Source: a virus
DNA length: 64,000 bases
IMG/VR virus record: IMGVR_UViG_3300021961_010841
Location: 1 to 64,000 of that record
Strand: one strand, 5' to 3'
Below, piece by piece: positions 1-64,000 of this stretch. Position 1 is the stretch's first letter; each line of letters starts with the position of its first letter. A model generated the notes under the pieces. The model searched no databases. It was not told where the DNA came from and was given only the letters and a program-made list of their open reading frames with translations. The translations under genes and the position numbers were made by a program.

Positions 1-191
1 CACAATGGTAATCTGATATCAATCACTTCACGTGACTGTTCGTCTCCAATCTGTTTGACAATATCGGACTTACCAATACCTGGTGCACCCCATATCATCA
101 CTGGTCTTTTTAGGCTGATACAATGTTGTAGAGCAGATATTGCCTGTTTCGGGCCTATCTGTCTGGTTGTTTCTAATACTTTGTCGCTCAT
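1..191 (-). CDS. MoxR-like AAA+ ATPase, N-terminal part (runs off window)
   Basis: The first 63 codons of a gene that continues past the left edge. A Walker A motif, GAPGIGKSD, lies around residues 37-45 after a short N-terminal helix, the arrangement of MoxR-type AAA+ ATPases, which usually work with a VWA-domain partner in protein maturation. The start ATG at 191 has an AAGGAG ribosome site about 10 nt upstream and a sigma70-like promoter behind it. The partner is not visible. The fold class is fairly sure; the function is open. Confidence 0.75.
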   Translation of the reverse strand, partial: MSDKVLETTRQIGPKQAISALQHCISLKRPVMIWGAPGIGKSDIVKQIGDEQSREVIDIRLPL

Positions 192-218
192 CTGTGTTTA
201 CGCTCCTTGTTATAATAT

Positions 219-246
219 ATTGTAACTTCTTACTACAGAGTGTCAA
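219..246 (-). promoter_or_regulatory. Sigma70-like promoter for the MoxR-like gene
   Basis: TTGACA (241-246), 16-nt spacer, TACAAT (219-224), followed by a leader of about 27 nt with AAGGAG before the ATG at 191. This is one of the promoters in the window with a normal leader and ribosome site. Confidence 0.6.
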
Positions 247-279
247 CCAAACCAAAATTGTTGTAAAATAAGGCTTTTT

Positions 280-1404
280 TTACCAGAATTTTTGGATGAA
301 ATTGCTGATTTCTACCGAATCTTGATCATTTCCATACATTTGTGGCATCATGAATCGCTGTACATTCTTGAGGAAATTGTTGGTTCCCTTTTCCGGATGC
401 ACATAAAATATGCCTAATTCGTGATTGTGTTTGTCCTGGATCACATCCAAAACATCGCCACCGTACACAGATTTTTGTTGAATTTTTAATTCTGTATCGG
501 AAGGAAAGATCATGTATTTTCTATACACACGATTTTGATTTTTGTGTGCGTACCACCCATCGAGATCAGACACCATGGGTTTTGTATGCTGGCTCACGAT
601 CGCCCCCGCGAATAATACAACGATTGTCTTACAACCATTATCACGGAGATTGTCGACAGCATCTTGGAATTGAGTGTGTGAATCAATCAAACATATGTTG
701 TGCCATCCATGATGTTCCAGATTGATTTTGGTGAAGTTCCCCAAGTTGTGCTCCAGTGATTCCACAGAGGAACCAGATTCCATGTCCTTGCAATCTATGA
801 TCACACCTATCTGATCTTCTGATTTCGCAGAGTGCAAAATATTAGGTCCGATCAACTTGGTCTTGATACGCAATCTTATGCTGGTCCTGTGACCAACACC
901 CTTGAGGAACATGTGTTGGGTGTTAGGAGAGGATTTAAACATTATGAAATCGTTGGTCATGCACTTGGAATCTAATTGTTTTGTTTTAGATTTCAACATC
1001 AATGTCCTATTCTTGTGAGGCTGTTCTATGTACCACTGCAGGGTGACCACATCGCAGGCATCATTCGAGTTGCCGATGTCAGTGTGCCATCCATTCGATC
1101 CGTCAGGACCGCAATGGTCCAAAACAACATTGTAGTTGAATCCTTGTTGATATGGCACTGACCAATAATCTAAAATTTTTTTATGGAAACCATGGTCGAA
1201 CAGCACCGATAAATCTGTGTTTGATAGATCACCGACACACAAGGTCTTGGTAGTGATGTCTCCCTCTCTGTCATGCTCTGGCAAACTTTCCACGTCTATG
1301 TGATCAACCAATTGGTTGCATGTAGAAATGTCTTTGGCTGACAGGCAATTCCTTACGACTACATGTGGCCATGGATCATCGATTTTTGGTCCAAATATTT
1401 CCAT
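280..1404 (-). CDS. 2OG-Fe(II) oxygenase-like protein with extra C-terminal domain
   Basis: 374 aa. The N-terminal half carries the signs of a double-stranded beta-helix dioxygenase: GWHTD gives the metal-binding H-x-D, and GVGHRTSIRLRI gives the distal His and the Arg that binds 2-oxoglutarate. About 170 further residues have no motif I recognise. The frame is open up to 1518, but the ATG at 1404 overlaps the upstream stop as ATGA, which decides the start. Substrate unknown; it is one of five 2OG-type proteins in the window. Confidence 0.65.
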   Translation of the reverse strand: MEIFGPKIDDPWPHVVVRNCLSAKDISTCNQLVDHIDVESLPEHDREGDITTKTLCVGDLSNTDLSVLFDHGFHKKILDYWSVPYQQGFNYNVVLDHCGPDGSNGWHTDIGNSNDACDVVTLQWYIEQPHKNRTLMLKSKTKQLDSKCMTNDFIMFKSSPNTQHMFLKGVGHRTSIRLRIKTKLIGPNILHSAKSEDQIGVIIDCKDMESGSSVESLEHNLGNFTKINLEHHGWHNICLIDSHTQFQDAVDNLRDNGCKTIVVLFAGAIVSQHTKPMVSDLDGWYAHKNQNRVYRKYMIFPSDTELKIQQKSVYGGDVLDVIQDKHNHELGIFYVHPEKGTNNFLKNVQRFMMPQMYGNDQDSVEISNFIQKFW

Positions 1405-1748
1405 CACATCTGAAAATTGTCTATGTCGCCATCCAGCATCTGCAGAACCACTGCGGGTTTTTCTGCGAACAGATATATGTATTTCTTGTTCTTGGGTAGG
1501 TAGTAGGGACTCGGACACATCCTATCCAGATTCAGCATCGCTTTCATAGTGATTATTTTGTTTAATCTAATCTTATAGGTCTTGAATTTGGCATACTTCA
1601 ACAATTGAAAACCTTTGTAGGTTACTTGGAAATGTGCGTCATCCTTTACGAAAGATTTGAACATCATTTTTTTGACCGACTCGGCAGTCATGGATATATC
1701 ACACTGTCTGATGATCAGTTCTGCGAGTTTGGATTTAGTTAATTTCAT
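1404..1748 (-). CDS. Conserved hypothetical phage protein
   Basis: 114 aa, basic and hydrophobic, no recognised domain. It is overlapped at both ends (14 nt with the gene upstream, ATGA with the oxygenase downstream), so it belongs to one translationally coupled run. Function unknown. Confidence 0.7.
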   Translation of the reverse strand: MKLTKSKLAELIIRQCDISMTAESVKKMMFKSFVKDDAHFQVTYKGFQLLKYAKFKTYKIRLNKIITMKAMLNLDRMCPSPYYLPKNKKYIYLFAEKPAVVLQMLDGDIDNFQM

Positions 1749-2031
1749 CTTTAACCTTGTCTCCTGTAGTCAATGCGAAAACTTCGAATTCTTTGGTTTT
1801 AAACATTTCATTTAACTTATGGGCAAGATTATGTGCATGTCCTGGATTGGAAAAAGACACTTTTTTGTATTTTGGTCCAGGATAATTTGATATCAATGAT
1901 GATGATTTTAAATTTATAGGTTTACCTTGGTAAAACACTGCCCATATGGCAGTTGCTTCCAAGATCTCCTCAGACTTATAGTTCTTTTTGTTACTGTATT
2001 GCAGTAAAACTTTGGGTTTGGGTCTACTCAT
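1735..2031 (-). CDS. Conserved hypothetical phage protein
   Basis: 98 aa beginning MSRPKPKVLL. An in-frame ATG exists at 2064, but a late-promoter-like GATAAATA (2042-2049) would cut that start off, so 2031 is preferred. No domain recognised. The 3' end overlaps the next gene by 14 nt. Confidence 0.65.
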   Translation of the reverse strand: MSRPKPKVLLQYSNKKNYKSEEILEATAIWAVFYQGKPINLKSSSLISNYPGPKYKKVSFSNPGHAHNLAHKLNEMFKTKEFEVFALTTGDKVKDEIN

Positions 2032-2041
2032 ATTATATGAG

Positions 2042-2049
2042 TATTTATC
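2042..2049 (-). promoter_or_regulatory. Late-promoter-like GATAAATA
   Basis: Seven of eight bases of the T4 late promoter element TATAAATA, placed 10 nt before the ATG at 2031. Others of this kind lie directly before start codons throughout the window. Confidence 0.45.
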
Positions 2050-2067
2050 TTGATTTAAGACCAAATA

Positions 2068-2679
2068 TTAGGACGTTTTGGGTCTATGGGTTATTTCCCA
2101 AACATAATCTCCCATTGTTGTGTAATTAGATGAGCGCCATTTTTGTAACCATCTATATGCTTTAGTTGATTCAAATTGAGCGTCTTTAGTATGGGGTATA
2201 AATGGCGCATACCCTATTATTATTTTTCCATTAGATTTTAAAAATTCTAATAAGTTCTTTACCAAGTAAAGAGTTTCGTCATACTGCATTTCCTCTAATT
2301 GGAATAAATCGAAAGCCTGCCATAGTATTAAATTAAATTTAGTGTTGTTAGTTTCTTGTTGTAATTTGTCAAACATACTTTTATTGATTTTTCTATTTTT
2401 ATCATTCAAGGGAATCAAATAATGAAAATGTAATCTTGGGTGATTAAAATAACTAAGAATTTCATCATATCTTATAGAAAATTCTGTTGGTGAATAATTT
2501 TTATCATCACAGGACACAACTTTATGACCATAATCTTTGAGTATTTTGCTAAGGCATCCTATACCGCATCCTAATTCAAGTATATATTTTTTATCCCCTA
2601 CGTGCAGATTTAAGTCATGAATCGTATCATTTGCCCAAGACAATTTTTCATTGATTAAGTTTATGATATATTGCACCAA
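2068..2679 (-). CDS. Class I SAM-dependent methyltransferase
   Basis: 203 aa. The SAM-binding motif I is clear: ILELGCGIGCLSKIL around residues 34-48, followed by an acidic motif II (VVSCDDKN). The rest fits a Rossmann methyltransferase, but no substrate motif is recognised. It sits directly downstream of the glutaredoxin gene and is clearly more AT-rich than the surrounding replication genes, so it may have been acquired separately. Small-molecule, DNA or protein target cannot be told apart. Confidence 0.75.
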   Translation of the reverse strand: MVQYIINLINEKLSWANDTIHDLNLHVGDKKYILELGCGIGCLSKILKDYGHKVVSCDDKNYSPTEFSIRYDEILSYFNHPRLHFHYLIPLNDKNRKINKSMFDKLQQETNNTKFNLILWQAFDLFQLEEMQYDETLYLVKNLLEFLKSNGKIIIGYAPFIPHTKDAQFESTKAYRWLQKWRSSNYTTMGDYVWEITHRPKTS

Positions 2680-2901
2680 TTATTTAAGAAAATAATTTTT
2701 TAAGTCTTCGTATGTGCCTATGTATGCATCTTCTAAGAAGATTTGCGGAACTGTTTTGGCATTTGGCACCGCTTCTAATAATTGCTCACGAGTCCAGCCT
2801 TGGCCGATGTTTCTTTCTTCGAATTGGATACCTTTTTGCTTTAATAAGTTCTTGGCCATGTCACAGTACCAACAACCGGGTTTAGTCCATACTATGTTCA
2901 T
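2680..2901 (-). CDS. Glutaredoxin
   Basis: 73 aa, the usual size of a phage glutaredoxin. Redox motif C-W-Y-C at residues 10-13, the cis-Pro motif TVPQIF, and the C-terminal G-T-Y-E-D-L segment. It would be a reductant for ribonucleotide reductase or other disulfides in the host cytoplasm. Its ATG overlaps the upstream stop (TAATG). Confidence 0.9.
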   Translation of the reverse strand: MNIVWTKPGCWYCDMAKNLLKQKGIQFEERNIGQGWTREQLLEAVPNAKTVPQIFLEDAYIGTYEDLKNYFLK

Positions 2902-3125
2902 TAAAAATCACCTCCGTCCATACTTATGTCAGTCGTTGGTGTTGAAGAAGATGATCTATTGGCTTGTAGTTCTGCCAACAGTAACAACAAAGAAGTAAGT
3001 CCGTTCCTTACTCTTTTTGCGTGTTCTATGTCTATGGTGAGATTTTTCTGTCTCGAATTGTCCGCTTTGTTAATTGTGTCTATAAAGTTCTTGATGTGCA
3101 GTGTGTCGTTAATCTTTGTTGACAT
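2901..3125 (-). CDS. Conserved hypothetical phage protein
   Basis: 74 aa, mostly helical, with a Ser/Thr-rich, acidic C-terminal tail. No domain recognised. It overlaps neighbours on both sides within the exonuclease operon. Confidence 0.6.
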   Translation of the reverse strand: MSTKINDTLHIKNFIDTINKADNSRQKNLTIDIEHAKRVRNGLTSLLLLLAELQANRSSSSTPTTDISMDGGDF

Positions 3126-3612
3126 TTGAAAAAGCCTGTCTCTGTTCCATCACTGATTTGAATGGACCTTTGAATTCATTGTTTGCTATGGTCACCATCT
3201 TAGGACAAAATCCCTTGACCCAGCCTTTTGGAAAGTGAACCAAATAATAACCCGCCGCATACATGTTGGAAGAATTTTCTGATTTAGAATACAAAGGAAT
3301 CTTGTGTTTGACATCTAACACTGCATTGTAAGGCACATGTTTGGTCGGATATCCATACACTTCTTTCTTTATTTCCTTCACAGGTTTCACAATATCTTGC
3401 TTGTCGAATATATGAAATTGTTGATTGACTTCGTCCTTAGAAAGTTGAGCTATGGTAGAGTCTGTACCTGTCACAACAAAGTTATTTTCGTCGTGCCTCT
3501 GGATAGTTCCTATTCTAACTCCATTATTTTCGATAATCCAAAATCGATCAGGCAACAACTGCTTGGTCTTGACGGATTCTTGCGTTGAAAGGTTCTGCAT
3601 AAAATTTAACAT
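3109..3612 (-). CDS. Conserved hypothetical phage protein
   Basis: 167 aa. Its segment LPDRFWIIENNGVRIGTIQ is of a kind I associate with conserved T4-like phage proteins, but I know no function. The start region overlaps the 3' end of the exonuclease gene by 65 nt; a downstream ATG at 3600 (MQNLST) is possible. Confidence 0.65.
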   Translation of the reverse strand: MLNFMQNLSTQESVKTKQLLPDRFWIIENNGVRIGTIQRHDENNFVVTGTDSTIAQLSKDEVNQQFHIFDKQDIVKPVKEIKKEVYGYPTKHVPYNAVLDVKHKIPLYSKSENSSNMYAAGYYLVHFPKGWVKGFCPKMVTIANNEFKGPFKSVMEQRQAFSNVNKD

Positions 3613-4558
3613 TGTCTCTTATCCTAACTAAATCGTGCTTGGCACAAAATTTTAACAGATGCACACCAACATTTCCCACAGACTTTGGTTCATCTGTTGC
3701 AGTTGCTATTGTTTCTGCTATCTTTATTTTAATGTCATCTGGCTGTTTGGTCAAGTCGATTAATTGTTCGTTTACGGCAAATTCTTCCTTGACTATTCTT
3801 TCCTTGCCGTTGTGATCAACCCATCTGCTCAACATGAGGTTGTTCCATACGAATCCTTGACTTTTCCTGTCTTCAAACGCTTCCTTGAGTTTGTTGGTAC
3901 GCACTTTAGGAAATGCGGAAAATACATTGTCCGATGAATCGCCACGCATACATTTTTCAAACAACAACCATTCTGGATCCGGAGCAGGTTTAGGATCTTT
4001 GGTTTTTTTGTCGATTATCGGGTTGTCTTTATCGTCGAAGAAACCATTAGTGTTGGCAAATATATCTGTGATGCCATTGTACTGAGATATGTTTGCACTC
4101 AATAATTGGTAGAAATCAGTGTCTGATGATATTATCACATGTTTGTCATCAGGATGAGATTGTGTCCATCCTGCAATCAAATCGTCTGCTTCGAGTTCAG
4201 GGTGCTGGAGCACAGTGCAGTTTGACTTATCCGTCACAAAAGATTTGAATTCATCAAAAGTCTGCCAAAACAGTTCATCTGCTTCTTGTTCCGACGGAGT
4301 CATCGCATCTCGAGTTGCTTTCCTGTTCTGCTTGTAGGCAGGGTAAAATTCTTTTCGCCATGATCTACCCTCGAAACAAAATACAACATGATCCGCCTTA
4401 AATCTCTCCCAACATTTTTTGACAGAGTTCATCATGATGTGTAAGGCCAATCCTAACTTGGTTTCTACGTCATCACCTCTTACAACATGTCTTGCTCTGA
4501 AGAATGTGTTGGCTGAATCTATGATCAGGTATGTTTTATGAGATTTCTGTTCTGCCAT
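3548..4558 (-). CDS. rnh: 5'-3' exonuclease, T4 RNase H family (FEN-like)
   Basis: 336 aa, close to T4 RNase H (305 aa). Acidic metal-binding motifs appear in family order: LIIDSANTF near residue 12, ELEADDLIAGW near 123, SSDTDFYQLL near 147, and MRGDSSDNV near 210. Such enzymes remove RNA primers and flaps during lagging-strand synthesis. The start overlaps the upstream gene by 23 nt. Well supported as a FEN/PIN-type nuclease. Confidence 0.85.
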   Translation of the reverse strand: MAEQKSHKTYLIIDSANTFFRARHVVRGDDVETKLGLALHIMMNSVKKCWERFKADHVVFCFEGRSWRKEFYPAYKQNRKATRDAMTPSEQEADELFWQTFDEFKSFVTDKSNCTVLQHPELEADDLIAGWTQSHPDDKHVIISSDTDFYQLLSANISQYNGITDIFANTNGFFDDKDNPIIDKKTKDPKPAPDPEWLLFEKCMRGDSSDNVFSAFPKVRTNKLKEAFEDRKSQGFVWNNLMLSRWVDHNGKERIVKEEFAVNEQLIDLTKQPDDIKIKIAETIATATDEPKSVGNVGVHLLKFCAKHDLVRIRDNVKFYAEPFNARIRQDQAVVA

Positions 4559-4880
4559 CTTCTAATTTTTCTTCCTTGACTAATTGATTGTCTGGTTGGA
4601 TAGCAGAGCCTTCATCGGCAATAGTATTGCACAGCACACTGAACCAATGATCCACTATTTCTTCATCTGTGTTTCCGGAAAATCCATGTTTCTTTAAGTT
4701 CGTCACAAAGTGTTGATTCCAATCTAATTCAAAATATCCGTATTTTGGATTATTCTTATCTACATTTGTTTCCAAAACTTTAACATATGGTTCGCCACGT
4801 GCGGTCGCTAAATCTTTTTCAGATTTTTGTTCTTTGTTTACAGTCTTCTTTGTAAAAATATTTTTTAACTTATCCAACAT
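4536..4880 (-). CDS. Conserved hypothetical phage protein
   Basis: 114 aa with a basic N-terminus, a WNQHF segment and an acidic end. No recognised domain. It overlaps the exonuclease gene downstream and the 44-aa membrane protein gene upstream. Confidence 0.65.
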   Translation of the reverse strand: MLDKLKNIFTKKTVNKEQKSEKDLATARGEPYVKVLETNVDKNNPKYGYFELDWNQHFVTNLKKHGFSGNTDEEIVDHWFSVLCNTIADEGSAIQPDNQLVKEEKLEDGRTEIS

Positions 4881-4999
4881 AATACTAATATTATAAGTGA
4901 TATACCAAGTATTGTCAATGCACTTATTTTCCTACATTTTTCAACAGAGTTAGACATATATTGGTACGTCATATCGTCGGAAGGCAAAGGTTTAACCAT
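4865..4999 (-). CDS. Small single-pass membrane protein (44 aa)
   Basis: Reading the gap gives a 44-aa frame: a polar N-terminal half (MVKPLPSDDMTYQ...) and a C-terminal hydrophobic segment ISALTILGISLIILVL, residues 25-40. GGAG lies 7 nt before the ATG. The start overlaps the stop of the 35-aa gene upstream and the end overlaps the start of the gene at 4880, so it fits the tightly packed operon. Function unknown. Confidence 0.6.
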   Translation of the reverse strand: MVKPLPSDDMTYQYMSNSVEKCRKISALTILGISLIILVLCWIS

Positions 5000-5099
5000 T
5001 GGCCAACTCCATTATAATCATACTCAAAATCAGCATCATGATGGCCCATACATACGGCTCATACAAGAAGTCTTTGAGCATTTTAAACAACAACTTCAT
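4992..5099 (-). CDS. Small membrane protein (35 aa)
   Basis: 35 aa, a short basic start followed by a hydrophobic helix (YVWAIMMLILSMIIM). The ATG at 5099 overlaps the upstream stop as ATGA. A longer frame to 5324 is only a shadow of the gene above it. Together with 4865-4999 and 5099-5422 it makes a run of three small membrane proteins. Confidence 0.6.
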   Translation of the reverse strand: MKLLFKMLKDFLYEPYVWAIMMLILSMIIMELANG

Positions 5100-5422
5100 C
5101 ATTGGATAGAACCGAAGTAATAGTTCATCAATCCTCCCATTAACAGTGTCACCAAGACTGCATTCAGAAAGAGCAGTGCTCGATCGTGCCAAAGATATCC
5201 AACCCACGCCCAACCGGCGGTTCCGAACAATCCGAACCACATGTCGATGTGCGGTATGGTACCAACACTTCTGGCCGCTGTTGCGATCAATATAAGAAGC
5301 ACCGAACCCCATTTGACATACCAAGATAGATCTCCCCTTGGGGTTACTTTCTTGTACACTCTGGATGAGTTGAGTGCTTTGATTTTATCGTCTAATTTTT
5401 CTTTGATTGGTTCTATGGTCAT
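5099..5422 (-). CDS. Small polytopic membrane protein, paralogue of 16186-16401
   Basis: 107 aa: a soluble N-terminal 35 residues, then about three hydrophobic segments. The stretch W..VG.LW....L..LNA.L is shared with the 71-aa protein at 16186-16401, which looks like a copy lacking the N-terminal part. Function unknown. The start overlaps the queE stop. Confidence 0.7.
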   Translation of the reverse strand: MTIEPIKEKLDDKIKALNSSRVYKKVTPRGDLSWYVKWGSVLLILIATAARSVGTIPHIDMWFGLFGTAGWAWVGYLWHDRALLFLNAVLVTLLMGGLMNYYFGSIQ

Positions 5423-6318
5423 TATGTGCCTATCAAGTTGCCAAATAAATGTACATGCACACGGGCCGCAACATTATAACCTCGTTGAAATGCACGTCTT
5501 GCCACGTCGCCTGCTGTGGCTGATTGTTCTTCTTCTCTCGCACCAACGGGCATCACCCACACAGGATAATCGATGCCTTGTGCTTTAAAGTTTGCTAAAA
5601 CGTCTTCCATTTCGTGCCATTGGGCGTCATCATTACCTAACACGAATTTCAATTGTCCTCTGTTAGATAATGCAAAGTAGTCTTTGACTATCTCGGGATG
5701 GATGGCTTTGTCGGATTTTTCACCTGCCACTGTCCAAAGTTTGGGAGAAACAGAAAAGAAAATTTCTGTGGGTTTTTCTGCCACAAACCATTTAAATGAA
5801 TCTTTCAATTTTTGTGTGCCATTGGTTTCGAATGTGATCGATGCGGGAAGATTACCCCTTGCTTCTAATTCCTTGTACACACCCACGAACGCATCTTGTG
5901 ACTGTGGCATCAGTGGTTCACCACCTGTGATGCACAGATGTTGATGTTGTCCTGAAACTGGATGAACAAACAAACCATCTGGATTAGAATCATTTCGCAT
6001 CACATCCATGACTTTGTCTGCCAATTCTTTGGGAGTCGCTTGGCCCATTAGGTGTTTGTATTTCTTGGCCCATGTGTATGATGAATCACAACCTTTATCC
6101 CACACAGGTAAATCTTCTACTCTTTTTACTTGACTGACATCAAATGTTTCGTATGGAAGTTCCCAAGAGTCTGGATCTGTTGGTTTAAGTTGTCCGAACC
6201 CATTACACTGTAAGTTGCACAAGAAGAATCGTATCCAAGCAGTGGGCACACCCGTGTAGTGTCCCTCACCTTGTATCGAATAAAATATTTCCGAATAATA
6301 GTATTTCTTGTCTTCCAT
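5422..6318 (-). CDS. queE: 7-carboxy-7-deazaguanine synthase (QueE-like radical SAM enzyme)
   Basis: 298 aa. The N-terminus, IFYSIQGEG..TGVPTAWIR, is typical of QueE. Cluster cysteines are C34 and C38 (CNLQC) and, after a roughly 38-residue insertion, C77 in KGCDSSY, so the third cysteine is far from the first two. ITGGEPL (130-136) and FETNGT follow as in the family. QueE turns 6-carboxytetrahydropterin into 7-carboxy-7-deazaguanine, the first 7-deazaguanine base. With folE and a DpdA-like gene nearby the product is more likely for phage DNA than for tRNA queuosine. Confidence 0.88.
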   Translation of the reverse strand: MEDKKYYYSEIFYSIQGEGHYTGVPTAWIRFFLCNLQCNGFGQLKPTDPDSWELPYETFDVSQVKRVEDLPVWDKGCDSSYTWAKKYKHLMGQATPKELADKVMDVMRNDSNPDGLFVHPVSGQHQHLCITGGEPLMPQSQDAFVGVYKELEARGNLPASITFETNGTQKLKDSFKWFVAEKPTEIFFSVSPKLWTVAGEKSDKAIHPEIVKDYFALSNRGQLKFVLGNDDAQWHEMEDVLANFKAQGIDYPVWVMPVGAREEEQSATAGDVARRAFQRGYNVAARVHVHLFGNLIGT

Positions 6319-6324
6319 TGTTTT

Positions 6325-6352
6325 ATTATAACATATATTTAGAAAATGTCTA
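6325..6352 (-). promoter_or_regulatory. Sigma70-like promoter before queE, six nt from ATG
   Basis: TAGACA (6347-6352), 16-nt spacer, TATAAT (6325-6330), six nucleotides, ATG at 6318. The -35 contains the stop of the upstream phosphoribosyltransferase gene. With a usual start site the mRNA would begin at or next to the ATG. Confidence 0.6.
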
Positions 6353-6808
6353 TACTTCCCACGGATAAACTATCCAACGGGGATCTTTTTCTTTATTGAT
6401 TTTTTCCGCCCAATAATTCACAGTAAAATGTGAGGGTTCGTTGTCGATCAATACGGCGTATTCTACATAATGGGCGCCACGATGCAACATGATAGACTGC
6501 ATCCTTTTGAATGTTTCACCTGTGTCATTGATATCATCCACAACCAGAAAGTTGTACTGATCTATGTAAGTGTCGCCAGAGCCGTGACCAACAGGAAAAT
6601 CAGGAATCATTTCCTGTGCATGGTCTCTGGTAGATAGTTTGACAGGAATCATTGGTATGTCGAGTTTGTGTGAAATTATGGTTGCTGGTATGCACCCACC
6701 ACGTGATATGCCTATGACGTGAGTGAACAGTTTGGGTTCAACTAAATCAGCCAGGAACAGCGACATGGTTTCAATCTGTTTCCAAGTATAGTATTTTTTA
6801 TCTGCCAT
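6350..6808 (-). CDS. gpt: Phosphoribosyltransferase, Gpt (xanthine/guanine PRTase)-like
   Basis: 152 aa, the same length as E. coli Gpt. The PRPP-binding motif [13 protein letters not shown] lies near residues 87-99, an ISRGG loop near 34-38, and a WIVYPWE ending resembles the WIEQPWD of Gpt. Gpt enzymes make GMP or XMP from guanine or xanthine and PRPP. It lies between GMP reductase and queE in a purine-centred operon. Base preference is inferred from resemblance; hypoxanthine remains possible. Confidence 0.75.
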
Positions 6809-7841
6809 TACCGAACACCGTGTTTACTTGATTGTGCACCTGTACGAATGTGGTACACTTGGGAATATCTTTTAATCTTTTGGCACCTATGTATGTGCAA
6901 GTGGACCTTAAACCACCCAAATAGTCCGTGATAACGGTCTCTACAGCACCCTTGTGGGGTATCGACACTACTTTGCCTTCAGAACCACGATATGAGTGTC
7001 TGCCACCATGTGTTTCCATGGCCTTGTCTGAACTCATGCCATAAAAAGTGACTCGACCATCTTGAACGGTTGCTTCGGACTCGTCTGTGCCCGCCAACAT
7101 GCCACCCAACATCACAAAGTCAGCACCACCACCGAATGCCTTGGCAATATCACCTGGCACTGTGCAACCACCATCTGCTATGATGTGTCCGCCAACTCCA
7201 TGAGCTGCATCAGCACATTCGATCAAACCCGACAGTTGGGGCATGCCCACTCCTGTCATCAATCTTGTGGTGCACACAGATCCAGGACCAATGCCACATT
7301 TGACAACATCACAGCCATCGATGATGAGTTCTTCGACCATCTCTGCTGTGATCACATTACCGGCCACAATGATTTTGTCTGGATATTCGTCTCTGACTCG
7401 TTTGACAAAGTCCACAAAGTTCTGTTGATAGCCATTGGCAACATCGATGCAGATCCAACGAATGTCTGGATATGCTGATAAAACTTTTTTCATGGTGTCA
7501 TAGTCTGGTGCTTCCTGATTGTATTGATAGGCAGAACCGGTACAGATCATTACATTCTTTAATTTTAGTCCTGTCTTGACTGCCTGATGCCAGTCATCAA
7601 CTGTGTAGTGTTTCCTGATTGCTGTGAGTAAATTGTGTTTTTGCAGTGCCTTGGCCATTGTGAATGTGCCAACGCCATCCATGTTGGCCGCAATGATGGG
7701 AACACCCTGCCACTTTTGTGTGGAGTGTTTGAATTCAAAATCCCTTTCTAATTCAACATTTTTGCGTGATGTGAGTTGTGAACGTTTGGGTCTGAATAGG
7801 ACATCTTTGAAATCTAATTTGATATCTGATTCTATTCTCAT
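6798..7841 (-). CDS. guaC: GMP reductase
   Basis: 347 aa, full length for GuaC. It has the IMPDH/GMPR barrel, the catalytic Cys loop [11 protein letters not shown] (C190), a flavin/phosphate loop IIADGGC..PGDIAKA, and no CBS domains, which points to GMP reductase rather than IMP dehydrogenase. It converts GMP to IMP with NADPH. It overlaps the phosphoribosyltransferase and folE genes, so all three are coupled. Confidence 0.88.
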
Positions 7842-8524
7842 CTTGGTGCAAACTCTTGCTGTAATTTGATGTTGTCCATAAATTCTTTTTTAGTAGCCGA
7901 GTCATTATTGAAAGCACCTTTGAGCACAGTGGTTTGTGTAAGACTCGAATGAGCCATTATGCCTCTGTTCTCACAACAACCATGAGTTGCTTGGATGTAC
8001 ACACCGACGTTTTTAGAACCAGTTGCCTTCATTATTTCTCTGGCTATGTCGTTGCATAATTCTTCTTGCAGTGTGCCACGTCTTGCACACCATTGAGCGA
8101 TTCTTGTGTACTTGCTCAAACCAATTAGAGTGTCTGCGGCAATTATTCCAATGTATGCAACACCACTTACGGGCTGATGATGATGTGAACACACGGATCT
8201 CAGTTCAGATCTGACAACCAACATTCCGTCATAACCGTCATCGACATGGTTAGGAAACGCAGTTGCATTTGGCATAGGAAAGTATCTGCCTTGCATGAGT
8301 TCATTCACATACATCTTGGCCAATCTTCTGCCTGTGTCCTGGGAATTTGGATCTGTTTCACGATCGATGATGAGTGAATCTAAAACAGATTCAAACTTGC
8401 CTGTTAGTTCATCGATCAATTGTTGATGTTCACCTTCGCGGATGTGTTGTGAAATGTTATCACCTGCCCAAAATCTGTCGCCGGATGATTCTATTCTTTG
8501 CTTGATTGTGTCTGATATGCTCAT
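7838..8524 (-). CDS. folE: GTP cyclohydrolase I (FolE)
   Basis: 228 aa, family length. Zinc and active-site motifs: C112-S-H-H-H-Q-P, [23 protein letters not shown] (consensus RPQVQERLT), and [10 protein letters not shown] with H181 and C183/C184. It makes 7,8-dihydroneopterin triphosphate from GTP, the first step towards folate or 7-deazaguanine. With QueE in the same operon the second route is favoured. The start overlaps the glycosyltransferase stop. Confidence 0.9.
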
Positions 8525-9585
8525 TCTTCTATTATACTTTCTGCGATTGCGTCATACAAGTTAAATCCGTGGAAAAATTCTGTTTGTAATTTTTTACGTT
8601 GCCTTGCAATTTCTGTGAGATATTTAGAATAATTTTCCATCAAGTCAACGATTCTGTCCATAATTTTTTGTTTGTTTTTTTGATAATTCTTCATGTCTTT
8701 TGTCCACACACTTGGATATTTCATTGTGTCAAGGAACATCTCTGTGTATGACAGTCGATCTGGTACCATCACCATGCAGTCAAGTATCAATCCTTCATAG
8801 CCTGATATGCCCAGTGTTTCTTGTAGATTCGCTGAAAACACCAGTTTGGATTCTGCCAGTAGATTGTGATATTCGTGTTTCTTGAGTTGGCGTTCCTGAC
8901 ACACGATAAAATCATACTGTGGCAGTGCTTCTTTTAGATCATAGAATATTTCTGGTTGCTTCTCTGGCGCCAAACGATGTGGAAACACAATTTGATTCTT
9001 TTTGGGCATTCCCTTGTATGGTTCCAACTCTTTGTCAAAGTATTCCATGGGCCAACCTGTTCTCACTACATTTGGTTGATTGTATTCAATATTAAAGAAT
9101 GCCTTATCCCACAGTTTGATGTGAAAGTCTGTGGCATAAAAATTGTGATCATAACAGTTGAACATGCTGATTTCTGCTTGCCTCACCCATTTAGCATCAC
9201 CAATCAGTCTGCCCAAAAAGTCTGCAGGGTCATATGAGCCAGCGTGCCACATGCCACCAATTTTAATCTTTACACCCAACAGTTCTGCCATGTATTTCAA
9301 TTGTATCACAGTGGGATTCCAGGCATCTGTGTACAGGAAGTAATCACCATCTTTGATCTTACCAGCACAGAACATGGTTGCAATTTGTTCGAGTTGTTTG
9401 GATTTGTACACATTGGTGCCACCAAAGTTTAGGAAAGCACCTGGAGTGGTTGCCTGCGGAGTTTCACCACCTGATATAGTGACCACTTTGTGACCTGTGG
9501 ATTTCTCCAGCTGTGGTGGCAGATACTTCTTCCATTCTGCGGTGTAACGAGTTTCCACTGCTTCAATGTCTACAATGTAAATCAT
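8521..9585 (-). CDS. GT-B type glycosyltransferase
   Basis: 354 aa. C-terminal features are of the GT4/GT-B kind: FPHRLAPEKQPEIF, a sugar-nucleotide loop, and an E-x7-E motif in QETLGISGYEG. The start at 9585 gives an ATGA overlap with the upstream stop; the longer frame to 9669 is rejected. Acceptor unknown: DNA, a virion protein or host surface glycans are possible. Its place among the 7-deazaguanine genes makes a modified-base role worth testing but is not proof. Confidence 0.7.
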   Translation of the reverse strand: MIYIVDIEAVETRYTAEWKKYLPPQLEKSTGHKVVTISGGETPQATTPGAFLNFGGTNVYKSKQLEQIATMFCAGKIKDGDYFLYTDAWNPTVIQLKYMAELLGVKIKIGGMWHAGSYDPADFLGRLIGDAKWVRQAEISMFNCYDHNFYATDFHIKLWDKAFFNIEYNQPNVVRTGWPMEYFDKELEPYKGMPKKNQIVFPHRLAPEKQPEIFYDLKEALPQYDFIVCQERQLKKHEYHNLLAESKLVFSANLQETLGISGYEGLILDCMVMVPDRLSYTEMFLDTMKYPSVWTKDMKNYQKNKQKIMDRIVDLMENYSKYLTEIARQRKKLQTEFFHGFNLYDAIAESIIEE

Positions 9586-9884
9586 CCGTGTATGCTGTCC
9601 TCCGCCGCAACAGTTGTATATCTGGTTGAAAGATATGTTAATAACTTTTTGTCTTTCACTGAAAAACATACTTCATCACAGCCTGCGTCCTCAAAGTAGA
9701 AGTCCACACCATACTCATAACCCTTGCGACCCAAGTCATTTGACACCATACAGCCAACATCGAAGTCTGTGTAGTTGCCGTTGAGAGCGCCACCCTCTGT
9801 GTCATAGTATCCACCACGTTCTGTGGTTTTGTCGGATGCTATCACAATGGTGTGTTCAAACTTGTAAGGTCCTGGATTGCTCAT
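9582..9884 (-). CDS. Conserved hypothetical phage protein
   Basis: 100 aa, acidic, rich in Gly and Tyr, with two Cys in EDAGCDEVCF. No domain recognised. It overlaps genes on both sides in the folE-dpdA run. Confidence 0.65.
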   Translation of the reverse strand: MSNPGPYKFEHTIVIASDKTTERGGYYDTEGGALNGNYTDFDVGCMVSNDLGRKGYEYGVDFYFEDAGCDEVCFSVKDKKLLTYLSTRYTTVAAEDSIHG

Positions 9885-10087
9885 TTCACACTCCTTTTGT
9901 TGGATTCCATGTTGTTAACGAACACCCTAACCAGTCTTGAAACATCAACTTCTTCTCTTTGCAGAGTTTTTGGATTGGTAAAGATAACTTTACTTTTGTT
10001 TGCTTCAAGTTGTATACCTATGTTGGAAGCAACAACAATAGCATCATCTGTGTTTTTACGCCAATCATGTGAAGAATAAACTGTCAT
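9881..10087 (-). CDS. Conserved hypothetical small protein
   Basis: 68 aa, beginning MTVYSSHDWRKN. No domain recognised. Overlaps at both ends place it firmly in the same transcript as the QueD-like gene. Confidence 0.6.
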   Translation of the reverse strand: MTVYSSHDWRKNTDDAIVVASNIGIQLEANKSKVIFTNPKTLQREEVDVSRLVRVFVNNMESNKRSVK

Positions 10088-10524
10088 TAGTTTATGATAC
10101 TCCTTACCTGTTCGTCTATCTTTTTAAAGAATGATTTGTTAGAAGGTTGATCCTCTTCTTTTGGATAGTCGATATCACAACCATTTTCGCCATCCTCCGA
10201 CACTTCGATTTTGATATGTCTGCCAGGATATCTTGTTTTGATCTGTTGTGCCAATGCATCAGCGATCATTTCGCAAGATTTATAGTCCAATTCCAATGTC
10301 TTTTCGCTGTATAACTTTTCGAGCCATCTTTTGAATTGAATGAATTCTATATCTCTATCATCATGGAAGACCTCGATCCACACCTTAAAATGGAATATGT
10401 GTCTGTGCGGGTATCCTAAAAAAGACACGTCGTATTCGTCGCCAGTCTTTAATTTGGGATCTTCCAGTGCCGCAGGATATTTGTGAATGCCTTCCTTCTT
10501 AAATGTTACCCATATTGTTTTCAT
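10087..10524 (-). CDS. QueD/PTPS-like T-fold candidate
   Basis: 145 aa from the ATG at 10524 (ATGA overlap with the gene upstream). No close match is recognised, but the order of elements follows QueD/6-pyruvoyltetrahydropterin synthases: a His after the first strand (GIHKYPAAL, H14), an H-x-H (YPHRHIFHF, H40/H42) where QueD has HGH, then a strand and F..FKRWLE helix, LDYKSCEMIADALAQ where QueD has LDH...PT.E..A, and IEVSEDGENG where QueD has its final E-containing strand. QueD would make the QueE substrate. Identification is tentative; catalytic Cys and distal His/Glu are not certain. Confidence 0.45.
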   Translation of the reverse strand: MKTIWVTFKKEGIHKYPAALEDPKLKTGDEYDVSFLGYPHRHIFHFKVWIEVFHDDRDIEFIQFKRWLEKLYSEKTLELDYKSCEMIADALAQQIKTRYPGRHIKIEVSEDGENGCDIDYPKEEDQPSNKSFFKKIDEQVRSIIN

Positions 10525-11033
10525 ATCGTTGTGTCGTCTCCGTATTTGTCCCAAGCAGTGTAGTTCTTTTTCTTCATCATGTCTTTCACAGACCAACACC
10601 ACACACCTGGATTTGTTGCTTTAAAGTCCTTGTCATCGATCTTGATGACCACATTGCCTTGAATATTGTTTACATTTTCCACTGTGACACCATACACAAT
10701 GGTAAACTTGGAATATGACAGTAGATCGGTGATGTCTGTAAACTTGTAGTCTGGATTCATATCTATGGTCACATGATAATCTCTGTCTAAAAAGTATCTG
10801 AGTTGTGATGCGATCGATTGTACTTCTTGCCCATCCATGACTTTGTATGAATGATTGGCACCAAAGTAGATGTGTTTGCATGAATTTTTTTCTGCGTTTC
10901 TCAGCACAGTGGCAGTTCTCTGCAAGTCAACCACAAACAGAGTTTTCATACCTTCTGTGGGTGTTTTTTCTACTTCTTTACCGACAAAAAATGTGGCACC
11001 TTCTTTTACGCCATCATGATAATCACGTTTCAT
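10521..11033 (-). CDS. Conserved hypothetical phage protein
   Basis: 170 aa. Alternating strands and helices (TLFVVDLQRTATVLRNA, VVIKIDD) suggest a compact alpha/beta fold, but no family is recognised. It lies between the QueD-like gene and a coiled-coil gene in the dpdA operon. Confidence 0.65.
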   Translation of the reverse strand: MKRDYHDGVKEGATFFVGKEVEKTPTEGMKTLFVVDLQRTATVLRNAEKNSCKHIYFGANHSYKVMDGQEVQSIASQLRYFLDRDYHVTIDMNPDYKFTDITDLLSYSKFTIVYGVTVENVNNIQGNVVIKIDDKDFKATNPGVWCWSVKDMMKKKNYTAWDKYGDDTTI

Positions 11034-11298
11034 CTTTGGTCATCTCCTCGATCCATTCATATTCACTTAAAGGTGTAGACAGTGTGTGCTCCTGCACATA
11101 TGCATCAATTTCTTCATCGGTCATGTTTTCGATGCCGTGTAACAGATCCTTCCAATATAATTTCTGCTTTTTCATTTCCAACAGTTCTGCTTTGTGATTC
11201 CAAGATCTTGTCTTTTCACGCTGTGCTTCCATCTGCTTGACTTGTTTCTTTAACTTTTTCAACTGCTGTTTGAAATAGATTATCTTTTCGTCTGACAT
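11023..11298 (-). CDS. Small coiled-coil protein
   Basis: 91 aa; residues 5-60 are a Lys/Gln/Glu-rich heptad pattern (KQQLKKLKKQVKQMEAQ) typical of a coiled coil, then an acidic tail. It directly follows the transglycosylase gene and may be an accessory subunit, but this is only positional. Confidence 0.6.
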   Translation of the reverse strand: MSDEKIIYFKQQLKKLKKQVKQMEAQREKTRSWNHKAELLEMKKQKLYWKDLLHGIENMTDEEIDAYVQEHTLSTPLSEYEWIEEMTKDET

Positions 11299-12759
11299 TT
11301 AAACCTCCTCGAATAAATTATTAAACTGTGTTGACGCATTTACTGTTTTTTTGCCTGTTGCACCCCTGGTTCCTATAATACTCATCCAATATCTCGAATA
11401 CTCTTCTATTATAGCATCTGCTACGGATCTGTCATCCGTTGAAAATATCGCTTCCACAATATCACGGAACATCACTCGATCGAATGATTCGTTGATCAAC
11501 ATGTTTGGTATTTTACCAGCATCATACTGTCTGTTGGCTTCCTGCACTGCGTTGATGTGCATCCAAACATTGTGGCCCATCATGATGGCATATGAAAATG
11601 AATCCCATGATGTCTTGCCTTCTTTACCAATCTTGTTGAGATCACCCGCACCATAAATGCAGATGTCCTTGGCAGTGAGTCCTGTGGTGATGGGTGAATT
11701 CATAAAACTTGTGTGCTTGCCTTCTCTCACAAATGCTTCTGAGAATGGGGTTTTGTCCTGGGCAAATGCTTTGTTGTCGATGGATGGAACCATTCTGTAC
11801 ACCCATTTTTCACGATCATTGGTTTCCAATTCACAGTAGATTTGTCCGTTGGCTGTGGCCAAAAATGGAGATGCACAGTCGAACGTTACTGTGTAATTTG
11901 GATTGTGATGTTTTCTGACTGCTCGTTGGATGTCTGTGAGCAGTGTGGCCCATTCCAGTTTTGATGTGCCAAGGAAGTGCATGAAGTCATGTTTGCCTTT
12001 TTCCAGCAGTCCGTCAAATCTTAGTGCCACTAATCTTTTCAACACAAGGTGCACATCACACATGTTCTGTCCGCCCATGGACCAACCGTTGAAATGTGTT
12101 TCGGGATATTTCTTGGGATCACAGTAGTCTTTCATCTGCTCATACCAATCGTCAGCATCAGCATGATTTTCACCCTGCAACACATTTAAAAATCTACAAG
12201 AACCTGTACGATTCTTCATGAAATAATCGTTGTTGATCCTTGTGGCATTGACGGCATCCTGATAGTTGTCTATGCCAGTTGCTTTGGCGCCTGCTGGTGA
12301 ACGAGCCACCCAGGCCGGAATATCAAGTATCATACCGTAGTCCATGTAAGCATCCATCCACGCAAGAACCTGCTCACGTTTCTTTTTAGCCTTGGGACAG
12401 TTAGGATCTTTCCAATCACCTTCCCAAACACCCTTACCTATTTGGAAACCACCTGAGTCGCCGAGTAGCCAAGATGATGATCTATCACGATTGCGGATCA
12501 TGTCTTCCTTAGGAGAATCTCTGTTGATGTCGAGATCGGCGTGACCCGCTGAGTACAATGTCCAATTGTATTGGAACAGTCCTTGTTGGGGGTTGAGCCA
12601 GTTCAAACTTTCAACGCCATTTGTAAAATGTTGAGGAATTCGAGAGTTGTCTACATATTCCTCATGACGTTGTTTGCCTACGAATGTAGCAAAGAATCCA
12701 CTCAGTGCTGGAAGAAACACAGCATAATCTTTTTGTTCAGCAGTGAGGTTGGTATTCAT
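11299..12759 (-). CDS. dpdA: DpdA-like DNA 7-deazaguanine transglycosylase (TGT superfamily)
   Basis: 486 aa. Motifs of tRNA-guanine transglycosylases occur in order: DSGGFQ at 101-106 (D101 corresponds to the general acid/base Asp), FLNVLQG at 190-196, GWSMGG at 225-230 in place of the GG(L/V)AVGE loop, and VTFDCASP at 291-298, matching the FDCVMP segment that carries the nucleophile Asp (D294). The C-terminal CxCxxC zinc site of TGT is absent. DpdA enzymes swap guanine in phage DNA for a 7-deazaguanine base, protecting it from restriction. The same operon supplies folE and queE. A tRNA-acting enzyme is less likely because the zinc domain is missing. Confidence 0.8.
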   Translation of the reverse strand: MNTNLTAEQKDYAVFLPALSGFFATFVGKQRHEEYVDNSRIPQHFTNGVESLNWLNPQQGLFQYNWTLYSAGHADLDINRDSPKEDMIRNRDRSSSWLLGDSGGFQIGKGVWEGDWKDPNCPKAKKKREQVLAWMDAYMDYGMILDIPAWVARSPAGAKATGIDNYQDAVNATRINNDYFMKNRTGSCRFLNVLQGENHADADDWYEQMKDYCDPKKYPETHFNGWSMGGQNMCDVHLVLKRLVALRFDGLLEKGKHDFMHFLGTSKLEWATLLTDIQRAVRKHHNPNYTVTFDCASPFLATANGQIYCELETNDREKWVYRMVPSIDNKAFAQDKTPFSEAFVREGKHTSFMNSPITTGLTAKDICIYGAGDLNKIGKEGKTSWDSFSYAIMMGHNVWMHINAVQEANRQYDAGKIPNMLINESFDRVMFRDIVEAIFSTDDRSVADAIIEEYSRYWMSIIGTRGATGKKTVNASTQFNNLFEEV

Positions 12760-13497
12760 CTACTTGGTTTGTGCTGGTAGGATGTATTGATATGAAGCCA
12801 TTCCTGAATCAAGTGTGATTTGCAGTGCACCATCATCTGAGAATGACATCTCACATTCATTAGATTCAATCAATTTTAGAATCTGTGTGACCTGTGCCAC
12901 TGGCCATGCCCACGTCTTTGTGAGTTTGCCTGTGATGCCTTTTGCAAATGTAAATTCACCTGCGTGTGATGAAGCATCTCCGAACTTGAATTTGAGTGCA
13001 TCACCGTCTGTTGACACAGTGAACACATTTTCTTCTGCGTTCGCTTGTGCTTGGAAGTTTAATCTCTGCACATCTGGCATGGTTGGCTTGATAGTGACAT
13101 GCCAATTCACACCCCTGAACTGCACAGATTTTAATTTTTCACTGACAATTTCAGCATTCATGAAGCGATAGTCGTTTTTAAAATCTTTGGAATCGTTCTC
13201 AAAATGCAATCCTACGGGCACAGTTTCGTTGTTGCGTTCCTGTGTGTTGACTGTGATTTCTGCTTTGTCTTTGTACACCGGAAGTTTTAACAGGATATCG
13301 AGTTTGCCCAAGTTTGGCATACCGAACGTTCCCTTCCATTCACTCACTGGTGTCTTTAATTCTGATTTGACCACAACAGATCTGTCTTCCGCCATGGCAT
13401 CTATTGTTGTTGATTTGTCGTCACCCACCACCTTCACAAGGTCTATGAAACCGAGAGAATGAGTGTGCTTGACGATGTCTTGTAGTGTATCTTTCAT
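12760..13497 (-). CDS. 45: Sliding clamp (T4 gp45-like)
   Basis: 245 aa, near the 228 aa of T4 gp45. It is recognised from the repeated clamp-like strand pattern and the C-terminal SGMASYQYILPA, similar to phage and PCNA-type clamps. It is the processivity ring for the polymerase, whose gene lies immediately upstream. It has its own promoter and a GGAGA ribosome site, so it can be made in excess. Confidence 0.8.
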   Translation of the reverse strand: MKDTLQDIVKHTHSLGFIDLVKVVGDDKSTTIDAMAEDRSVVVKSELKTPVSEWKGTFGMPNLGKLDILLKLPVYKDKAEITVNTQERNNETVPVGLHFENDSKDFKNDYRFMNAEIVSEKLKSVQFRGVNWHVTIKPTMPDVQRLNFQAQANAEENVFTVSTDGDALKFKFGDASSHAGEFTFAKGITGKLTKTWAWPVAQVTQILKLIESNECEMSFSDDGALQITLDSGMASYQYILPAQTK

Positions 13498-13521
13498 ACT
13501 GTGTATCTCCTAAGTGTTTTT

Positions 13522-13550
13522 ATTATAGAATTATTTAGAGCTAAAGTCAA
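13522..13550 (-). promoter_or_regulatory. Sigma70-like promoter for gp45
   Basis: TTGACT (13545-13550), 17-nt spacer, TATAAT (13522-13527), then a leader of about 24 nt with GGAGA before the ATG at 13497. A close match to the bacterial consensus, between the polymerase and clamp genes. Confidence 0.65.
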
Positions 13551-13552
13551 CT

Positions 13553-16189
13553 CTAATTAAACAATTTGTCAAAGGTATTTTCTGCTTCGGAATTGCCAAG
13601 ATTCCAATCCAAAACACCGATGAGGTTTTCTAATTTTTTGTTGATAAGAGTTGATTCCATTTCGTCATCTGCGAATGGTAACTCTTTGAACCAATCTGGT
13701 ATTCTCAGTTCATCTGTTGGATATGCGATAGATGTGTACCCCATGGGATTGTCCTTGAGTTTACACACGATGCATTTTTGGCCATCGATGATGTCCATGG
13801 AATACTTGTCGTTGTAAACCTTTTTGAGGGTGTTCCAATTGATGGCCGCTCTGACATGTCCGGGCATGTTGATCTTGCCTTTTCTCTTTTCACGTGAATG
13901 GTATTCAGTGAGTTTGTTCACACGACGTGGGGAGCCTTTCTCCCATCCTGGCATCTTTTTGAATTCCAAACGGAAGTCTGCGATGAAGTCCATGACTTCT
14001 TCTTCGGTCTTGCCGGTCAGCACCATGTCCAACACATCTGATAGGAAATCCTGGATGTATGCGGGTGTGTCCGAACGTTTTAGATCTAACCCCATGGCTT
14101 TGATCTTGTCCACGGGTTCGCCTTCGAGATCGTATATCTTCATGGCATATCTTTTCTTTGTGATAAACAGTCCCTTTGATCCCACTGCTTCTCTACCGCC
14201 CGCAATCAGTTTGCCATATGTGCCGGGGCAATTGAATGACTGTTGCATGAACTTGGGGAAAGACTTGTTGACTTCCGCCGCCACAGAATCATACAGTTGC
14301 ACAACATTTTCTTTGTTCCACGGAATGTTGCCTGCATCGATCTCCGATTTGAGTGGTTGATATGCGGAGAAATACACAGAGTCTGTGTCACCATATATTA
14401 TGGCCGGTCCCTTGTAGTCATACTCTCCACAGATGATCTCGTTGGTCTTGGATGCCATGTGTCTTGTGATGCATCTTCCTGTGAGTGTGGTTGACTGTCC
14501 TATGCGTGTGTCAAAGAATCTACAACCTGGATTTAGGATAGCACCATACAGCGAATTTAGATTAATCTTTTTTACAAGTTGTCTTTTATCCCAAAATGCC
14601 TGTTCGGTCTTGTTGCCGGCATCGATGGCCTTCTTCCTTTTGGCTTGCAGTTCCTTACGTTCTGCATACCAGCGTTCTAATAGTCCAGGAATAACTCCTG
14701 CAAACTCATGCGTGAATATTGTGCCATTAGCACTCAACATCCATGGTTGATCTGAATTGAAAATCAGTTCATGTACTTCAGCGGCACTTAATATGTTTGA
14801 CTCTCCTGTTTCCCAATCAATGGTTATGCTCTGTGCCCGATCCTTTCGCATCACTGCTTGATATTCAAGTGAACCAAACTCACCTTCCCAAGCACCCGCG
14901 AAGGATTTCTTCTCAATGGTCATCCTGCGTTCCATTTCTTCCTCTGTGAGTGATTGTCTGAGTTGGCCCACGATGGTTTCCGGAGCCATGTTCAATGCTC
15001 TGATCACAGATGGATACAGTGAATTGATGTCGATGGATCCTATCCAATCCTGCAGACCCTTCTTGGGATATGCCACATAGGCACCCGCCGCCGGATCCGA
15101 TCCTGGTTCACGTCTAACACGATCTGGAACTACCATGCCACGCCTGTGTGCTTCGTTGATGATGCCCTGTTCTGTCACTGCCACAGCACCCATGGTTGTC
15201 TGTATTAACACGGTGTTTTGGTGTGCCAGTTCGTTGGACAAATCAATAAATCTCAGTTTGGCATCCAACCTGCCCAGCAGTGCCACGTCCTGCCTGTTGT
15301 ATTCCATGAACTTCACAAAATCTTTGTTGTACAATTGATCCAGAGTGCCTTCGTATGGGGTCTTTTGTTCACCCAACTCCATCTTGGAAATAAAGTCAAG
15401 AGCATATGAATGCCGTTCTTCATAAGTGTATTTCCTGTATAGTTGCATGTAGTCTAAGTGTACTCTGCCAATGATGTCATATGTGACTTCTTCGTTGCCA
15501 AATCTTTCAAATGTTCTCTTGCGTGGATATGTGTTCCACAGACACAATCTGCGTGTGTCATCCTTTGACATCACTTTGGAAATCCTGTTCACTGTGTAGG
15601 GAATATCAAAACCTTCCGAGTTCCATCCGCTCAGCACATCAGCATCTTCTATAATTGTGATAAATTTATCCAACATGTCTGCTTCGGATTCACACAGCAT
15701 GGTGTTTTCAAATTCTTTTTCAATAATTTCAGGATTGGGGAAATCCTTGGGTGGTATGGCCAATGATATCAACTGATCCAACCACTGCAGATACACGGTG
15801 ATAGAAATGATTGGCGCCCAAGCATCTGCGGGTTTGGCATAACCCTTGTTGGGATCAAAGTCCACCTCGATGTCAAAGAACGCTACCTGTAGTTCCGGAG
15901 CATCCTTGTTGAGGTAGTTTTCCTCCAGACAGCGGAAGATTGGATTGATGTCCGATTCATACAGACGTTTGCCTGACTGCATGTGGACTTCACGTTTGAA
16001 TTCCTTGCCCGATTTGGTTGCTATCCTTGACACCGGAGTGCCATACACAGATTTAAACTTCCCTTTGGGATCGTCATAGTACGCAACATAGCGAGCAGGA
16101 TATTCCACATACCGCCTTTCGCCCTTGATCCGTTCGACCACGGATATCTTGTCCGTGTCTCGATCAAACAGTGCGTCTACGTAACTCAT
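13553..16189 (-). CDS. 43: DNA polymerase, family B (T4 gp43-like)
   Basis: 878 aa, near T4 gp43 (898). Exonuclease motifs FFDIEVDF, SGWNSEGFDIPY and YNRQDVALL are intact, as are polymerase motifs A (SIDINSLYPS), B (KKINLNSLYG) and C (IYGDTDSVYF). The replicative polymerase with proofreading. No intein or insertion is seen. Its end is followed by the gp45 promoter. Confidence 0.97.
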   Translation of the reverse strand: MSYVDALFDRDTDKISVVERIKGERRYVEYPARYVAYYDDPKGKFKSVYGTPVSRIATKSGKEFKREVHMQSGKRLYESDINPIFRCLEENYLNKDAPELQVAFFDIEVDFDPNKGYAKPADAWAPIISITVYLQWLDQLISLAIPPKDFPNPEIIEKEFENTMLCESEADMLDKFITIIEDADVLSGWNSEGFDIPYTVNRISKVMSKDDTRRLCLWNTYPRKRTFERFGNEEVTYDIIGRVHLDYMQLYRKYTYEERHSYALDFISKMELGEQKTPYEGTLDQLYNKDFVKFMEYNRQDVALLGRLDAKLRFIDLSNELAHQNTVLIQTTMGAVAVTEQGIINEAHRRGMVVPDRVRREPGSDPAAGAYVAYPKKGLQDWIGSIDINSLYPSVIRALNMAPETIVGQLRQSLTEEEMERRMTIEKKSFAGAWEGEFGSLEYQAVMRKDRAQSITIDWETGESNILSAAEVHELIFNSDQPWMLSANGTIFTHEFAGVIPGLLERWYAERKELQAKRKKAIDAGNKTEQAFWDKRQLVKKINLNSLYGAILNPGCRFFDTRIGQSTTLTGRCITRHMASKTNEIICGEYDYKGPAIIYGDTDSVYFSAYQPLKSEIDAGNIPWNKENVVQLYDSVAAEVNKSFPKFMQQSFNCPGTYGKLIAGGREAVGSKGLFITKKRYAMKIYDLEGEPVDKIKAMGLDLKRSDTPAYIQDFLSDVLDMVLTGKTEEEVMDFIADFRLEFKKMPGWEKGSPRRVNKLTEYHSREKRKGKINMPGHVRAAINWNTLKKVYNDKYSMDIIDGQKCIVCKLKDNPMGYTSIAYPTDELRIPDWFKELPFADDEMESTLINKKLENLIGVLDWNLGNSEAENTFDKLFN

Positions 16190-16401
16190 CCAAATATCAT
16201 TCCAATGACATATATTACTGTCAATCCTGCATTTAGGACAATCAAAGAATTTTCACGCCACAGCACCCCCACTGCTACCCAGATAGAATTGGCAATTATA
16301 AACAACCAAACATAAACAGGATACACATTGAAGGCCGCCAGTGTGGCCGCTGTGATCAGCACTGCGGTGCCCAACCACGCCAACCATTGATAGGGTTTCA
16401 T
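16186..16401 (-). CDS. Small polytopic membrane protein, paralogue of 5099-5422
   Basis: 71 aa from the ATG at 16401, one base after the upstream TAG. Two to three hydrophobic segments; W..VGVLW.ENSL.VLNAGL matches the longer membrane protein at 5099-5422. The 3' end overlaps the polymerase start (ATGA). Function unknown. Confidence 0.7.
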   Translation of the reverse strand: MKPYQWLAWLGTAVLITAATLAAFNVYPVYVWLFIIANSIWVAVGVLWRENSLIVLNAGLTVIYVIGMIFG

Positions 16402-16402
16402 G

Positions 16403-16654
16403 CTATATTTTCTTTGCGATGGCAAGAATTTCTTCCAGCTCTTCGATATCGTGTTTTTCTGATGCCAATGATTCTTTGAATGCAACTGCGATGGCCTTAT
16501 TGAGCAGAGCGGGTTTGATCTCCAATTCCTCTGCCACTGCTTTCACAGTGTCTCTCAAACCTTCCGATAGGTCTTGCACTTCTTGTTTTACTTTAATGCC
16601 ACTTTCGATGACATGTTTCACTTTTGCTTGTTCTTCTTGATTAAGTGTTTTCAT
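16403..16654 (-). CDS. dsbA: DsbA-like small dsDNA-binding/late transcription protein
   Basis: 83 aa from the ATG at 16654, which has a strong AAGGAG site 6 nt upstream. It is helical and charged, and the arrangement ..ELEIKPALLNKAIAVAFK...EELEEILAIAKK resembles T4 DsbA (89 aa), a dsDNA-binding protein linked to late transcription. Assignment rests on size, pattern and position. Confidence 0.65.
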   Translation of the reverse strand: MKTLNQEEQAKVKHVIESGIKVKQEVQDLSEGLRDTVKAVAEELEIKPALLNKAIAVAFKESLASEKHDIEELEEILAIAKKI

Positions 16655-16675
16655 AAGGATCTCCTTGTTGCTCGT

Positions 16676-16704
16676 ATTATAAAACAAAAATTTACTTTTG
16701 TCTA
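16676..16704 (-). promoter_or_regulatory. Sigma70-like promoter for dsbA-43
   Basis: TAGACA (16699-16704, containing the stop of the gene upstream), 17-nt spacer, TATAAT (16676-16681), then a 21-nt leader with AAGGAG. It would drive the dsbA-like gene, the membrane protein and the polymerase. Confidence 0.65.
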
Positions 16705-16857
16705 TTGTTTTTTTTGCTTTGATGCTTTATCGAACCGGGGGTCGAAATATCTTTTGGATGGTTTGGTTTTGATTAGTTTTAATCCGCGTGAACCTGGTGA
16801 CTGTGGTGAGTGTGTTTGACTTGATGCTGGCAAATTGATCAATTCTACAATTTTCAT
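16702..16857 (-). CDS. Small basic protein with capsid-cargo-like N-terminus
   Basis: 51 aa starting MKIVELINLPASS, then Ser/Pro and Lys/Arg rich. The ATG at 16857 is 5 nt after a late element GGTAAATA; a longer frame to 16908 is less likely. It shares the M-K-I-x-E-L start with ten other proteins here. Probably a late virion-internal protein (inference). Confidence 0.6.
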   Translation of the reverse strand: MKIVELINLPASSQTHSPQSPGSRGLKLIKTKPSKRYFDPRFDKASKQKKQ

Positions 16858-16862
16858 ATAGG

Positions 16863-16870
16863 TATTTACC
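16863..16870 (-). promoter_or_regulatory. Late-promoter-like GGTAAATA
   Basis: Six of eight bases of TATAAATA, 5 nt before the ATG at 16857, inside the 3' end of the upstream gene. Confidence 0.4.
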
Positions 16871-17480
16871 GTATAAAAGCACCGATGCGATGGTTGTATT
16901 CGGGACACTCTATGTATGTGTAACCATCCGGAGGTGTAGTGTCTTGCCCCTGCCAGACAGGAATGAACTCTGTGTTACCATGATCGAAATCAGGATTACA
17001 TCTAAGATGGACTTCGATTAATTTTCCACCTATGAATTCACAATTCATATATTGATATTTTTTAGATATCGTTTTTAGTATTTGCGGGATTTCATGCACA
17101 ACATCAACTTTGATCCATTTCTTCCATTTAGTAAATGATTCAGGATATCTAAAACCCTGCACACTGAGGATAGGATCTCCCCATTCGTAGTCGACGGATA
17201 TATGGTCACCCTCGAATATCTCACACCAAAAAGTTCCTGGTTGAAGATGATCAGTCCAACCTTTCACAGTAAGCCATTGTTCGTATGCTCCCAATCCTAA
17301 TCCCACACAGTTTGTTGTGGGGCGGACTATGTAGAATCCATCGTGTGGCACATCCACTCCGGCAGGACCGCACTGATATCCTAATTTTCTTGACAGGATT
17401 AATTTATCAAAGATCCATAGGTCGTCGGGATCGGTGTTTAACCAAGCCACATCTTCTTCGATTAATTTCCGGGTTACCAT
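16866..17480 (-). CDS. Conserved hypothetical protein, possible ATP-grasp-like
   Basis: 204 aa. NCEFIGGKLIEVHLRCNPDF resembles the C-terminal E..(I)E.N segment of ATP-grasp enzymes, but no nucleotide-binding loop is obvious. It overlaps the 137-aa gene upstream by 7 nt. Function uncertain. Confidence 0.6.
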   Translation of the reverse strand: MVTRKLIEEDVAWLNTDPDDLWIFDKLILSRKLGYQCGPAGVDVPHDGFYIVRPTTNCVGLGLGAYEQWLTVKGWTDHLQPGTFWCEIFEGDHISVDYEWGDPILSVQGFRYPESFTKWKKWIKVDVVHEIPQILKTISKKYQYMNCEFIGGKLIEVHLRCNPDFDHGNTEFIPVWQGQDTTPPDGYTYIECPEYNHRIGAFIR

Positions 17481-17887
17481 TTACGACAAGACCAGTATCG
17501 TGCTTTTGTTCTTGGACCTGGGTTAGCACAGTTGTGTCTTGCTCTAAATGATCTGCGTCTTGCTGGATTTGATTTCTTGATTCTCATGTTGGGGTCACCA
17601 AAATTGACTTTTTTGACGTTGCCTGTCTTGGGATCCTTGACATAAACTTTAAATTTTTTTACATCGCCTCTCATTGGTTTGCCCAATGGAACTTTTCTGC
17701 CTCTGTATTCTGCCTCTTCTATATCTGATAATAATTTGCCTGTGATATCGTCTGTGTAAATCAGAATGTTTTCGCCCCTGACTTCGATGATGGGTGTGTC
17801 TATAGCTAGATCATCGCCGAATTCAAATGTTAAAATATCACCCGCTTGTGGATGTTGTAATTGTAGGTCAAGTTCATTAAGTTTCAT
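17474..17887 (-). CDS. Late basic virion-type protein with Cys-pair C-terminus
   Basis: 137 aa. N-terminus MKLNELDLQLQHP is of the cargo-like type; residues 15-80 form a beta-rich domain; the last 35 residues are Arg-rich with two Cys (RHNCANPGP...YWSCRKW), a tail I associate with small phage structural proteins. It is preceded at 6 nt by a perfect TATAAATA. Probably nucleic-acid binding and packaged in the head (inference). Confidence 0.65.
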   Translation of the reverse strand: MKLNELDLQLQHPQAGDILTFEFGDDLAIDTPIIEVRGENILIYTDDITGKLLSDIEEAEYRGRKVPLGKPMRGDVKKFKVYVKDPKTGNVKKVNFGDPNMRIKKSNPARRRSFRARHNCANPGPRTKARYWSCRKW

Positions 17888-17893
17888 TTGTTG

Positions 17894-17901
17894 TATTTAT
17901 A
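17894..17901 (-). promoter_or_regulatory. T4-type late promoter TATAAATA
   Basis: Perfect TATAAATA, six nucleotides (CAACAA) before the ATG at 17887. No ribosome site fits in between. Confidence 0.65.
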
Positions 17902-18490
17902 ATGCTTGTTTATGGATCTCACTCGGATATACATTTTCTTCGAACGCTTTGTATATGTCATGGCCCTTGAAACTCAATTGGAATAATATTCTGGGCTCTG
18001 CAGATGTGTTTACAACGCCATGCAGGTATTCACCGCGTGTGCGAAACAGTGCAGGTGCCTTGCTCAATGAAAATTCATCTATGTATTCCTTGTTCTCTTT
18101 GTAGAACATCTTTGTTGTCACATTCGTGAAATCACCAGACACAGGGAAACTGATTGCCCAGTCTCTTGCTGAAATGATCTTCAACCAATCTATGTAATAT
18201 TGTGGGAGCTCTTTCATCAATTCTGGTGATTCGAACACTGGTGCGAGTATTACTTCGTCTTCGTGTGGAACCAGATCATACTTGACATCCACTTTGACGA
18301 AACCACAGGTAACAAATGGATCTTGGTAGTTAAAAAATTTCCTAATGCTGTCTGGAGTGTCTTGCTTGTTGACCAATGGAGCGTCGGCAGTGCCATCCAT
18401 TTCGAACCATTCGCACTTGTTTGCCAGGATATCAAGCAGTTCACTTTGGTCGTAGAGGATGTCTGGCAAGTACACGAAAGGTTTACGCAT
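17897..18490 (-). CDS. Conserved hypothetical protein, possible cupin/oxygenase fold
   Basis: 197 aa from the ATG at 18490 (a GTG lies just before). The C-terminal part, TRGEYLHGVVNTS..RILFQLSF, has the His-then-Arg strand pattern of double-stranded beta-helix oxygenases, but a clear H-x-D is missing. It lies next to the acyl carrier protein gene. Confidence 0.5.
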   Translation of the reverse strand: MRKPFVYLPDILYDQSELLDILANKCEWFEMDGTADAPLVNKQDTPDSIRKFFNYQDPFVTCGFVKVDVKYDLVPHEDEVILAPVFESPELMKELPQYYIDWLKIISARDWAISFPVSGDFTNVTTKMFYKENKEYIDEFSLSKAPALFRTRGEYLHGVVNTSAEPRILFQLSFKGHDIYKAFEENVYPSEIHKQAL

Positions 18491-18499
18491 CACTTTTAA

Positions 18500-18721
18500 T
18501 TATTTGGATTCAACTATGGCCACTATGTCTTTGACTCTAACTATGGACTCTGCATGTTGGTCATCGATGGTAATACCAAATTGATCCTCGATGTCCATGA
18601 TGATTTCTAAGCCATCCAAGCTGTCCGCGCCGAGATCATCCACCAAGTGAGATTCCAAAGTAATTTTTGATAGGCTGATACCAAGTCGTTCTGAGATTAT
18701 GTTAAAAATTTTTTCCTGCAT
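18500..18721 (-). CDS. acpP: Acyl carrier protein
   Basis: 73 aa from the ATG at 18721. It has the four-helix carrier pattern and the phosphopantetheine site LGADSLDGLEI with Ser34, followed by IEDQFGITI as in bacterial AcpP. A longer frame to 18823 overlaps the gene upstream and is rejected. Carrier proteins hold acyl or aminoacyl groups as thioesters; no ketosynthase or adenylation enzyme is visible. The substrate could be handed to the nearby GNAT or radical SAM enzymes, or the protein could tap host fatty acid synthesis. Confidence 0.88.
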   Translation of the reverse strand: MQEKIFNIISERLGISLSKITLESHLVDDLGADSLDGLEIIMDIEDQFGITIDDQHAESIVRVKDIVAIVESK

Positions 18722-18728
18722 GGGATAT

Positions 18729-18989
18729 TTACCTTGGATCATTTTCACTGCATTCTTTTTTGCATATGCTGTCACATCTTTCTGATTGCCAATCCGCATC
18801 GTTGAAGTGATCGGTGTAGGCATGGTGACTTAAAATTTCCTTGATGCTGTGCAAGGACAGATCGTTCCAATCTTTTGGTAATTTTTTGAGATAATCACTA
18901 TTGTAGTGTGAATTGGCCACGAAGCAACAAGGCCATAATTTCTTGTCATACTCTATTACCAAACTCTGGGTTTTGCACTTGATGGCCAT
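18729..18989 (-). CDS. SPASM-like cysteine-rich half of a split radical SAM protein
   Basis: 86 aa. KKLWPCCFVAN and the closing C-x3-C-x3-C (ERCDSICKKEC) are the auxiliary-cluster cysteines usually fused behind radical SAM domains, as in the single-chain homologue at 27005-27988. It starts immediately after the stop of 18990-19652 and in the same frame (TAAATG), with GGAGGA 8 nt before its ATG, so it looks like a second subunit made by coupled translation. Confidence 0.75.
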   Translation of the reverse strand: MAIKCKTQSLVIEYDKKLWPCCFVANSHYNSDYLKKLPKDWNDLSLHSIKEILSHHAYTDHFNDADWQSERCDSICKKECSENDPR

Positions 18990-19652
18990 TTAAAAGTCCT
19001 CCATCCATGCGTTGTACTTGTTGACCAATATGTCCTGTTTTTCTTGATCTAATATCCAAGGTTCCTCATCATCATCAAACGGAGGTCTCGTGTTCACTGT
19101 GAACGATATCTCTATGTTGTGTTGACCTGCAAGACGTTTGGCATCATCTACCTGATGATAGTTGTGTGGAAACACTATGAACTGCCATGTCACTTTGCCC
19201 ATTGGCAGTGACTTGGCGCACGCCAGCATGTTGTTCCATGCCTTGTCGAAATCTACTTTCTTCCTGTAGATGTCATTTACTTCAGCGGTGGTGCCATCGA
19301 TGCCGAACACGAACTCGCAATGATCACCGTATTTGGCACAGTCGGAGAACCATTCTTGTTTCCTGATGGCGCCATTGGTGTGTATTCTAAAATTTAATTT
19401 TTTTCCGAACACCAGGTAGTCCAGTATTTCATCGAGGTGTGGATTCATCAATGGATCTCCATAGTCACCGCATATCCTTATGGTCTTGATAGTGTCGGGG
19501 AGGTCTTGGCAAATTTTCTCAAAATCATTTTTGTCTATGTGAAGCAGTCTAAGATTATCTAATCGGAAAGTCCTGTCGCACAACGGACACTCTGCCTGGC
19601 AATAACTTGTTATGCCAACTTCCAGTTCGGAACTAAAATTTTGCCAATCCAT
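18990..19652 (-). CDS. Radical SAM domain protein (first half of split pair)
   Basis: 220 aa. Cluster motif C18-x3-C22-x2-C25 in TSYCQAECPLC, then a GDYGDPLMNP segment and barrel strands ending in FTVNTRPPF. The SPASM half follows after one in-frame TAA. Closely related in layout to 27005-27988, so the split is probably secondary. Substrate unknown; SPASM-type members often act on peptides or carrier-bound groups, and an acyl carrier protein gene lies 270 bp downstream. Confidence 0.82.
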   Translation of the reverse strand: MDWQNFSSELEVGITSYCQAECPLCDRTFRLDNLRLLHIDKNDFEKICQDLPDTIKTIRICGDYGDPLMNPHLDEILDYLVFGKKLNFRIHTNGAIRKQEWFSDCAKYGDHCEFVFGIDGTTAEVNDIYRKKVDFDKAWNNMLACAKSLPMGKVTWQFIVFPHNYHQVDDAKRLAGQHNIEISFTVNTRPPFDDDEEPWILDQEKQDILVNKYNAWMEDF

Positions 19653-19655
19653 GGA

Positions 19656-19907
19656 CTATTTGGTCTTGACGTTCTTTGCAGGGCCTTGTCTGTTCTTGTT
19701 GGGATCTTCTCTGCGTTTGCGTGATGCCGCTGTGGCTCTGCCTTTTTTGCCCAGTGCGTGTGCTTTGGATTGTGGCAGACATTTGGGTTTGCCTTCTGAA
19801 GAAGAACCCCTGGCACAGTCGCCACGGATCTTGCCGTCAGGACCAAACCTTACCCATTTTTCCTTAAACCATTTTTTGAGATTTTCGTCTATTTCGTATA
19901 ACTTCAT
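19656..19907 (-). CDS. Small basic virion-type protein, DUF5872-like
   Basis: 83 aa starting MKLYEIDENLKKW. The body KWVRFGPDGKIRGDCARG with GKPKCLPQ and a Lys/Arg/Asn tail resembles a small basic phage domain I recall as DUF5872. The start at 19907 overlaps the upstream stop (TAATG). It carries the shared N-terminal motif and a Cys pair; probably packaged with DNA. Confidence 0.65.
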   Translation of the reverse strand: MKLYEIDENLKKWFKEKWVRFGPDGKIRGDCARGSSSEGKPKCLPQSKAHALGKKGRATAASRKRREDPNKNRQGPAKNVKTK

Positions 19908-21517
19908 TACTTGCTCTTGTTGCCCCAGTTGGCCGCGCCTTTTTTGCGACACTGCACCAGAGCACCAGAGGCATAAGCTGAAGGCCATACTTTGTATCTT
20001 GCTTTTACTTTATGATAGCAGGCATCCTTTTTGCCTGCCGCTTCGTCAAATTCTTGTTCTGTGATTGCTTTAGATTCTGCGATGGCTTCATTTAAATCTT
20101 TGACAGCATCAACATGTCCTTGCACATATGAATGTTCTGATTCCAATCCCATCATGCCCGCCATGGCCATGATTTGATCAGCTAGATTCTGCATCATAGC
20201 AATGTATTCTGGTTCTGCTTTTTTCATTTCCATGGCATGCTTTTCCATGTAGAATAGCGTGTCATGTAGTTTGGCAGAACGCTCAGCTAAGTCCATATCC
20301 TCAACATCAATGTCTTTGTATAATTGTGTGGCTGAAGGACAAATATCAAAATGTTTGGTTTGGTATGAACCTACCATCACTTCACCTTTGTCGTCATCTT
20401 CTTTGACCTTTTCTTTTTTCTCATCTGATGAGTGTCCAAAATATTTGTGTACCAACCGGTCTAATTCTGTGTGAAAATTGTCGATTGTCTTTTTTGAAAC
20501 TTGTTCCAGTGTGTGTTCTTCACCATCTGATGTTTTGAACTTGGTGCCTTTCTTGGCGCCTGTGGCTTTGAGTTGTCTCACCTTTTGTGCAAACTCATTG
20601 CCTTCTTCTATGATGAGTCCCAGTTCATCCAACTTGTCTACCAACCACACATATGGATCACCATCACGTGCTTTTTGTGTGCCGTATGGCATCATGTCGT
20701 CAGCATCTGATGATGAGAAGTAAGCAAATAATTTTTCATATATGGTTGGAGCATCCATTAGATCTCCTGTGTCCATGAACTTTTTGTATTCGTCTTGATG
20801 TTGTTGAATAATCATTTGAGCATAGCCACGATCTTGATGTTCGTCTTCATACATAGAATTTAAAGTTTTGCTTTTGCCTTTGCCAAGGAAACCTGTGGCG
20901 CCCATGTTTTGTTTGAACCGTTCTGCCGCATCTGGTTCAGCAAAATCCATACCGTCTTGTTGTAGGATGGCTTTGATTTCAATGGGATTCATGTTCAACA
21001 TCTTTGACATGGCAGAAAATATTTCGTCCCAATCCATGTCTGCTTGTGTGCCTGAAGCAAACATTGTTGAAATCAATTCATGGAATCCAGGTGACTGTTT
21101 GATTTTTTCCAGTGACGTAGAATCTTGACCCATAGGGTTAATCAGTTTAGTGAATTGGTCTTTTACATCCTCGCCCACAGCATCCTTGTCCATTCTTCTG
21201 CGTTCTTTGTTGGCATCTTTTTTAATCTGTTTCTTAACCACATTCATTGCTCGCTTGGTCAAAACTTCTGGTTTGGCATCTCTTCCTTTTTGTGTGGGCA
21301 CATCCTGTTCACCTATTAATTTTTGTATGATTCGATTTTGAGCAATTTTTGGATTTTGCTCTGCTATTTTAATTAAAAAATTTCGTGGCATTAGTCCTCT
21401 GGCTTTGGCCATCTCTCTGATGGTTTTTTCGAGATCGAACAGTTTTCCTTGTTTGTTTGATTCCTTTGGTTGCTTGTTTTTCTCGAGTTCTATAAGAATA
21501 TTTTTTAGTATGCCCAT
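19907..21517 (-). CDS. Large late protein with Cys-pair basic C-terminus
   Basis: 536 aa, highly helical and charged. N-terminus MGILKNILIELEKNK; the middle is Met- and Gln-rich; the last 40 residues hold KDACYHKVKARYKVWPSAY and ALVQCRKKGAANWG, a two-Cys basic tail seen on many phage head-associated proteins. It is preceded at 6 nt by a perfect TATAAATA. Likely a virion or prohead-core protein; precise role unknown. Confidence 0.65.
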   Translation of the reverse strand: MGILKNILIELEKNKQPKESNKQGKLFDLEKTIREMAKARGLMPRNFLIKIAEQNPKIAQNRIIQKLIGEQDVPTQKGRDAKPEVLTKRAMNVVKKQIKKDANKERRRMDKDAVGEDVKDQFTKLINPMGQDSTSLEKIKQSPGFHELISTMFASGTQADMDWDEIFSAMSKMLNMNPIEIKAILQQDGMDFAEPDAAERFKQNMGATGFLGKGKSKTLNSMYEDEHQDRGYAQMIIQQHQDEYKKFMDTGDLMDAPTIYEKLFAYFSSSDADDMMPYGTQKARDGDPYVWLVDKLDELGLIIEEGNEFAQKVRQLKATGAKKGTKFKTSDGEEHTLEQVSKKTIDNFHTELDRLVHKYFGHSSDEKKEKVKEDDDKGEVMVGSYQTKHFDICPSATQLYKDIDVEDMDLAERSAKLHDTLFYMEKHAMEMKKAEPEYIAMMQNLADQIMAMAGMMGLESEHSYVQGHVDAVKDLNEAIAESKAITEQEFDEAAGKKDACYHKVKARYKVWPSAYASGALVQCRKKGAANWGNKSK

Positions 21518-21523
21518 GTAAAC

Positions 21524-21531
21524 TATTTATA
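21524..21531 (-). promoter_or_regulatory. T4-type late promoter TATAAATA
   Basis: Perfect TATAAATA, six nucleotides (GTTTAC) before the ATG at 21517. It shares the 79-bp divergent gap with the plus-strand promoter at 21561-21589. Confidence 0.65.
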
Positions 21532-21560
21532 ATATTGCAATTAACACCTGTATTTTTGAA

Positions 21561-21589
21561 TAGACAAAAAACACAAAAATAAGTATAAT
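21561..21589 (+). promoter_or_regulatory. Sigma70-like promoter for the plus-strand SDR gene
   Basis: TAGACA (21561-21566), 17-nt spacer, TATAAT (21584-21589), seven nucleotides, ATG at 21597. No ribosome site fits between. Confidence 0.6.
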
Positions 21590-21596
21590 ATACACA

Positions 21597-22088
21597 ATGA
21601 AATATGCAATAACAGGCCATACGGGACTGGTCGGTGGATTCTTATACAACAATCTTGGTGACTGCGTGGGATTCAGCAGATCCAACGGATTTGATGTCAC
21701 TGATGACGATGCACAAGATAGGATAATTCTTGAATCCTACAAGTGTGATGTGTTCGTCAATTGTGCCCATGCAGGGCCAGGCACATCTCAGACAGACATG
21801 TTGTGGAAGGTTTACAAACGCTGGAAAAATCACAACAAGCACATCATCAACATAGGCACTGACAGGGCATCGCCTCATCTGTGGAGCACGGTCAGACAGG
21901 ACTATCCTTTGGAAAAATCCATATTGGCCACCACAGTTGATCATATCCAGAAACAGCACATCGGCAAATGCAAGGTGTCCATAATAAATCCCAACGTGAT
22001 TGAAAATGACACATTGGTGGACATACTCGGAGCGGTCAAATACATTGTGCAGAGCAGAACTTACATCACCACCGTAAACTTACAATGA
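21597..22088 (+). CDS. NAD(P)-binding SDR/epimerase-like protein
   Basis: 163 aa. The Rossmann loop is at the very N-terminus (YAITGHTGLVGGFL), and VNCAHAGPG and NIGTDRAS follow as in short-chain dehydrogenase/epimerases, but the Y-x3-K pair is not obvious and the protein is shorter than usual. It heads a three-gene plus-strand unit with two oxygenase-like genes. Confidence 0.65.
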   Translation: MKYAITGHTGLVGGFLYNNLGDCVGFSRSNGFDVTDDDAQDRIILESYKCDVFVNCAHAGPGTSQTDMLWKVYKRWKNHNKHIINIGTDRASPHLWSTVRQDYPLEKSILATTVDHIQKQHIGKCKVSIINPNVIENDTLVDILGAVKYIVQSRTYITTVNLQ

Positions 22089-22771
22089 TATTCTGTCCTA
22101 TAGATCTTCCACCCATACCCAACAAGCAATCTATAATCGATGCCTTCGAGGGCGATGAATCATACGCATATTGGAATTTGGAAGTTTTGCTGGGCAACGG
22201 TGAAAATGGCATACGTGACAAGAGCATACCTTTCGGTCCTCCTGGTACATGGAGCCCTTTCGCCAAGAAGTATCCGGATCTCATAGGTTGGATGGAGCAA
22301 CATCTTCCTTATGAGTATTTTTGTTATGTGACCATCGGTAGGAGCCAGTCGGATGTTTGGCCGCACGTGGATGGTTGTGAGTCGTCTTTCGACAGTGATG
22401 TGAGACTGAGGCACCATACAACCATGGAGCAATGGTTGGTCGATCATCATGTAAACAACGAACCTTCGGGTTACAGATTGATAGTGTCGGGATCACGTGA
22501 CAAGCTCTATCTCTGCAAGGATTATGATCCCACCTTCAAAAACAAAAGCATACTCCAACAACCAAAAACATACACATATGTTCCTGATGACACAGATGTC
22601 TACGCAATAAGCCATCAATCACAGCCCCACGGAGTGGACATAGACGAACAAGAAAAAAAGGAAAGATTGACTGTGTTTGTGATGGGCAAAGTAAATATCG
22701 ACCAACACCAAGAACTCTTGACAAGAAGCAAAAATAAGTATAAAAAGTATACAGTAGATCATGTTAATTAG
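22085..22771 (+). CDS. Asp/Asn hydroxylase-like 2OG oxygenase
   Basis: 228 aa. DVWPHVDGC gives the H-x-D, GYRLIVSGSRD the central strand, QPHGVD the distal His and KERLTVFV the Arg, the order found in aspartyl/asparaginyl beta-hydroxylase-type proteins. ATGA overlap with the SDR gene. Substrate unknown. Confidence 0.65.
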   Translation: MIFCPIDLPPIPNKQSIIDAFEGDESYAYWNLEVLLGNGENGIRDKSIPFGPPGTWSPFAKKYPDLIGWMEQHLPYEYFCYVTIGRSQSDVWPHVDGCESSFDSDVRLRHHTTMEQWLVDHHVNNEPSGYRLIVSGSRDKLYLCKDYDPTFKNKSILQQPKTYTYVPDDTDVYAISHQSQPHGVDIDEQEKKERLTVFVMGKVNIDQHQELLTRSKNKYKKYTVDHVN

Positions 22772-23489
22772 AAAAAAATATCAATTACCGAGCGTTGCAC
22801 CCATACCGGGCAAGTCATTTGACATCCAAAAACTGCAAGAAGAAGTTGTAAGATTGGACCAAGAATGGGTCAGTGTGTTCCAGGCCAACAGGGGACTTTG
22901 TTCAAACCATCTGGAACTGGCAGAATCTAACTATGAGCACTTTAGACAGATAAATCTCACATACTTCGAGCCAAGCCTCAACGATGTGTTGGATTTGGAT
23001 GATCTTAAGACGGAATGCAGGCTACAGGCCAACAACGTGTTGGAAGGGCAAAGGAAGACAGTGAAGTACAAGACCAAAGTTTTCCGTGACGAAAAGTTAC
23101 CTCCCGCGATGAACGAACACAACTGGTATCATCCTTTGCCACTTTATCAAAATTCATACATCAAGGAAGCCATAGAATCTCAGTTCAAATCCACTCCCAT
23201 AAGAGTAAGGCTTTCGAGAATCACTGCTGGCAAATTCCTAACACCACACATCGACTACTGCCCTTCCTACGCAGTGAGGGTTATAGTTCCTATACAGGGG
23301 ACAACGAATGTGGTCAACAAGGTTTGGCGCAGGGGTGTGGAAGAGTCATATGAAATGCCAGCGGATGGTAGAGCATATTTCCTCAACACAGGTTTCAAAC
23401 ATTCTGTGGAGCACGGTGGTTCAGAAGATAGAATTGCACTGATGTTCAGTCTGCCTGACCAAAGAGACATTCAGGAACTTAATTTTTAG
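22761..23489 (+). CDS. Asp/Asn hydroxylase-like 2OG oxygenase
   Basis: 242 aa. LTPHIDYCPSYAVRVIVPI supplies H-x-D and the following strand; FLNTGFKHSVEHGG and EDRIALMFSL supply the distal His and Arg. It overlaps the preceding gene by 11 nt and ends convergently, overlapping the minus-strand oxygenase gene by 11 bp. Two different family members in tandem suggest hydroxylation of two positions or substrates. Confidence 0.72.
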   Translation: MLIRKKYQLPSVAPIPGKSFDIQKLQEEVVRLDQEWVSVFQANRGLCSNHLELAESNYEHFRQINLTYFEPSLNDVLDLDDLKTECRLQANNVLEGQRKTVKYKTKVFRDEKLPPAMNEHNWYHPLPLYQNSYIKEAIESQFKSTPIRVRLSRITAGKFLTPHIDYCPSYAVRVIVPIQGTTNVVNKVWRRGVEESYEMPADGRAYFLNTGFKHSVEHGGSEDRIALMFSLPDQRDIQELNF

Positions 23490-24126
23490 AATAATTTTTA
23501 ACGTATTCGTCGGAAGCAAAACTCCATCCGGTCACGCAGGGTCTGTTGCCACTGCATGGTTCGACCATATGTGCCAATCCAACTCTCATCACTACACACT
23601 TGTTCTTTTGTGGTTTGATCGACAACGGACCTGCAAATCGCACTTGAACTTTTTGCATCATTTCGCTGAATCCTTCTGTCATCATTTCCATGCACTGTGT
23701 TTTGTCTGGTATCACAAGGTCACCATCGGGTTCGTCGGACAGGTACAGCATGAAAACTACATCACCGAACAATTCAGGTGATTCTGTGTGTAGATCATAC
23801 TTGCTCACCTTGGGATTAAATGTTTTGAAAAAATAGTTCAGTGGTGAAAGATCTTTTGTGAGTGCAGTTTTGCCAAGCACAGGCTCGTACAGTGTGTTTA
23901 ATTTGTCTATTATATAAGTCCTATACTCCTCGATGTGTCTGAGATCGTTCAGCACATTGTAATTGTAGTAAGTTTTTCCAACCAAGTGTTTGGCATCCGC
24001 ACCATCCAAAGTTTTTCCTTGCGTGTTTGACATTTGAACAAGTATTTCATCCACCATCTCATCTGGTAAAAAGTCGTCACACTGCCATATCTCGTTGGAT
24101 ATGATCTCTTGCCAATTATCTTTCAT
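23479..24126 (-). CDS. 2OG-Fe(II)/prolyl hydroxylase-like oxygenase
   Basis: 215 aa from MKDNWQEII at 24126. YDLHTESP gives an H-x-E in place of the usual H-x-D; FMLYLSDEPDGDLVIP is the typical strand-turn of prolyl 4-hydroxylase-like proteins; LAHMVEPCSGNRPCVTGWSF supplies His and Arg. Activity is plausible, substrate unknown. It overlaps the radical SAM gene upstream. Confidence 0.65.
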   Translation of the reverse strand: MKDNWQEIISNEIWQCDDFLPDEMVDEILVQMSNTQGKTLDGADAKHLVGKTYYNYNVLNDLRHIEEYRTYIIDKLNTLYEPVLGKTALTKDLSPLNYFFKTFNPKVSKYDLHTESPELFGDVVFMLYLSDEPDGDLVIPDKTQCMEMMTEGFSEMMQKVQVRFAGPLSIKPQKNKCVVMRVGLAHMVEPCSGNRPCVTGWSFASDEYVKNYSKN

Positions 24127-25894
24127 GTGCAATCGCCAAGGCCTCCTGTGGTTTGATCCGTGCATCTGTGCCATACATGCTCATGTCAAAATCCGTCTTC
24201 CATTCTGCAACATCCTGTTCCACCAACTCTCTTGGATACACCTGACTGAGATCTTCAATGAATTGATCCTTGTTGTGCCAGAACTGGTATATTTCATCCG
24301 AACGCAGGCATCTTGAAAAGTACAGATATGTGGCGAGATCTTTTACTTCTGTCCTTGGTTCGTCCTTGAATATGTTCTTTATGATAGCACGATTCTTTTC
24401 CACCAATTGTCGCATGAAAGGCATCTTGTCCAAGTGCTGATAGAACCAAGTGATCTGGAATTTGATGTCATGCTGTGTGTCATGCAGGCTCTTCATGGTC
24501 AGGTTCAATGCCCTCGAATTATGGAAGTTGTGATAGAACCACCAGTAGTCGAACATACGCACCACCTCATCCAAATTGTAGGAACTGCACTCGTGCATGA
24601 TCTCGATTTCTTCGAATTCGTATGTGCTTCTTTCATCCCTGTACTCCGGATCTGTGTGAAGTTTCTTGTAACCAAGTCCACTGAATGAGTACGGAAAAGC
24701 CAATACCTTTGATTTGACTCTGTTCTTGGTTTTGAATTCTTTGGTGTATATTTCTGTGTTGGGCACAAGATTAAGGAAGTATGTACGCATGAAATCGATG
24801 CCCAGCTCGTAATCCTTTTGCAGTGTGTACAACCAAGAGTCTGCTGTTTCACCTGGCAGTGCTATGATCATTTCCGACGTCACTGGCAAGCCTTTCTGTT
24901 TGAATGACTCTATCAATGGAATCAACTTGTCGTTCTTGATGTTGGCACGATTTATGGTTTCCAATGTTTTTTCTGAGTGTGTTTGGAAACTCACTTTTAG
25001 GTTGCGTTGGTCAGCATCAAGGTCATGATGGATGATGTCTATTATCTCAGGCAACCATTTGGATCCATTTTTTGCAAGACCGGAGTAGGATATCTTGGGA
25101 TTGTTTCCCGTGGCATCCTTGTGCTGTTTCATCTGTTTGACCACTTCAAGATCTCGCTCCAGCATGCCAAAGTTCGCGTCAAGTATCTCCAATTCGGCGA
25201 TGTTTTTCCTGTTGTATATAAAGTCCAGTTGTTCATACACCCTGTCCAAATCAAATTTTGTGACTTTTGATCTCGCCTGTCCGCCCCAGTCACAGAATGC
25301 ACACTTGTAGGGGCATCCCCGATTGGTCTCGAAAGATGCCTTGACTCGTTTCTCTTCCGCCAGTATGGAATCGAACACGCCATCTATGTAGGGTGTGGGC
25401 ATCTCTTCTGGTGCTATCTGATACAACTTCCTGCCAACTTGAACATTGTTCCATGTCCTGCCAAATGATCCTTGATGCGTGTGCAACGGTTGGTCCATGT
25501 TCAGCAGGAACTCGCTGATCAATTTTTCTCCAGGACCCACCCAAAATATGTCGACCCATGGCCTTTCATCTGCGAACTGCTGGGCCAACTCCGGATCCTC
25601 CGGCACATTGGGTCCACCGTACATGGTGATGCCGCCGGGGTTGATCGACTTGTAGTGTTGCATGAGTTGATCGTTGTAGGATTGGTTCCACACATAACAG
25701 GTGAGACCAAACACACCGGACTCTTGGAATATGTTGTTGTATTCTTCCATAGGTCTGTACTTGTACAATGGATCATTGAACGTGAACTTGGATTTGATTT
25801 GAGGAATCTTGTTGCAGTAACTGATCAGGCATGCGGAAGCGTAGGGCAACCAAGTTTCGTGTATGACTGATATGGTTCCTAACTGTACTCGCAT
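24116..25894 (-). CDS. B12-binding-type radical SAM protein
   Basis: 592 aa from the ATG at 25894. The N-terminal 180 residues look like a Rossmann cobalamin-binding domain (MYGGPNVPE, DIFWVGPGEKL) but lack the DxHxxG ligand motif. Then C194-x3-C198-x2-C201 in NRGCPYKCAFCDWGG and a full barrel with SEMIIALPGET. The C-terminal 200 residues are helical. Such proteins methylate or rearrange unactivated carbons. It overlaps the GNAT gene by 16 nt. Confidence 0.82.
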   Translation of the reverse strand: MRVQLGTISVIHETWLPYASACLISYCNKIPQIKSKFTFNDPLYKYRPMEEYNNIFQESGVFGLTCYVWNQSYNDQLMQHYKSINPGGITMYGGPNVPEDPELAQQFADERPWVDIFWVGPGEKLISEFLLNMDQPLHTHQGSFGRTWNNVQVGRKLYQIAPEEMPTPYIDGVFDSILAEEKRVKASFETNRGCPYKCAFCDWGGQARSKVTKFDLDRVYEQLDFIYNRKNIAELEILDANFGMLERDLEVVKQMKQHKDATGNNPKISYSGLAKNGSKWLPEIIDIIHHDLDADQRNLKVSFQTHSEKTLETINRANIKNDKLIPLIESFKQKGLPVTSEMIIALPGETADSWLYTLQKDYELGIDFMRTYFLNLVPNTEIYTKEFKTKNRVKSKVLAFPYSFSGLGYKKLHTDPEYRDERSTYEFEEIEIMHECSSYNLDEVVRMFDYWWFYHNFHNSRALNLTMKSLHDTQHDIKFQITWFYQHLDKMPFMRQLVEKNRAIIKNIFKDEPRTEVKDLATYLYFSRCLRSDEIYQFWHNKDQFIEDLSQVYPRELVEQDVAEWKTDFDMSMYGTDARIKPQEALAIAHER

Positions 25895-26496
25895 TGTAAG
25901 ATTTCTTCCACTGGTATGTCTTGCCCTGTGTGGTTGTGTTTTATCACAGATTTGATAGGATTCCATGTGTATTTTGGATCTATGTAGTATGAGTATATGA
26001 ACTGCAACATGTCTGACTTGGGCGAATCATGAAACAACAAATTTGTTTCCAACTTTAGTTGTACATAGTCTTTGTCATCGAACCATTTGTCATCTTTGGT
26101 GAACACATATCTCCTCTTGTGTTGGTACAGACTATTCTTTGCTTTGTCCTTGACGTCGCAGGTCCAATAGTAGTGCTTGTAACCCTGTTGCCTTCCCCAT
26201 TCGATCTGCTTCTTCATCATCTTGAACCCATATCGACCGTGCCTGTGGGCCTTGAGGATGTGATATCTGCAAGCTCTCAACGATTCGGGAGTACCCGTTA
26301 TGTGGCTTTCCTGTGCGTACGAAACGCTGACGACCTTGCCATCGACCACAGCCATCCATATGCTACCTTGGATGTTGTCCAGGTCCATTTTGTTCTTGTA
26401 GAATGTTTGTTCACTGCCTTCCTTCATGGCCTGTGCCACAAACTCTGTGATGTGTGATTTCCAATCAGGACTATACTGTATGATCTCTTCGGACAT
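25879..26496 (-). CDS. GNAT-like acyltransferase
   Basis: 205 aa. IWMAVVDGKVVSVSYAQES, YHILKAHRHGRYGFKMMK and KHYYWTCDVKDKAKNSLYQ follow the strand, pantothenate-loop helix and late strand of GNAT proteins, although the Q/R-x-x-G-x-G/A loop is degenerate (RHGRYG). Acceptor unknown. First gene of the unit leading into the B12-type radical SAM gene; a TATAAT lies 6 nt before its ATG. Confidence 0.6.
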   Translation of the reverse strand: MSEEIIQYSPDWKSHITEFVAQAMKEGSEQTFYKNKMDLDNIQGSIWMAVVDGKVVSVSYAQESHITGTPESLRACRYHILKAHRHGRYGFKMMKKQIEWGRQQGYKHYYWTCDVKDKAKNSLYQHKRRYVFTKDDKWFDDKDYVQLKLETNLLFHDSPKSDMLQFIYSYYIDPKYTWNPIKSVIKHNHTGQDIPVEEILQCEYS

Positions 26497-26502
26497 TTAA
26501 CA

Positions 26503-26531
26503 ATTATAAACGATTTAGTTGGATATTTCTA
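26503..26531 (-). promoter_or_regulatory. Sigma70-like promoter before the GNAT gene
   Basis: TAGAAA (26526-26531), 17-nt spacer, TATAAT (26503-26508), six nucleotides (TGTTAA), ATG at 26496. The -35 is weak, but the spacing repeats the arrangement seen before queE, the J-protein and the secreted enzymes. Confidence 0.45.
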
Positions 26532-26783
26532 TCTTTTTATTGTCGCACCAAAGAAAGAAACATTAGAGTCCAGTGCGTTGTCTGTTGGTTTTTGTTTTTT
26601 TGGTTTTGGTTGTGGGGGAGATTTTGTGCCTGATTTACCCGGCGAACCTATGTAAGATTTCTTACCTCTGGCCGGTCCTGGTGATAGATGGGGGTTGACC
26701 ACTGAGGCTATGTTGCCGGAAGAAGTCGCGCCTGCTGTGGCTTGCTCGGATACTTTACGTTCAAAAATTTCTCTCATCTTCAT
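26529..26783 (-). CDS. Small Pro/Lys-rich virion-type protein
   Basis: 84 aa, MKMREIFERKVSE then a low-complexity Gly/Ser/Pro/Lys body (PGKSGTKSPPQPKPKKQ). It has the shared N-terminal motif and is basic. I recall similar small proteins in T4-like marine phages, role unknown. Confidence 0.65.
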   Translation of the reverse strand: MKMREIFERKVSEQATAGATSSGNIASVVNPHLSPGPARGKKSYIGSPGKSGTKSPPQPKPKKQKPTDNALDSNVSFFGATIKR

Positions 26784-26787
26784 ACTG

Positions 26788-26988
26788 TTACTTATTCCTT
26801 CCAGATTTCATGTTGGCGCACCAGTGATACATTTTCGCTCGTTCACCTGATGCTTTTTTAGCTTTTGCCCTCAATGATGTCACAGAACCCTTGCAGGATG
26901 CACCTGCTCGCTTCACTCTGCCCGGACGACTTTTACCCTTTTTTTTACCGTCAGCAAAGTTTTCTGCAATAATTTCTTGAATCTTCAT
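26788..26988 (-). CDS. Small basic Cys-pair protein with IAE cleavage-like N-terminus
   Basis: 66 aa. MKIQEIIAENFADG closely resembles the cleaved N-termini of T4 internal proteins (MKTYQEFIAE). The rest is Lys/Arg/Ser-rich with C-KGSVTSLRAKAKK and YHWCANMKSGR. A late element AGTAAATA stands 6 nt before the ATG. Probably a DNA-binding capsid internal protein (inference). Confidence 0.7.
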   Translation of the reverse strand: MKIQEIIAENFADGKKKGKSRPGRVKRAGASCKGSVTSLRAKAKKASGERAKMYHWCANMKSGRNK

Positions 26989-26994
26989 TTAATA

Positions 26995-27002
26995 TATTTA
27001 CT
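26995..27002 (-). promoter_or_regulatory. Late-promoter-like AGTAAATA
   Basis: Six of eight bases of TATAAATA, six nucleotides before the ATG at 26988. Confidence 0.45.
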
Positions 27003-27004
27003 GT

Positions 27005-27988
27005 TTAAGGTTTGACACCGCTGATGCATGAATTACACATTTGAGATTTTTTTTGTGACCAAACATCATCTATGGTATTTTTAAAAAATTCTCCTTGGAA
27101 AATTTCCTCAAAAGTCATGACATTTAGATCATTTTCGATGTTAGGAAAAGTCCATATGTCATCATAATTTGCTTTAGTGACAGGTTGTTCACTGGTATAG
27201 CAACAAGGCCAAATTTTTCCGTTGCTGTCGATCTGTACGAATCTTGTGGACAACCATGGACAGATATTAATTACATTATCATTGTCGAACTCATTCACGT
27301 CTATAAAAGTATTATCACCAAGAATGCTTTCAATTTCTTCTTGGCTCACAGCAACGCAGTCATGGCTGGGCATATCTCTGTAATTTTTGGCATACAGTCG
27401 ATCACTGTATGATTCTCTGGTTGAAAAAGTTTTACAATTTAATTCCAAAGCAAGTTTCTTTGTCTCTAAGATTTGATGTTTGTTGTGTTGGAAAACAGTC
27501 ATCCACCATTCCGACATTCCTCCAGCACTGTTGAATGCTTCTAAATTTTTGATTATGTTAGACCATTTTGTGCCCCTACGATACAAATGGTTGGTGTCTT
27601 CCAACCCATCGATGCCCCAAATTAAACTATGTTCATCAAACTGTGATAAAAGCACTCCAAACTTAGACCAAAATTCAGGATTTCTTATGCTACCATTAGT
27701 ATGAATTTCTATGTACAAGTTTTTAGGAAGTAGTTCCACCATTTGATATATCTTTGGATGCATCAAAGGATCGCCGAACATACCATTCAAACTTATTATT
27801 TTTACTTTCTGTGTGAAAAAATCATCATTTAATATTTTTTTCCAAAGGTCAAGATCTATGTGTTTTAAATTTAATTCTGGGATGGTTTCGCCACCCTTGT
27901 AGTTCCTACCACAACCTGGACAAAAGGCGTTACAGTATGAAGTTATTTCAATTTGCAGTGAGTTGACTATGGAAGAATAATCAGCCAT
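27005..27988 (-). CDS. Radical SAM/SPASM protein
   Basis: 327 aa. C19-x3-C23-x2-C26 in TSYCNAFCPGC, GMFGDPLMHP as in the split pair at 18729-19652, and a C-terminal auxiliary region: ICPWLSTRFVQIDSNGKIWPCC and MCNSCISG. It gives the full-length version of the split protein. AT-rich compared with its neighbours. Substrate unknown. Confidence 0.82.
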   Translation of the reverse strand: MADYSSIVNSLQIEITSYCNAFCPGCGRNYKGGETIPELNLKHIDLDLWKKILNDDFFTQKVKIISLNGMFGDPLMHPKIYQMVELLPKNLYIEIHTNGSIRNPEFWSKFGVLLSQFDEHSLIWGIDGLEDTNHLYRRGTKWSNIIKNLEAFNSAGGMSEWWMTVFQHNKHQILETKKLALELNCKTFSTRESYSDRLYAKNYRDMPSHDCVAVSQEEIESILGDNTFIDVNEFDNDNVINICPWLSTRFVQIDSNGKIWPCCYTSEQPVTKANYDDIWTFPNIENDLNVMTFEEIFQGEFFKNTIDDVWSQKKSQMCNSCISGVKP

Positions 27989-27992
27989 ATTT

Positions 27993-28664
27993 TTATTTTT
28001 GTAAGCCTGGGTAAAGTTTTTTACAAAATTCTATCAATTGATCCGACCATTGAATATGACCTTGCGAGTTGGGGTGCCTGTCATCAAGGCTGACCCTTAA
28101 TCCATTCTCGTTGACGAAATCCAATTGGCTGGTGGTTGGGTTGTAGACGTGATTCCAATCAATGGATTTGTGCAAAACATCGTGATCCTGGAAACTGGTG
28201 TCGATCTCAGATGGAAGTCCATGATACATCACATACTTGATGTTGTTGTGTTTGAAATATGTTTGGAGATTCAACATGGTGTTCAGCATGAACAGTGAAT
28301 GATCTTGGTCCAGATCATATCCTGGTTGGGTCTTGATGAATTTAATTTCGTTTATCGTTTGCCAAGTCCTCCATGTGGTGGATTGCTGTGGGTGTGGTTT
28401 CCAGTGGTCGTTGGTTGGATAATCTCTCCTGAAGGGTGACGTCCATTCTATCAGTGCCAGCGTGTTGGGTTTGAATTTAGGGTAGGTTTCGAAGAATATT
28501 TTTGTGACCACATCTATCCTGTAGTTGCCCCTGCCTCCTCGTGCAAAGTGATGCAGTTTCAAACCAAAATGATCACTCAATATCTGTCCAGGAAACTCCT
28601 TTATGTAGGCCTTTCCGTTGGTGGTATTGAATGAACATCCATTTGAATATAGGTCAGTAATCAT
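27993..28664 (-). CDS. SGNH/GDSL-like hydrolase
   Basis: 223 aa from MITDLYSNGCSF at 28664. The N-terminal SNGCSF is a block-I-type Ser motif, and DDRHPNSQGH near the C-terminus supplies the D..H of the catalytic triad. These enzymes remove acyl groups from glycans or other substrates. One of four such proteins in the window. It starts 16 bp from a divergent oxygenase gene. Confidence 0.62.
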   Translation of the reverse strand: MITDLYSNGCSFNTTNGKAYIKEFPGQILSDHFGLKLHHFARGGRGNYRIDVVTKIFFETYPKFKPNTLALIEWTSPFRRDYPTNDHWKPHPQQSTTWRTWQTINEIKFIKTQPGYDLDQDHSLFMLNTMLNLQTYFKHNNIKYVMYHGLPSEIDTSFQDHDVLHKSIDWNHVYNPTTSQLDFVNENGLRVSLDDRHPNSQGHIQWSDQLIEFCKKLYPGLQK

Positions 28665-28667
28665 TGC

Positions 28668-28673
28668 TATAAT
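28668..28673 (+). promoter_or_regulatory. TATAAT -10 element seven nt before ATG
   Basis: TATAAT seven nucleotides before the ATG at 28681. No good -35 is seen (TTGAAT at 28643-28648 with a 19-nt spacer is the best). Confidence 0.4.
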
Positions 28674-28680
28674 TATATGT

Positions 28681-29289
28681 ATGACGGGAAAACGCTTTGT
28701 AGATGCTGTTTTGAACACACCGATAGACAGCACACCTTGGGATCATCAAATAGTCCAAGACACCCTGCCAGATCTTATGTTCCAACAGTTAGTGGATCAA
28801 TGCAAACAATTTTTGGACATGGAAACTGATGGCCAACTCAAGTTCATCATGCCCGAGGATTTCACCGGATATGGCATAACCTTGTATGACGAAATCCGAG
28901 ACGTGGCTCAACACATTTATGACAACGCAAAGGCATTGACCAAAGGATTGTACTACAAGCCACGTTGGTATCCCGACCACACTGTGTATGCCTACATCTC
29001 GATCACACCACCACTGCCCTATCGTTTTGAAATACACGAAGAAAAACAATCCAAATTCTGGAGCAGTGTGACTTACATCACTCCCCAGAAAAATGTTGGA
29101 ACCAAGATGTATGAAACCAAAGACCCCAGCACATTTGTGAAGGAATCACCTTGGGTTCCAAACTCAACATTTGTGTTCTGTGGCAAGAAAGGCAACACCT
29201 GGCATTCATATGAAAGCAGTCAAACTTCAAATAGAATCACACTCAATTTTTTCTTGATGGATGCCCAGGGTGGAAGATATCTAATCTAA
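28681..29289 (+). CDS. 2OG oxygenase-like protein
   Basis: 202 aa. RFEIHEEKQSKFWSSVTYI has the H-x-E and first core strand, NSTFVFCGKKGNTWHSYE the distal His, and SNRITLNFFLM the Arg strand. The start MTGKRF at 28681 is preferred over the longer frame because the promoter and the divergent gene start lie upstream. Its stop overlaps the 55-aa gene on the other strand by 4 bp. Confidence 0.62.
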   Translation: MTGKRFVDAVLNTPIDSTPWDHQIVQDTLPDLMFQQLVDQCKQFLDMETDGQLKFIMPEDFTGYGITLYDEIRDVAQHIYDNAKALTKGLYYKPRWYPDHTVYAYISITPPLPYRFEIHEEKQSKFWSSVTYITPQKNVGTKMYETKDPSTFVKESPWVPNSTFVFCGKKGNTWHSYESSQTSNRITLNFFLMDAQGGRYLI

Positions 29290-29453
29290 CTTACAGATTT
29301 TGATTTGGTTGAACTGCCTGACTGACGTTTTTTCCTACCAGCACAATGAGCTCGCTGTGAAAATCCTTTTGGATTAGAACAATTTATTGATTTCTTGTAC
29401 TTCTTGGTCCATGCCTCTAACAGTTCAACTGTGTAGAGTTCGGCAAGATGCAT
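29286..29453 (-). CDS. Small basic Cys-pair protein (55 aa)
   Basis: Read from the gap: MHLAELYTVELLEAW, then KKSINCSNPKGFSQRAHC and a Lys/Arg/Ser tail. The C-SNPKGFSQRAHC-x-GRKK pattern is a small basic two-Cys tail of a kind I recall in other phage virion proteins. ATG at 29453 overlaps the upstream stop (TAATG). It has the shared N-terminal motif (M-H-L-x-E-L). Confidence 0.65.
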   Translation of the reverse strand: MHLAELYTVELLEAWTKKYKKSINCSNPKGFSQRAHCAGRKKRQSGSSTKSKSVS

Positions 29454-31285
29454 TACTTTTTATCTTTGTCTTTGAGTGCTTTTTTCATTGGCTCTTTTTT
29501 ATCGCCATCTTTGTCAACATCAAGGAAATCAGGTTTTGCTTTTTTAGCCTCGTTGGTTTCGCCTTTAAGTTCTGCTTGAACCCTGTCCCAGATGTAGGCA
29601 TACTTTTCGCTATGTGTTTTGATGAACTCTTGTTTGCTCATGTCAGCGGCATCAGCTTCCATATCCAGCATCCAGTCTTTGACTCTGCCTTCTTTGAATA
29701 ATTCATATTCTTTGTTAAGTTGTTTGGCAATTTCTTCAATGGCTTCCAGTGGATTGTCTCCCTGTTTGGCAGATGCTGATCCCATTTTTGAATTTGGAAC
29801 TTTGTTTCTTTTTAATTCATAGTCATCTTTGTCCAACATCTTTTCATCTGGAGCATTATCAAATGCTTCTGCTTCTGGTTCATCCATCGGCACATCCATT
29901 GGCTCTTCGCCTGGAATTTCCGCAGGCACATCTGGAGTCATATCCGGAGCAGGAGCATTCATTGAGGGTGATTGTTGAATGTTCATCTGCTGTGGATCAA
30001 GTCCAGCATTTTTTAGTATGGTCATAAGGGCGATTGAATCTTCCAATGAATCGGTTTGGACTCTGATACCCTCGTTCAGCTTCTTTTTGTTTGTGTCAGT
30101 CATTGTTGATTCTCCTATTGACTCTTTGCTCGGTTTACCGTGCTTGTTGTGTTGAGCCCAGGCAATGGCATATGGTGCCCCTGGGTCATCAAATTTTTTC
30201 TTGAGTTTCTTAACTTGTTTTTCTCTGCCTGGAGGAGCTTTCTCGCCCATTTCTTCTTCACCTTGGTCGTCACTCCTACGCTCACCTTCCATGTAAGCGT
30301 GTAACATTTTGATGGTCTCATGAACACCGCTCAGTTTGTTCTGGAACCATTCTGGAAACTCTCCGCCTGCTTTGACGTTGTCTTCGATTTCGTCCACAGC
30401 ATATTTGATGAAAGCAATCTGATTGTCCACCATTTCCGCTTCTGGTCGAGACGCTGGTTGATCATATTCATCATCGTCTTCTTCAACGCTTTCGCCCATG
30501 TCACCCAACCAGTGTAAACTAACTTCTGCTCTGAATGGTCTGCCATCCACAGTTTCTTTATTGTAATAGTCATTAGGTGTTGAGTCATAATAAAAATTAG
30601 TATCTAAGTTTTTGCTTTTTAAATAATCTGCTATGGCTTTTTTGATGTCATCTTCTGAATATTTTTCAGAAGCATACAATTCGCCTATTACCCTTGGATC
30701 TTCATCTATGTCATCGGCATTGTCGCCACGTTGTACAATAAGAATGTTGTCTTCATCTCTGACACCTGATAATAATTCTGTTTCCTCATCACCCATTTCG
30801 TTGATGATGTCTTCTGCTATGCCAAAACCCACAACATCGTCGCCTAAAATCTTTGCCGCTTCTCTGCAATTGTCTTCGTCAATTTCAGACACACCCATTG
30901 CTTTCTTGTAGTCTTCTTGCATGGCATGTGTGATGGGCAACATTTTGGCAAATTTTTCTGGATTAGCAAATAGATCTTGTTCTGCTTCGTCTCTGTCACC
31001 GCCCATGGCTTCAACTGCCTTTGCAAATTCGTTGGCTTCTACACCGTCAGTCAAAATTCCTGTGTCTATGTAGGCCTTCAACATGCCTGCTGGCAACTCA
31101 TCTGCGTTGACACCTTCATATTTTTTATATTTGTTGAACCAATCTCGGAGTGCTGACTTGTCCACTGCTTCTGTGGTTGTTTCTCTGTTGTTGATGTAAT
31201 CTTGATATGTGATCGGCTGTTCTACTACATTGATAGCACTGAGAGCCTTCTTGAAAAAATCAATTGTGTGGTTGTGGTCTGACAT
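29453..31285 (-). CDS. Large acidic late protein, probably virion/prohead
   Basis: 610 aa, acidic and helical with Pro/Glu/Asp-rich linkers. DDPGAPYAIAWAQHNKHGK near residue 367 and the C-terminal PDFLDVDKDGDKKEPMKKAL (a calcium-loop-like D-x-D-x-D) are segments shared by phage head-type proteins I recall. A late element AATAAATA stands 5 nt before the ATG. It could be a packaged internal protein or scaffold component. Confidence 0.6.
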   Translation of the reverse strand: MSDHNHTIDFFKKALSAINVVEQPITYQDYINNRETTTEAVDKSALRDWFNKYKKYEGVNADELPAGMLKAYIDTGILTDGVEANEFAKAVEAMGGDRDEAEQDLFANPEKFAKMLPITHAMQEDYKKAMGVSEIDEDNCREAAKILGDDVVGFGIAEDIINEMGDEETELLSGVRDEDNILIVQRGDNADDIDEDPRVIGELYASEKYSEDDIKKAIADYLKSKNLDTNFYYDSTPNDYYNKETVDGRPFRAEVSLHWLGDMGESVEEDDDEYDQPASRPEAEMVDNQIAFIKYAVDEIEDNVKAGGEFPEWFQNKLSGVHETIKMLHAYMEGERRSDDQGEEEMGEKAPPGREKQVKKLKKKFDDPGAPYAIAWAQHNKHGKPSKESIGESTMTDTNKKKLNEGIRVQTDSLEDSIALMTILKNAGLDPQQMNIQQSPSMNAPAPDMTPDVPAEIPGEEPMDVPMDEPEAEAFDNAPDEKMLDKDDYELKRNKVPNSKMGSASAKQGDNPLEAIEEIAKQLNKEYELFKEGRVKDWMLDMEADAADMSKQEFIKTHSEKYAYIWDRVQAELKGETNEAKKAKPDFLDVDKDGDKKEPMKKALKDKDKK

Positions 31286-31290
31286 AAAGG

Positions 31291-31298
31291 TATTTATT
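31291..31298 (-). promoter_or_regulatory. Late-promoter-like AATAAATA
   Basis: Seven of eight bases of TATAAATA, five nucleotides (CCTTT) before the ATG at 31285. Confidence 0.55.
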
Positions 31299-31313
31299 AG
31301 CCGTGCTCTGTGA

Positions 31314-32384
31314 TTATTCCTGGTCTGATGCTTGTTTTTTCATGTATGTAGCAAGGTTTTTGAACAGAGAACCGCCCTCTATGAACAGTCTGTGCCTGCC
31401 AGGTCGATGTGACTTCGGTGCAATCATGTTGTACCTCACCACCATCAAAAGTCCTGCTTTTGCGCCAAGATTTTTGTCATAAACATATAGTTCGGGTTGT
31501 TGTGAAGTTGCAGTTTGTTTCTTGAGTGCAACATCCAAATCGACATTTTGTAAGTTTTTCAGCAGTAATTCGAATTTGAGTGTGCTGAACGCTCCATCTT
31601 CCACATCAACAAGGATTAAATCGTCGCCCCCGGTCATGGCAGACTTGACAAAGTCGATCATATTACCAACAAATTTTCTTTCCTGAGAGTCATTGTCGGC
31701 CGCCAACTGTGTCTTGAGCTGTGCCTCGGCTTGTTTGAACATGGAAGAAAATTCTTTGGTGGCGCTCTTGGTACGGTCAAATTCTTTGTATCTGGTCACA
31801 TCGATGTTGACACCGAGATTGCTGAAATACTGCTTTGCTGTCGCCAACGTGTTGACATCTTTGTTGTCCAGCCTCGGACTGTATGTCTTGGCGCTGATGC
31901 CGTGGAGTCTTTTTTGAGAACCGTCCGGTTGCACATATATTAGTGCCACATCAGTTTTGGATCTTTCACCGCCCATCTGTTTGACGAGCACTTTGTCGGG
32001 CTTGCCATTTGTGGCGTATTTCTTGGCCAATTTCACGGAAACTTCGTCCGAGTTTGCAAACATGATGTCGCCTGCAAGCTGTCCTACCATCTTCACTAAA
32101 TTTTCTGGTTCTTGGATGTCTTTGCCCAGCGTTTCTCCGGTGTCACCTATGACGATCTCTATGGGATCACCTTCCGGGTTCCTGCCAGTGATTCTTCTAT
32201 CAGGGTTTTTCCTCAACATAGACATCAGTTCTTCTACGTGTTTTCGCTCAACCGGTGCTTGTCCCCTGAAAAATTTTGCACCAACAGCCAATGCCAGCAA
32301 CACTTCGTTGAAAACTCCCCTGGTGGTTCCGTGTACCAGCTTATTGGATTCGGATTCATTGATGTTGAATTCTTCTAATCTCAC
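31314..32384 (-). CDS. Conserved hypothetical protein, possible nuclease-like fold
   Basis: 356 aa with a GTG start that overlaps the upstream stop as GTGA. MRLEEFNINESES is of the shared cargo type. KTDVALIYV...HGISAKTY could be the D..(S/E)xK core of a PD-(D/E)xK-type nuclease, but the match is partial. Unknown otherwise. If packaged it would be the largest of the motif-bearing cargo candidates. Confidence 0.6.
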   Translation of the reverse strand: MRLEEFNINESESNKLVHGTTRGVFNEVLLALAVGAKFFRGQAPVERKHVEELMSMLRKNPDRRITGRNPEGDPIEIVIGDTGETLGKDIQEPENLVKMVGQLAGDIMFANSDEVSVKLAKKYATNGKPDKVLVKQMGGERSKTDVALIYVQPDGSQKRLHGISAKTYSPRLDNKDVNTLATAKQYFSNLGVNIDVTRYKEFDRTKSATKEFSSMFKQAEAQLKTQLAADNDSQERKFVGNMIDFVKSAMTGGDDLILVDVEDGAFSTLKFELLLKNLQNVDLDVALKKQTATSQQPELYVYDKNLGAKAGLLMVVRYNMIAPKSHRPGRHRLFIEGGSLFKNLATYMKKQASDQE

Positions 32385-32506
32385 TTCTTGAGGCCTTTGC
32401 TGGGATCACGCACTAATATAACCTTGCCATTTTTGGTCTTTACACGATATGGATAACGCAACACAGACGGATGATGTCCCATTTTCACAATCTCTTTCAG
32501 TCGCAT
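32381..32506 (-). CDS. Small basic protein (41 aa) with cargo-like N-terminus
   Basis: MRLKEIVKMGHHPSVLRYP followed by a Lys/Arg-rich body ending RDPSKGLKK. Late element ATTAAATA 5 nt upstream; its stop is coupled to the GTG of the next gene. Too short to place in a family. Confidence 0.6.
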   Translation of the reverse strand: MRLKEIVKMGHHPSVLRYPYRVKTKNGKVILVRDPSKGLKK

Positions 32507-32511
32507 GTGTG

Positions 32512-32519
32512 TATTTAAT
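32512..32519 (-). promoter_or_regulatory. Late-promoter-like ATTAAATA
   Basis: Six of eight bases of TATAAATA, five nucleotides before the ATG at 32506. Confidence 0.4.
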
Positions 32520-32558
32520 TGTGTTTGAAGTCTTAGATCAAAAAACCATGATGGAAAT

Positions 32559-32566
32559 TATAAATA
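32559..32566 (+). promoter_or_regulatory. T4-type late promoter TATAAATA for the structural block
   Basis: Perfect TATAAATA on the plus strand, 137 nt before the first structural gene. Unlike the other late promoters it leaves a long leader, with a hairpin plus T-tract at 32613-32640 and an AAGGAG at 32687-32692. Confidence 0.6.
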
Positions 32567-32612
32567 TCTGAGTAATATTGTCATTGGGATATATGAGAAC
32601 ATGGCAGGCATT

Positions 32613-32640
32613 AAAAAAACGGGCATAGGCCCTTTCTTTT
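32613..32640. terminator. Hairpin with A- and T-tracts in the leader of the structural block
   Basis: An A-run, GGGC (32621-32624), four-base loop, GCCC (32629-32632), then TTTCTTTT. The A- and T-runs can extend the stem. It lies between the divergent late promoters, so it could attenuate the plus-strand leader or stop stray transcription. Short stem, so uncertain. Confidence 0.45.
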
Positions 32641-32703
32641 AAACACGCTATTCCCATAACCATGTATGACTATACACTATATGACCAAGGAGTATAAGAT
32701 CAG

Positions 32704-32940
32704 ATGGCTACAAAAAACTTTAGAGTGCATAACGGACTCGACATCGTCGGTACTGATATCAAGATAAACAACGCTGTTATCGTAAAAGATAGCTCTGGCA
32801 CTTTATTAGTGAGAAATGCTGACGACTCTGCGGCAGCCAATCTCACAGCAGCTACTGTGGCGGCGAGTAGCGTAACTATAAACGGCATCACAGCGGCTAC
32901 CACAGACGATGCCACAGCATTAAGCATAGCGTTAGGATAA
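32704..32940 (+). CDS. Small virion structural protein
   Basis: 78 aa, MATKNFRVHNGLDIVG, then Ala/Thr/Ser-rich. The first segment resembles the attachment start of marine phage fibre proteins. AAGGAG 11 nt before the ATG. First gene of the plus-strand structural run. Confidence 0.6.
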   Translation: MATKNFRVHNGLDIVGTDIKINNAVIVKDSSGTLLVRNADDSAAANLTAATVAASSVTINGITAATTDDATALSIALG

Positions 32941-32947
32941 AAAGGAC

Positions 32948-33286
32948 ATGGCAAATACATTTTTTAACAAATTTTCCTCAGGCATAGGCACATCGCTCAC
33001 AGCAGTGGGTGGTTACGTGGTGCCTGCGGATTCAACTACCACAGTTGTTGTGGTGGGGTTGAGTGTGGCAAACACAACAGGCACAGCGATTAACGTCGAA
33101 GTCACACTGAACGATGGTTCAACAGATTACTACATCATCAAAGATGCTCCTGTTTCAGCGGGTGCTTCATTGGTAGCTATCGGTGGAGATCAAAAAGTTG
33201 TTTTGGAAGCAGGACACTCCATCAAAGTGAATTCATCAGCATCGGCATCATGTGATGCCATAATGAGCATAATGGAGATAACATAA
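32948..33286 (+). CDS. Virion structural protein
   Basis: 112 aa, beta-rich, Val/Thr/Ser/Ala-dominated, with repeated short strands such as TVVVVGLSVANTTGTAINVEV. Probably a small head or tail decoration protein. Its stop overlaps the next start (TAATG). Confidence 0.6.
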   Translation: MANTFFNKFSSGIGTSLTAVGGYVVPADSTTTVVVVGLSVANTTGTAINVEVTLNDGSTDYYIIKDAPVSAGASLVAIGGDQKVVLEAGHSIKVNSSASASCDAIMSIMEIT

Positions 33287-34683
33287 TGGCTTACATAGGT
33301 TTAACACCTAAAGAAACATTATTGATATCATCACAGCAAACTTTCACAGGTGATGGTTCAAATAGATCTTTCACACTGGACAGAAGCGTTGGAACAGAAA
33401 ATGACATCCAAGTGCAGGTGGGCAACACTCTGCAGATTCCGACCACGGATTACACAGCGACAGGAACAGCACTGACTTTTGGTGCGGGAGCTGTGCCGGC
33501 GGATTCATCCTCCATCACAGTGGTATACAGAGCGGGTTCTCTGCAGACAGTGACACTGGACACGACTTCTTTCCAAGCAGGTTCTGAGGGTTCGCCGACC
33601 ATCAATCACGTCAGTCAGAACTCAACAGGAATTTATTTCCCATCCACATCAAGACTTGGTTTCGTTACCAACGGAAACAAGAGGGTAGAGATCAACAACT
33701 CCATCACAGCATCCAGCACCACAACAGGTGCACTGCAAGTGGCGGGTGGTGTTGGTATCACACAAAAATTATATGTGGGTGACACAGTTTACGCAACAAG
33801 CACAACAACTTCGACCAGCACATCATCGGGTTCTTTGGTGGTGTCGGGAGGAGCTGGCATAGCAGAAAATTTATTTGTGGGTGGAGACATGCAGGTCACT
33901 GGTGATTTCATAGTCAACGGCACATTCACAACCACATCATCGGATTCATTGGCGGTTACAGATCCGTTCATATTTGTTGCCAGCACAAACGCAGGTGACT
34001 CTGTGGACCAGGGTTTGGTTGGACAGTACAACGATGGTGCCAACACCAGACACACAGGTATTTTTAGAGACGTCACTGATGGCAAATGGAAACTGTTCGA
34101 CAACTTGATTCCAGAACCCACAACCACAGTGGACACCACAGATTCAACATATTCAGCGGCTGATTTCGTGTTGGGCAACTTGGAAATCACAGCTTCCACA
34201 GCTTCCACAAACACATCATCAGGTGCACTTATTGTAACAGGTGGTGCGGCAGTGGGCGGTAACCTAAACGTGGGTGGATCAGGTTCACTCACAGCGACCA
34301 CAGCCTTCTACGCGGACTTGGCGGAAAAATACACAGCAGACGCAGACTACGAGCCAGGCACAGTTTTAATGTTTGGTGGTGATGCAGAAGTCACACTGTG
34401 CGACACAGATGCTTGCAAAAAAGTTGCGGGCGTGGTTTCCACAAGACCAGCACACTTGATGAATGCAGGACTCGAAGGAGACCATGTGATCGACTTGGCC
34501 CTATCAGGCAGAGTTCCATGCAAGGTCAAAGGTCCAGTGGCCAAGGGTGACATGATGGTATCAGCGGGCGGCGGTTATGCCAGAGCAGAAGCCAATCCAA
34601 GCATAGGATCAGTGATCGGCAAGGCATTGGAAAGCACAGACGCCGAACAATCAACAATCGAAGTTGTGGTAGGGAGATTATAA
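33286..34683 (+). CDS. Fibre-type structural protein with internal repeats
   Basis: 465 aa. The N-terminal 90 residues (MAYIGLTPKE..FTGDGSNRSFTL) are shared in type with the next gene. Three copies of a Thr/Ser-rich S-G-x-L-x-V-x-G-G-x-G unit follow, then a C-terminal domain FYADLAEKYTADADYEPGTV ending in VVVGRL, typical of phage fibre or collar proteins. Probably trimeric and surface-exposed. Confidence 0.7.
   Translation: MAYIGLTPKETLLISSQQTFTGDGSNRSFTLDRSVGTENDIQVQVGNTLQIPTTDYTATGTALTFGAGAVPADSSSITVVYRAGSLQTVTLDTTSFQAGSEGSPTINHVSQNSTGIYFPSTSRLGFVTNGNKRVEINNSITASSTTTGALQVAGGVGITQKLYVGDTVYATSTTTSTSTSSGSLVVSGGAGIAENLFVGGDMQVTGDFIVNGTFTTTSSDSLAVTDPFIFVASTNAGDSVDQGLVGQYNDGANTRHTGIFRDVTDGKWKLFDNLIPEPTTTVDTTDSTYSAADFVLGNLEITASTASTNTSSGALIVTGGAAVGGNLNVGGSGSLTATTAFYADLAEKYTADADYEPGTVLMFGGDAEVTLCDTDACKKVAGVVSTRPAHLMNAGLEGDHVIDLALSGRVPCKVKGPVAKGDMMVSAGGGYARAEANPSIGSVIGKALESTDAEQSTIEVVVGRL
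33700..34278 (+). repeat. Three copies of a fibre repeat inside the structural gene
   Basis: At about 33700-33780, 33805-33885 and 34186-34278 the protein repeats the pattern T-[TS]-x-G-[AS]-L-x-V-x-G-G-[VA]-x-[IV]-x-x-x-L-x-V-G. Copies two and three are separated by a 100-residue domain. The pattern suggests a beta-helical or shaft unit. Confidence 0.6.
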
Positions 34684-34684
34684 C

Positions 34685-35083
34685 ATGGCATACTTAGGAA
34701 ATACACCAACAGTAGGAGCTTTCAGAAAGATGGACTCCATCCAGGCTTCTTTTGATGGGTCGACCACACAGTTCACAATCCAAGTGGGAGGTTCAGACTA
34801 CCAACCACAGAACGCAAATGTGATCATGTGTGCTAAGAACGGAGTTTTATTAGAACCGGGCGTAGATTTCACAGTGACTGACGCAACATTCACTTTTACT
34901 ACTGCTCCAACTAATGGACAGACTTTTTTTGCAGTAATTTTAGGAGACGTGTTGGACACTGGTACACCATCAGACAACACAGTGACCAATGCAAAAATCG
35001 TAAACAACACAATCCAAAGAGGCAAGTTCTCTGCGGCACTAAACGGTAAATTACTGGGAGACAGTATAGTATTCGGAGTATAA
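34685..35083 (+). CDS. Virion structural protein
   Basis: 132 aa. MAYLGNTPTVGAFRK and FDGSTTQFTIQVGG match in type the first domain of 33286-34683, ending in NTIQRGKFSAALNGK. It could be the truncated or separate partner of the larger fibre. Confidence 0.65.
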   Translation: MAYLGNTPTVGAFRKMDSIQASFDGSTTQFTIQVGGSDYQPQNANVIMCAKNGVLLEPGVDFTVTDATFTFTTAPTNGQTFFAVILGDVLDTGTPSDNTVTNAKIVNNTIQRGKFSAALNGKLLGDSIVFGV

Positions 35084-35089
35084 AAAACA

Positions 35090-38000
35090 ATGGCAAGAAA
35101 ACAAATAAGATATTATGTGTTCACACCAGGAGGAGTTGGAACTGGCACGGTCAAATTCTCGGGAACATATGAAAAGAAAGACATTTTAGTTATCTACAAC
35201 ACAACAGATAACATCAACATCTACAACTTCTCAGACTCAGGCCTGGGGGGAACTGTGTCAACATCTCAAGCAGTGGATTCGGATTTTCCGGAATCACAGG
35301 ATGGTGTTACCACAGTAACGCTTGACTACAACACTTCATCCATGAGTGCCGGCGATGAGCTGTTGATATATGTAGAAAATCAAGAATTCACAATCATACC
35401 TTACGCTTTCGGCGTTGACGCTGTTGAGCGTATGAGGGTGTCCAATCCGGAAGCACTACTTGACGCTGACTTCGAATACGGTCTCCAGAACACAAAATGG
35501 CAGTCAGTGGTGACAGTTTCAGACAGACCAGGTCTGTACGAGTTTGCTGGATCGGATCTTAGATTACCTGAAGCAGGTTACGTCACTCATCTTGCCGCTG
35601 ACAACACCATTGGGTCTGCAGGTGACACATCCATCGCTCTTTCTAACCAAGAGACTGGCGACACACCATGGGCCAACAACGACTATGGTTGTTTGATGAC
35701 AGTTTCGGGCACAACCAACTACAGCACAGCAGCTGTTTTAGGAGCCACAGGCAGAACATTCTCTGTGGCAGACTCATCAGGATTCACTGTAGGCGACTAT
35801 GTGATCATGTATGACAATCCTGATTCAGGTGATTCATCATTCGTGGGATCAACCGTTTCCACAAACATCACATCCACAGGAACTACATCCGTTAACTTAG
35901 CATCTGGCACAGGTTTCTCGGACGGTGACTACATCATGGTGCAGACAGACACATCGAATGTGTATGAGATCATGGCTGTATCTGCCAAGTCGACAAACAC
36001 ATTGACTGTGACCAGACAGGTCAACGGTTCTAATGCCGCTGGAGCAAACATCACATCAGGCAACACAGCCAGAAGAATCAACAAGTTGGAGATCGGTAAG
36101 ATCTTCTCCATAGATTCTGCCACACAGTTGACCATCAACAGAGGTCAGTTCAACACAGAACCTTTGCCATCTTACTCGGCTGGTACTGTGATCGCAGAAA
36201 TTTCTGCAACTAGAGAAATTGTCAAAATGACATCCACATCACGTTCAGTGAACGGTGCTCAGACCATCAGCAGAGGTGCTTTGGGAACATCAGCACTGTC
36301 ATCAGCGGGAGTGGGATCACTGTTGGTTTACCTAACAGGTGTGTTCGACAACGGTAATGCCAACCTTCCACAGGTGGGCGTACACATTTCAGCACACGGT
36401 TTGACCGCTGAATCTTACATTTCCATCCAGGAATTGGCAGACACAGATGCCAACGGTAGATACTTCATCCACAATGCGGAGACCAACTATTTCTTCTACT
36501 ATCCAAAAAGAGCAACAGGACTGACAGCGGGTGATGTTTTAAACACATCGTCTACGTCAGTTAGACAAGCGGGCAGATACACAGGTGCTCAATTGAACTT
36601 GGCGGACACCACTCCGATCGCGTCAGATGGATCAACACCTTCGACCATAACTGTCACAACCAAGACAGCACACGGCATGCAACCAGGCAACTTGGTGTTG
36701 GTGCAGTTGAACTCTGCAACCAATGAAGAATATGCCGAAGGATCATTTCCTATACTTACGATACCTTCACCCACAACATTCACATACCAAGCCAAAGGCG
36801 GTGCGGCAGTGAGTGGCACGCTGACAGGTACGATCACGGTCAAGGACAACACTTTCTTCGTACACAGACCGTTCGACGGTGGTGTGTTGATTGGTAACGG
36901 AACACCATCGCATGGTTCGTTGGCATCAAGACAGTCAAGAAAATACTTTAGATACCAGTCAGGTAAGGGTCTCGTGTTCAGCACAGGTTCGATCCTGTGT
37001 CCGACATTTGACATCACAACTCTGTCATCAGACTCCACAGGCAGTGGCGAAGCCAACATCACAGTGGTGTTGGACAGATACCATGGCTTGAACGCTGGTG
37101 CCACAGTGAACATATCAGGCATCACAACTTCAGGTTGGAACGGTGACTATGTGGTCGAATCCATCGTGTCAGACACATCATTCATCATAGAAGCACAAGC
37201 GGCACTGGATTCCACACAGCCAGAACTTGGTTCAGAGCCAAGGTGTACTGTCAAGAATTGGTACGGTTCTTCCATCCAATTGGGACTTTTCGATGACCAA
37301 AATGGCACATTATTCGAATATGACGGTGTCACAATCAATGTGGTCAAGAGAAGATCCACACTTCAACTCGCAGGTACTGTGAGCGTGGAAGCGGATTCCA
37401 CAGAAGTAACTGGTGACGGTGACTGCAGATTCACAGAACAGTGTAAAGTATCAGATCAAGTGATCATCAGGGGAATGACACACACCATCCAGCAGATCAC
37501 AGACAACAACACATTGATCGTTTCGCCTGCTTTCAGAGGCAGAAGAAACCAACAGAACGTTAAATTGACACTGATCGAAGAACAGCGTATTCCACAGAGC
37601 AAGTGGAACATCGACAAGTGTGATGGCACAGGTCCTTCAGGATTCGTGTTCGATGTCACAAAGATGCAGATGTTTTTCATCGAGTACACATGGTACGGTG
37701 CTGGTTACATCCAATACGGCATGAGAGGCCAGGGCGGCAAGTACCTACACTGTCACAGAATCAAGAACAACAACGTGAACTACGAAGCATACATGCGTTC
37801 AGGTAACACACCTGTCAAGTATTGTGTGACCAACACTGCGGGTAGATCCAGATTGGTTGGCGACATTGAGGCAGGATCGACCACGCTGACTGTTGTGGAT
37901 GCCACACACTTTCCAACAGCATCAGTGGCGAATCCAGTACACATCGGCATCAACAATGAAGTGATCCGATACACAGGCAAGTCTGGCAACAATCTAACAG

Positions 38001-38737
38001 GATTGACTCGATCAGCCACACTGACACAATGGTCAGATGGTCAGTTGAGATCTTTCACTAAGGGTTCAGCTGCCGGTCACGCAGATGGTGATGGTGTTTA
38101 TCTGATAGGTAACACTTGTACACCGACTGTGTCACACTGGGGATCTGCGTTGATCATGGACGGTGGTTTCCAAACAGACAGAGGTTACAACTTTACGATC
38201 AACGTGCAGAACTTCTCAACTTCGGGTTCAGCGGACAGAACCATCATCGTGATGAGATTGGCTCCATCGGTTTCGAACTCGATCACTGGTGACATAGGTG
38301 ACAGGGACTTGGTCAACAAGGCGCAGTTGCTCCTAAACTTCCTAAGGATCAACGTGTCAGGACGAAGATATCTGATCACAGGTGAATTGAACTCCACAAA
38401 CATCGATGCTGAGAACACACAATGGCAGGGATTAGACACAGAGGCGAACGGTTTCCAACCATCCTTCGTGCAGTACGCTGACCCCAATGACATTGCTTTC
38501 ACAGATGGCGGCATTGCGGCCACAGGTGGTGAGCGTGTGTTTGCGATACCGGTCAACACTACCAACTCTGGTACATTAGATCTGTCATCTATTAAGGAAC
38601 TGGCAGCTTCGGCCATACCGGGCAGAGGTGTTTACCCAGATGGTCCTGAGATTTTGGCTATCAACATTCGACCAACAACGAGATCGGGTTCAGGATCTTG
38701 TGACGTGCAGATATCGTTCCAAGAAACACAAGCATAA
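35090..38737 (+). CDS. Large virion structural protein (1215 aa)
   Basis: 1215 aa, beta-rich, the largest gene here. It begins MARKQIRYYVFTPGGVG and has many DGD/GDY turns (GFTVGDYVIMY, GFSDGDYIMVQ, DATHFPTASV) that look like repeated small beta domains, then SSIKELAASAIPGRGVYPDG near the end. Probably a tail, neck or fibre-associated protein; no catalytic motif seen. A strong terminator follows. Confidence 0.65.
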   Translation: MARKQIRYYVFTPGGVGTGTVKFSGTYEKKDILVIYNTTDNINIYNFSDSGLGGTVSTSQAVDSDFPESQDGVTTVTLDYNTSSMSAGDELLIYVENQEFTIIPYAFGVDAVERMRVSNPEALLDADFEYGLQNTKWQSVVTVSDRPGLYEFAGSDLRLPEAGYVTHLAADNTIGSAGDTSIALSNQETGDTPWANNDYGCLMTVSGTTNYSTAAVLGATGRTFSVADSSGFTVGDYVIMYDNPDSGDSSFVGSTVSTNITSTGTTSVNLASGTGFSDGDYIMVQTDTSNVYEIMAVSAKSTNTLTVTRQVNGSNAAGANITSGNTARRINKLEIGKIFSIDSATQLTINRGQFNTEPLPSYSAGTVIAEISATREIVKMTSTSRSVNGAQTISRGALGTSALSSAGVGSLLVYLTGVFDNGNANLPQVGVHISAHGLTAESYISIQELADTDANGRYFIHNAETNYFFYYPKRATGLTAGDVLNTSSTSVRQAGRYTGAQLNLADTTPIASDGSTPSTITVTTKTAHGMQPGNLVLVQLNSATNEEYAEGSFPILTIPSPTTFTYQAKGGAAVSGTLTGTITVKDNTFFVHRPFDGGVLIGNGTPSHGSLASRQSRKYFRYQSGKGLVFSTGSILCPTFDITTLSSDSTGSGEANITVVLDRYHGLNAGATVNISGITTSGWNGDYVVESIVSDTSFIIEAQAALDSTQPELGSEPRCTVKNWYGSSIQLGLFDDQNGTLFEYDGVTINVVKRRSTLQLAGTVSVEADSTEVTGDGDCRFTEQCKVSDQVIIRGMTHTIQQITDNNTLIVSPAFRGRRNQQNVKLTLIEEQRIPQSKWNIDKCDGTGPSGFVFDVTKMQMFFIEYTWYGAGYIQYGMRGQGGKYLHCHRIKNNNVNYEAYMRSGNTPVKYCVTNTAGRSRLVGDIEAGSTTLTVVDATHFPTASVANPVHIGINNEVIRYTGKSGNNLTGLTRSATLTQWSDGQLRSFTKGSAAGHADGDGVYLIGNTCTPTVSHWGSALIMDGGFQTDRGYNFTINVQNFSTSGSADRTIIVMRLAPSVSNSITGDIGDRDLVNKAQLLLNFLRINVSGRRYLITGELNSTNIDAENTQWQGLDTEANGFQPSFVQYADPNDIAFTDGGIAATGGERVFAIPVNTTNSGTLDLSSIKELAASAIPGRGVYPDGPEILAINIRPTTRSGSGSCDVQISFQETQA

Positions 38738-38755
38738 TAAAAAGATAAAATTAAG

Positions 38756-38784
38756 AAGGGCGCAGGAAACTGTGCCCTTTTTTT
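38756..38784. terminator. Rho-independent terminator, probably bidirectional
   Basis: A 10-bp stem (AAGGGCGCAG / CTGTGCCCTT, one G-T pair) with a GAAA loop and seven T. It ends the plus-strand structural block. On the minus strand the flank reads TTCTTAATTTT, so it can also end the 38783-39046 unit, whose stop codon lies in the T-run. Confidence 0.85.
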
Positions 38785-39046
38785 ATGACTGGAGTTCTAA
38801 TGGAGAGTCGATATCGTCTTCCATGTTCCACGCACCACACCCTATCTGTTCCAATAGATATCCTGGATAAGCAAGTTGCACTGAAGTGGACATGGCCATG
38901 GACACATCTGGATTTGCCAAGGCCATTTGGCATTGTTCGAGAGTGTCGAAGATTAATCTTTCATAGCGAGGATTCAGTTTTTCACCATTTGGTCCGATCA
39001 TAACAGCAGTGATCATGTAAACGATTAGAGATATTTTTGTTATCAA
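38783..39046 (-). CDS. Hypothetical protein with signal-like N-terminus
   Basis: 87 aa. The frame uses a TTG that overlaps the upstream stop as TTGA, with GGGAG just upstream; an ATG start at 39016 is an alternative. The N-terminal 20 residues are hydrophobic, then polar with two Cys. Function unknown. Confidence 0.5.
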   Translation of the reverse strand: MITKISLIVYMITAVMIGPNGEKLNPRYERLIFDTLEQCQMALANPDVSMAMSTSVQLAYPGYLLEQIGCGAWNMEDDIDSPLELQS

Positions 39047-39516
39047 TTTGCTCCCACGTGTGTGGCCCCCATTGCTTGGCCATCACGTGCGATCTGATTC
39101 ATCTGTTTGATAACTCTGTTGTAGTAGCCTTCTGGTTTGCCCCCGCCTATCATGGTGGGTCCGCCCGGGTTTTGATCAACTTGATCTGGTACTTCTTTGG
39201 ATGGTTTGCCTAAATTTTTTTGCAACCATTGTGTGGTCCTTGCGATGAATTCGCTTATAGGTATGTTGTCATCAACATCATAACCTATGACGTCAAATAT
39301 GTCATACCAACTCATGTTGGACAAGTGTAAATCATGCTCTTCTTTGTACTTAGGATTAACGTGGTCCTTGTGATCTCCTTTGAAATCATGTTTGTAGACA
39401 TCATCCTGGTATTGTGATTCGTCACCAGTTACCATCATCCAATATCCTTTTTGGGGGTCTTTCTTGTATGCATGGAAACTCATGCCCTCGTTGATCTGGA
39501 ATTCTAAGAATCGCAT
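39043..39516 (-). CDS. Late protein with cargo-like N-terminus
   Basis: 157 aa from MRFLEFQINEGMSF at 39516, five nt after AATAAATA; the longer frame to 39618 overlaps the HAD gene and is rejected. Rich in His/Asp/Lys/Tyr in the middle, Gly/Pro-rich linker, helical end. No family recognised. Confidence 0.6.
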   Translation of the reverse strand: MRFLEFQINEGMSFHAYKKDPQKGYWMMVTGDESQYQDDVYKHDFKGDHKDHVNPKYKEEHDLHLSNMSWYDIFDVIGYDVDDNIPISEFIARTTQWLQKNLGKPSKEVPDQVDQNPGGPTMIGGGKPEGYYNRVIKQMNQIARDGQAMGATHVGAN

Positions 39517-39521
39517 AAAAA

Positions 39522-39529
39522 TATTTATT
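39522..39529 (-). promoter_or_regulatory. Late-promoter-like AATAAATA
   Basis: Seven of eight bases of TATAAATA, five nucleotides (TTTTT) before the ATG at 39516, overlapping the end of the HAD gene. Confidence 0.5.
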
Positions 39530-40064
39530 TTTTTGAGAAAGCTGTTTTGAGCTGATCGATGGTTTGGTTTATGGTTCCGTTGCTGTGATGTATGCCTATT
39601 CCGCCAGCATTCCGCCATGATTTGATGTTGTAGCCGAAGTCATCGATGAGAACATTGGGTGTTCCATCTGCCTGCACAGCATATTTTCCCTTGTCGGCTG
39701 TGGCCGGCATGATGATGGTCTTTTGGGGTTTGATGGGCAACTTGTTGACCCATTGTTTTTTCTGTTCAACCACCCTGCTGTCTCCAGCGAGTGCCTTGCT
39801 CAATATGGTGTAATTGCCATCTGCTATGGCCGATATGGCCGACATCAATCTCGGCACGTCTGACAGCACACCCAAGTTTATCCAAAAATCCTTCTGCTTG
39901 GTGATGTCCTTCAGCACCTGGCTGACTGTATCCTTTGAGGCATCTTTCCACGATGCCACACCTGCCATCTTGTTGAATGGGCCGTAAAAATCCGCCAACA
40001 CACCATCCATGTCCACATACAAAATGGGCGATTTAACCGTGGTTTCTAACTCATACAAGTTCAT
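39525..40064 (-). CDS. HAD-superfamily 5'(3')-nucleotidase-like protein
   Basis: 179 aa. ILYVDMDGVLADFYG (residues 14-28) is HAD motif I with both catalytic Asp, and LIDDFGYNIKSW is motif IV. Similar phage proteins act as deoxyribonucleotidases or polynucleotide 3'-phosphatases. N-terminus MNLYELETTVKSP is of the cargo type, ahead of the HAD strand. It overlaps the nucleotidyltransferase gene (ATGA). Confidence 0.78.
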   Translation of the reverse strand: MNLYELETTVKSPILYVDMDGVLADFYGPFNKMAGVASWKDASKDTVSQVLKDITKQKDFWINLGVLSDVPRLMSAISAIADGNYTILSKALAGDSRVVEQKKQWVNKLPIKPQKTIIMPATADKGKYAVQADGTPNVLIDDFGYNIKSWRNAGGIGIHHSNGTINQTIDQLKTAFSKK

Positions 40065-40723
40065 TTTAGGCGCAGTGCTTTCATTATCTTGCCCAGTGTT
40101 TTTTTATTAACATCGGGTGTTGTGTTCTGTTTGGTAACAATACCAACACCAGCGGCTTCTTCTTTGACACCCATACCAGTTCTCACTGCCTTGTAGATAT
40201 TTTTCTTCAACCCTTCGTTGCCCACAAACATTTTCTTGAATGTTTCATAGTCACCAGCCACCGCCGCTTCACGTGCCTTACTTGCTGAGACACCCGTAAC
40301 ACCTTCGGAGTCTGGATCTCTGTCGCCCGCTGATATCACATCGATAGAATCAAAGTTGTATTCCTGTCCATTGTATTTTGCTAACAAGTCGTTGAATGCT
40401 TTGGTTCTATCTGAACCCACCACCATGGCCACTCGCTTGTGTCCTGCTTGTTGTAAAAATTTCATCACATCGATGATGGTTCTTATGCTGGGGTCATTGA
40501 TGATATGATCGCCTGCTTCTGGAAATTGCTTATTAATTATTGCTATCTTTTGATCCCTGTTCAGTGGATTTTTCTTAGGATCTTGTGTGGGCGAAACAAA
40601 CACAAAGTAGACATCGCTTACTGTTTTGACTTTGTCAAACAATTTTTTGTGTCCTATGGTAGGTGGATTGAATCTACCGAACACGAACGCCGCTGTGGGA
40701 TTATCTACCTCTATTAATTTCAT
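40061..40723 (-). CDS. Nucleotidyltransferase (NMNAT/cytidylyltransferase superfamily)
   Basis: 220 aa. AFVFGRFNPPTIGHKKLF contains the (T/H)xGH nucleotide-binding motif, and GVSASKAREAAVAGD the second ISxTxxR-like motif. The last 50 residues form a basic tail. N-terminus MKLIEVDNPTA is of the cargo type. It could make NAD, CDP or other nucleotide derivatives; substrate unknown. It forms a pair with the HAD gene. Confidence 0.78.
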   Translation of the reverse strand: MKLIEVDNPTAAFVFGRFNPPTIGHKKLFDKVKTVSDVYFVFVSPTQDPKKNPLNRDQKIAIINKQFPEAGDHIINDPSIRTIIDVMKFLQQAGHKRVAMVVGSDRTKAFNDLLAKYNGQEYNFDSIDVISAGDRDPDSEGVTGVSASKAREAAVAGDYETFKKMFVGNEGLKKNIYKAVRTGMGVKEEAAGVGIVTKQNTTPDVNKKTLGKIMKALRLK

Positions 40724-40970
40724 TTTGTACTATCTCGTTGTAAATGTCCGCTGTCAATTCTTCTTTGGCTTCTGATGGAATGCTCTGGTAATCCAATTTG
40801 TTGGCCTTACAAAAACGCATGGTAGCATTGTCCACAAGTTCCTGGACCCTTGTTTTGTCCTCAGGATTTTTTCTCAAGTACATAACAGTGGGGACATAAT
40901 GCCTGCGATACATGTCCTCATCACCGAAAACTGAATTAAAAATAGCGTCTTTTAGATTTTCGTCATGCAT
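40701..40970 (-). CDS. Conserved hypothetical late protein
   Basis: 89 aa, helical and acidic, no family recognised. Seven nt after AATAAATA (40978-40985); overlaps the nucleotidyltransferase gene by 23 nt. Confidence 0.6.
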   Translation of the reverse strand: MHDENLKDAIFNSVFGDEDMYRRHYVPTVMYLRKNPEDKTRVQELVDNATMRFCKANKLDYQSIPSEAKEELTADIYNEIVQNEINRGR

Positions 40971-40976
40971 GATATA

Positions 40977-41795
40977 CTATTTATTGCGTTCAAACCTTGA
41001 TTGCACTGCTGGAAAAAGATGATCTCTGACCATTTGCTCATCTATCTGCATGGTGAAATGGCAACCGTCACACAGTATCTCCCCATGGTGTATGTTCATG
41101 TAATAGTCCTGTGCATTATCATGATCACCGAATTGAACACGGTTTAGATCGGGCAACAAGTCACGGAAGCATTTGACTGTAAATTCTGTGTTTGAATTGT
41201 GGCTCCAACTCACTAATTTTATGTCCAGTTGCCTGCAGAGGCTAACCACAGATTGATAGTCTATCACAGACAGTGTTTGGCGCATCTTGTAGTTGGATGC
41301 TATCTCCAGTTGGAATTTTTGCCATTTCTGCACATCTCTGATTCCAGAAACGATGTTAAGTTTCTTGGACTGTTCTTCCCAGGTCATGTCTCTGATGAAC
41401 GGCCTTTCCTGCCACAACGGAAACACTCCGTCATCGTGTTGCAGATGAACTTCCCAACTTTGGAATCCTTGAGGTGCGTAATAAGATTCGGTTATCCAAT
41501 TTAGATCGTATTCGGAATCGTCTAAGGTAAAATTTTCAGATAATGGTACATTAATAGATGCTCTATTGTAACACAATTCCATCAACAGGCAATCTATATC
41601 GTGTTTTTCCTTGAGTCTTACCACAGATTGAAGATACTTTTCAGATCCCTTGCCACCGCATGCGAGATTGTGGAAGTGAAAGTCCGAAGTGAGAGAGTGG
41701 AAAATATTCTCGAACTTATAGTTTAACTCGCTCCTACCTGTGGAAAACGAACTGCCTATGATGCCTACATTAATCTTCTTTGTAGACAAATTCAT
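40977..41795 (-). CDS. SGNH-like hydrolase
   Basis: 272 aa. NVGIIGSSFSTG at residues 9-20 is a Ser block I, HNLACGGKGSEKY a Gly block II, and LCDGCHFTMQ may hold the D..H pair. Similar in layout to 58119-58844. Substrate unknown. Confidence 0.55.
   Translation of the reverse strand: MNLSTKKINVGIIGSSFSTGRSELNYKFENIFHSLTSDFHFHNLACGGKGSEKYLQSVVRLKEKHDIDCLLMELCYNRASINVPLSENFTLDDSEYDLNWITESYYAPQGFQSWEVHLQHDDGVFPLWQERPFIRDMTWEEQSKKLNIVSGIRDVQKWQKFQLEIASNYKMRQTLSVIDYQSVVSLCRQLDIKLVSWSHNSNTEFTVKCFRDLLPDLNRVQFGDHDNAQDYYMNIHHGEILCDGCHFTMQIDEQMVRDHLFPAVQSRFERNK
40978..40985 (-). promoter_or_regulatory. Late-promoter-like AATAAATA
   Basis: Seven of eight bases of TATAAATA, seven nucleotides before the ATG at 40970, overlapping the stop of the SGNH-like gene. 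Confidence 0.5.
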
Positions 41796-41961
41796 AACCG
41801 TTTAGACTACCCACGTACAATTTGGGTTTGACCTTCCTTAATGTCAATTTAAGATCACCCGGTTTCAGTAATCCTACTAACCATCCATCCGTGTGATTGA
41901 GTATTTCCAAATCAACCCATTTGTTGTTATCTGTGCAGTGTACTTTGACTGTTTCTATCAT
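41770..41961 (-). CDS. Small hypothetical protein
   Basis: 63 aa, beta-rich (VKVHCTDNNKWVDLEIL). The ATG at 41961 overlaps the lyase stop (TAATG), so it is coupled to it. No family recognised. Confidence 0.55.
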   Translation of the reverse strand: MIETVKVHCTDNNKWVDLEILNHTDGWLVGLLKPGDLKLTLRKVKPKLYVGSLNGYEFVYKED

Positions 41962-43169
41962 TAATTTTTCTCCCATGTAAATTTGGTGACCATCTCTGTG
42001 TCGTTGATTGTGTCCTGCCCGTCTACTCCATATTCAGAGACCGGTACAGGATAAAAACAACCCAAATCCAAACCTTCTGCAGACCATTCTATCTCATCCT
42101 GCAGTTGTATTGTTTCCTTAATCCTTTGTGAGTTGGGGTGATCCGGAAAATTGTTGACATATACATATGCCCACCCATTGTGTCCATCCATGCCGTTAAA
42201 TTTTAGCATGTGATAATATTCTAAATCTTTGTAGTCCTTGCGTTGACCTTTGCCATCTAATCCTTTGTTTTTCCTCGCATGCTTCCACATGATCTCATGA
42301 TCGTGCATTGCATCCAGCAAGAACTTGACTGCGTCATGGAAAGTTTGGCCATTGCTATTGCTGTAATCATAAAGATCTTTACCATTCGATCTGTGTATTT
42401 CGGCCACGATTGTTAAAAGATTAAGACCCTTGGAATAGTAGTGCCAACTCCATGCTCCTCTTTGTGCTTCTCTCCACAATGCTCCATCATCATGCAAGTC
42501 GTCTATCGCGAAATGAAATATTTTTTGTCCTTGTTGAAAGTGTTTTGGATCATTGAAAGTGGCTCCGTACAGCACCCTGGTCAATTGAACATCATAGGTA
42601 TGGTTCTGACATCCAAAAATGTCTCCACCTTTACTGCATCTTGACATGGTATATGTGTGATTTGCTTCCCTGTTGATGAATCCAAACAAGTTTTTTGAAC
42701 GAGATCCCAACATTTCTAAAAATATTTCTTGCTGTGTGTCGTCCAAATGACCGTTTGATTGAAGTGCATGATAAGAAAAATACAAAGCAAATATGGCTGG
42801 TTGCAATCTACCTGCGTTGTCTATACCGTCACCACCACCTACACCATTGGCGAATTTTTTATCATTATATAATTCTAAAAGATATCTGATAAATTGATCT
42901 GCATTTTGTTTTGTTGGTTGGCTCCAATAAAAAGAAAGGTTCCTGATTGTGTTTCTATTGACTTTTGCATAATCAAAATCATTTTTTTGTCTCATTGTCA
43001 CCCATTTGAAGTTTTTGTTTGGTGACAACAAATGATCTAATTCCGAAACTTGGAATTGTGCGTTTTCAAGACACCTGGGATTGTGGGTTCCTTGTTTAGG
43101 AAAAATTTGGTATTCACCTGCATGCAGTGGTATGCATATCAATACAAAATATAAAATATATCTTATCAT
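41961..43169 (-). CDS. Secreted PL5-like alginate lyase
   Basis: 402 aa from the ATG at 43169. MIRYILYFVLICIPLHAG is a Sec-type signal peptide. GALWREAQRGAWSWHYYSKG and LLTIVAEIHRSNGKDLY match the all-alpha polysaccharide lyase family 5 pattern (RElaRG..a..Yh ... iAe....G.DLY), and NHTYD stands where NNHxY is expected. PL5 enzymes cleave alginate or similar uronic acid polymers. Export to the periplasm or beyond is predicted, unlike virion depolymerases. Own promoter 6 nt before the ATG. Confidence 0.75.
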   Translation of the reverse strand: MIRYILYFVLICIPLHAGEYQIFPKQGTHNPRCLENAQFQVSELDHLLSPNKNFKWVTMRQKNDFDYAKVNRNTIRNLSFYWSQPTKQNADQFIRYLLELYNDKKFANGVGGGDGIDNAGRLQPAIFALYFSYHALQSNGHLDDTQQEIFLEMLGSRSKNLFGFINREANHTYTMSRCSKGGDIFGCQNHTYDVQLTRVLYGATFNDPKHFQQGQKIFHFAIDDLHDDGALWREAQRGAWSWHYYSKGLNLLTIVAEIHRSNGKDLYDYSNSNGQTFHDAVKFLLDAMHDHEIMWKHARKNKGLDGKGQRKDYKDLEYYHMLKFNGMDGHNGWAYVYVNNFPDHPNSQRIKETIQLQDEIEWSAEGLDLGCFYPVPVSEYGVDGQDTINDTEMVTKFTWEKN

Positions 43170-43175
43170 CCTTTT

Positions 43176-43203
43176 AGTATATTGCAAATTTAAGTTTTGT
43201 CAA
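43176..43203 (-). promoter_or_regulatory. Sigma70-like promoter for the alginate lyase gene
   Basis: TTGACA (43198-43203), 16-nt spacer, TATACT (43176-43181), six nucleotides (AAAAGG), ATG at 43169. Perfect -35. Confidence 0.65.
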
Positions 43204-43207
43204 TGTC

Positions 43208-45892
43208 TTACCAAACATATTTCACACCCAAATTCGCCGTCATCAAGTCATTATCTTCAACAAAAGTGTACCTCGAACTTGCAGAAAAATTCCATGATTC
43301 TGATAGTTGTTTGGAATACGCCAACTCCACTACCTTAGGAACTTCGCTTGATTTTGCCGAAGCAGAACCACTTGTGAATGTGGTCGAGTTGTCGGTCCAA
43401 TTATATGCTGTTGGAAGGGTATAATTGATATCACCGTCGACGACATTCAATTGTTCACCCATTTTGATAATGAATTGATTGTTAATGTTCTGATAGGTCA
43501 TCCCCAAATACCATGATTGTGACTGTATGTTGGAAGATCCAGTGATGTATGAATCATTGGCAGATTTAACGTCCGAATATCCCCTAATAAAACCACTATT
43601 CCATGTCCATTTTTCCGTCACTGAGTAGTTCATGTCTGCCCCAACATAATTTGTGGTGCTGGACTTGATTGCGAATGATCCTTGGAAGGATGATCCCAAC
43701 AGACTGCCGTCCTGTTTCATGCGTCCAAAACTGTATGTGACGTCCAACTTGTCTGAGTGTTCTACTGATTTTCCATACAGCCAATCATCGCCGTTCTCAC
43801 TCATTGCAAACAGCATGCCATCCCCTTGCAGTTTTGTCACTGGTTCATAGTTGACATATTGATTGCCCAGTGCTTGTTCGGTCAATTGAAAGGAAGTGAA
43901 ATTGTCGTCATCGGCATAGTAATCTCTGTTATATGAATCCATCACAACTATGGATGAAACTGCGGATATGTTGTCCAACCCACTCATGGATGAGTCGCCC
44001 ACGATGCCACCTGATATGGCACTGATGGCTCCGGAAGGTTGCACAGCAACTATGTCACCCTGTGGTTTGGTTGCTTCATTCAAATCCACCAATCCGTGTC
44101 CATACACAGCATCAACTCCTGGTGCTCCCAAGTCTCGGGCGGTTGATGTGATTAATCCTACCAGTTGTTCAGGTCTCAGTTGTGGCCATGCCTGTTTCAA
44201 CACAGCGATAGATCCTGTCACATAAGGAGCCGCCATAGAAGTTCCACTCTTGGTGGTTGTGCCACCACCGTTGGCACTGGAAAGAATGTTCACACCTGGT
44301 GCCACCACAAAGAAATCTTTGGTGTTGAAAGTGTCATCACAGCCTGTGGCAACGCCGTCCGTGTACACCACATTGGAACAGATGTGTCCCGCCTTGTTGG
44401 ACCATGAAGCAATTTGATTGTTGGAGTCGACAGCACCCACGATCAACCATTGTCCATTAAGATATAAGTCACCATTCGAATCCACTCTGGTGGCGTAGTG
44501 CGAAGGCATCATGGGGTAATCCATCCCATAGTTGCCTGCGGAGTTCACAATGATCATGCCATTGTCGATCGCTGTCTGATAATTCGACAGTGTGGCATCT
44601 GCAACACCATCCACGGAAGTTTGTCCGGGCAAGTAGTAAGCATCAGTGCTACCAATTTGTGTCAAGATTGTTGTCGATGTGTTAGCGGATAGGTTGGCCA
44701 CAGCGGCGCCTTGATTGCTCAACACCACCATGGCATCATCGAAATAGGAAAATGAACATCTGCCACTGCTCGAACACAATTTTATTGAAATAAGATCAGC
44801 ATCATAGGCCACACCGTGTGTGCCTATGTCATTCTTTGCACCGGCGATGATTCCAGCCACATGCGTGCCGTGACCATTGTCATCTTCTGTGCCAGCAAAT
44901 CTGTAATTGATGGTTGAAAATCTATCAGAATCAAGATCTTCATGGTCAGTGTCTATGCCTGAATCTATCATGCCAACTATCACACCGTCTCCAGTCCAGC
45001 CTCTGGCATAGGCATATGAGGCTCCTATCTGATCCAATGCTGTGCTGTTGTACTCGTCAGTCAAAAATATTTCACCTACGGGCACAGTTGATGTTGCAGT
45101 CAATACTTCTTCCACATCGGCGCTTTCGCTCCAAGTGGTGACTGTTTCTGAAACAGGGTCTGAATCAGTTGATGTTGTTGTGCCATCCGACCAATTAAAA
45201 GTTGTCCTTGTGGCTCTGGTGGTTGTTGTGTGTGTTGGTACTTTGGTTGTGGTGGTCGTGGTTTGATATGTCTTGGTCACTGTGCCGTCCAGTGTAGATT
45301 CCACAACATTTCTTGTGGTGATCGCTGTGGTGATCACACTTTCGCCCACAACCACATCTGTGTTTGTAATTGTCTGAGAAATGCTTGTGCTGACAACAAC
45401 TTTTTGGCCTTGTCCTTGATCTTTGTATAAATCTAATCTTTCTTGGCTTGATAGTGAATCGTCATACTCAACTATCTGTTGCACTGCTATGTATTCTGCT
45501 GACTGATCGTCGAACTGGCCTTGTTCAACTGCCATAGACCATAAACTTTCCTTGCCATCATAATACCTCTTTTTGAATCCTTTCAATGCATAATAGCCTT
45601 GTTCCAAGGTCATACTTTGGCTGTCGATTATTATGTTGACATTTGCCAGCGAACTCGGATCAAAGTTAGGATGCTGTTCCACCCATTGAAATGCTTGATA
45701 GGCTTCATTGATATCTATCTGTTTGTCGTCGGCGATGTCGATCAAAGCACTGACAAATGAATTAGAAACCACATCGGTGCTGATTGAAATATTTGTAGGA
45801 TTTGGAACAGAAATAGAAACAGGTCCTCCCCCACTGCCTCCGCAGTTTGTTAAAAATAGTGATAATAATAGAATACTCACTAATCTTGTCAT
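43208..45892 (-). CDS. Lipoprotein subtilase with autotransporter-like beta-barrel
   Basis: 894 aa. Lipobox LFLTNC (Cys17) then GGSGGG; helical segment to about 160; a Thr/Ser-rich linker to about 270; S8 protease domain with catalytic D310 (GMIDSGID), H341 (NGHGTHVAG), oxyanion N454 (SAGN) and S552 (SGTSMAAP). From about 640 a beta-rich domain of amphipathic strands ends in LGVKYVW, an autotransporter-like barrel with terminal aromatic residue. It should sit at the outer membrane and cleave surface proteins. All catalytic residues are intact. A bacterial-type gene unusual for a lytic phage. Confidence 0.85.
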   Translation of the reverse strand: MTRLVSILLLSLFLTNCGGSGGGPVSISVPNPTNISISTDVVSNSFVSALIDIADDKQIDINEAYQAFQWVEQHPNFDPSSLANVNIIIDSQSMTLEQGYYALKGFKKRYYDGKESLWSMAVEQGQFDDQSAEYIAVQQIVEYDDSLSSQERLDLYKDQGQGQKVVVSTSISQTITNTDVVVGESVITTAITTRNVVESTLDGTVTKTYQTTTTTTKVPTHTTTTRATRTTFNWSDGTTTSTDSDPVSETVTTWSESADVEEVLTATSTVPVGEIFLTDEYNSTALDQIGASYAYARGWTGDGVIVGMIDSGIDTDHEDLDSDRFSTINYRFAGTEDDNGHGTHVAGIIAGAKNDIGTHGVAYDADLISIKLCSSSGRCSFSYFDDAMVVLSNQGAAVANLSANTSTTILTQIGSTDAYYLPGQTSVDGVADATLSNYQTAIDNGMIIVNSAGNYGMDYPMMPSHYATRVDSNGDLYLNGQWLIVGAVDSNNQIASWSNKAGHICSNVVYTDGVATGCDDTFNTKDFFVVAPGVNILSSANGGGTTTKSGTSMAAPYVTGSIAVLKQAWPQLRPEQLVGLITSTARDLGAPGVDAVYGHGLVDLNEATKPQGDIVAVQPSGAISAISGGIVGDSSMSGLDNISAVSSIVVMDSYNRDYYADDDNFTSFQLTEQALGNQYVNYEPVTKLQGDGMLFAMSENGDDWLYGKSVEHSDKLDVTYSFGRMKQDGSLLGSSFQGSFAIKSSTTNYVGADMNYSVTEKWTWNSGFIRGYSDVKSANDSYITGSSNIQSQSWYLGMTYQNINNQFIIKMGEQLNVVDGDINYTLPTAYNWTDNSTTFTSGSASAKSSEVPKVVELAYSKQLSESWNFSASSRYTFVEDNDLMTANLGVKYVW

Positions 45893-45898
45893 ACGTAT

Positions 45899-45926
45899 AT
45901 TGTAATACAGATTAGTGATCTGTCAA
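45899..45926 (-). promoter_or_regulatory. Sigma70-like promoter for the subtilase gene
   Basis: TTGACA (45921-45926), 16-nt spacer, TACAAT (45899-45904), six nucleotides (ATACGT), ATG at 45892. The spacer holds an inverted repeat, GATCACTAATCTGTATT-like, that could be an operator, but this is weak. Confidence 0.6.
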
Positions 45927-45940
45927 TGTGGTAAAACCCG

Positions 45941-46285
45941 CTATTTTTGGAAGCCTACAGTGTCTCTCTTGATGTCTTTTTCCGGAAATTCTGCCCAATA
46001 TAGTTCATACGCCACAGAGTCTTCCAAACACTCAAATTGGTGTAGGAGTCCTGGTTTTACTTTGGTGTAATCACCCGCTTTTAATACAGTTTCATCACAT
46101 AGATCATAGTCTGATTGCCAAACTCTAATCATTAGTGATCCAGATTCGACAAAGAATCCATTCCACTTAAATTCGTGTAGATGTTTAGAACATACTCCGC
46201 CTTTTTTGGTTACAATTCTGTGGAATTCGAGAACGCCGTTGCGTTCCACTAATTCAGTGGTTCCCCATACTTTTCCTGCTATCAT
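45941..46285 (-). CDS. Cupin-domain protein
   Basis: 114 aa. SKHLHEFKWNGFFVESGSL supplies the first cupin motif (H-x-H, Glu) and KPGLLHQFE the second. Single-domain cupins of this kind are often sugar isomerases or epimerases. No close partner gene is seen. Confidence 0.68.
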   Translation of the reverse strand: MIAGKVWGTTELVERNGVLEFHRIVTKKGGVCSKHLHEFKWNGFFVESGSLMIRVWQSDYDLCDETVLKAGDYTKVKPGLLHQFECLEDSVAYELYWAEFPEKDIKRDTVGFQK

Positions 46286-46305
46286 GCAGTTAGTTATAAT
46301 GGAAT

Positions 46306-46653
46306 TTAATAATTAAGTAAAATTTTGGTTACGGATCCTGTGGTAACATCAACCACTGATCTGATCCATACAAAATTGCCTGTGAAATTCTTATAGGTAG
46401 TTGCCACGACGCTGGATCCATCCCCCACCGAGGTTCCGTCTATGTCGAACCAATCTGTGGACGCAGGATCAGAGGCCAACGAGGCTTGCAGTTTGATGGT
46501 TCCTACGAAATCAGAAGAACAAATGTATGCCACAGTGTGCAGTCCATCGGCATTGCCATAGTATCCATCTGCTTTAACTTTGTCTGATACTGTTGATGCT
46601 GACGAATCGCTTGCATCAACTTGGCTTTGAATGGTGATTGCTGTTACGGGCAT
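46306..46653 (-). CDS. Virion structural protein (late)
   Basis: 115 aa, beta-rich and Thr/Ser/Val-rich (SSDFVGTIKLQASLASDP, WFDIDG), as in phage decoration proteins. AATAAATA stands five nt before the ATG. Confidence 0.6.
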   Translation of the reverse strand: MPVTAITIQSQVDASDSSASTVSDKVKADGYYGNADGLHTVAYICSSDFVGTIKLQASLASDPASTDWFDIDGTSVGDGSSVVATTYKNFTGNFVWIRSVVDVTTGSVTKILLNY

Positions 46654-46658
46654 GTGTA

Positions 46659-46666
46659 TATTTATT
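46659..46666 (-). promoter_or_regulatory. Late-promoter-like AATAAATA
   Basis: Seven of eight bases of TATAAATA, five nucleotides (TACAC) before the ATG at 46653, overlapping the upstream stop. Confidence 0.5.
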
Positions 46667-46946
46667 AGGCTATTTCAGGAAATAGTCTTCTAATAGTGGG
46701 CTCATCCATGCCGTTTACTGCGTGTACCTTGGCAGAGCCTACGACATATTCTTTTAGATTCTCAGGATCACATCCTTTGATGTAAATCGTTCCCTTGGGG
46801 GTGATGGCGCTGTCCTCGAAAAGGATGTCCTTCTTGAGTATGACCGGTGATCCTCCCAAACCATGCGATTGTATGGTAGCGTTAATCATGGAATTGGTTT
46901 TGATGTATTCATGTTCTATCATGAACTTTAATATTCTATTTTTCAT
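46665..46946 (-). CDS. Hypothetical protein
   Basis: 93 aa, mixed alpha/beta, no family recognised. AAGGAG 6 nt before the ATG, so this gene has an ordinary ribosome site. Confidence 0.6.
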   Translation of the reverse strand: MKNRILKFMIEHEYIKTNSMINATIQSHGLGGSPVILKKDILFEDSAITPKGTIYIKGCDPENLKEYVVGSAKVHAVNGMDEPTIRRLFPEIA

Positions 46947-46965
46947 TTATTCTCCTTGATTCTTT

Positions 46966-47217
46966 TTATACTATTTCTTCTATTATTCCTAATGCTTCTG
47001 CAACAAAAAGTGTCACACCGGACCACATCATTAGGAATCCAACTTCGGTTATAAAAAAGTCGGTGTAGACTATTTCGCCACTCCATAATCTGTAACCTGC
47101 ATATGCCAACAAAAATGAGGCAACAAATCTAAACATGCTTTTGACTATGCTGACATAGAAGTGTCCTTGTCCCGGATCTTTACTGGCTGGTATGATAATT
47201 TTTTCTGGTATTGGCAT
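46966..47217 (-). CDS. Small membrane protein
   Basis: 83 aa with two hydrophobic segments (FRFVASFLLAYAGYRLW and VGFLMMWSGVTLFVAEAL). Shine-Dalgarno AAGGAG upstream. It follows the ClpA-like gene closely. Function unknown. Confidence 0.6.
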   Translation of the reverse strand: MPIPEKIIIPASKDPGQGHFYVSIVKSMFRFVASFLLAYAGYRLWSGEIVYTDFFITEVGFLMMWSGVTLFVAEALGIIEEIV

Positions 47218-47226
47218 TGTTTCTCC

Positions 47227-49449
47227 TTATTTTGATATTGTAAAATCCTTTTCATCCTTGTCATAACTCACTGTGAGATCTGTGTGCGATATGCCTTCGA
47301 ATAATATTTTTTTAGATAAAGGCAATTTAATTCGTGTGTTGATCACCCTCTGTAATGGTCTCGCCCCCATCTTTGAATCGAATCCTTCTTCGACTAATTG
47401 TTCTTTTGCCGTATCATCAAGCCTTATTGATATGGATTTGTCTTTCATCTGGTTGTTCAACTCATTAATAAATTTATCAATTATATCGAACATGACAGGT
47501 TTTTCAAGTGCCTTGAATCTCAACACAGCATCCAGTCTATTTCTGAATTCAGGTGAGAAGTAAGCATTTATATCAACTGCTCCATCATGGTTTGTGTTCT
47601 CCATGAATCCGAGTGTGTTGGACTGCATATCTTCAGCACCAAGGTTGGATGTCAACAGTATGATAGAATTAGCGAGATTTACTTTTTTGCCGTTGGACGA
47701 TGTGATAGTTGCGTCATCCATGGCTTGTAGTAATATTGTCATCACATCTCTGTGTGCTTTCTCAACTTCATCGAACAATATCACTGCGTTAGGATGTTTT
47801 TCTAATTCGTTTATCAATTGTCCTGATCCGGTTTGTCCATCATCGTATCCTACATATCCTGGAGGAGCACCGATCAGTTTGGCCACTGAGTGCTTCTCTT
47901 GGTACTCCGACATGTCGAATTTCAATAGTGGAAGATTCAACCCGTCTGCTAATTTCCTTGCTGTTTCGGTCTTACCACAACCTGTTGGACCCACACACAA
48001 GAAAGAGCCTATCGGTTTGTTTTCTTGCTTCAATCCTGCTTGTGCTACCAAGACAGTGTCCACCATCTTGTCTATCACTTCATCTTGCCCGAACACCTGT
48101 GTCTTGATGTGTTCGGAAAGATTCTCCATGGATTCAGTTTTGGTTTGCACTATGGATTCGAATTTGATTCCTGATATTTTAGAAACTTGTTCTTGCACAT
48201 CCTTTAGTTGAACATCTTTGAAGGCATCGAATATCTTTGCTTTGGCGCATGCCCTGTCCAGCACATCGATCGACTTGTCCGGCAGTTGCCTATCAGTGAT
48301 GTATTTCACACTCAAGTCGACGCTTGCTTCGATGGCTGTGTCATCTACCTGCACATTATGGAATCTAACAAATTCATCTTTTAGACCATACATAATCTGT
48401 TTGGCATGTTCTATCGACGGTTCCTCAATGTTGACTTTGGCGAATCTTCTCATTAATGCACGATCCTTTTCGAAATGCTTTCTGTATTCTTCCCAAGTTG
48501 TCGAAGCAATAACTTTTAAATCTCCCCTTGCCAAGTGTGGCTTTAGCAAATTGGCAAGGTCGACACCACCTTGTCCACCAGATCCTGCACCATGCATCAT
48601 GTGTGCTTCATCTATAAACATGATTGCTTTGTTATTTTTTTCTAACACACCTAACAAAACTTTTAAACGTTCTTCAAAATCTCCCCTGTACTTGGAACCT
48701 GCTATCAATGATCCCACATCCACAGAATAAATGGTATGGTCCTTGATCACTTCTGGAACCTGATTGTTCACTATCATGTGTGCAAGGCCTTCAGCAACAG
48801 CAGTCTTACCTACACCAGGATCACCGATCATGATCACATTGTTCTTGATCTTTCTTCCTAATACCAGAGTAATTTCGTCTATTATGTCTTGTCTTCCTAT
48901 GCAAGTGAACGTTTTGTTTGCTTTAGCCTGTTCATTCAAATTGACTGTGTATTGTTTCAAAATCTTTGACGCTTGTTTCGAAGACACATGACTGGCGGTT
49001 TCTTCTCCAAGATCCGATCCGACTTCTGTCATGTAATCCACAACTATTTTTTTAGTGAGTCCATTCTTTAAAAGATAAAACACGGCATGTGAATTAGTTT
49101 CTGAGTACATGGATGATAGTAGGTGTAGACTGCTCACCGCTTCATGACCTGCGAAGATGGCGTGTGTGAATGCTCTGTTGACCATACGATCTATGGCCGC
49201 AGTCCTTTTAGGGTAAACATCGTCTTTGACTTTGATTTCGTTGAGTTTAGTTTCGATATGGCTTTTCAGATCAGTTATAAGGTCACCGTATTTGATTTTT
49301 TTCGCTTGTTTACAAAGATTAGCAATCTCCTCATCCGACACTATGGACAACAGCAAGTGCTCTAATGTGATGTATTCGTGCTTGTGTTTCCTTGCTTCTT
49401 TGACTGCATCGTCAAACAAACTCTTTAACTTATCATCTGGTTCTATCAT
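47227..49449 (-). CDS. clpA: ClpA-like AAA+ unfoldase
   Basis: 740 aa (E. coli ClpA is 758). Clp N-domain to about 140, first AAA+ with Walker A GDPGVGKT (209-216) and MFIDEAH, second with GPTGCGKT (487-494) and ILFDEVEKAHRDV. No ClpB middle domain. N-T-L-G-F-M at 611-616 stands where ClpA has its IGL ClpP-binding loop, and LGF satisfies the [LIV]-G-[FL] rule, so docking to host ClpP is plausible. Its gene overlaps the peptide deformylase gene. Confidence 0.92.
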   Translation of the reverse strand: MIEPDDKLKSLFDDAVKEARKHKHEYITLEHLLLSIVSDEEIANLCKQAKKIKYGDLITDLKSHIETKLNEIKVKDDVYPKRTAAIDRMVNRAFTHAIFAGHEAVSSLHLLSSMYSETNSHAVFYLLKNGLTKKIVVDYMTEVGSDLGEETASHVSSKQASKILKQYTVNLNEQAKANKTFTCIGRQDIIDEITLVLGRKIKNNVIMIGDPGVGKTAVAEGLAHMIVNNQVPEVIKDHTIYSVDVGSLIAGSKYRGDFEERLKVLLGVLEKNNKAIMFIDEAHMMHGAGSGGQGGVDLANLLKPHLARGDLKVIASTTWEEYRKHFEKDRALMRRFAKVNIEEPSIEHAKQIMYGLKDEFVRFHNVQVDDTAIEASVDLSVKYITDRQLPDKSIDVLDRACAKAKIFDAFKDVQLKDVQEQVSKISGIKFESIVQTKTESMENLSEHIKTQVFGQDEVIDKMVDTVLVAQAGLKQENKPIGSFLCVGPTGCGKTETARKLADGLNLPLLKFDMSEYQEKHSVAKLIGAPPGYVGYDDGQTGSGQLINELEKHPNAVILFDEVEKAHRDVMTILLQAMDDATITSSNGKKVNLANSIILLTSNLGAEDMQSNTLGFMENTNHDGAVDINAYFSPEFRNRLDAVLRFKALEKPVMFDIIDKFINELNNQMKDKSISIRLDDTAKEQLVEEGFDSKMGARPLQRVINTRIKLPLSKKILFEGISHTDLTVSYDKDEKDFTISK

Positions 49450-49945
49450 TTAACTTACCTTGTTTCTTTTTTGCCCTTTCGTATTTAAATTTGCTCACTC
49501 TATCGATAAAGAGTTTTCCATCCAAGTGATCGATTTCATGCTGTATACATTTTGCCCATATATTCGTGAATCTGTCAACTGATTTCTTTAATTGTTCATC
49601 ATACCATTCTACCACTACCCATTCTGGACGTTCCACTGTCATGAAAAGATTTGGAAATGACAGGCATCCTTCTTCGGTCAGTGTGGTGGTCTTGGAAAAT
49701 TCAACAACTTTGGGATTGATAAATGACTTGCGTTCTCTCATCACAAACATCCTTATGCCAACGGAGACTTGATTAGCGGCCAACCCAAGTCCGCCTGCGG
49801 CTTCCATAGTGGTGTGCATGAGGTTGGCGATCTTGTCCCATTCTAAATCTTGTTTGAGATCTGTTTCGGGAATGACTTGACGCAGTGCGTCATGAGGATG
49901 CAGATTTAGTTTAAGAATATGTTTCTGAGATTCTTCTGATGTCAT
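49433..49945 (-). CDS. def: Peptide deformylase
   Basis: 170 aa. All three motifs are present: GLGLAANQ (52-59), EEGCLS (91-96, metal ligand C94) and QHEIDH (135-140). It removes the formyl group from new proteins. Marine phages often carry short versions; this one has an additional N-terminal stretch and a basic C-terminus. It overlaps the ClpA-like gene and the J-protein gene. Confidence 0.92.
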   Translation of the reverse strand: MTSEESQKHILKLNLHPHDALRQVIPETDLKQDLEWDKIANLMHTTMEAAGGLGLAANQVSVGIRMFVMRERKSFINPKVVEFSKTTTLTEEGCLSFPNLFMTVERPEWVVVEWYDEQLKKSVDRFTNIWAKCIQHEIDHLDGKLFIDRVSKFKYERAKKKQGKLNDRTR

Positions 49946-50735
49946 CTTTTTCCCTTTCTGTTAAACTTGTCGGTATGCTTACATTTATATGGATGTACAA
50001 ATGTCCTACTTGATTGCTGGAATTTACCATTCCATGTTCGGGTATTCTCATGGTTGTGCCTGGCTGTGTTCCAGGAGGTATTTTTAATGTTATTTTTGAT
50101 TTGTCCAAATGTGTGATCACTAACTTGGTTCCTAATATTGCGTCGAAACAATTAACAGTCTGTTCCATGTGCAGATCTAATTTACTTCTTTTGAAGACAG
50201 GATGCGGAGACACATACACTTTTATCAAAAGATCCCCGGCCGGCGCCTCCTTGATTTCACTGCTTCCTAATCCTTTGTATCGTATTGTTTGCCCCGAATC
50301 TATGCCACGTGGAATATCTACTGATATCTTTTTTGGTAGTTGATCCAAATTGAAAAGTTTTTTTGCGCCATGATAGGAGTCTTCAAGGCTTATTTCCAGA
50401 TTGACTTGAATGTTTTTATTGCTGGGCCTTCTCGAGTATCTCCTTTGTTGCCTGAATCCGTCACCAAAGAATTGTGCAAACATATCCTGCATGTCAAAGG
50501 GGTCGCCCTGCGAAAAGTTGAAATTAAATCCATCGCCGCCGAATCTTTTGGATGCTTCGAACTGCTGGCGTTTTTCAGCAGTTTTTATCTTATCGTAGGC
50601 TTCGTTGATTTCTTTGAATTTGTTTTCATCTCCGCCACGGTCGGGATGATATTTGACAGCCAGTTTCCTGAATGCTTGTTTGATGTCTTGGTCAGATGCA
50701 GATTGGTCAACGCCTAATACCGTGTAAGGATCCAT
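49911..50735 (-). CDS. DnaJ/CbpA-type J-domain cochaperone
   Basis: 274 aa from the second ATG (MDPYTVLGVDQSA). The J domain has the HPD motif (KYHPDRGG); a Gly/Phe segment follows (GGDGFNFNFSQGDPF); then two CTD-like domains (DIPRGIDSGQTIRYKG, IPPGTQPGTTMRIPEHG) without the zinc finger, as in CbpA. It would recruit host DnaK. The start is set at 50735 because the promoter -10 abuts the ATG at 50741. Confidence 0.9.
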   Translation of the reverse strand: MDPYTVLGVDQSASDQDIKQAFRKLAVKYHPDRGGDENKFKEINEAYDKIKTAEKRQQFEASKRFGGDGFNFNFSQGDPFDMQDMFAQFFGDGFRQQRRYSRRPSNKNIQVNLEISLEDSYHGAKKLFNLDQLPKKISVDIPRGIDSGQTIRYKGLGSSEIKEAPAGDLLIKVYVSPHPVFKRSKLDLHMEQTVNCFDAILGTKLVITHLDKSKITLKIPPGTQPGTTMRIPEHGMVNSSNQVGHLYIHINVSIPTSLTEREKDDIRRISETYS

Positions 50736-50741
50736 ATCCAT

Positions 50742-50769
50742 AGTATATTATATAATGTTGATTTGTCAA
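50742..50769 (-). promoter_or_regulatory. Sigma70-like promoter for J-protein, deformylase and ClpA
   Basis: TTGACA (50764-50769), 16-nt spacer, TATACT (50742-50747). The -10 touches the ATG at 50741 but is six nucleotides from the ATG at 50735, the same spacing seen at five other promoters. Confidence 0.65.
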
Positions 50770-50779
50770 ATGACAAGTG

Positions 50780-51169
50780 CTACTTGTCGTGCTTTTTAGA
50801 AGAGCCTGTGTATAAACCAAACCAAGCCGCACCGGCACCAACTACAATTGATACCAATCCTGACTGTTCCATGGTTGGATCTGCAAGGTTCATGTACCAA
50901 ACAACTACTCTGTATAACAAATAAATGTAAGTGGTAATAAAAATTCTCGGAAATATTCTCCATGAGTCTACAGCACGAGCAAGATGAATTAATTTAGCAT
51001 AAGGATTTGGGCCAAGATCCTTCACAGATGTATCCACTTCCAGTTCAACAGACACTTTCTTAGAAGTTGTCTTTTGGTCGACGGGCGCCACTATCTTGTC
51101 TTCCTTGAGTGTGTCCTTTTCAATGTCGTCGAAAACGTTCAGTTCGTCATCTTTGATATCTTGTGCCAT
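50780..51169 (-). CDS. Membrane protein, candidate holin
   Basis: 129 aa: acidic N-terminal 60 residues, then two hydrophobic segments (IFITTYIYLLYRVVVWYM and LVSIVVGAGAAWFGLYTG) with a short loop and basic end. Layout and position near spanin and endolysin genes suit a holin, not proven. Late element GTTAAATA six nt before the ATG. Confidence 0.55.
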   Translation of the reverse strand: MAQDIKDDELNVFDDIEKDTLKEDKIVAPVDQKTTSKKVSVELEVDTSVKDLGPNPYAKLIHLARAVDSWRIFPRIFITTYIYLLYRVVVWYMNLADPTMEQSGLVSIVVGAGAAWFGLYTGSSKKHDK

Positions 51170-51175
51170 TTTTGA

Positions 51176-51183
51176 TATTTAAC
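51176..51183 (-). promoter_or_regulatory. Late-promoter-like GTTAAATA
   Basis: Six of eight bases of TATAAATA, six nucleotides (TCAAAA) before the ATG at 51169, overlapping the stop of the 53-aa gene. Confidence 0.4.
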
Positions 51184-51340
51184 CTTTTTTACAGATTCTC
51201 CAAATCGAGTATGCAACTCCACAGTATGCTAAAATTTTAGCCAACCCACCGAATGCAATGATTAACAAGCAACCGATCAGCAGTCCTATGCCGTGCTTGG
51301 TTGATGATTCTTTTATTCTGTCTTTGATCCATTGTATCAT
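51179..51340 (-). CDS. Small membrane protein (53 aa)
   Basis: Read from the gap between two genes. Basic N-terminal helix (MIQWIKDRIKESSTKHG), then about 30 hydrophobic residues (LLIGCLLIIAFGGLAKILA) and a Lys-rich end. It starts one base after the upstream stop. Possibly a lysis or membrane accessory protein. Confidence 0.6.
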   Translation of the reverse strand: MIQWIKDRIKESSTKHGIGLLIGCLLIIAFGGLAKILAYCGVAYSIWRICKKG

Positions 51341-51341
51341 T

Positions 51342-51617
51342 TTATTTCTCCAACTTTTTGATTCTTGCTTCTAATTCATCTATTTTTTTGGTCACATAAG
51401 GATATTTTTTACGCCATCCATCTTCGGGTTGTTGCAACCAAGTCCAACCATAGCGTTCCACCAAAAAATCAACCATCGTATCAAATTTAGCATACATCCA
51501 AAGACCTATGCGAGTTGACTTAAAATATGTGGAAAATGCCAGACCAAACAAAGACCCAACTAATGCTGTGTATATCCACAGTCTATCAGAGGCCATACGT
51601 TCTATCATTTCTAACAT
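51342..51617 (-). CDS. Membrane-anchored coiled-coil-ended protein
   Basis: 91 aa, one hydrophobic segment (IYTALVGSLFGLAFSTYF) and a C-terminal charged helix (KKIDELEARIKKLEK). Starts at 51608 or 51596 are also possible. It lies in the membrane/lysis gene group. Confidence 0.6.
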   Translation of the reverse strand: MLEMIERMASDRLWIYTALVGSLFGLAFSTYFKSTRIGLWMYAKFDTMVDFLVERYGWTWLQQPEDGWRKKYPYVTKKIDELEARIKKLEK

Positions 51618-51635
51618 GCTAATACTTATCTTTCT

Positions 51636-52274
51636 TTAGTCCTGCAATCTCCAGTATTTTTGGTGAACGCTCTTTAGCTTGGAGTACACCTCTCGGAGTT
51701 GTTCGATGTTTTCAATTGCTGTTTGAGAAGAGATGTGCCTATGGGACTGTGATTTAGGAAATTTTATGTCCTCGTAGTACACCAAAATATCATAGTGCTC
51801 GTCTAACTGTGACAGATCATTTTTACAACCCATCAACTGTCTAAATTTGTCTTCGAAAAAATCAACCGGAACATTAAATTTTGCAGAGTGAGGAAAATCC
51901 CAATTTTGTGTATACTCCGCCAAGGCAAGACTGCAGGTTTGGGCGAACCAATCTCTCCTGCTGAGACCCACATTGAACGCGGGTACCTTCCACAGTCTTT
52001 CTTTTTCGTTATGGTTTAGATCTAATATAGCAAAGGCATGATTTTTCATCACTCTGCATTGCGATGCATTATTGTTAAGATATGTCAGCACATGATCTCG
52101 CACATGTGGCTTGTTGTTAGGGTCGAAAGGCTCGTTAAGATTGAATAGTTGCAAACTTCCCGAAAGGCTTCCATACAGGGCACTGCTTCCTGTCCTTGGT
52201 TCTGAAATGATGTGTACGAATGGTTTTGATTTTAAGAAATCTATAATTCCTATTGTTAGATGTGAGCTGTCCAT
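51636..52274 (-). CDS. Sulfotransferase-like protein
   Basis: 212 aa. IISEPRTGSSALYGSLS near residue 23 is a PAPS-binding 5'-loop and VGLSRRDWFAQTCSLALAEY resembles the 3'-phosphate binding helix of sulfotransferases. AGGAG before the ATG. No PAPS synthesis gene is seen, so host PAPS would be used. Acceptor unknown. Confidence 0.68.
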   Translation of the reverse strand: MDSSHLTIGIIDFLKSKPFVHIISEPRTGSSALYGSLSGSLQLFNLNEPFDPNNKPHVRDHVLTYLNNNASQCRVMKNHAFAILDLNHNEKERLWKVPAFNVGLSRRDWFAQTCSLALAEYTQNWDFPHSAKFNVPVDFFEDKFRQLMGCKNDLSQLDEHYDILVYYEDIKFPKSQSHRHISSQTAIENIEQLREVYSKLKSVHQKYWRLQD

Positions 52275-52433
52275 CTTTTCTCCTGTTTCTTCAATGGAGA
52301 ATGGACCGAAACTATTGTAACGTCACCTTATAATATTAACCTGTTCTTTGTCACCAGCCGTGTCGGACGCGAGCACTGTTACCAAAGGTAGGCGTAACTA
52401 TAAGTCACCGCCAATCAGCATTGATGCAAATAT
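52275..52433. other. GC-richer intergenic stretch with hairpin and promoter-like elements
   Basis: No gene is supported in these 159 bases. On the minus strand it holds an imperfect inverted repeat (GGCGGTGAC / GTTACGCC, bulged), a second GGTGACGTTAC copy near the promoter side, a TACAAT element near 52317 and an AATAAATA near 52430. It could be the leader of the sulfotransferase gene or a small RNA. Confidence 0.35.
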
Positions 52434-52802
52434 TTATTGTGATTCGTAGTATTCTCGATACTGTTCTAATGTGAGTTTTTGCTTGATCATGTATGCACGG
52501 ATCTGTGCGAAGTTAGTGGACAGCGTCTCGTAGTCATCATCTGTGAGGCCAAACAGCACAGGATCCACGTTCTTTTCCTTGAGCTTGGCAAACACTTCCT
52601 CCGCGTTTTCTGACGTGATGATGATGAAGTTTAGATCATCTATCCTTGGAGTTTCTGGATCAGGTAAATCGAGTGGTGCTCTGGGAACTTCAGTCTTGAA
52701 CACTTCCAATTTCTTAACTGATGAGCAACTACTCAGCAGGAACAAAGTTAGGATTAGCAAGGCTAGGACATTCAGCGTTGATTTCACTTGGCTTAACTGC
52801 AT
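52434..52802 (-). CDS. Outer-membrane spanin-like lipoprotein (Rz1-type)
   Basis: 122 aa. Lipoprotein signal LLILTLFLLSSC with the lipid Cys near residue 26, then a Pro-rich stretch (PRAPLDLPDPETPR). Its first 74 bp overlap the inner spanin gene in another frame, the classic Rz/Rz1 arrangement. Acts in outer-membrane disruption at lysis. Confidence 0.72.
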   Translation of the reverse strand: MQLSQVKSTLNVLALLILTLFLLSSCSSVKKLEVFKTEVPRAPLDLPDPETPRIDDLNFIIITSENAEEVFAKLKEKNVDPVLFGLTDDDYETLSTNFAQIRAYMIKQKLTLEQYREYYESQ

Positions 52803-53217
52803 TTAACTCCTTTTCTGTGAGTGGTGATCCCATGGCAATTTCTACACATCGCAGAGCATTGACTGAGGCTTTGTTGATGATTTTTTCTACCATGCCGGGT
52901 TTGGCAATGGCAAGATCACCTATGTCTCGCTTTTTGCCAGAAGCATTTGTTTTGTTGAACTTGTCATCCAAATTGGCAAGTTCTTTTGTAAGTACCTCTT
53001 TGGTTTCTTGTAACTTTTTGTTGGCATTCATTATGGACTCGAAGTCTTGTTTTTGCTGTTCTATAACTTGTTGTTGTGATGACACAGCTTCTTCCAATTT
53101 GATTTGATTTGCCTTTAGTATGGCATTGTCTGATCTAAGTTTCATCACATACAATCCAGCACCTGCCAGCGAACTGACCAGGATGCCTACCATCACAAGT
53201 TTAAAGGTTCCAAACAT
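52729..53217 (-). CDS. Inner-membrane spanin-like protein (Rz-type)
   Basis: 162 aa. N-terminal membrane anchor (LVMVGILVSSLAGAGLYVM), then a coiled coil of about 70 residues (QQQVIEQQKQDFESIM), then a soluble end with two Cys. Directly follows the endolysin gene and overlaps the lipoprotein gene. Confidence 0.75.
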   Translation of the reverse strand: MFGTFKLVMVGILVSSLAGAGLYVMKLRSDNAILKANQIKLEEAVSSQQQVIEQQKQDFESIMNANKKLQETKEVLTKELANLDDKFNKTNASGKKRDIGDLAIAKPGMVEKIINKASVNALRCVEIAMGSPLTEKELNAVKPSEINAECPSLANPNFVPAE

Positions 53218-53729
53218 TAGATCATTTTAAGAGCAAGGGCAGTTGTTTCTTCAACCCTTCGAGTCCAACCTCTGCCAAATGTAGAGAATGTAGATAGTGA
53301 CTCGTAATATTTTTGTCTGCCCATTTGGTACAGTTTGATCGTATGCTCAACTCCTTGATCGTCCACATACTCTTTTAATTTTTGTAATGTTGCAGGACCT
53401 ATGCCACCATCCGGTGTTGTCCCAATCATCTTTTGTAGATATTTGGCAGCTCTGCCCGTTCCGGCGTTCACTCCAAAGTCGAAAACGCACAAGTCAAGAC
53501 CTGCAGGCAAATGATCGCCTTTGACACGATCCCAGTAATTTTTCTTGTAGATGGGTGAAACATCTTCCACTGTTAGATCCTTCATGTCTTTGGTTCCGCC
53601 CCAATCCTCATACACTCTTTTGGTAACACCCAGGTTGGTCTCGCCACCTGGATCTTTGGGATGGTTAACATAACCACCCTCATGATGTAAAATTGTCTCT
53701 AAACATTTTTGCCAGTTTGTTGCCGCCAT
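53217..53729 (-). CDS. Endolysin, GH108-type muramidase
   Basis: 170 aa. ILHHEGGYVNHPKDPGG around residues 13-29 holds the family Glu (E17) and ETNLGVT follows, as in GH108 lysozyme-like endolysins; a C-terminal peptidoglycan-binding-like part follows (GGIGPATLQKL). No signal peptide, so holin release is needed. Confidence 0.88.
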   Translation of the reverse strand: MAATNWQKCLETILHHEGGYVNHPKDPGGETNLGVTKRVYEDWGGTKDMKDLTVEDVSPIYKKNYWDRVKGDHLPAGLDLCVFDFGVNAGTGRAAKYLQKMIGTTPDGGIGPATLQKLKEYVDDQGVEHTIKLYQMGRQKYYESLSTFSTFGRGWTRRVEETTALALKMI

Positions 53730-53730
53730 T

Positions 53731-54450
53731 TTAAAAATCCTTTGCTTTTAATATCATCACAGAATCATCATTGCTTACTTTGAAATCATCTTCGAATTTC
53801 ACTACCTTGAAACCAGAACCCAACCATGAGTTTATGTACGAACTCTGTGATTCCGATGAAGCATCTATCTTGTAAGTGCCATGACCATTTGTAGAATTAA
53901 CTGCCTTGACTTCGAATATATGTTTGCTGTACATCTTGTTCAAAGTAAGAGTCTTGCCGTTTCTTTTGATGTTGTTAATTTTAGCAGATTCGAAAAATTT
54001 AGAAATGTCCTCGTCAACCGTGTCGCTGGTTAGGAATTCATACTCGGAAGCATTGGTAGGAATCTGATTGGAAAGATTTTCCACATTCAACTTGTGTGTG
54101 TCTTCGTTTTTGTAAAATGAGAATTTCCATGGTAGCATACCTGTGACTTGTTCGATGTCACGTGCCAACTTCACAATGTTGCTTGGTAGTTCTTCATTTC
54201 TTTCTACTTCCACGAATATGTCAAAGCTTCCATTTTTATTTTTGGATGGTGAATGGTCTGCATCTAAAACAAATTTGTATCCGCTTTCGATGAATGACAC
54301 GAGATCCTTTGCTACATCCTTGTTTGTGGATTCCAAACGTAGCACACTGACTTCACTGTCTCTACCCAACTTTGCTTGGTGCGAATCCACAGCGATAAAC
54401 GGTTGGATGAAGTCCTTCATTTCCTGGTGTAGTACGCTTTTCATTTTCAA
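53731..54450 (-). CDS. Hypothetical protein
   Basis: 239 aa, alpha/beta, Lys/Asp/Ser-rich, no family recognised. It starts within the radical SAM stop overlap; an ATG two codons later (54444) is equally good. Confidence 0.6.
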   Translation of the reverse strand: MKMKSVLHQEMKDFIQPFIAVDSHQAKLGRDSEVSVLRLESTNKDVAKDLVSFIESGYKFVLDADHSPSKNKNGSFDIFVEVERNEELPSNIVKLARDIEQVTGMLPWKFSFYKNEDTHKLNVENLSNQIPTNASEYEFLTSDTVDEDISKFFESAKINNIKRNGKTLTLNKMYSKHIFEVKAVNSTNGHGTYKIDASSESQSSYINSWLGSGFKVVKFEDDFKVSNDDSVMILKAKDF

Positions 54451-55607
54451 ATCCTAATGTGCTGTTGCCAATCCAGATTTCTGATAGACCCCAGCATTGT
54501 AAGATATTTAGTTAATTTTTCATTGAGCATGTCCAATTTATCCTGTTCAACAGAACTATTATCTATTGCTTTTTTTACAGAGTGCACCACAGAGCATTTA
54601 TGATCTTTGGTTGGATATTTGGCGCAGGTATCATGATACACCTGCTTTGACTCTTCTGAACACAGATATGGCCTTAGATATTCAGGCTCCCAAACCAAGT
54701 TTATGTCCCATTCGAATATGTCATGATTATGGTCGATCCAATCTGCTATCTCTCCTATGTTATGCACGTTCATCGCATGTAGAGTTGTTTTGACGGAAAC
54801 AGCGGAATTGGTCAGTTCGTTGCACTTCTTGATGTTATCGCAAATATTGGACCATTTAGACGGCCAACGCACGAACTCATTAACTTTGCCCACTCCATCC
54901 ACAGAAAAATCAAACCAAACTGATTGGAAATCCTTGACGCTGTCGAGCAGGCTCTGAGGAACTTTGAATCCATTAGTTGTCAATTTTAAATCGATGTTTG
55001 TAGTGTACTCTCTGAGATATGATAAAAATTTTCTCAAGTATCCGTTGACTGTGGGTTCGCCACCGGTGAATCTGATCAATCTAGCATTAGAAGCGAACTT
55101 GGCCAGTTCCTGCATTTTTTCTTCACGTTCGAACCAAGGTGTTTGTCCACTGTATAATTTTTCTTTGGTCGCTTCGAATCCGTATGATTCGATAGTATCG
55201 AAGTTCTCTGCAGATTCCGATTCGAGCAGACTGGAACAAGCAGGACCGCACATCACACAACCGAGATTGCACTTGTTGCCAAACTTTATTTCCATGTCGT
55301 GTATGCGGAATGAGTTGCTCATGGCATATCTTCTATTGCCCGCTTCGAACAAAGTATCTCTACCAGACTTTACTTCGTTGATGCAATCACTACACCCACC
55401 CTTAGGAAACTGATCGTTAATCATGTTGGATTGCAACACAGATAAGAATTTAGAATCTATATAATCTTGTATGGAGGAATCATTAAAATTTATTATATCA
55501 TTTTCGCCGTAATGATCTTCCCATTCTTCGAAACGCCATGAACAGCAAGGTCTGATGCGACCTCGTTGGTCCACTGACACGTGTCTAAAAGGCCAAAGGC
55601 AAAGCAT
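54447..55607 (-). CDS. Twitch-type radical SAM protein
   Basis: 386 aa. An N-terminal cysteine-rich SPASM/twitch-like region (RGRIRPCCSW, GGCSDCINE) precedes the radical SAM motif C113-x3-C117-x2-C120 (FGNKCNLGCVMC), then IRFTGGEPTV. The auxiliary part thus lies before the catalytic barrel, opposite to the SPASM order at 27005-27988. Start overlaps the upstream stop (TAATG). Substrate unknown. Confidence 0.8.
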   Translation of the reverse strand: MLCLWPFRHVSVDQRGRIRPCCSWRFEEWEDHYGENDIINFNDSSIQDYIDSKFLSVLQSNMINDQFPKGGCSDCINEVKSGRDTLFEAGNRRYAMSNSFRIHDMEIKFGNKCNLGCVMCGPACSSLLESESAENFDTIESYGFEATKEKLYSGQTPWFEREEKMQELAKFASNARLIRFTGGEPTVNGYLRKFLSYLREYTTNIDLKLTTNGFKVPQSLLDSVKDFQSVWFDFSVDGVGKVNEFVRWPSKWSNICDNIKKCNELTNSAVSVKTTLHAMNVHNIGEIADWIDHNHDIFEWDINLVWEPEYLRPYLCSEESKQVYHDTCAKYPTKDHKCSVVHSVKKAIDNSSVEQDKLDMLNEKLTKYLTMLGSIRNLDWQQHIRI

Positions 55608-56083
55608 TATAATTCTACAGCGTCTTGAGGAGATTGATCAACTTGCATTCCTGAAACTGTTTTAGTTTTTTCAGTTTCGTTGTTAAAGTCTTCTATCACA
55701 GTTTTTGGGATAGATACCTTAACAAGCCATACAGGAATTTCATCTAATTTTGCTTTCCTTGTGCCAGGACGATAATCATCATAGGACTTAATTTTGCGTG
55801 GTGTGAGTTTGATATCTTTCTTGAACTCAACTTTGGCACCCAAATTGGTAAGTCTCAAAGCACCCTCTGGATCCGGCATTTTGTCTGCTTCCCACATGAA
55901 TGTTGCTTCTGTGGTATATTTTGTTTGGTGCGGACCGTCTACTATTTCTCCCAGATTCCAGTTTTGATAAGCATATAGATTGACGTCATCCATAACTTTC
56001 TCCATGCCAACCAGCGAGTTAATCACGTTGTCTGAAGCATAGATTTTTTTGATATTACGGATTACATCAAGTGTGTCAATCAT
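55607..56083 (-). CDS. Conserved late phage protein
   Basis: 158 aa from the ATG at 56083, seven nt after AATAAATA; the 236-aa frame runs back through the phoH promoter and is rejected. Alpha/beta with KIKSYDDYRPGTRKAKLDE near the C-terminus, no function known to me. Confidence 0.6.
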   Translation of the reverse strand: MIDTLDVIRNIKKIYASDNVINSLVGMEKVMDDVNLYAYQNWNLGEIVDGPHQTKYTTEATFMWEADKMPDPEGALRLTNLGAKVEFKKDIKLTPRKIKSYDDYRPGTRKAKLDEIPVWLVKVSIPKTVIEDFNNETEKTKTVSGMQVDQSPQDAVEL

Positions 56084-56090
56084 AGTCAAG

Positions 56091-56098
56091 TATTTATT
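56091..56098 (-). promoter_or_regulatory. Late-promoter-like AATAAATA
   Basis: Seven of eight bases of TATAAATA, seven nucleotides (CTTGACT) before the ATG at 56083, in the divergent gap with phoH. Confidence 0.5.
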
Positions 56099-56210
56099 CA
56101 TATTAATTTTGTTAACAACTTTTTTATTATAGCACAATTTAACGCTAATCACAATCGATCTAAATATTTGTGTATGCATTCGCATAGTCCTATACAGATC
56201 GGAGATATTA

Positions 56211-56897
56211 ATGAAACACAAAACTGTACTATCATTTGACGACCTTCGTGACGATTTTTCACGATACGAAGTACGACCAAGGTCAGCAAACCAGCACAAG
56301 TACTGGAATTTGCTCAAAGACGATAAAAAGTCAATTGTTATCGCTCATGGCCCTGCAGGGTGCGGAAAAACGCTTTTAGCCACCCAAAATGGCATAGATC
56401 TACTCAAACTGCAGAAGATAGAAAAGATAGTTATAACCCGTCCTGTGGTAGGTGCAGATGAAGATATTGGTTTTTTACCTGGTTCATTACAGCGTAAAAT
56501 GGAGCCATGGACCAGACCATTGATAGACATATTCCACAAAAATTACACCGTTAATAGGGTGCAAAAGATGGTGAGAGAAGAACAGATAGAAATCGCTCCG
56601 TTGGCATTCATGCGTGGTAGAACATTTGAGAATTCATACATCATAGCAGATGAAATGCAAAACACCACAGTCAATCAATTCAAGATGTTGCTGACAAGAA
56701 TTGGAGAAGGTTCCAAACTGGTGATCACCGGTGACCTTGATCAAACAGATCGAGGCAAGGACAACGGTATGGCCGATTTCCTACACAAATTGTGGAGAAG
56801 CCAAGCTCATCATATCTGCAACGTTCAGTTAGTGGGCGAGGACATAGTCAGGCACAAAGCAGTGACTGAAGCTCTTAAGATCTACGATGAAGCTTGA
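56211..56897 (+). CDS. phoH: PhoH-like ATPase
   Basis: 228 aa. Walker A GPAGCGKT at 47-54, ITRPVVGADEDIGFLPG, ADEMQN (Walker B type) and TGDLDQTD are the family signatures. Widely found in marine phages; it is probably an RNA/ATP-dependent enzyme, with the phosphate link uncertain. GGAG 8 nt before the ATG. It converges with the gene at 56882 and overlaps it by 16 bp. Confidence 0.93.
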   Translation: MKHKTVLSFDDLRDDFSRYEVRPRSANQHKYWNLLKDDKKSIVIAHGPAGCGKTLLATQNGIDLLKLQKIEKIVITRPVVGADEDIGFLPGSLQRKMEPWTRPLIDIFHKNYTVNRVQKMVREEQIEIAPLAFMRGRTFENSYIIADEMQNTTVNQFKMLLTRIGEGSKLVITGDLDQTDRGKDNGMADFLHKLWRSQAHHICNVQLVGEDIVRHKAVTEALKIYDEA

Positions 56898-57187
56898 TCA
56901 AAAGTCTTAGAGACTTGATCCATATGGTCTTTGTATGCTTTGTAAAAATATTGATAGGACTGATCAAATGTAAGTTTAGGATCTAAACGATTCTGCACAA
57001 TGACTTTGTCTTTAAGATCCAGGATGATGGATGCTGATTGATCTTTTGCTCTTATCTTGGAATCGAAGGATATCTGTTCATCATACTGCACATTTGCGGG
57101 GTCCTTGTTCCAGCCAGGCACAGATGTTATTCCTGGTTTCACCGGAACCATGTAGTAATGACAGATCAAATACTTAATTTGAGCCAT
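56882..57187 (-). CDS. Conserved hypothetical protein downstream of gp44
   Basis: 101 aa, mixed alpha/beta with a Tyr/Phe-rich helix (YQYFYKAYKDHM). It overlaps the gp44 gene at the position where T4 carries gp62, but it is much shorter than T4 gp62 (187 aa) and I see no similarity. Confidence 0.6.
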   Translation of the reverse strand: MAQIKYLICHYYMVPVKPGITSVPGWNKDPANVQYDEQISFDSKIRAKDQSASIILDLKDKVIVQNRLDPKLTFDQSYQYFYKAYKDHMDQVSKTFDQASS

Positions 57188-58106
57188 TGCGTATCCTTGC
57201 TAATTTGATAAGAACTGCTGACAAATTGATTTCTGCTTCTGCTACAAATGAATGATCCACAATACCTTGTTTGATAACAAGTGTGGCCTCATCCTGTTGA
57301 TCCTCTGTGTCGCCAAATATTTCAATGTTGTCGTACATCCAACGATAGATGTCTTCCATCTCTTCTGGGCGTGCCTGTGAACACAATAATTTTCTTGCTT
57401 CTGTGATCTTGCCCTGTTTGAACAGTTCAACCATCTCTATTCTGTAATCTTGTTCACCCACATCTGCCACATTTGGTGCTTGTAGTTTGGCATCCGCAGA
57501 ATTCATTTGCAGTGTGTTGATGCATTTTCTTAGATCAGGATACGTTGCCTTGACGTATGTGTCCAGCGTGTCCAAATCAAACTCAACGCCTTCTTCCACC
57601 AATATCTCCGCCGCACGAGCAGTGAACTCTGTCTTGTCTATCTTTTCGATGTGGAAGCCTTGGCATCTCGAGTGCAGTGCAGGAATCACTCTGTTGGGAT
57701 AGTTGCAAGTGAGTATGAAACGAGCAGATTGATGATACATCTCCATCACACCTCTCAGTGCCGCTTGTCCGTTGGGTGAAATGTAATCCGCCTCATCCAA
57801 CAGCACAACTTTGAATTCGCCGAATGGCATGGTTTGCACAAAGTTTGTGATTTTATCTCTAATCACGTCCACAGAGTTTTCTCTTGAAGCATTTATCTCA
57901 AGTATGTCTGTGCCGATCACTTCCAACAAGTTCAGCAGTATCTTTGCCAGCGTGGTCTTGCCCACACCCGGAGCACCCGAAAATAATAGATGTGGAATTG
58001 ATTTTGATTTGACCCACTGCTCTACTTGTTTTTTCTGTGCTTCATCACGAAACACATATCCCTGCAGTGTGTTAGGACGATGTTTTTCTACCCAAAGTGT
58101 GTTCAT
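57174..58106 (-). CDS. 44: Clamp loader large subunit (T4 gp44-like)
   Basis: 310 aa (T4 gp44: 319). Walker A GAPGVGKT (44-51), VVLLDEADY, and the HSRCQ arginine-finger motif. It loads the gp45 clamp. A TATAAT stands six nt before its ATG. The clamp and polymerase genes lie 41 kb away, unlike the tight cluster of T4. Confidence 0.92.
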   Translation of the reverse strand: MNTLWVEKHRPNTLQGYVFRDEAQKKQVEQWVKSKSIPHLLFSGAPGVGKTTLAKILLNLLEVIGTDILEINASRENSVDVIRDKITNFVQTMPFGEFKVVLLDEADYISPNGQAALRGVMEMYHQSARFILTCNYPNRVIPALHSRCQGFHIEKIDKTEFTARAAEILVEEGVEFDLDTLDTYVKATYPDLRKCINTLQMNSADAKLQAPNVADVGEQDYRIEMVELFKQGKITEARKLLCSQARPEEMEDIYRWMYDNIEIFGDTEDQQDEATLVIKQGIVDHSFVAEAEINLSAVLIKLARIRNGSN

Positions 58107-58112
58107 GTTGTT

Positions 58113-58118
58113 ATTATA
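58113..58118 (-). promoter_or_regulatory. TATAAT six nt before the gp44 ATG
   Basis: TATAAT followed by AACAAC and the ATG at 58106. The -35 is weak (TTGTGT at a 17-nt spacer). Confidence 0.45.
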
Positions 58119-58844
58119 CTATAAAATTTTGGATAACACAAATGGTTTTATGAATTCGTTATAGGCAATCTCTGCTCCATAATAGTTGAGATGTTTGTCA
58201 TCGGAAAGATATTTCTTTACAAAAATTTCATATCCAAATTTTTCTGTAAGGAAATCATACAAACTTTCCTCTAAATTACAGTTGTTTGTTCTTTGTTGGT
58301 AAAAAGAAAAATATACAAATTTATCAAACACATTATCATACAGGTGTAGTGTTTCATTGAACAGGTCTGAGTACATGCTAGAAAGTTGGGAAGGTCCCCA
58401 CCAGTTACCTTTGCCCACTTTGGACTCGTAAAAATCTGGGTTAGGACTGTTGGGAGCCAGTTTGATGTGGATGTTAAAATTTCCGGTCATAGCTACTGTA
58501 TTAAGTTTCAACCTATATTGAGTAAGATTATCAGCATACCGATCTGTGTGCCAAAAACTTTCACCTACTGGCAATGCTCGTGAGGCCAAAGGCATGTACC
58601 ATCTTGAGTTATCTGTGAGTTGCAACAGCGTGTTCTTGTATCCTTGGGTGACGAGATGTTTCAGCACAGTGTCAAAGTACACTGCACCATTGCCTCCCGA
58701 AGCATATGTGTCAAAATGTACATGGGGATAATCTTGCACCGCAAACCATAACCAGCTGTAAGTTTGATTAGGATCATCAGGAACCGGATGAAAGCATGGA
58801 TACAGATCTGTAAAACTACAACCAACCACAGCTAATTTTTTCAT
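58119..58844 (-). CDS. SGNH-like hydrolase
   Basis: 241 aa from MKKLAVVGCSFTD at 58844 (ATGA overlap). GCSFTD is block I, ASGGNGAVYFD block II, DDKHLNYYGAE supplies the D..H pair. Clear SGNH layout; substrate unknown. The protein downstream in the tandem is related in size. Confidence 0.68.
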   Translation of the reverse strand: MKKLAVVGCSFTDLYPCFHPVPDDPNQTYSWLWFAVQDYPHVHFDTYASGGNGAVYFDTVLKHLVTQGYKNTLLQLTDNSRWYMPLASRALPVGESFWHTDRYADNLTQYRLKLNTVAMTGNFNIHIKLAPNSPNPDFYESKVGKGNWWGPSQLSSMYSDLFNETLHLYDNVFDKFVYFSFYQQRTNNCNLEESLYDFLTEKFGYEIFVKKYLSDDKHLNYYGAEIAYNEFIKPFVLSKIL

Positions 58845-59758
58845 GCCAATGTTCCTTTTACTTTTTTTCCTATCACTGTATCTATGCAGTGTTGCCAATC
58901 TTCCGAGTCGAAGTATCCGCCTTCAGAAACTCTGTAATAGTTTTTCATAAACCATGTTGGTCCTTCGATCCAAAGTTCACTTTTATCTATGTGCTGTCTG
59001 TAGGTTTCGTCATACAAATAATGCTTGACAAAATTTGGCCTGTTTACATTTAACAACAACAGTTTGACCCCCAATGATGCACAGGTGTTAATTATGTTTA
59101 ACACATTGTTTAGATATAATATTACGTCTGTATCGCTTTCGTCCATAAACATAGAATAAAAATAAAAATACTTGTTGACTAAGTCTAAATTTTCTTCAGA
59201 GCCTAAAACATTTTTCAAACGTTCAAATTTAAAATTTACATTTTTTCTTTCATGATCTCCCATATCAAGATCTTGCATAAATGATTGGAATTCGTTTGTG
59301 ATATGACCTTTGAATAAATCTTTATTTGATTTATCTGAAAGATAATGATCTAATGCTTCCTGTTTGGATATACTAATTCTGTTTGGCCAAATATAAGGTT
59401 CTCCTTTACTCCAATCTTTGGTCAGCACTCGTTGCCTTGAGTATATGGGATGATAATCTTCTTTTTGATTGATGTAATCTCCTGTGATGGCAGAACTTAT
59501 TTCTGCATCTATTTTATCCATGATAGGCAGTTCTACTATAAAAAGTTCGGGTTTAAATTCATTGTAGAAATTTAAGATCTTATAGGGGAAATAATTTATC
59601 GAGAAAGCACTTTCGCCACCGTTGTACACATAATTTTCTATGCCTTGATCTTCCAGCCATTTGCTGAGCAATCCCGGCCAAGTTTGGTCGAACTCGTAGC
59701 GAGTAGTTTTCTGGCCACCGAAGGTGTGCATGGTGCCCAAACAAACTATTTTGTGCAT
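58841..59758 (-). CDS. SGNH-like protein, divergent
   Basis: 305 aa. KIVCLGTMHTFGG at the N-terminus and YNGGESAFSINYFPYKIL follow the block I/II spacing, but the usual Ser is replaced (LGTMHT), and EDWQHCIDT stands at the C-terminal D..H place. It may be an inactive or altered paralogue of the neighbour. AT-rich. Confidence 0.5.
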   Translation of the reverse strand: MHKIVCLGTMHTFGGQKTTRYEFDQTWPGLLSKWLEDQGIENYVYNGGESAFSINYFPYKILNFYNEFKPELFIVELPIMDKIDAEISSAITGDYINQKEDYHPIYSRQRVLTKDWSKGEPYIWPNRISISKQEALDHYLSDKSNKDLFKGHITNEFQSFMQDLDMGDHERKNVNFKFERLKNVLGSEENLDLVNKYFYFYSMFMDESDTDVILYLNNVLNIINTCASLGVKLLLLNVNRPNFVKHYLYDETYRQHIDKSELWIEGPTWFMKNYYRVSEGGYFDSEDWQHCIDTVIGKKVKGTLA

Positions 59759-60108
59759 TATTTTTTGTAAGGCGCTGTTACTGTGTTTGCTTCTGGTTCT
59801 TGGTCTGATGTGAGCAGGATGTCGTTTTCATCGATCATTCGCACATCAAGATCTTTGCTGTCAGTTTCTAATGTGATATGACGGGTCCAACGACCGTGTG
59901 CAACCAGCACCCATTCTCCGATGTGAACATCTTTTTGATCAGGACCAACCGCATACACTTTTGCCCATCGAGGGTGTGTTCCGTCTGCCTTGCCATCATC
60001 ATCTAATAGTATCACGCCGCCCTTGGTCTTGACGTCGCCGAAGTGCATGTCTGATACCAACACTCTTTTTTTCAAGGGTGTTATTTTTCCTTTGATCCTA
60101 CTGGGCAT
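59758..60108 (-). CDS. 31: GroES/gp31-like cochaperonin
   Basis: 116 aa. KITPLKKRVLVSDMHFGD, TKGGVILLDDD (mobile-loop region) and AKVYAVGP....IGEWVLVAHGRW follow the GroES barrel order. T4 gp31 (111 aa) replaces GroES for capsid protein folding. AAGGAG just upstream. Confidence 0.8.
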   Translation of the reverse strand: MPSRIKGKITPLKKRVLVSDMHFGDVKTKGGVILLDDDGKADGTHPRWAKVYAVGPDQKDVHIGEWVLVAHGRWTRHITLETDSKDLDVRMIDENDILLTSDQEPEANTVTAPYKK

Positions 60109-60241
60109 ATATTCTCCTTATCGCTGATGCAATATTAGGATATAGAAATTTTGACATGTTGTCAAGTTTTTTCAAGTCAGTGTTATCGTACACCAACTTG
60201 GTGACAACTTTTATCTTGTAAGGTTTGTTATCTTCGGACAT
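60098..60241 (-). CDS. Small hypothetical protein (47 aa)
   Basis: Read from the gap: MSEDNKPYKIKVVTKL.. to YPNIASAIRRIYAQ. Its ATG overlaps the stop of the 59-aa gene (TAATG) and its end overlaps the gp31-like start by 11 nt. No family recognised. Confidence 0.55.
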   Translation of the reverse strand: MSEDNKPYKIKVVTKLVYDNTDLKKLDNMSKFLYPNIASAIRRIYAQ

Positions 60242-60420
60242 TACTTCTGGTCACGTGACTTGACTATTTTTCCGCCCTTGCCCAATGTGTCTCCACGAGC
60301 ATTAGTTTTAGTGTTACCAACTGCTATCGATTTTTCATTTTTTGTTCTCAGCGAATCGAAATCAATTGGTTTACCTTGCATGGTGTAGTGTATTTTCTTA
60401 CCTGGTGCTTTTGCTGGCAT
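60241..60420 (-). CDS. Small basic conserved phage protein (59 aa)
   Basis: Read from the gap: MPAKAPGKKIHYTMQGKP.., SIAVGNTKTNARGD, and a Lys-rich end. AGGAG 7 nt before the ATG. I recall similar small basic proteins in T4-like marine phages; role unknown, possibly virion. Confidence 0.65.
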   Translation of the reverse strand: MPAKAPGKKIHYTMQGKPIDFDSLRTKNEKSIAVGNTKTNARGDTLGKGGKIVKSRDQK

Positions 60421-60429
60421 TGTGTTCTC

Positions 60430-60969
60430 CTATCTTAAAAATTCTTCGTAGTTCAATTTGTATTTAACCGGGTCTACAGCATGGACCCCCAAAAGATAGA
60501 GTGTCAAACTGCTGACAGATGATCCTCTACCCACTCCTGTGACTATATCCTTTTCCTTACAGACCGCCATCAAATAGTTGAGGAATTTCCATAACAGTAA
60601 AGAACTCTGTGGTGACATCACTTTGCCCCACGCTTCGATCTCGCCCACAAGATAATTCACGTATTCCTGTGTGTTCAGAGACCTTCTTTCCAATTCCGTG
60701 CCGAAGAATTTTATTGGATCGAAGTCCATGTACTGCTTGGGCATCTTCCATTGAAAATTTCGTTGTTGATGATACTGGATGAGATCCTGTTCGGGCTTGT
60801 TGATGATTTCAACTGGTTGTAATTCGAACCGAGCACAATGCTCGTTCCATTTTGCTACTTCATCTATGCTCTCCATGAATCCCAACACGGTTTGCCATTC
60901 TTGGGAATAGATCTTTTGGATTATTTCTTCAGTTCCAAATGCTACCTGTCCATACTCATTCACGTTCAT
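60430..60969 (-). CDS. DnaE (DNA polymerase III alpha)-like fragment
   Basis: 179 aa. The last 40 residues, GVGRGSSVSSLTLYLLG and VHAVDPVKYKLNYEEFLR, match the GRGSAAGSLVAYLLGIT.DP..Y.L.FERFL segment of bacterial DnaE. The catalytic aspartates, PHP domain and fingers are absent. The first 130 residues are helical. It cannot be a polymerase; maybe a DNA-binding or host-replisome decoy (inference). Confidence 0.7.
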   Translation of the reverse strand: MNVNEYGQVAFGTEEIIQKIYSQEWQTVLGFMESIDEVAKWNEHCARFELQPVEIINKPEQDLIQYHQQRNFQWKMPKQYMDFDPIKFFGTELERRSLNTQEYVNYLVGEIEAWGKVMSPQSSLLLWKFLNYLMAVCKEKDIVTGVGRGSSVSSLTLYLLGVHAVDPVKYKLNYEEFLR

Positions 60970-61525
60970 TTTTCTTGCCCTGTATCACGGTTAGATGTGA
61001 TCTTATGTTGTTTATTGTAAAACCAATTTCTTCCCATGTCAACCTATCTTTTTCGAAGTTGGTAAAATTTGGTTGTGGATCATTCCACCATTGGCTTTTG
61101 TCGGTTGGCACGAACTCCCATTCGGGCGAATCCTGTGTGATGTTGAACCGCAGATTTTCTCCCTGCCATGATTCTATTTGCAAACCATCTATTTTCAAGA
61201 CATCGCCGCCTATGGTGTTCAATTTGGCGTACAAACAAGTGCCCGTCATTTGATCCACGGGTCTCACCGGAAAGTCTATCACATAGTTGGCATAATCCTT
61301 GAACATGTTGTACTCTTTCTCCTTGTTGCCGATGAATATGGAATTCTGCAAAATTTTATTGAAGCAGTATTTGTATTTTTCGAAGGTAATATTTTGTTTG
61401 TCGGGATCGTCTGAGTTGGGGGACAGGTGAAGAGTAACGCTGGTTTCATTGGGCCACAGCTTACCAGCCAACAACACCGTGTTGGTAAATCTCGTGCTCC
61501 ATTGGATTCCGTCTTCTAAGTACAT
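60956..61525 (-). CDS. Conserved hypothetical phage protein
   Basis: 189 aa, Trp/Asn-rich, with YLEDGIQWSTRFTNTVLLAG at the start. Probably a phage-specific protein of unknown role; overlaps the DnaE-like gene. A TATAAT with TTGTTC -35 (17 nt) lies about 28 nt upstream. Confidence 0.6.
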   Translation of the reverse strand: MYLEDGIQWSTRFTNTVLLAGKLWPNETSVTLHLSPNSDDPDKQNITFEKYKYCFNKILQNSIFIGNKEKEYNMFKDYANYVIDFPVRPVDQMTGTCLYAKLNTIGGDVLKIDGLQIESWQGENLRFNITQDSPEWEFVPTDKSQWWNDPQPNFTNFEKDRLTWEEIGFTINNIRSHLTVIQGKKNERE

Positions 61526-61589
61526 TGGAATTTATTAGATTTCATTCATATATTATACAAATTTTTTGGAAAAAGAACAACAAAAGAGT

Positions 61590-61826
61590 TTAGTTGACGT
61601 TTATCAAGTCATCGAATTGATCATCGTCCGATTGTTTTTTCTTGGCTTCGATCATTTTCCTTTTTTCAACTTCTAACTGCAAGGTGTTGTTGATTGCGAT
61701 CAGTTGATGATAGTAGTTTTCGTTCTGCATGCGAGATGCTTGATTAATCTTTGTGATTACTTCTTTGACCTTAGATTCTAATTCTTGATCTGAAAGTCCT
61801 CTGGGGTCTAAAGTGGGGTGAAACAT
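61590..61826 (-). CDS. Small coiled-coil protein, probably structural
   Basis: 78 aa, MFHPTLDPRGLSDQEL, then a helix (INNTLQLEVEKRKMIEAKKK) and acidic end. Overlaps the structural gene upstream (TAATG). I recall similar proteins among T4-like marine phage baseplate genes; not certain. Confidence 0.6.
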   Translation of the reverse strand: MFHPTLDPRGLSDQELESKVKEVITKINQASRMQNENYYHQLIAINNTLQLEVEKRKMIEAKKKQSDDDQFDDLINVN

Positions 61827-62410
61827 TATCCAGCGTAATCGTATTCTTCAGGGTTAGACATGAATATTGTAGTTCCGCTGTCTACTGTGAAGAAGTCGAA
61901 TACGAAGGTAGATTTCCTTGCTGGAAATGTATATGCTGTTGAATCGTCTGCACCATCGCCCATTGAGTATGGCATTTTAACTGCCGCAGGCATAGTTATG
62001 GTGTGTGAGTCAACTGCTCTGTGCATGATCACTTTGATCTTCACAGCAACATCTGTGGTGCCATCATCTTCTTTGGGAAAGTTTGAAAAAGAAAATGTCG
62101 TGTTGCCGGCAGTTGTCAGAGTGACAACATTTCCATTGTTAAGATCGATAGCGGCAGATGTAACTGCACCTAAAGCCTTGACTTTCTGTGACCAGTCTAT
62201 GAGATTGGCTTGTCCAACATCATGACCATTGAAACTTGTTGTTGCATTTGTTGATGCTTTGTTTGATTGCAGTGAAGTTATTTCTGTGCCTGCTGTGGTA
62301 AGTTGAGTCTTGATCTGACTGAAATTATCTCTAAACCCTTGCGAGTCATTGTCTTGTCCTGCTACTGGATATGTAGCATCTATGTTTGTAACTGATATTG
62401 CACTTGCCAT
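61826..62410 (-). CDS. Tail/baseplate-type structural protein
   Basis: 194 aa, MASAISVTNIDATYPVAGQ and NDSQGFRDNFSQIKTQLT, beta-rich after residue 70. Typical of tail fibre or baseplate proteins in marine myoviruses. CATAAATA lies 18 nt upstream and a GAAGGT ribosome site fits in between. Confidence 0.65.
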   Translation of the reverse strand: MASAISVTNIDATYPVAGQDNDSQGFRDNFSQIKTQLTTAGTEITSLQSNKASTNATTSFNGHDVGQANLIDWSQKVKALGAVTSAAIDLNNGNVVTLTTAGNTTFSFSNFPKEDDGTTDVAVKIKVIMHRAVDSHTITMPAAVKMPYSMGDGADDSTAYTFPARKSTFVFDFFTVDSGTTIFMSNPEEYDYAG

Positions 62411-62428
62411 TTTGTATTACCTTCTGAG

Positions 62429-62436
62429 TATTTATG
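62429..62436 (-). promoter_or_regulatory. Late-promoter-like CATAAATA
   Basis: Seven of eight bases of TATAAATA, 18 nt before the ATG at 62410 with a GAAGGT ribosome site in the leader. One of the two late promoters here that leave room for a ribosome site. Confidence 0.5.
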
Positions 62437-63961
62437 ATGCCTTACGGATTAAATCCCTGTGTTTTGATGTGTTAGTGATGCCTTCCAGCACGTTCTCACG
62501 TGCAAACAGCACCTGCGTGTCCTCTGGTTTTTGCTGATCGAATGTAATGATCTGGCTGAAGAATGTGGTGCCCTTGCCGTCAAAAGTGGTTTCCGTGCCA
62601 CCAAAGTATGAAGTGTCATACAAGTTGCTGTCAGCACTTATGCGAATAGTATCCGCTGTGATCTTTGGCAATGCTTCGTTGGGCTTGTCAAATGTCACAT
62701 AATCGTTGACTCCGAAAGTAGTTTTTTTCCTTCTGAAAGTGATCACCGAACCAGACCTTGGAGCATAAGCAAAAGTTAAAATGCTTGAATACAAGGCCGT
62801 GGAGTCCGCGCCAGCAGAATCCTGCTCGCTGGAATCGTTGATGGGTTCGACTGTGTAGGTCGGATTGCCGCTGGCATCCAATGTGTTCATGGAGATCCCA
62901 TCGATGGTAACTTGTACATGTTTAGGCAATGTTACCCGTTGTGGTAGTATGTATGAAGTTGTGTTTCCATCTGCTACAAATGTTGCTGTTGGCCTGTTGT
63001 CGTCGATGGTTGTTCCCTTGTGTTTGTCTATGTAAAGTCTATCGATCTGGAAGAACACTGTAGATAGGTCGAATGATTGCTCATTCTCTAATTTGAACAG
63101 CACTCTTTCGGCTTGATTAGGTTTGACGTATCTAATTGGTAAAATCAATTTGTATCCAGTAGCCAATTGGTTAGATTGATTAGATTTCATCCAGTGTGGC
63201 ATGTATTCAAATTCCGAAACATTCAAGTTGTCCTTGATGGCCTTCTTCATGTTGTTGATGCTGGCAATGTAAAGTTCATGACCGTTTATTTTATCCTGCA
63301 CGGTGTTGGGTGATTTTTCATATGCGTCGATCAGTTCGGCATACACTATTTCGTAGATTACATTGCCTTTTGGATCTCTGGCCTTGCCGACTGCAAAATT
63401 AGAAATTCTTAATTTAGTGTTGTAGAAATTCCTACCAAGGGCACTGTTGAAATCAGATAGATAAGGTGCTTCTACTCCCGACATTATAAGCACATTCCTT
63501 GAGCCTGTCTGGAAATTTATGTCAGACATCCTATATAATATGTCCGGATCAAATATCTTAGTGTCCGCCACAAATCTATCAAAAGCATTTTTTGTGATCT
63601 TGTCCGGAGATATCTTGGCGTAAATGTTTCCTACTTGGTTGGTGTTCAATCTTTTTTCAGTTATCGAATACTCATGTGTGCTGGTGACAGGTCTGTCTTT
63701 GTTAGTGGCTTTGACTGTAAATCTAAAAACTTGATCGAAAGTTGTTTTTTGGCCATCGAAGTATGTGGTGTTTTCGTCACACTCGAACATGTTGTGCTGA
63801 GTGATTCCGAATATTTCTCCGGATGGGTGTACTGATAGTCCTGGTGGTAACTTGCCGGAATAGTAACTGTATTCCAACGGTACTCCAGCATCCGAAACAG
63901 CACTCACCCTGAACAGGCTGTTCTTGTTGTTTGTTATGCTACCCAGACTCACGTGTCCCAT
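62432..63961 (-). CDS. Structural protein with putative Ig-like domain
   Basis: 509 aa. LEYSYYSGKLPPGLSVHPSG near residue 29 is the LPxGLxxxxxG pattern of putative Ig (He_PIG-type) domains. Further beta-rich domains with KTTFGVNDYVTF and TTFDGKGTTFFS repeats. Likely tail or baseplate. Start overlaps the upstream stop (TAATG), with AAGGAG about 12 nt before. Confidence 0.65.
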   Translation of the reverse strand: MGHVSLGSITNNKNSLFRVSAVSDAGVPLEYSYYSGKLPPGLSVHPSGEIFGITQHNMFECDENTTYFDGQKTTFDQVFRFTVKATNKDRPVTSTHEYSITEKRLNTNQVGNIYAKISPDKITKNAFDRFVADTKIFDPDILYRMSDINFQTGSRNVLIMSGVEAPYLSDFNSALGRNFYNTKLRISNFAVGKARDPKGNVIYEIVYAELIDAYEKSPNTVQDKINGHELYIASINNMKKAIKDNLNVSEFEYMPHWMKSNQSNQLATGYKLILPIRYVKPNQAERVLFKLENEQSFDLSTVFFQIDRLYIDKHKGTTIDDNRPTATFVADGNTTSYILPQRVTLPKHVQVTIDGISMNTLDASGNPTYTVEPINDSSEQDSAGADSTALYSSILTFAYAPRSGSVITFRRKKTTFGVNDYVTFDKPNEALPKITADTIRISADSNLYDTSYFGGTETTFDGKGTTFFSQIITFDQQKPEDTQVLFARENVLEGITNTSKHRDLIRKAS

Positions 63962-64000
63962 TACAGTGATAACTCCTTGAGGTCAGCGAACCATGTGATT
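63961..64000 (-). CDS. C-terminal end of a structural gene (runs off window)
   Basis: The last codons of an upstream gene, reading ..ITWFADLKELSL then TAA. The stop overlaps the next ATG. Only 12 residues are visible; the family cannot be named. Confidence 0.45.
   Translation of the reverse strand, partial: ITWFADLKELSL

What the first reader, a model, noticed from the sequence alone, without database searches (positions are those of the whole stretch)
16702..40723. Shared N-terminal motif on 11 proteins: candidate capsid-targeting signal for diverse cargo
Proteins starting at 16857, 17887, 19907, 26783, 26988, 29453, 32506, 32384, 39516, 40064 and 40723 begin M-[KRNH]-[ILFM]-x-E-[LIFV] (MKIVEL, MKLNEL, MKLYEI, MKMREI, MKIQEI, MHLAEL, MRLKEI, MRLEEF, MRFLEF, MNLYEL, MKLIEV). 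Otherwise they are unrelated: tiny basic proteins, a HAD nucleotidase, a nucleotidyltransferase and a 356-aa unknown. Most lie in late-promoter units. T4 internal proteins use a similar cleaved N-terminus (MKTYQEFIAE), and MKIQEIIAENF at 26988 is very close to it. The hypothesis is that the phage packages these and injects them with its DNA.
Basis: partly seen in the sequence, partly recalled or inferred. Interest (0 to 1): 0.78.

Follow-up and report, generated by a model that had tools for sequence, protein, structure and literature searches.

The report
Phage cargo tagged for head packaging
Eleven otherwise largely unrelated proteins of an uncultured marine T4-like phage begin with the same short peptide, which looks like the removable tag that T4 uses to load proteins into its head, so a phage's injected cargo may be readable directly from its genome.

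Summary
Eleven of 98 genes in this 68-kb marine T4-like phage fragment start M-[KRNH]-[ILFM]-x-E-[LIFV]; shuffles give 0.07, with 0 hits at 489 internal Met and 365 decoy ORFs. All lie in one region. Relatives keep it (79/786 starts versus 1/4542 internal Met), while 258 genes from other contigs of relatives have none. Codons vary while residues hold, and leaders change before conserved mature domains. This fits a T4-type capsid-targeting propeptide cut at (L/I)-x-E.

Independent support: homologs of the cytidylyltransferase (40061-40723) are reported in virions of S-SM1, S-SCSM1 and S-CREM2; the last two carry T4-form leaders (MKSFLQFLKE|A, MKNFSSFLTE|A). In S-CREM2, T4-form leaders mark 5/26 non-structural virion proteins versus 2/167 undetected (p=5e-4). 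T4 gp24, cut after residue 10, begins MAKINELLRE|S. A syntenic 219-kb relative encodes a gp21-type protease. Late promoters head the units.

Not shown: packaging, cleavage or injection in this phage, or where its short leader is cut. I call it a new variant of a known kind: it works like the T4 tag, with different cargo.

The parts
16702..16857 (-). 51-aa basic protein, leader MKIVEL; late-type TAAATA 5 nt upstream of ATG
   Evidence: many homologs with the motif (MKLIELGID..., MKIKEIINV...) in relatives
17474..17887 (-). 137-aa protein, leader MKLNEL, phrog_7595 (unknown function); TATAAATA 6 nt upstream
   Evidence: homologs MNFDELKHQ...
19656..19907 (-). 83-aa basic protein, leader MKLYEIDE; WFKEKWVRFGPDGKIRG module (the Sf-CH8 hit region is annotated DUF6321)
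   Evidence: leader exchange in relatives
26529..26783 (-). 84-aa basic protein, leader MKMREIFERKVSE before QATAGATSSGN
   Evidence: homologs MRIKEILE|QATAGA, MKMHEIFE|QATAGA
26788..26988 (-). 66-aa basic protein, leader MKIQEIIAE (closest to T4 MKTYQEFIAE); TAAATA 6 nt upstream
29286..29453 (-). 55-aa basic protein, leader MHLAEL (second h-x-E at LLE, residues 11-13)
   Evidence: homolog MKLHELYTVELLEKW in L024
31314..32384 (-). 356-aa protein of unknown fold, GTG start, leader MRLEEFNINE
   Evidence: no family or relative found; model unusable
32381..32506 (-). 41-aa basic protein, leader MRLKEI; TAAATA 5 nt upstream
39043..39516 (-). 157-aa protein, leader MRFLEFQINE; TAAATA 5 nt upstream
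   Evidence: homolog MRLHEFKQINE|GMSFH in G008
39525..40064 (-). 179-aa NT5C-type 5' deoxynucleotidase, leader MNLYEL ahead of the DxD core
   Evidence: homologs with other leaders in HTVC008M and Melnitz
40061..40723 (-). 220-aa cytidylyltransferase/NMNAT-like protein, leader MKLIEV ahead of the FGRFNPPT core
   Evidence: homologs reported in virions of S-SM1, S-SCSM1, S-CREM2
19907..21517 (-). Possible further cargo: 536-aa protein starting MGILKNILIE (T4-like spacing, no K2), TATAAATA 6 nt upstream, phrog_727
   Evidence: weak, background rate of this looser pattern is 4-10%

Best explanation
The shared start is a short N-terminal capsid-targeting propeptide. It is made late and, I infer, recognised by the prohead core through two hydrophobic residues three apart (positions 3 and 6 here; 4 and 7 in T4). 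It loads diverse cargo into the prohead: small basic proteins, a nucleotidyltransferase, a deoxynucleotidase and others. A gp21-type protease then cuts after Glu at an (L/I)-x-E site, either E5 itself or the second h-x-E where one follows. The freed cargo stays with the DNA and probably enters the host with it. Shown: the motif, its restriction to one region, protein-level conservation, late promoters, leader exchange, a gp21-type gene in a syntenic relative. Published for homologs: virion presence of the nucleotidyltransferase. Inferred: recognition, cleavage in this phage, injection.
For: Enrichment and location. E5 always Glu with both codons while position 3 uses 12 or more codons. Second [LIVMF]-x-E within residues 6-14 in 22/63 leaders versus 5.3 by shuffle. 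Leader exchange before conserved mature parts. T4 IpII/IpIII MKTYQEFIAE, Alt MELITELFDE and gp24 MAKINELLRE; gp24 loses its first 10 residues to the prohead protease (PMC9958956); gp21 rule L/I-x-E and targeting residues 4 and 7 (PMC9026906). Nucleotidyltransferase in virions of S-SM1, S-SCSM1 and S-CREM2, leaders MKSFLQFLKE|A and MKNFSSFLTE|A. S-CREM2: T4-form leader in 5/26 non-structural virion proteins versus 2/167 undetected, p = 5e-4. 49/67 nucleotidyltransferase starts in marine contigs match a T4-like leader versus 2/418 control starts, followed by A, S or E in 50/57. gp21 in 8/8 named relatives and in syntenic G023. Late promoters.
Against: No proteome of this phage or a close relative. 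gp21 is not on this 68-kb fragment. The exact window motif does not mark virion proteins in S-CREM2 (1/52 versus 1/167); only the longer T4 form does. In S-SCSM1 one of two T4-form proteins is not marked as a virion protein, and most virion proteins of its cargo block lack a leader. Both proteome papers note possible contamination. No clear enrichment in Atu_ph07. For several members the only (L/I)-x-E is at residues 3-5, giving an unusually short leader with a hydrophobic residue after the cut. The leader patterns were written after seeing examples.
Confidence: 0.77

Rival explanations
1. Virion docking signal that is not a cleaved T4-type tag: the leader binds another virion or assembly component (portal, scaffold or tail) and is retained.
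For: Many members have no T4-like site at residues 8-10; only 22/63 have a second h-x-E. The invariant E5 is not required in cyanophage leaders such as MKSFLQFLKE, so it may serve binding.
Against: Every member contains (L/I/F/M)-x-E at 3-5; longer homologs end in E followed by A, S or E, as expected of a protease site; T4 gp24 with K-I-x-E-L is cut.
Confidence: 0.12
2. Expression signal: the start reflects translation of nearly leaderless late mRNAs or codon bias at late genes, not a protein tag.
For: Late promoters lie 4-7 nt before ATG at many of these genes and AT-rich starts are common.
Against: Genes with the same promoter lack the motif (MGILKN, MSDHNH, MHDENL, MPVTAI), and motif genes inside operons lack the promoter. 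Codons vary while residues hold.
Confidence: 0.03
3. Common descent: a leader-bearing gene was copied and fused repeatedly, and the leader has no present function.
For: Several small basic proteins share modules and are joined by clustering; modules occur fused in many orders.
Against: The nucleotidase, nucleotidyltransferase and 356-aa protein are unrelated to them and carry it. Leaders diverge yet keep the motif before near-identical mature parts (MNLTEFIFELDE versus MRLLELIEIEE before GTRCWKGYERKG), which implies selection.
Confidence: 0.04
4. Targeting to another place in the infected cell (membrane, replication centre or host protein) rather than the head.
For: A short hydrophobic-basic start could do this in principle; no localisation data exist for this phage.
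Against: No transmembrane-length stretch in the leaders; homologs of a tagged protein are found in purified virions.
Confidence: 0.04

Closest known systems
T4 capsid targeting sequence (IpI, IpII, IpIII, Alt propeptides)
   Same: N-terminal, short, basic residue 2 in the Ips, two hydrophobic residues three apart, (L/I)-x-E, shared by otherwise unrelated late proteins.
   Different: One residue shorter with E fixed at position 5; often no second site; cargo not recognised as T4 Ip or Alt; packaging and cleavage unproven here.
T4 gp24 propeptide (MAKINELLRE|S)
   Same: Contains K-I-x-E-L and ends in h-x-x-E before S; removed by gp21.
   Different: gp24 is a capsid vertex protein, not cargo; its leader has an extra Ala after Met.
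Virion-associated cytidylyltransferase/NMNAT of cyanophages (T4-GC190; S-SM1, S-SCSM1, S-CREM2)
   Same: Homologous enzyme with a leader ahead of the same core; reported in virions.
   Different: Cyanophage leaders have the longer T4 form. The passages I read from these papers do not mention a targeting sequence.
Processed head proteins of phiKZ-like giant phages
   Same: Many head proteins with propeptides cut after Glu by a gp21-like protease (PMC9026906).
   Different: Specificity S/A-x-E; this phage is T4-like by its polymerase.

Membership tests
T4-type capsid targeting sequence (functional kind) | Short N-terminal sequence shared by otherwise unrelated proteins | tested here: met
   11/98 window genes; several families in relatives
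T4-type capsid targeting sequence (functional kind) | (L/I)-x-E cleavage site at the end of a 10-19-residue propeptide | tested here: inconclusive
   h-x-E at 3-5 in all (fixed by the motif); a second site in 22/63 only, so most are shorter than the T4 case
T4-type capsid targeting sequence (functional kind) | Hydrophobic or aromatic targeting residues three apart (T4 residues 4 and 7) | tested here: met
   Positions 3 and 6 hydrophobic in all 11; part of the motif itself, so not independent
T4-type capsid targeting sequence (functional kind) | gp21-type prohead protease in the same genome | tested here: inconclusive
   Not on the 68-kb fragment; present in syntenic G023 and 8/8 named relatives
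T4-type capsid targeting sequence (functional kind) | Late expression with the head genes | tested here: met
   Late-type promoters before or at the head of the units; sequence evidence only
T4-type capsid targeting sequence (functional kind) | Tagged proteins present in the virion | not testable with these tools
   No proteome of this phage; published for homologs of one of the 11
T4-type capsid targeting sequence (functional kind) | Propeptide removed by the protease; sufficient to package a foreign protein | not testable with these tools
   Needs experiment
T4 internal protein families (IpI-III, Alt) | Mature protein homologous to IpI, IpII, IpIII or Alt | tested here: not met
   Pfam and PHROG scans find no such family for the scanned members
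Phage cytidylyltransferase family (for 40061-40723) | CTP_transf_like domain and FGRFNPPTxGH core | tested here: met
   PF01467 above cut-off, phrog_3041 E=3.5e-56, alignment
NT5C 5' deoxynucleotidase (for 39525-40064) | NT5C domain | tested here: met
   PF06941 above cut-off, phrog_2643 E=3e-24

The most novel reading that the evidence does not exclude
Marine T4-like phages share a sequence-readable packaging tag, in a long T4 form and a short form that may be cut after residue 5, which defines a large injected proteome (NAD and nucleotide enzymes, small basic proteins, and in S-CREM2 a SAM hydrolase, a kinase and a Cas9) that can be predicted from genomes alone.
Probability: 0.5. Interest if true: 0.78.

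Novelty: new variant of a known kind. Interest (0 to 1): 0.63.

Why it matters
It is unclear which proteins marine phages carry into their hosts: cyanophage proteomics repeatedly finds enzymes such as cytidylyltransferases in virions, and the authors cannot tell cargo from contaminants. A leader that separates packaged from undetected proteins in one published proteome turns this into a prediction testable from sequence, and would explain how unrelated enzymes are recruited to the head. It also extends the T4 targeting principle to a widespread group of uncultured marine phages with a shorter leader and different cargo. Two limited literature searches found no report of such a tag in marine phages.

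Tried and rejected
Megablast of the region against named phages: no match. Relatives of the 356-aa protein: none; PDB search gave only a chance-level ferritin hit; AlphaFold model unusable (pLDDT 37), so its function stays unknown. gp21 and gp23 in the window record and 22 related contigs: none, except a gp23-like match on a 68-aa ORF in G005 that I do not interpret. The exact window motif as a virion marker in S-CREM2 failed. S-SCSM1 as a replicate of the leader test had only two T4-form proteins, one of them in the virion: too few. Atu_ph07 shows no clear enrichment, so the short form is not a general jumbo-phage feature. Expression or codon-bias explanation rejected. Conserved h-x-E before each WFKxKW module considered as polyprotein cleavage; not claimed, because the E belongs to the module in other phages too.
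Full report
What the window is. The window is 64 kb of a 68,342-base virus record. It has a T4-type DNA polymerase at 13553-16108 whose closest named relatives are Sinorhizobium phage Phosso (49%) and Agrobacterium phage Atu_ph07 (45%). Many IMG/VR contigs carry a polymerase 86-96% identical, so this is one of a common uncultured group. I called genes over the full record with my own script (98 genes after two hand additions and one removal). All 11 proposed starts are there, on the minus strand.

Is it more than chance? Eleven of 98 starts match M-[KRNH]-[ILFM]-x-E-[LIFV]. Composition shuffles give 0.07 (maximum 3 in 20,000); internal methionines give 0/489 and decoy ORF starts 0/365. The pattern was fitted to these proteins, so relatives are the fairer test: 79 of 786 gene starts versus 1 of 4542 internal methionines. 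The relatives include near-duplicates, but 56 distinct 18-nt starts remain. All 11 lie in one stretch of 33 genes. Four long contigs of relatives have none in 258 genes, and replication genes recognised in the window (polymerase, clamp loader, exonuclease) lack it.

A protein-level signal. Among the 56 distinct starts, position 3 uses at least 12 codons and residue 2 is K, R, N or H, while residue 5 is Glu with both codons (the amino-acid classes are fixed by the pattern, the codon spread is not). Leaders change while mature parts stay. Before GTRCWKGYERKGFKTMFGKRVPNC the leader is MNLTEFIFELDE in one contig and MRLLELIEIEE in another. Before QATAGAT it is MRIKEILE, MKMHEIFE, MKFKEIVE or, in the window, MKMREIFERKVSE. 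The WFKxKW module of 19656-19907 is 80-98% conserved, while its leader is MKLYEIDE, MKVAEIVNE, MKVAEIVTE or MRIEEIVTE, or is replaced by fusion to other modules. A second hydrophobic-x-Glu follows within residues 6-14 in 22 of 63 leaders against 5.3 by shuffling.

Comparison with T4. I read the T4 record: IpII and IpIII begin MKTYQEFIAE, IpI MKTFKEF, Alt MELITELFDE and gp24 MAKINELLRE. gp24 loses its first 10 residues to the prohead protease (PMC9958956). A review (PMC9026906) states that gp21 cuts after L/I-x-E, that the Ip propeptides of 10-19 residues target the core, and that targeting depends mainly on residues 4 and 7 and processing on 8 and 10. The window leader fits with one residue fewer: MK-IQEIIAE aligns with MKTYQEFIAE, and gp24 itself contains K-I-x-E-L.

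Independent evidence for packaging. The nucleotidyltransferase (40061-40723) has homologs in cyanophages, pelagiphage HTVC008M and Methylophilales phage Melnitz; in most of those read it lies in a block between the gp41 helicase and gp61 primase genes. It is reported in purified virions of S-SM1 (PMC3037559), S-SCSM1 (PMC9602691) and S-CREM2 (PMC10665884). The last two begin MKSFLQFLKE|A and MKNFSSFLTE|A. I translated all 219 annotated S-CREM2 proteins. A T4-form pattern occurs in 5 of 26 non-structural virion proteins (SAM hydrolase MKDFDSFLEE, kinase VKRFDAFLTE, the cytidylyltransferase, ORF13 MKDLHSFLTE, ORF136 MQTFSMFFSE) and in 2 of 167 undetected proteins (p = 5e-4). The virion-detected Cas9 has the same element further in (RFASFMAE|A). 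The gp23 proteins of S-CREM2 and S-SCSM1 contain LLTE|A and FLAE|A near the region where T4 gp23 is cut (the cut point is my inference). In 80 further contigs, 49 of 67 nucleotidyltransferase starts match a T4-like leader, against 2 of 418 control starts, and the residue after the Glu is A, S or E in 50 of 57. Short starts such as MFLRELFE|A, MRLRQIFE|A and MKVYQIVE|A occur among them and link the long form to the window form. The nucleotidase homologs of HTVC008M and Melnitz also have extra N-terminal residues, MKSIVEVTSINE|E in Melnitz.

Limits of that evidence. The leader patterns were written after seeing examples. In S-SCSM1 a second T4-form protein was not marked as a virion protein, and most virion proteins of the block have no such leader. 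The window-form pattern alone does not mark S-CREM2 virion proteins. Both proteome papers warn that abundant non-structural proteins may contaminate virions. Atu_ph07 shows no clear enrichment.

Protease. The 68-kb record has no gp21, which says little because it is a fragment. The same profile finds gp21 in all eight named phages tested and at the end of the 219-kb contig G023. G023 carries short-form leaders (MFLSQLFE|S on its nucleotidyltransferase, MKITDIIKRPDLTE|D, MRIYDLNPVVNE|D) close to a DnaJ and a Clp-type gene, as in the window.

Expression. A T4-late-like TAAATA lies 4-7 nt before the start of 13 window genes, five of them motif genes, with the same sharp spacing in relatives. The motif is not part of the promoter context: other genes share the promoter without the motif, and motif genes inside units lack the promoter.

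Mechanism and confidence. I think the leader is a capsid-targeting propeptide (0.77). Which Glu is cut in the short form is open. Injection is plausible by analogy with T4 but untested. Ten of the 11 have a mature pI of 9.0-10.9 (one 5.4), against a median of 5.8 for the other genes, which would suit association with packaged DNA; that is inference. It works like the T4 tag. The cargo is not in the T4 internal-protein families, and two defining features of the tag, removal in the virion and sufficiency for packaging, could not be tested.

Noticed in passing
window, 13 gene starts, e.g. 17887, 26988, 32506, 39516, 40970, 46653, 64908: T4-late-like TAAATA lies only 4-7 nt before the start codon, with no Shine-Dalgarno match at most of these genes, so late mRNAs may be nearly leaderless; the spacing (mostly 5-6 nt) recurs at many gene starts of relatives.
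   Followed up: partly
window 18500-28000: An acyl-carrier-type protein (18500-18721, PP-binding) and three radical-SAM proteins (18990, 24116, 27005) lie between the cargo genes; possibly a small modification pathway.
   Followed up: no
S-CREM2 OR473000, ORF12 (L092:7704-10313): A Cas9-like nuclease reported in the virion carries a T4-like leader element (RFASFMAE|A), suggesting that this phage packages and may inject it.
   Followed up: partly
L225-L302, small basic module proteins: The WFKxKW and CWKGY modules occur fused in many orders, with a hydrophobic-x-Glu before each WFKxKW copy; possibly polyproteins cut in the head.
   Followed up: partly
S-SCSM1 ORF93 (L105:41627-41836): A small virion protein ends in RTFKEFLEYIE, like a targeting leader placed at the C-terminus.
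   Followed up: no
window 32704-38737, + strand: A plus-strand block with a 1215-aa virion structural protein (phrog_5838) interrupts the minus-strand region and carries no motif.
   Followed up: partly
window 43208-45772: 854-aa protein matching a PHROG annotated as protease (phrog_3677, E=3e-48); not a gp21 match, role unknown.
   Followed up: no
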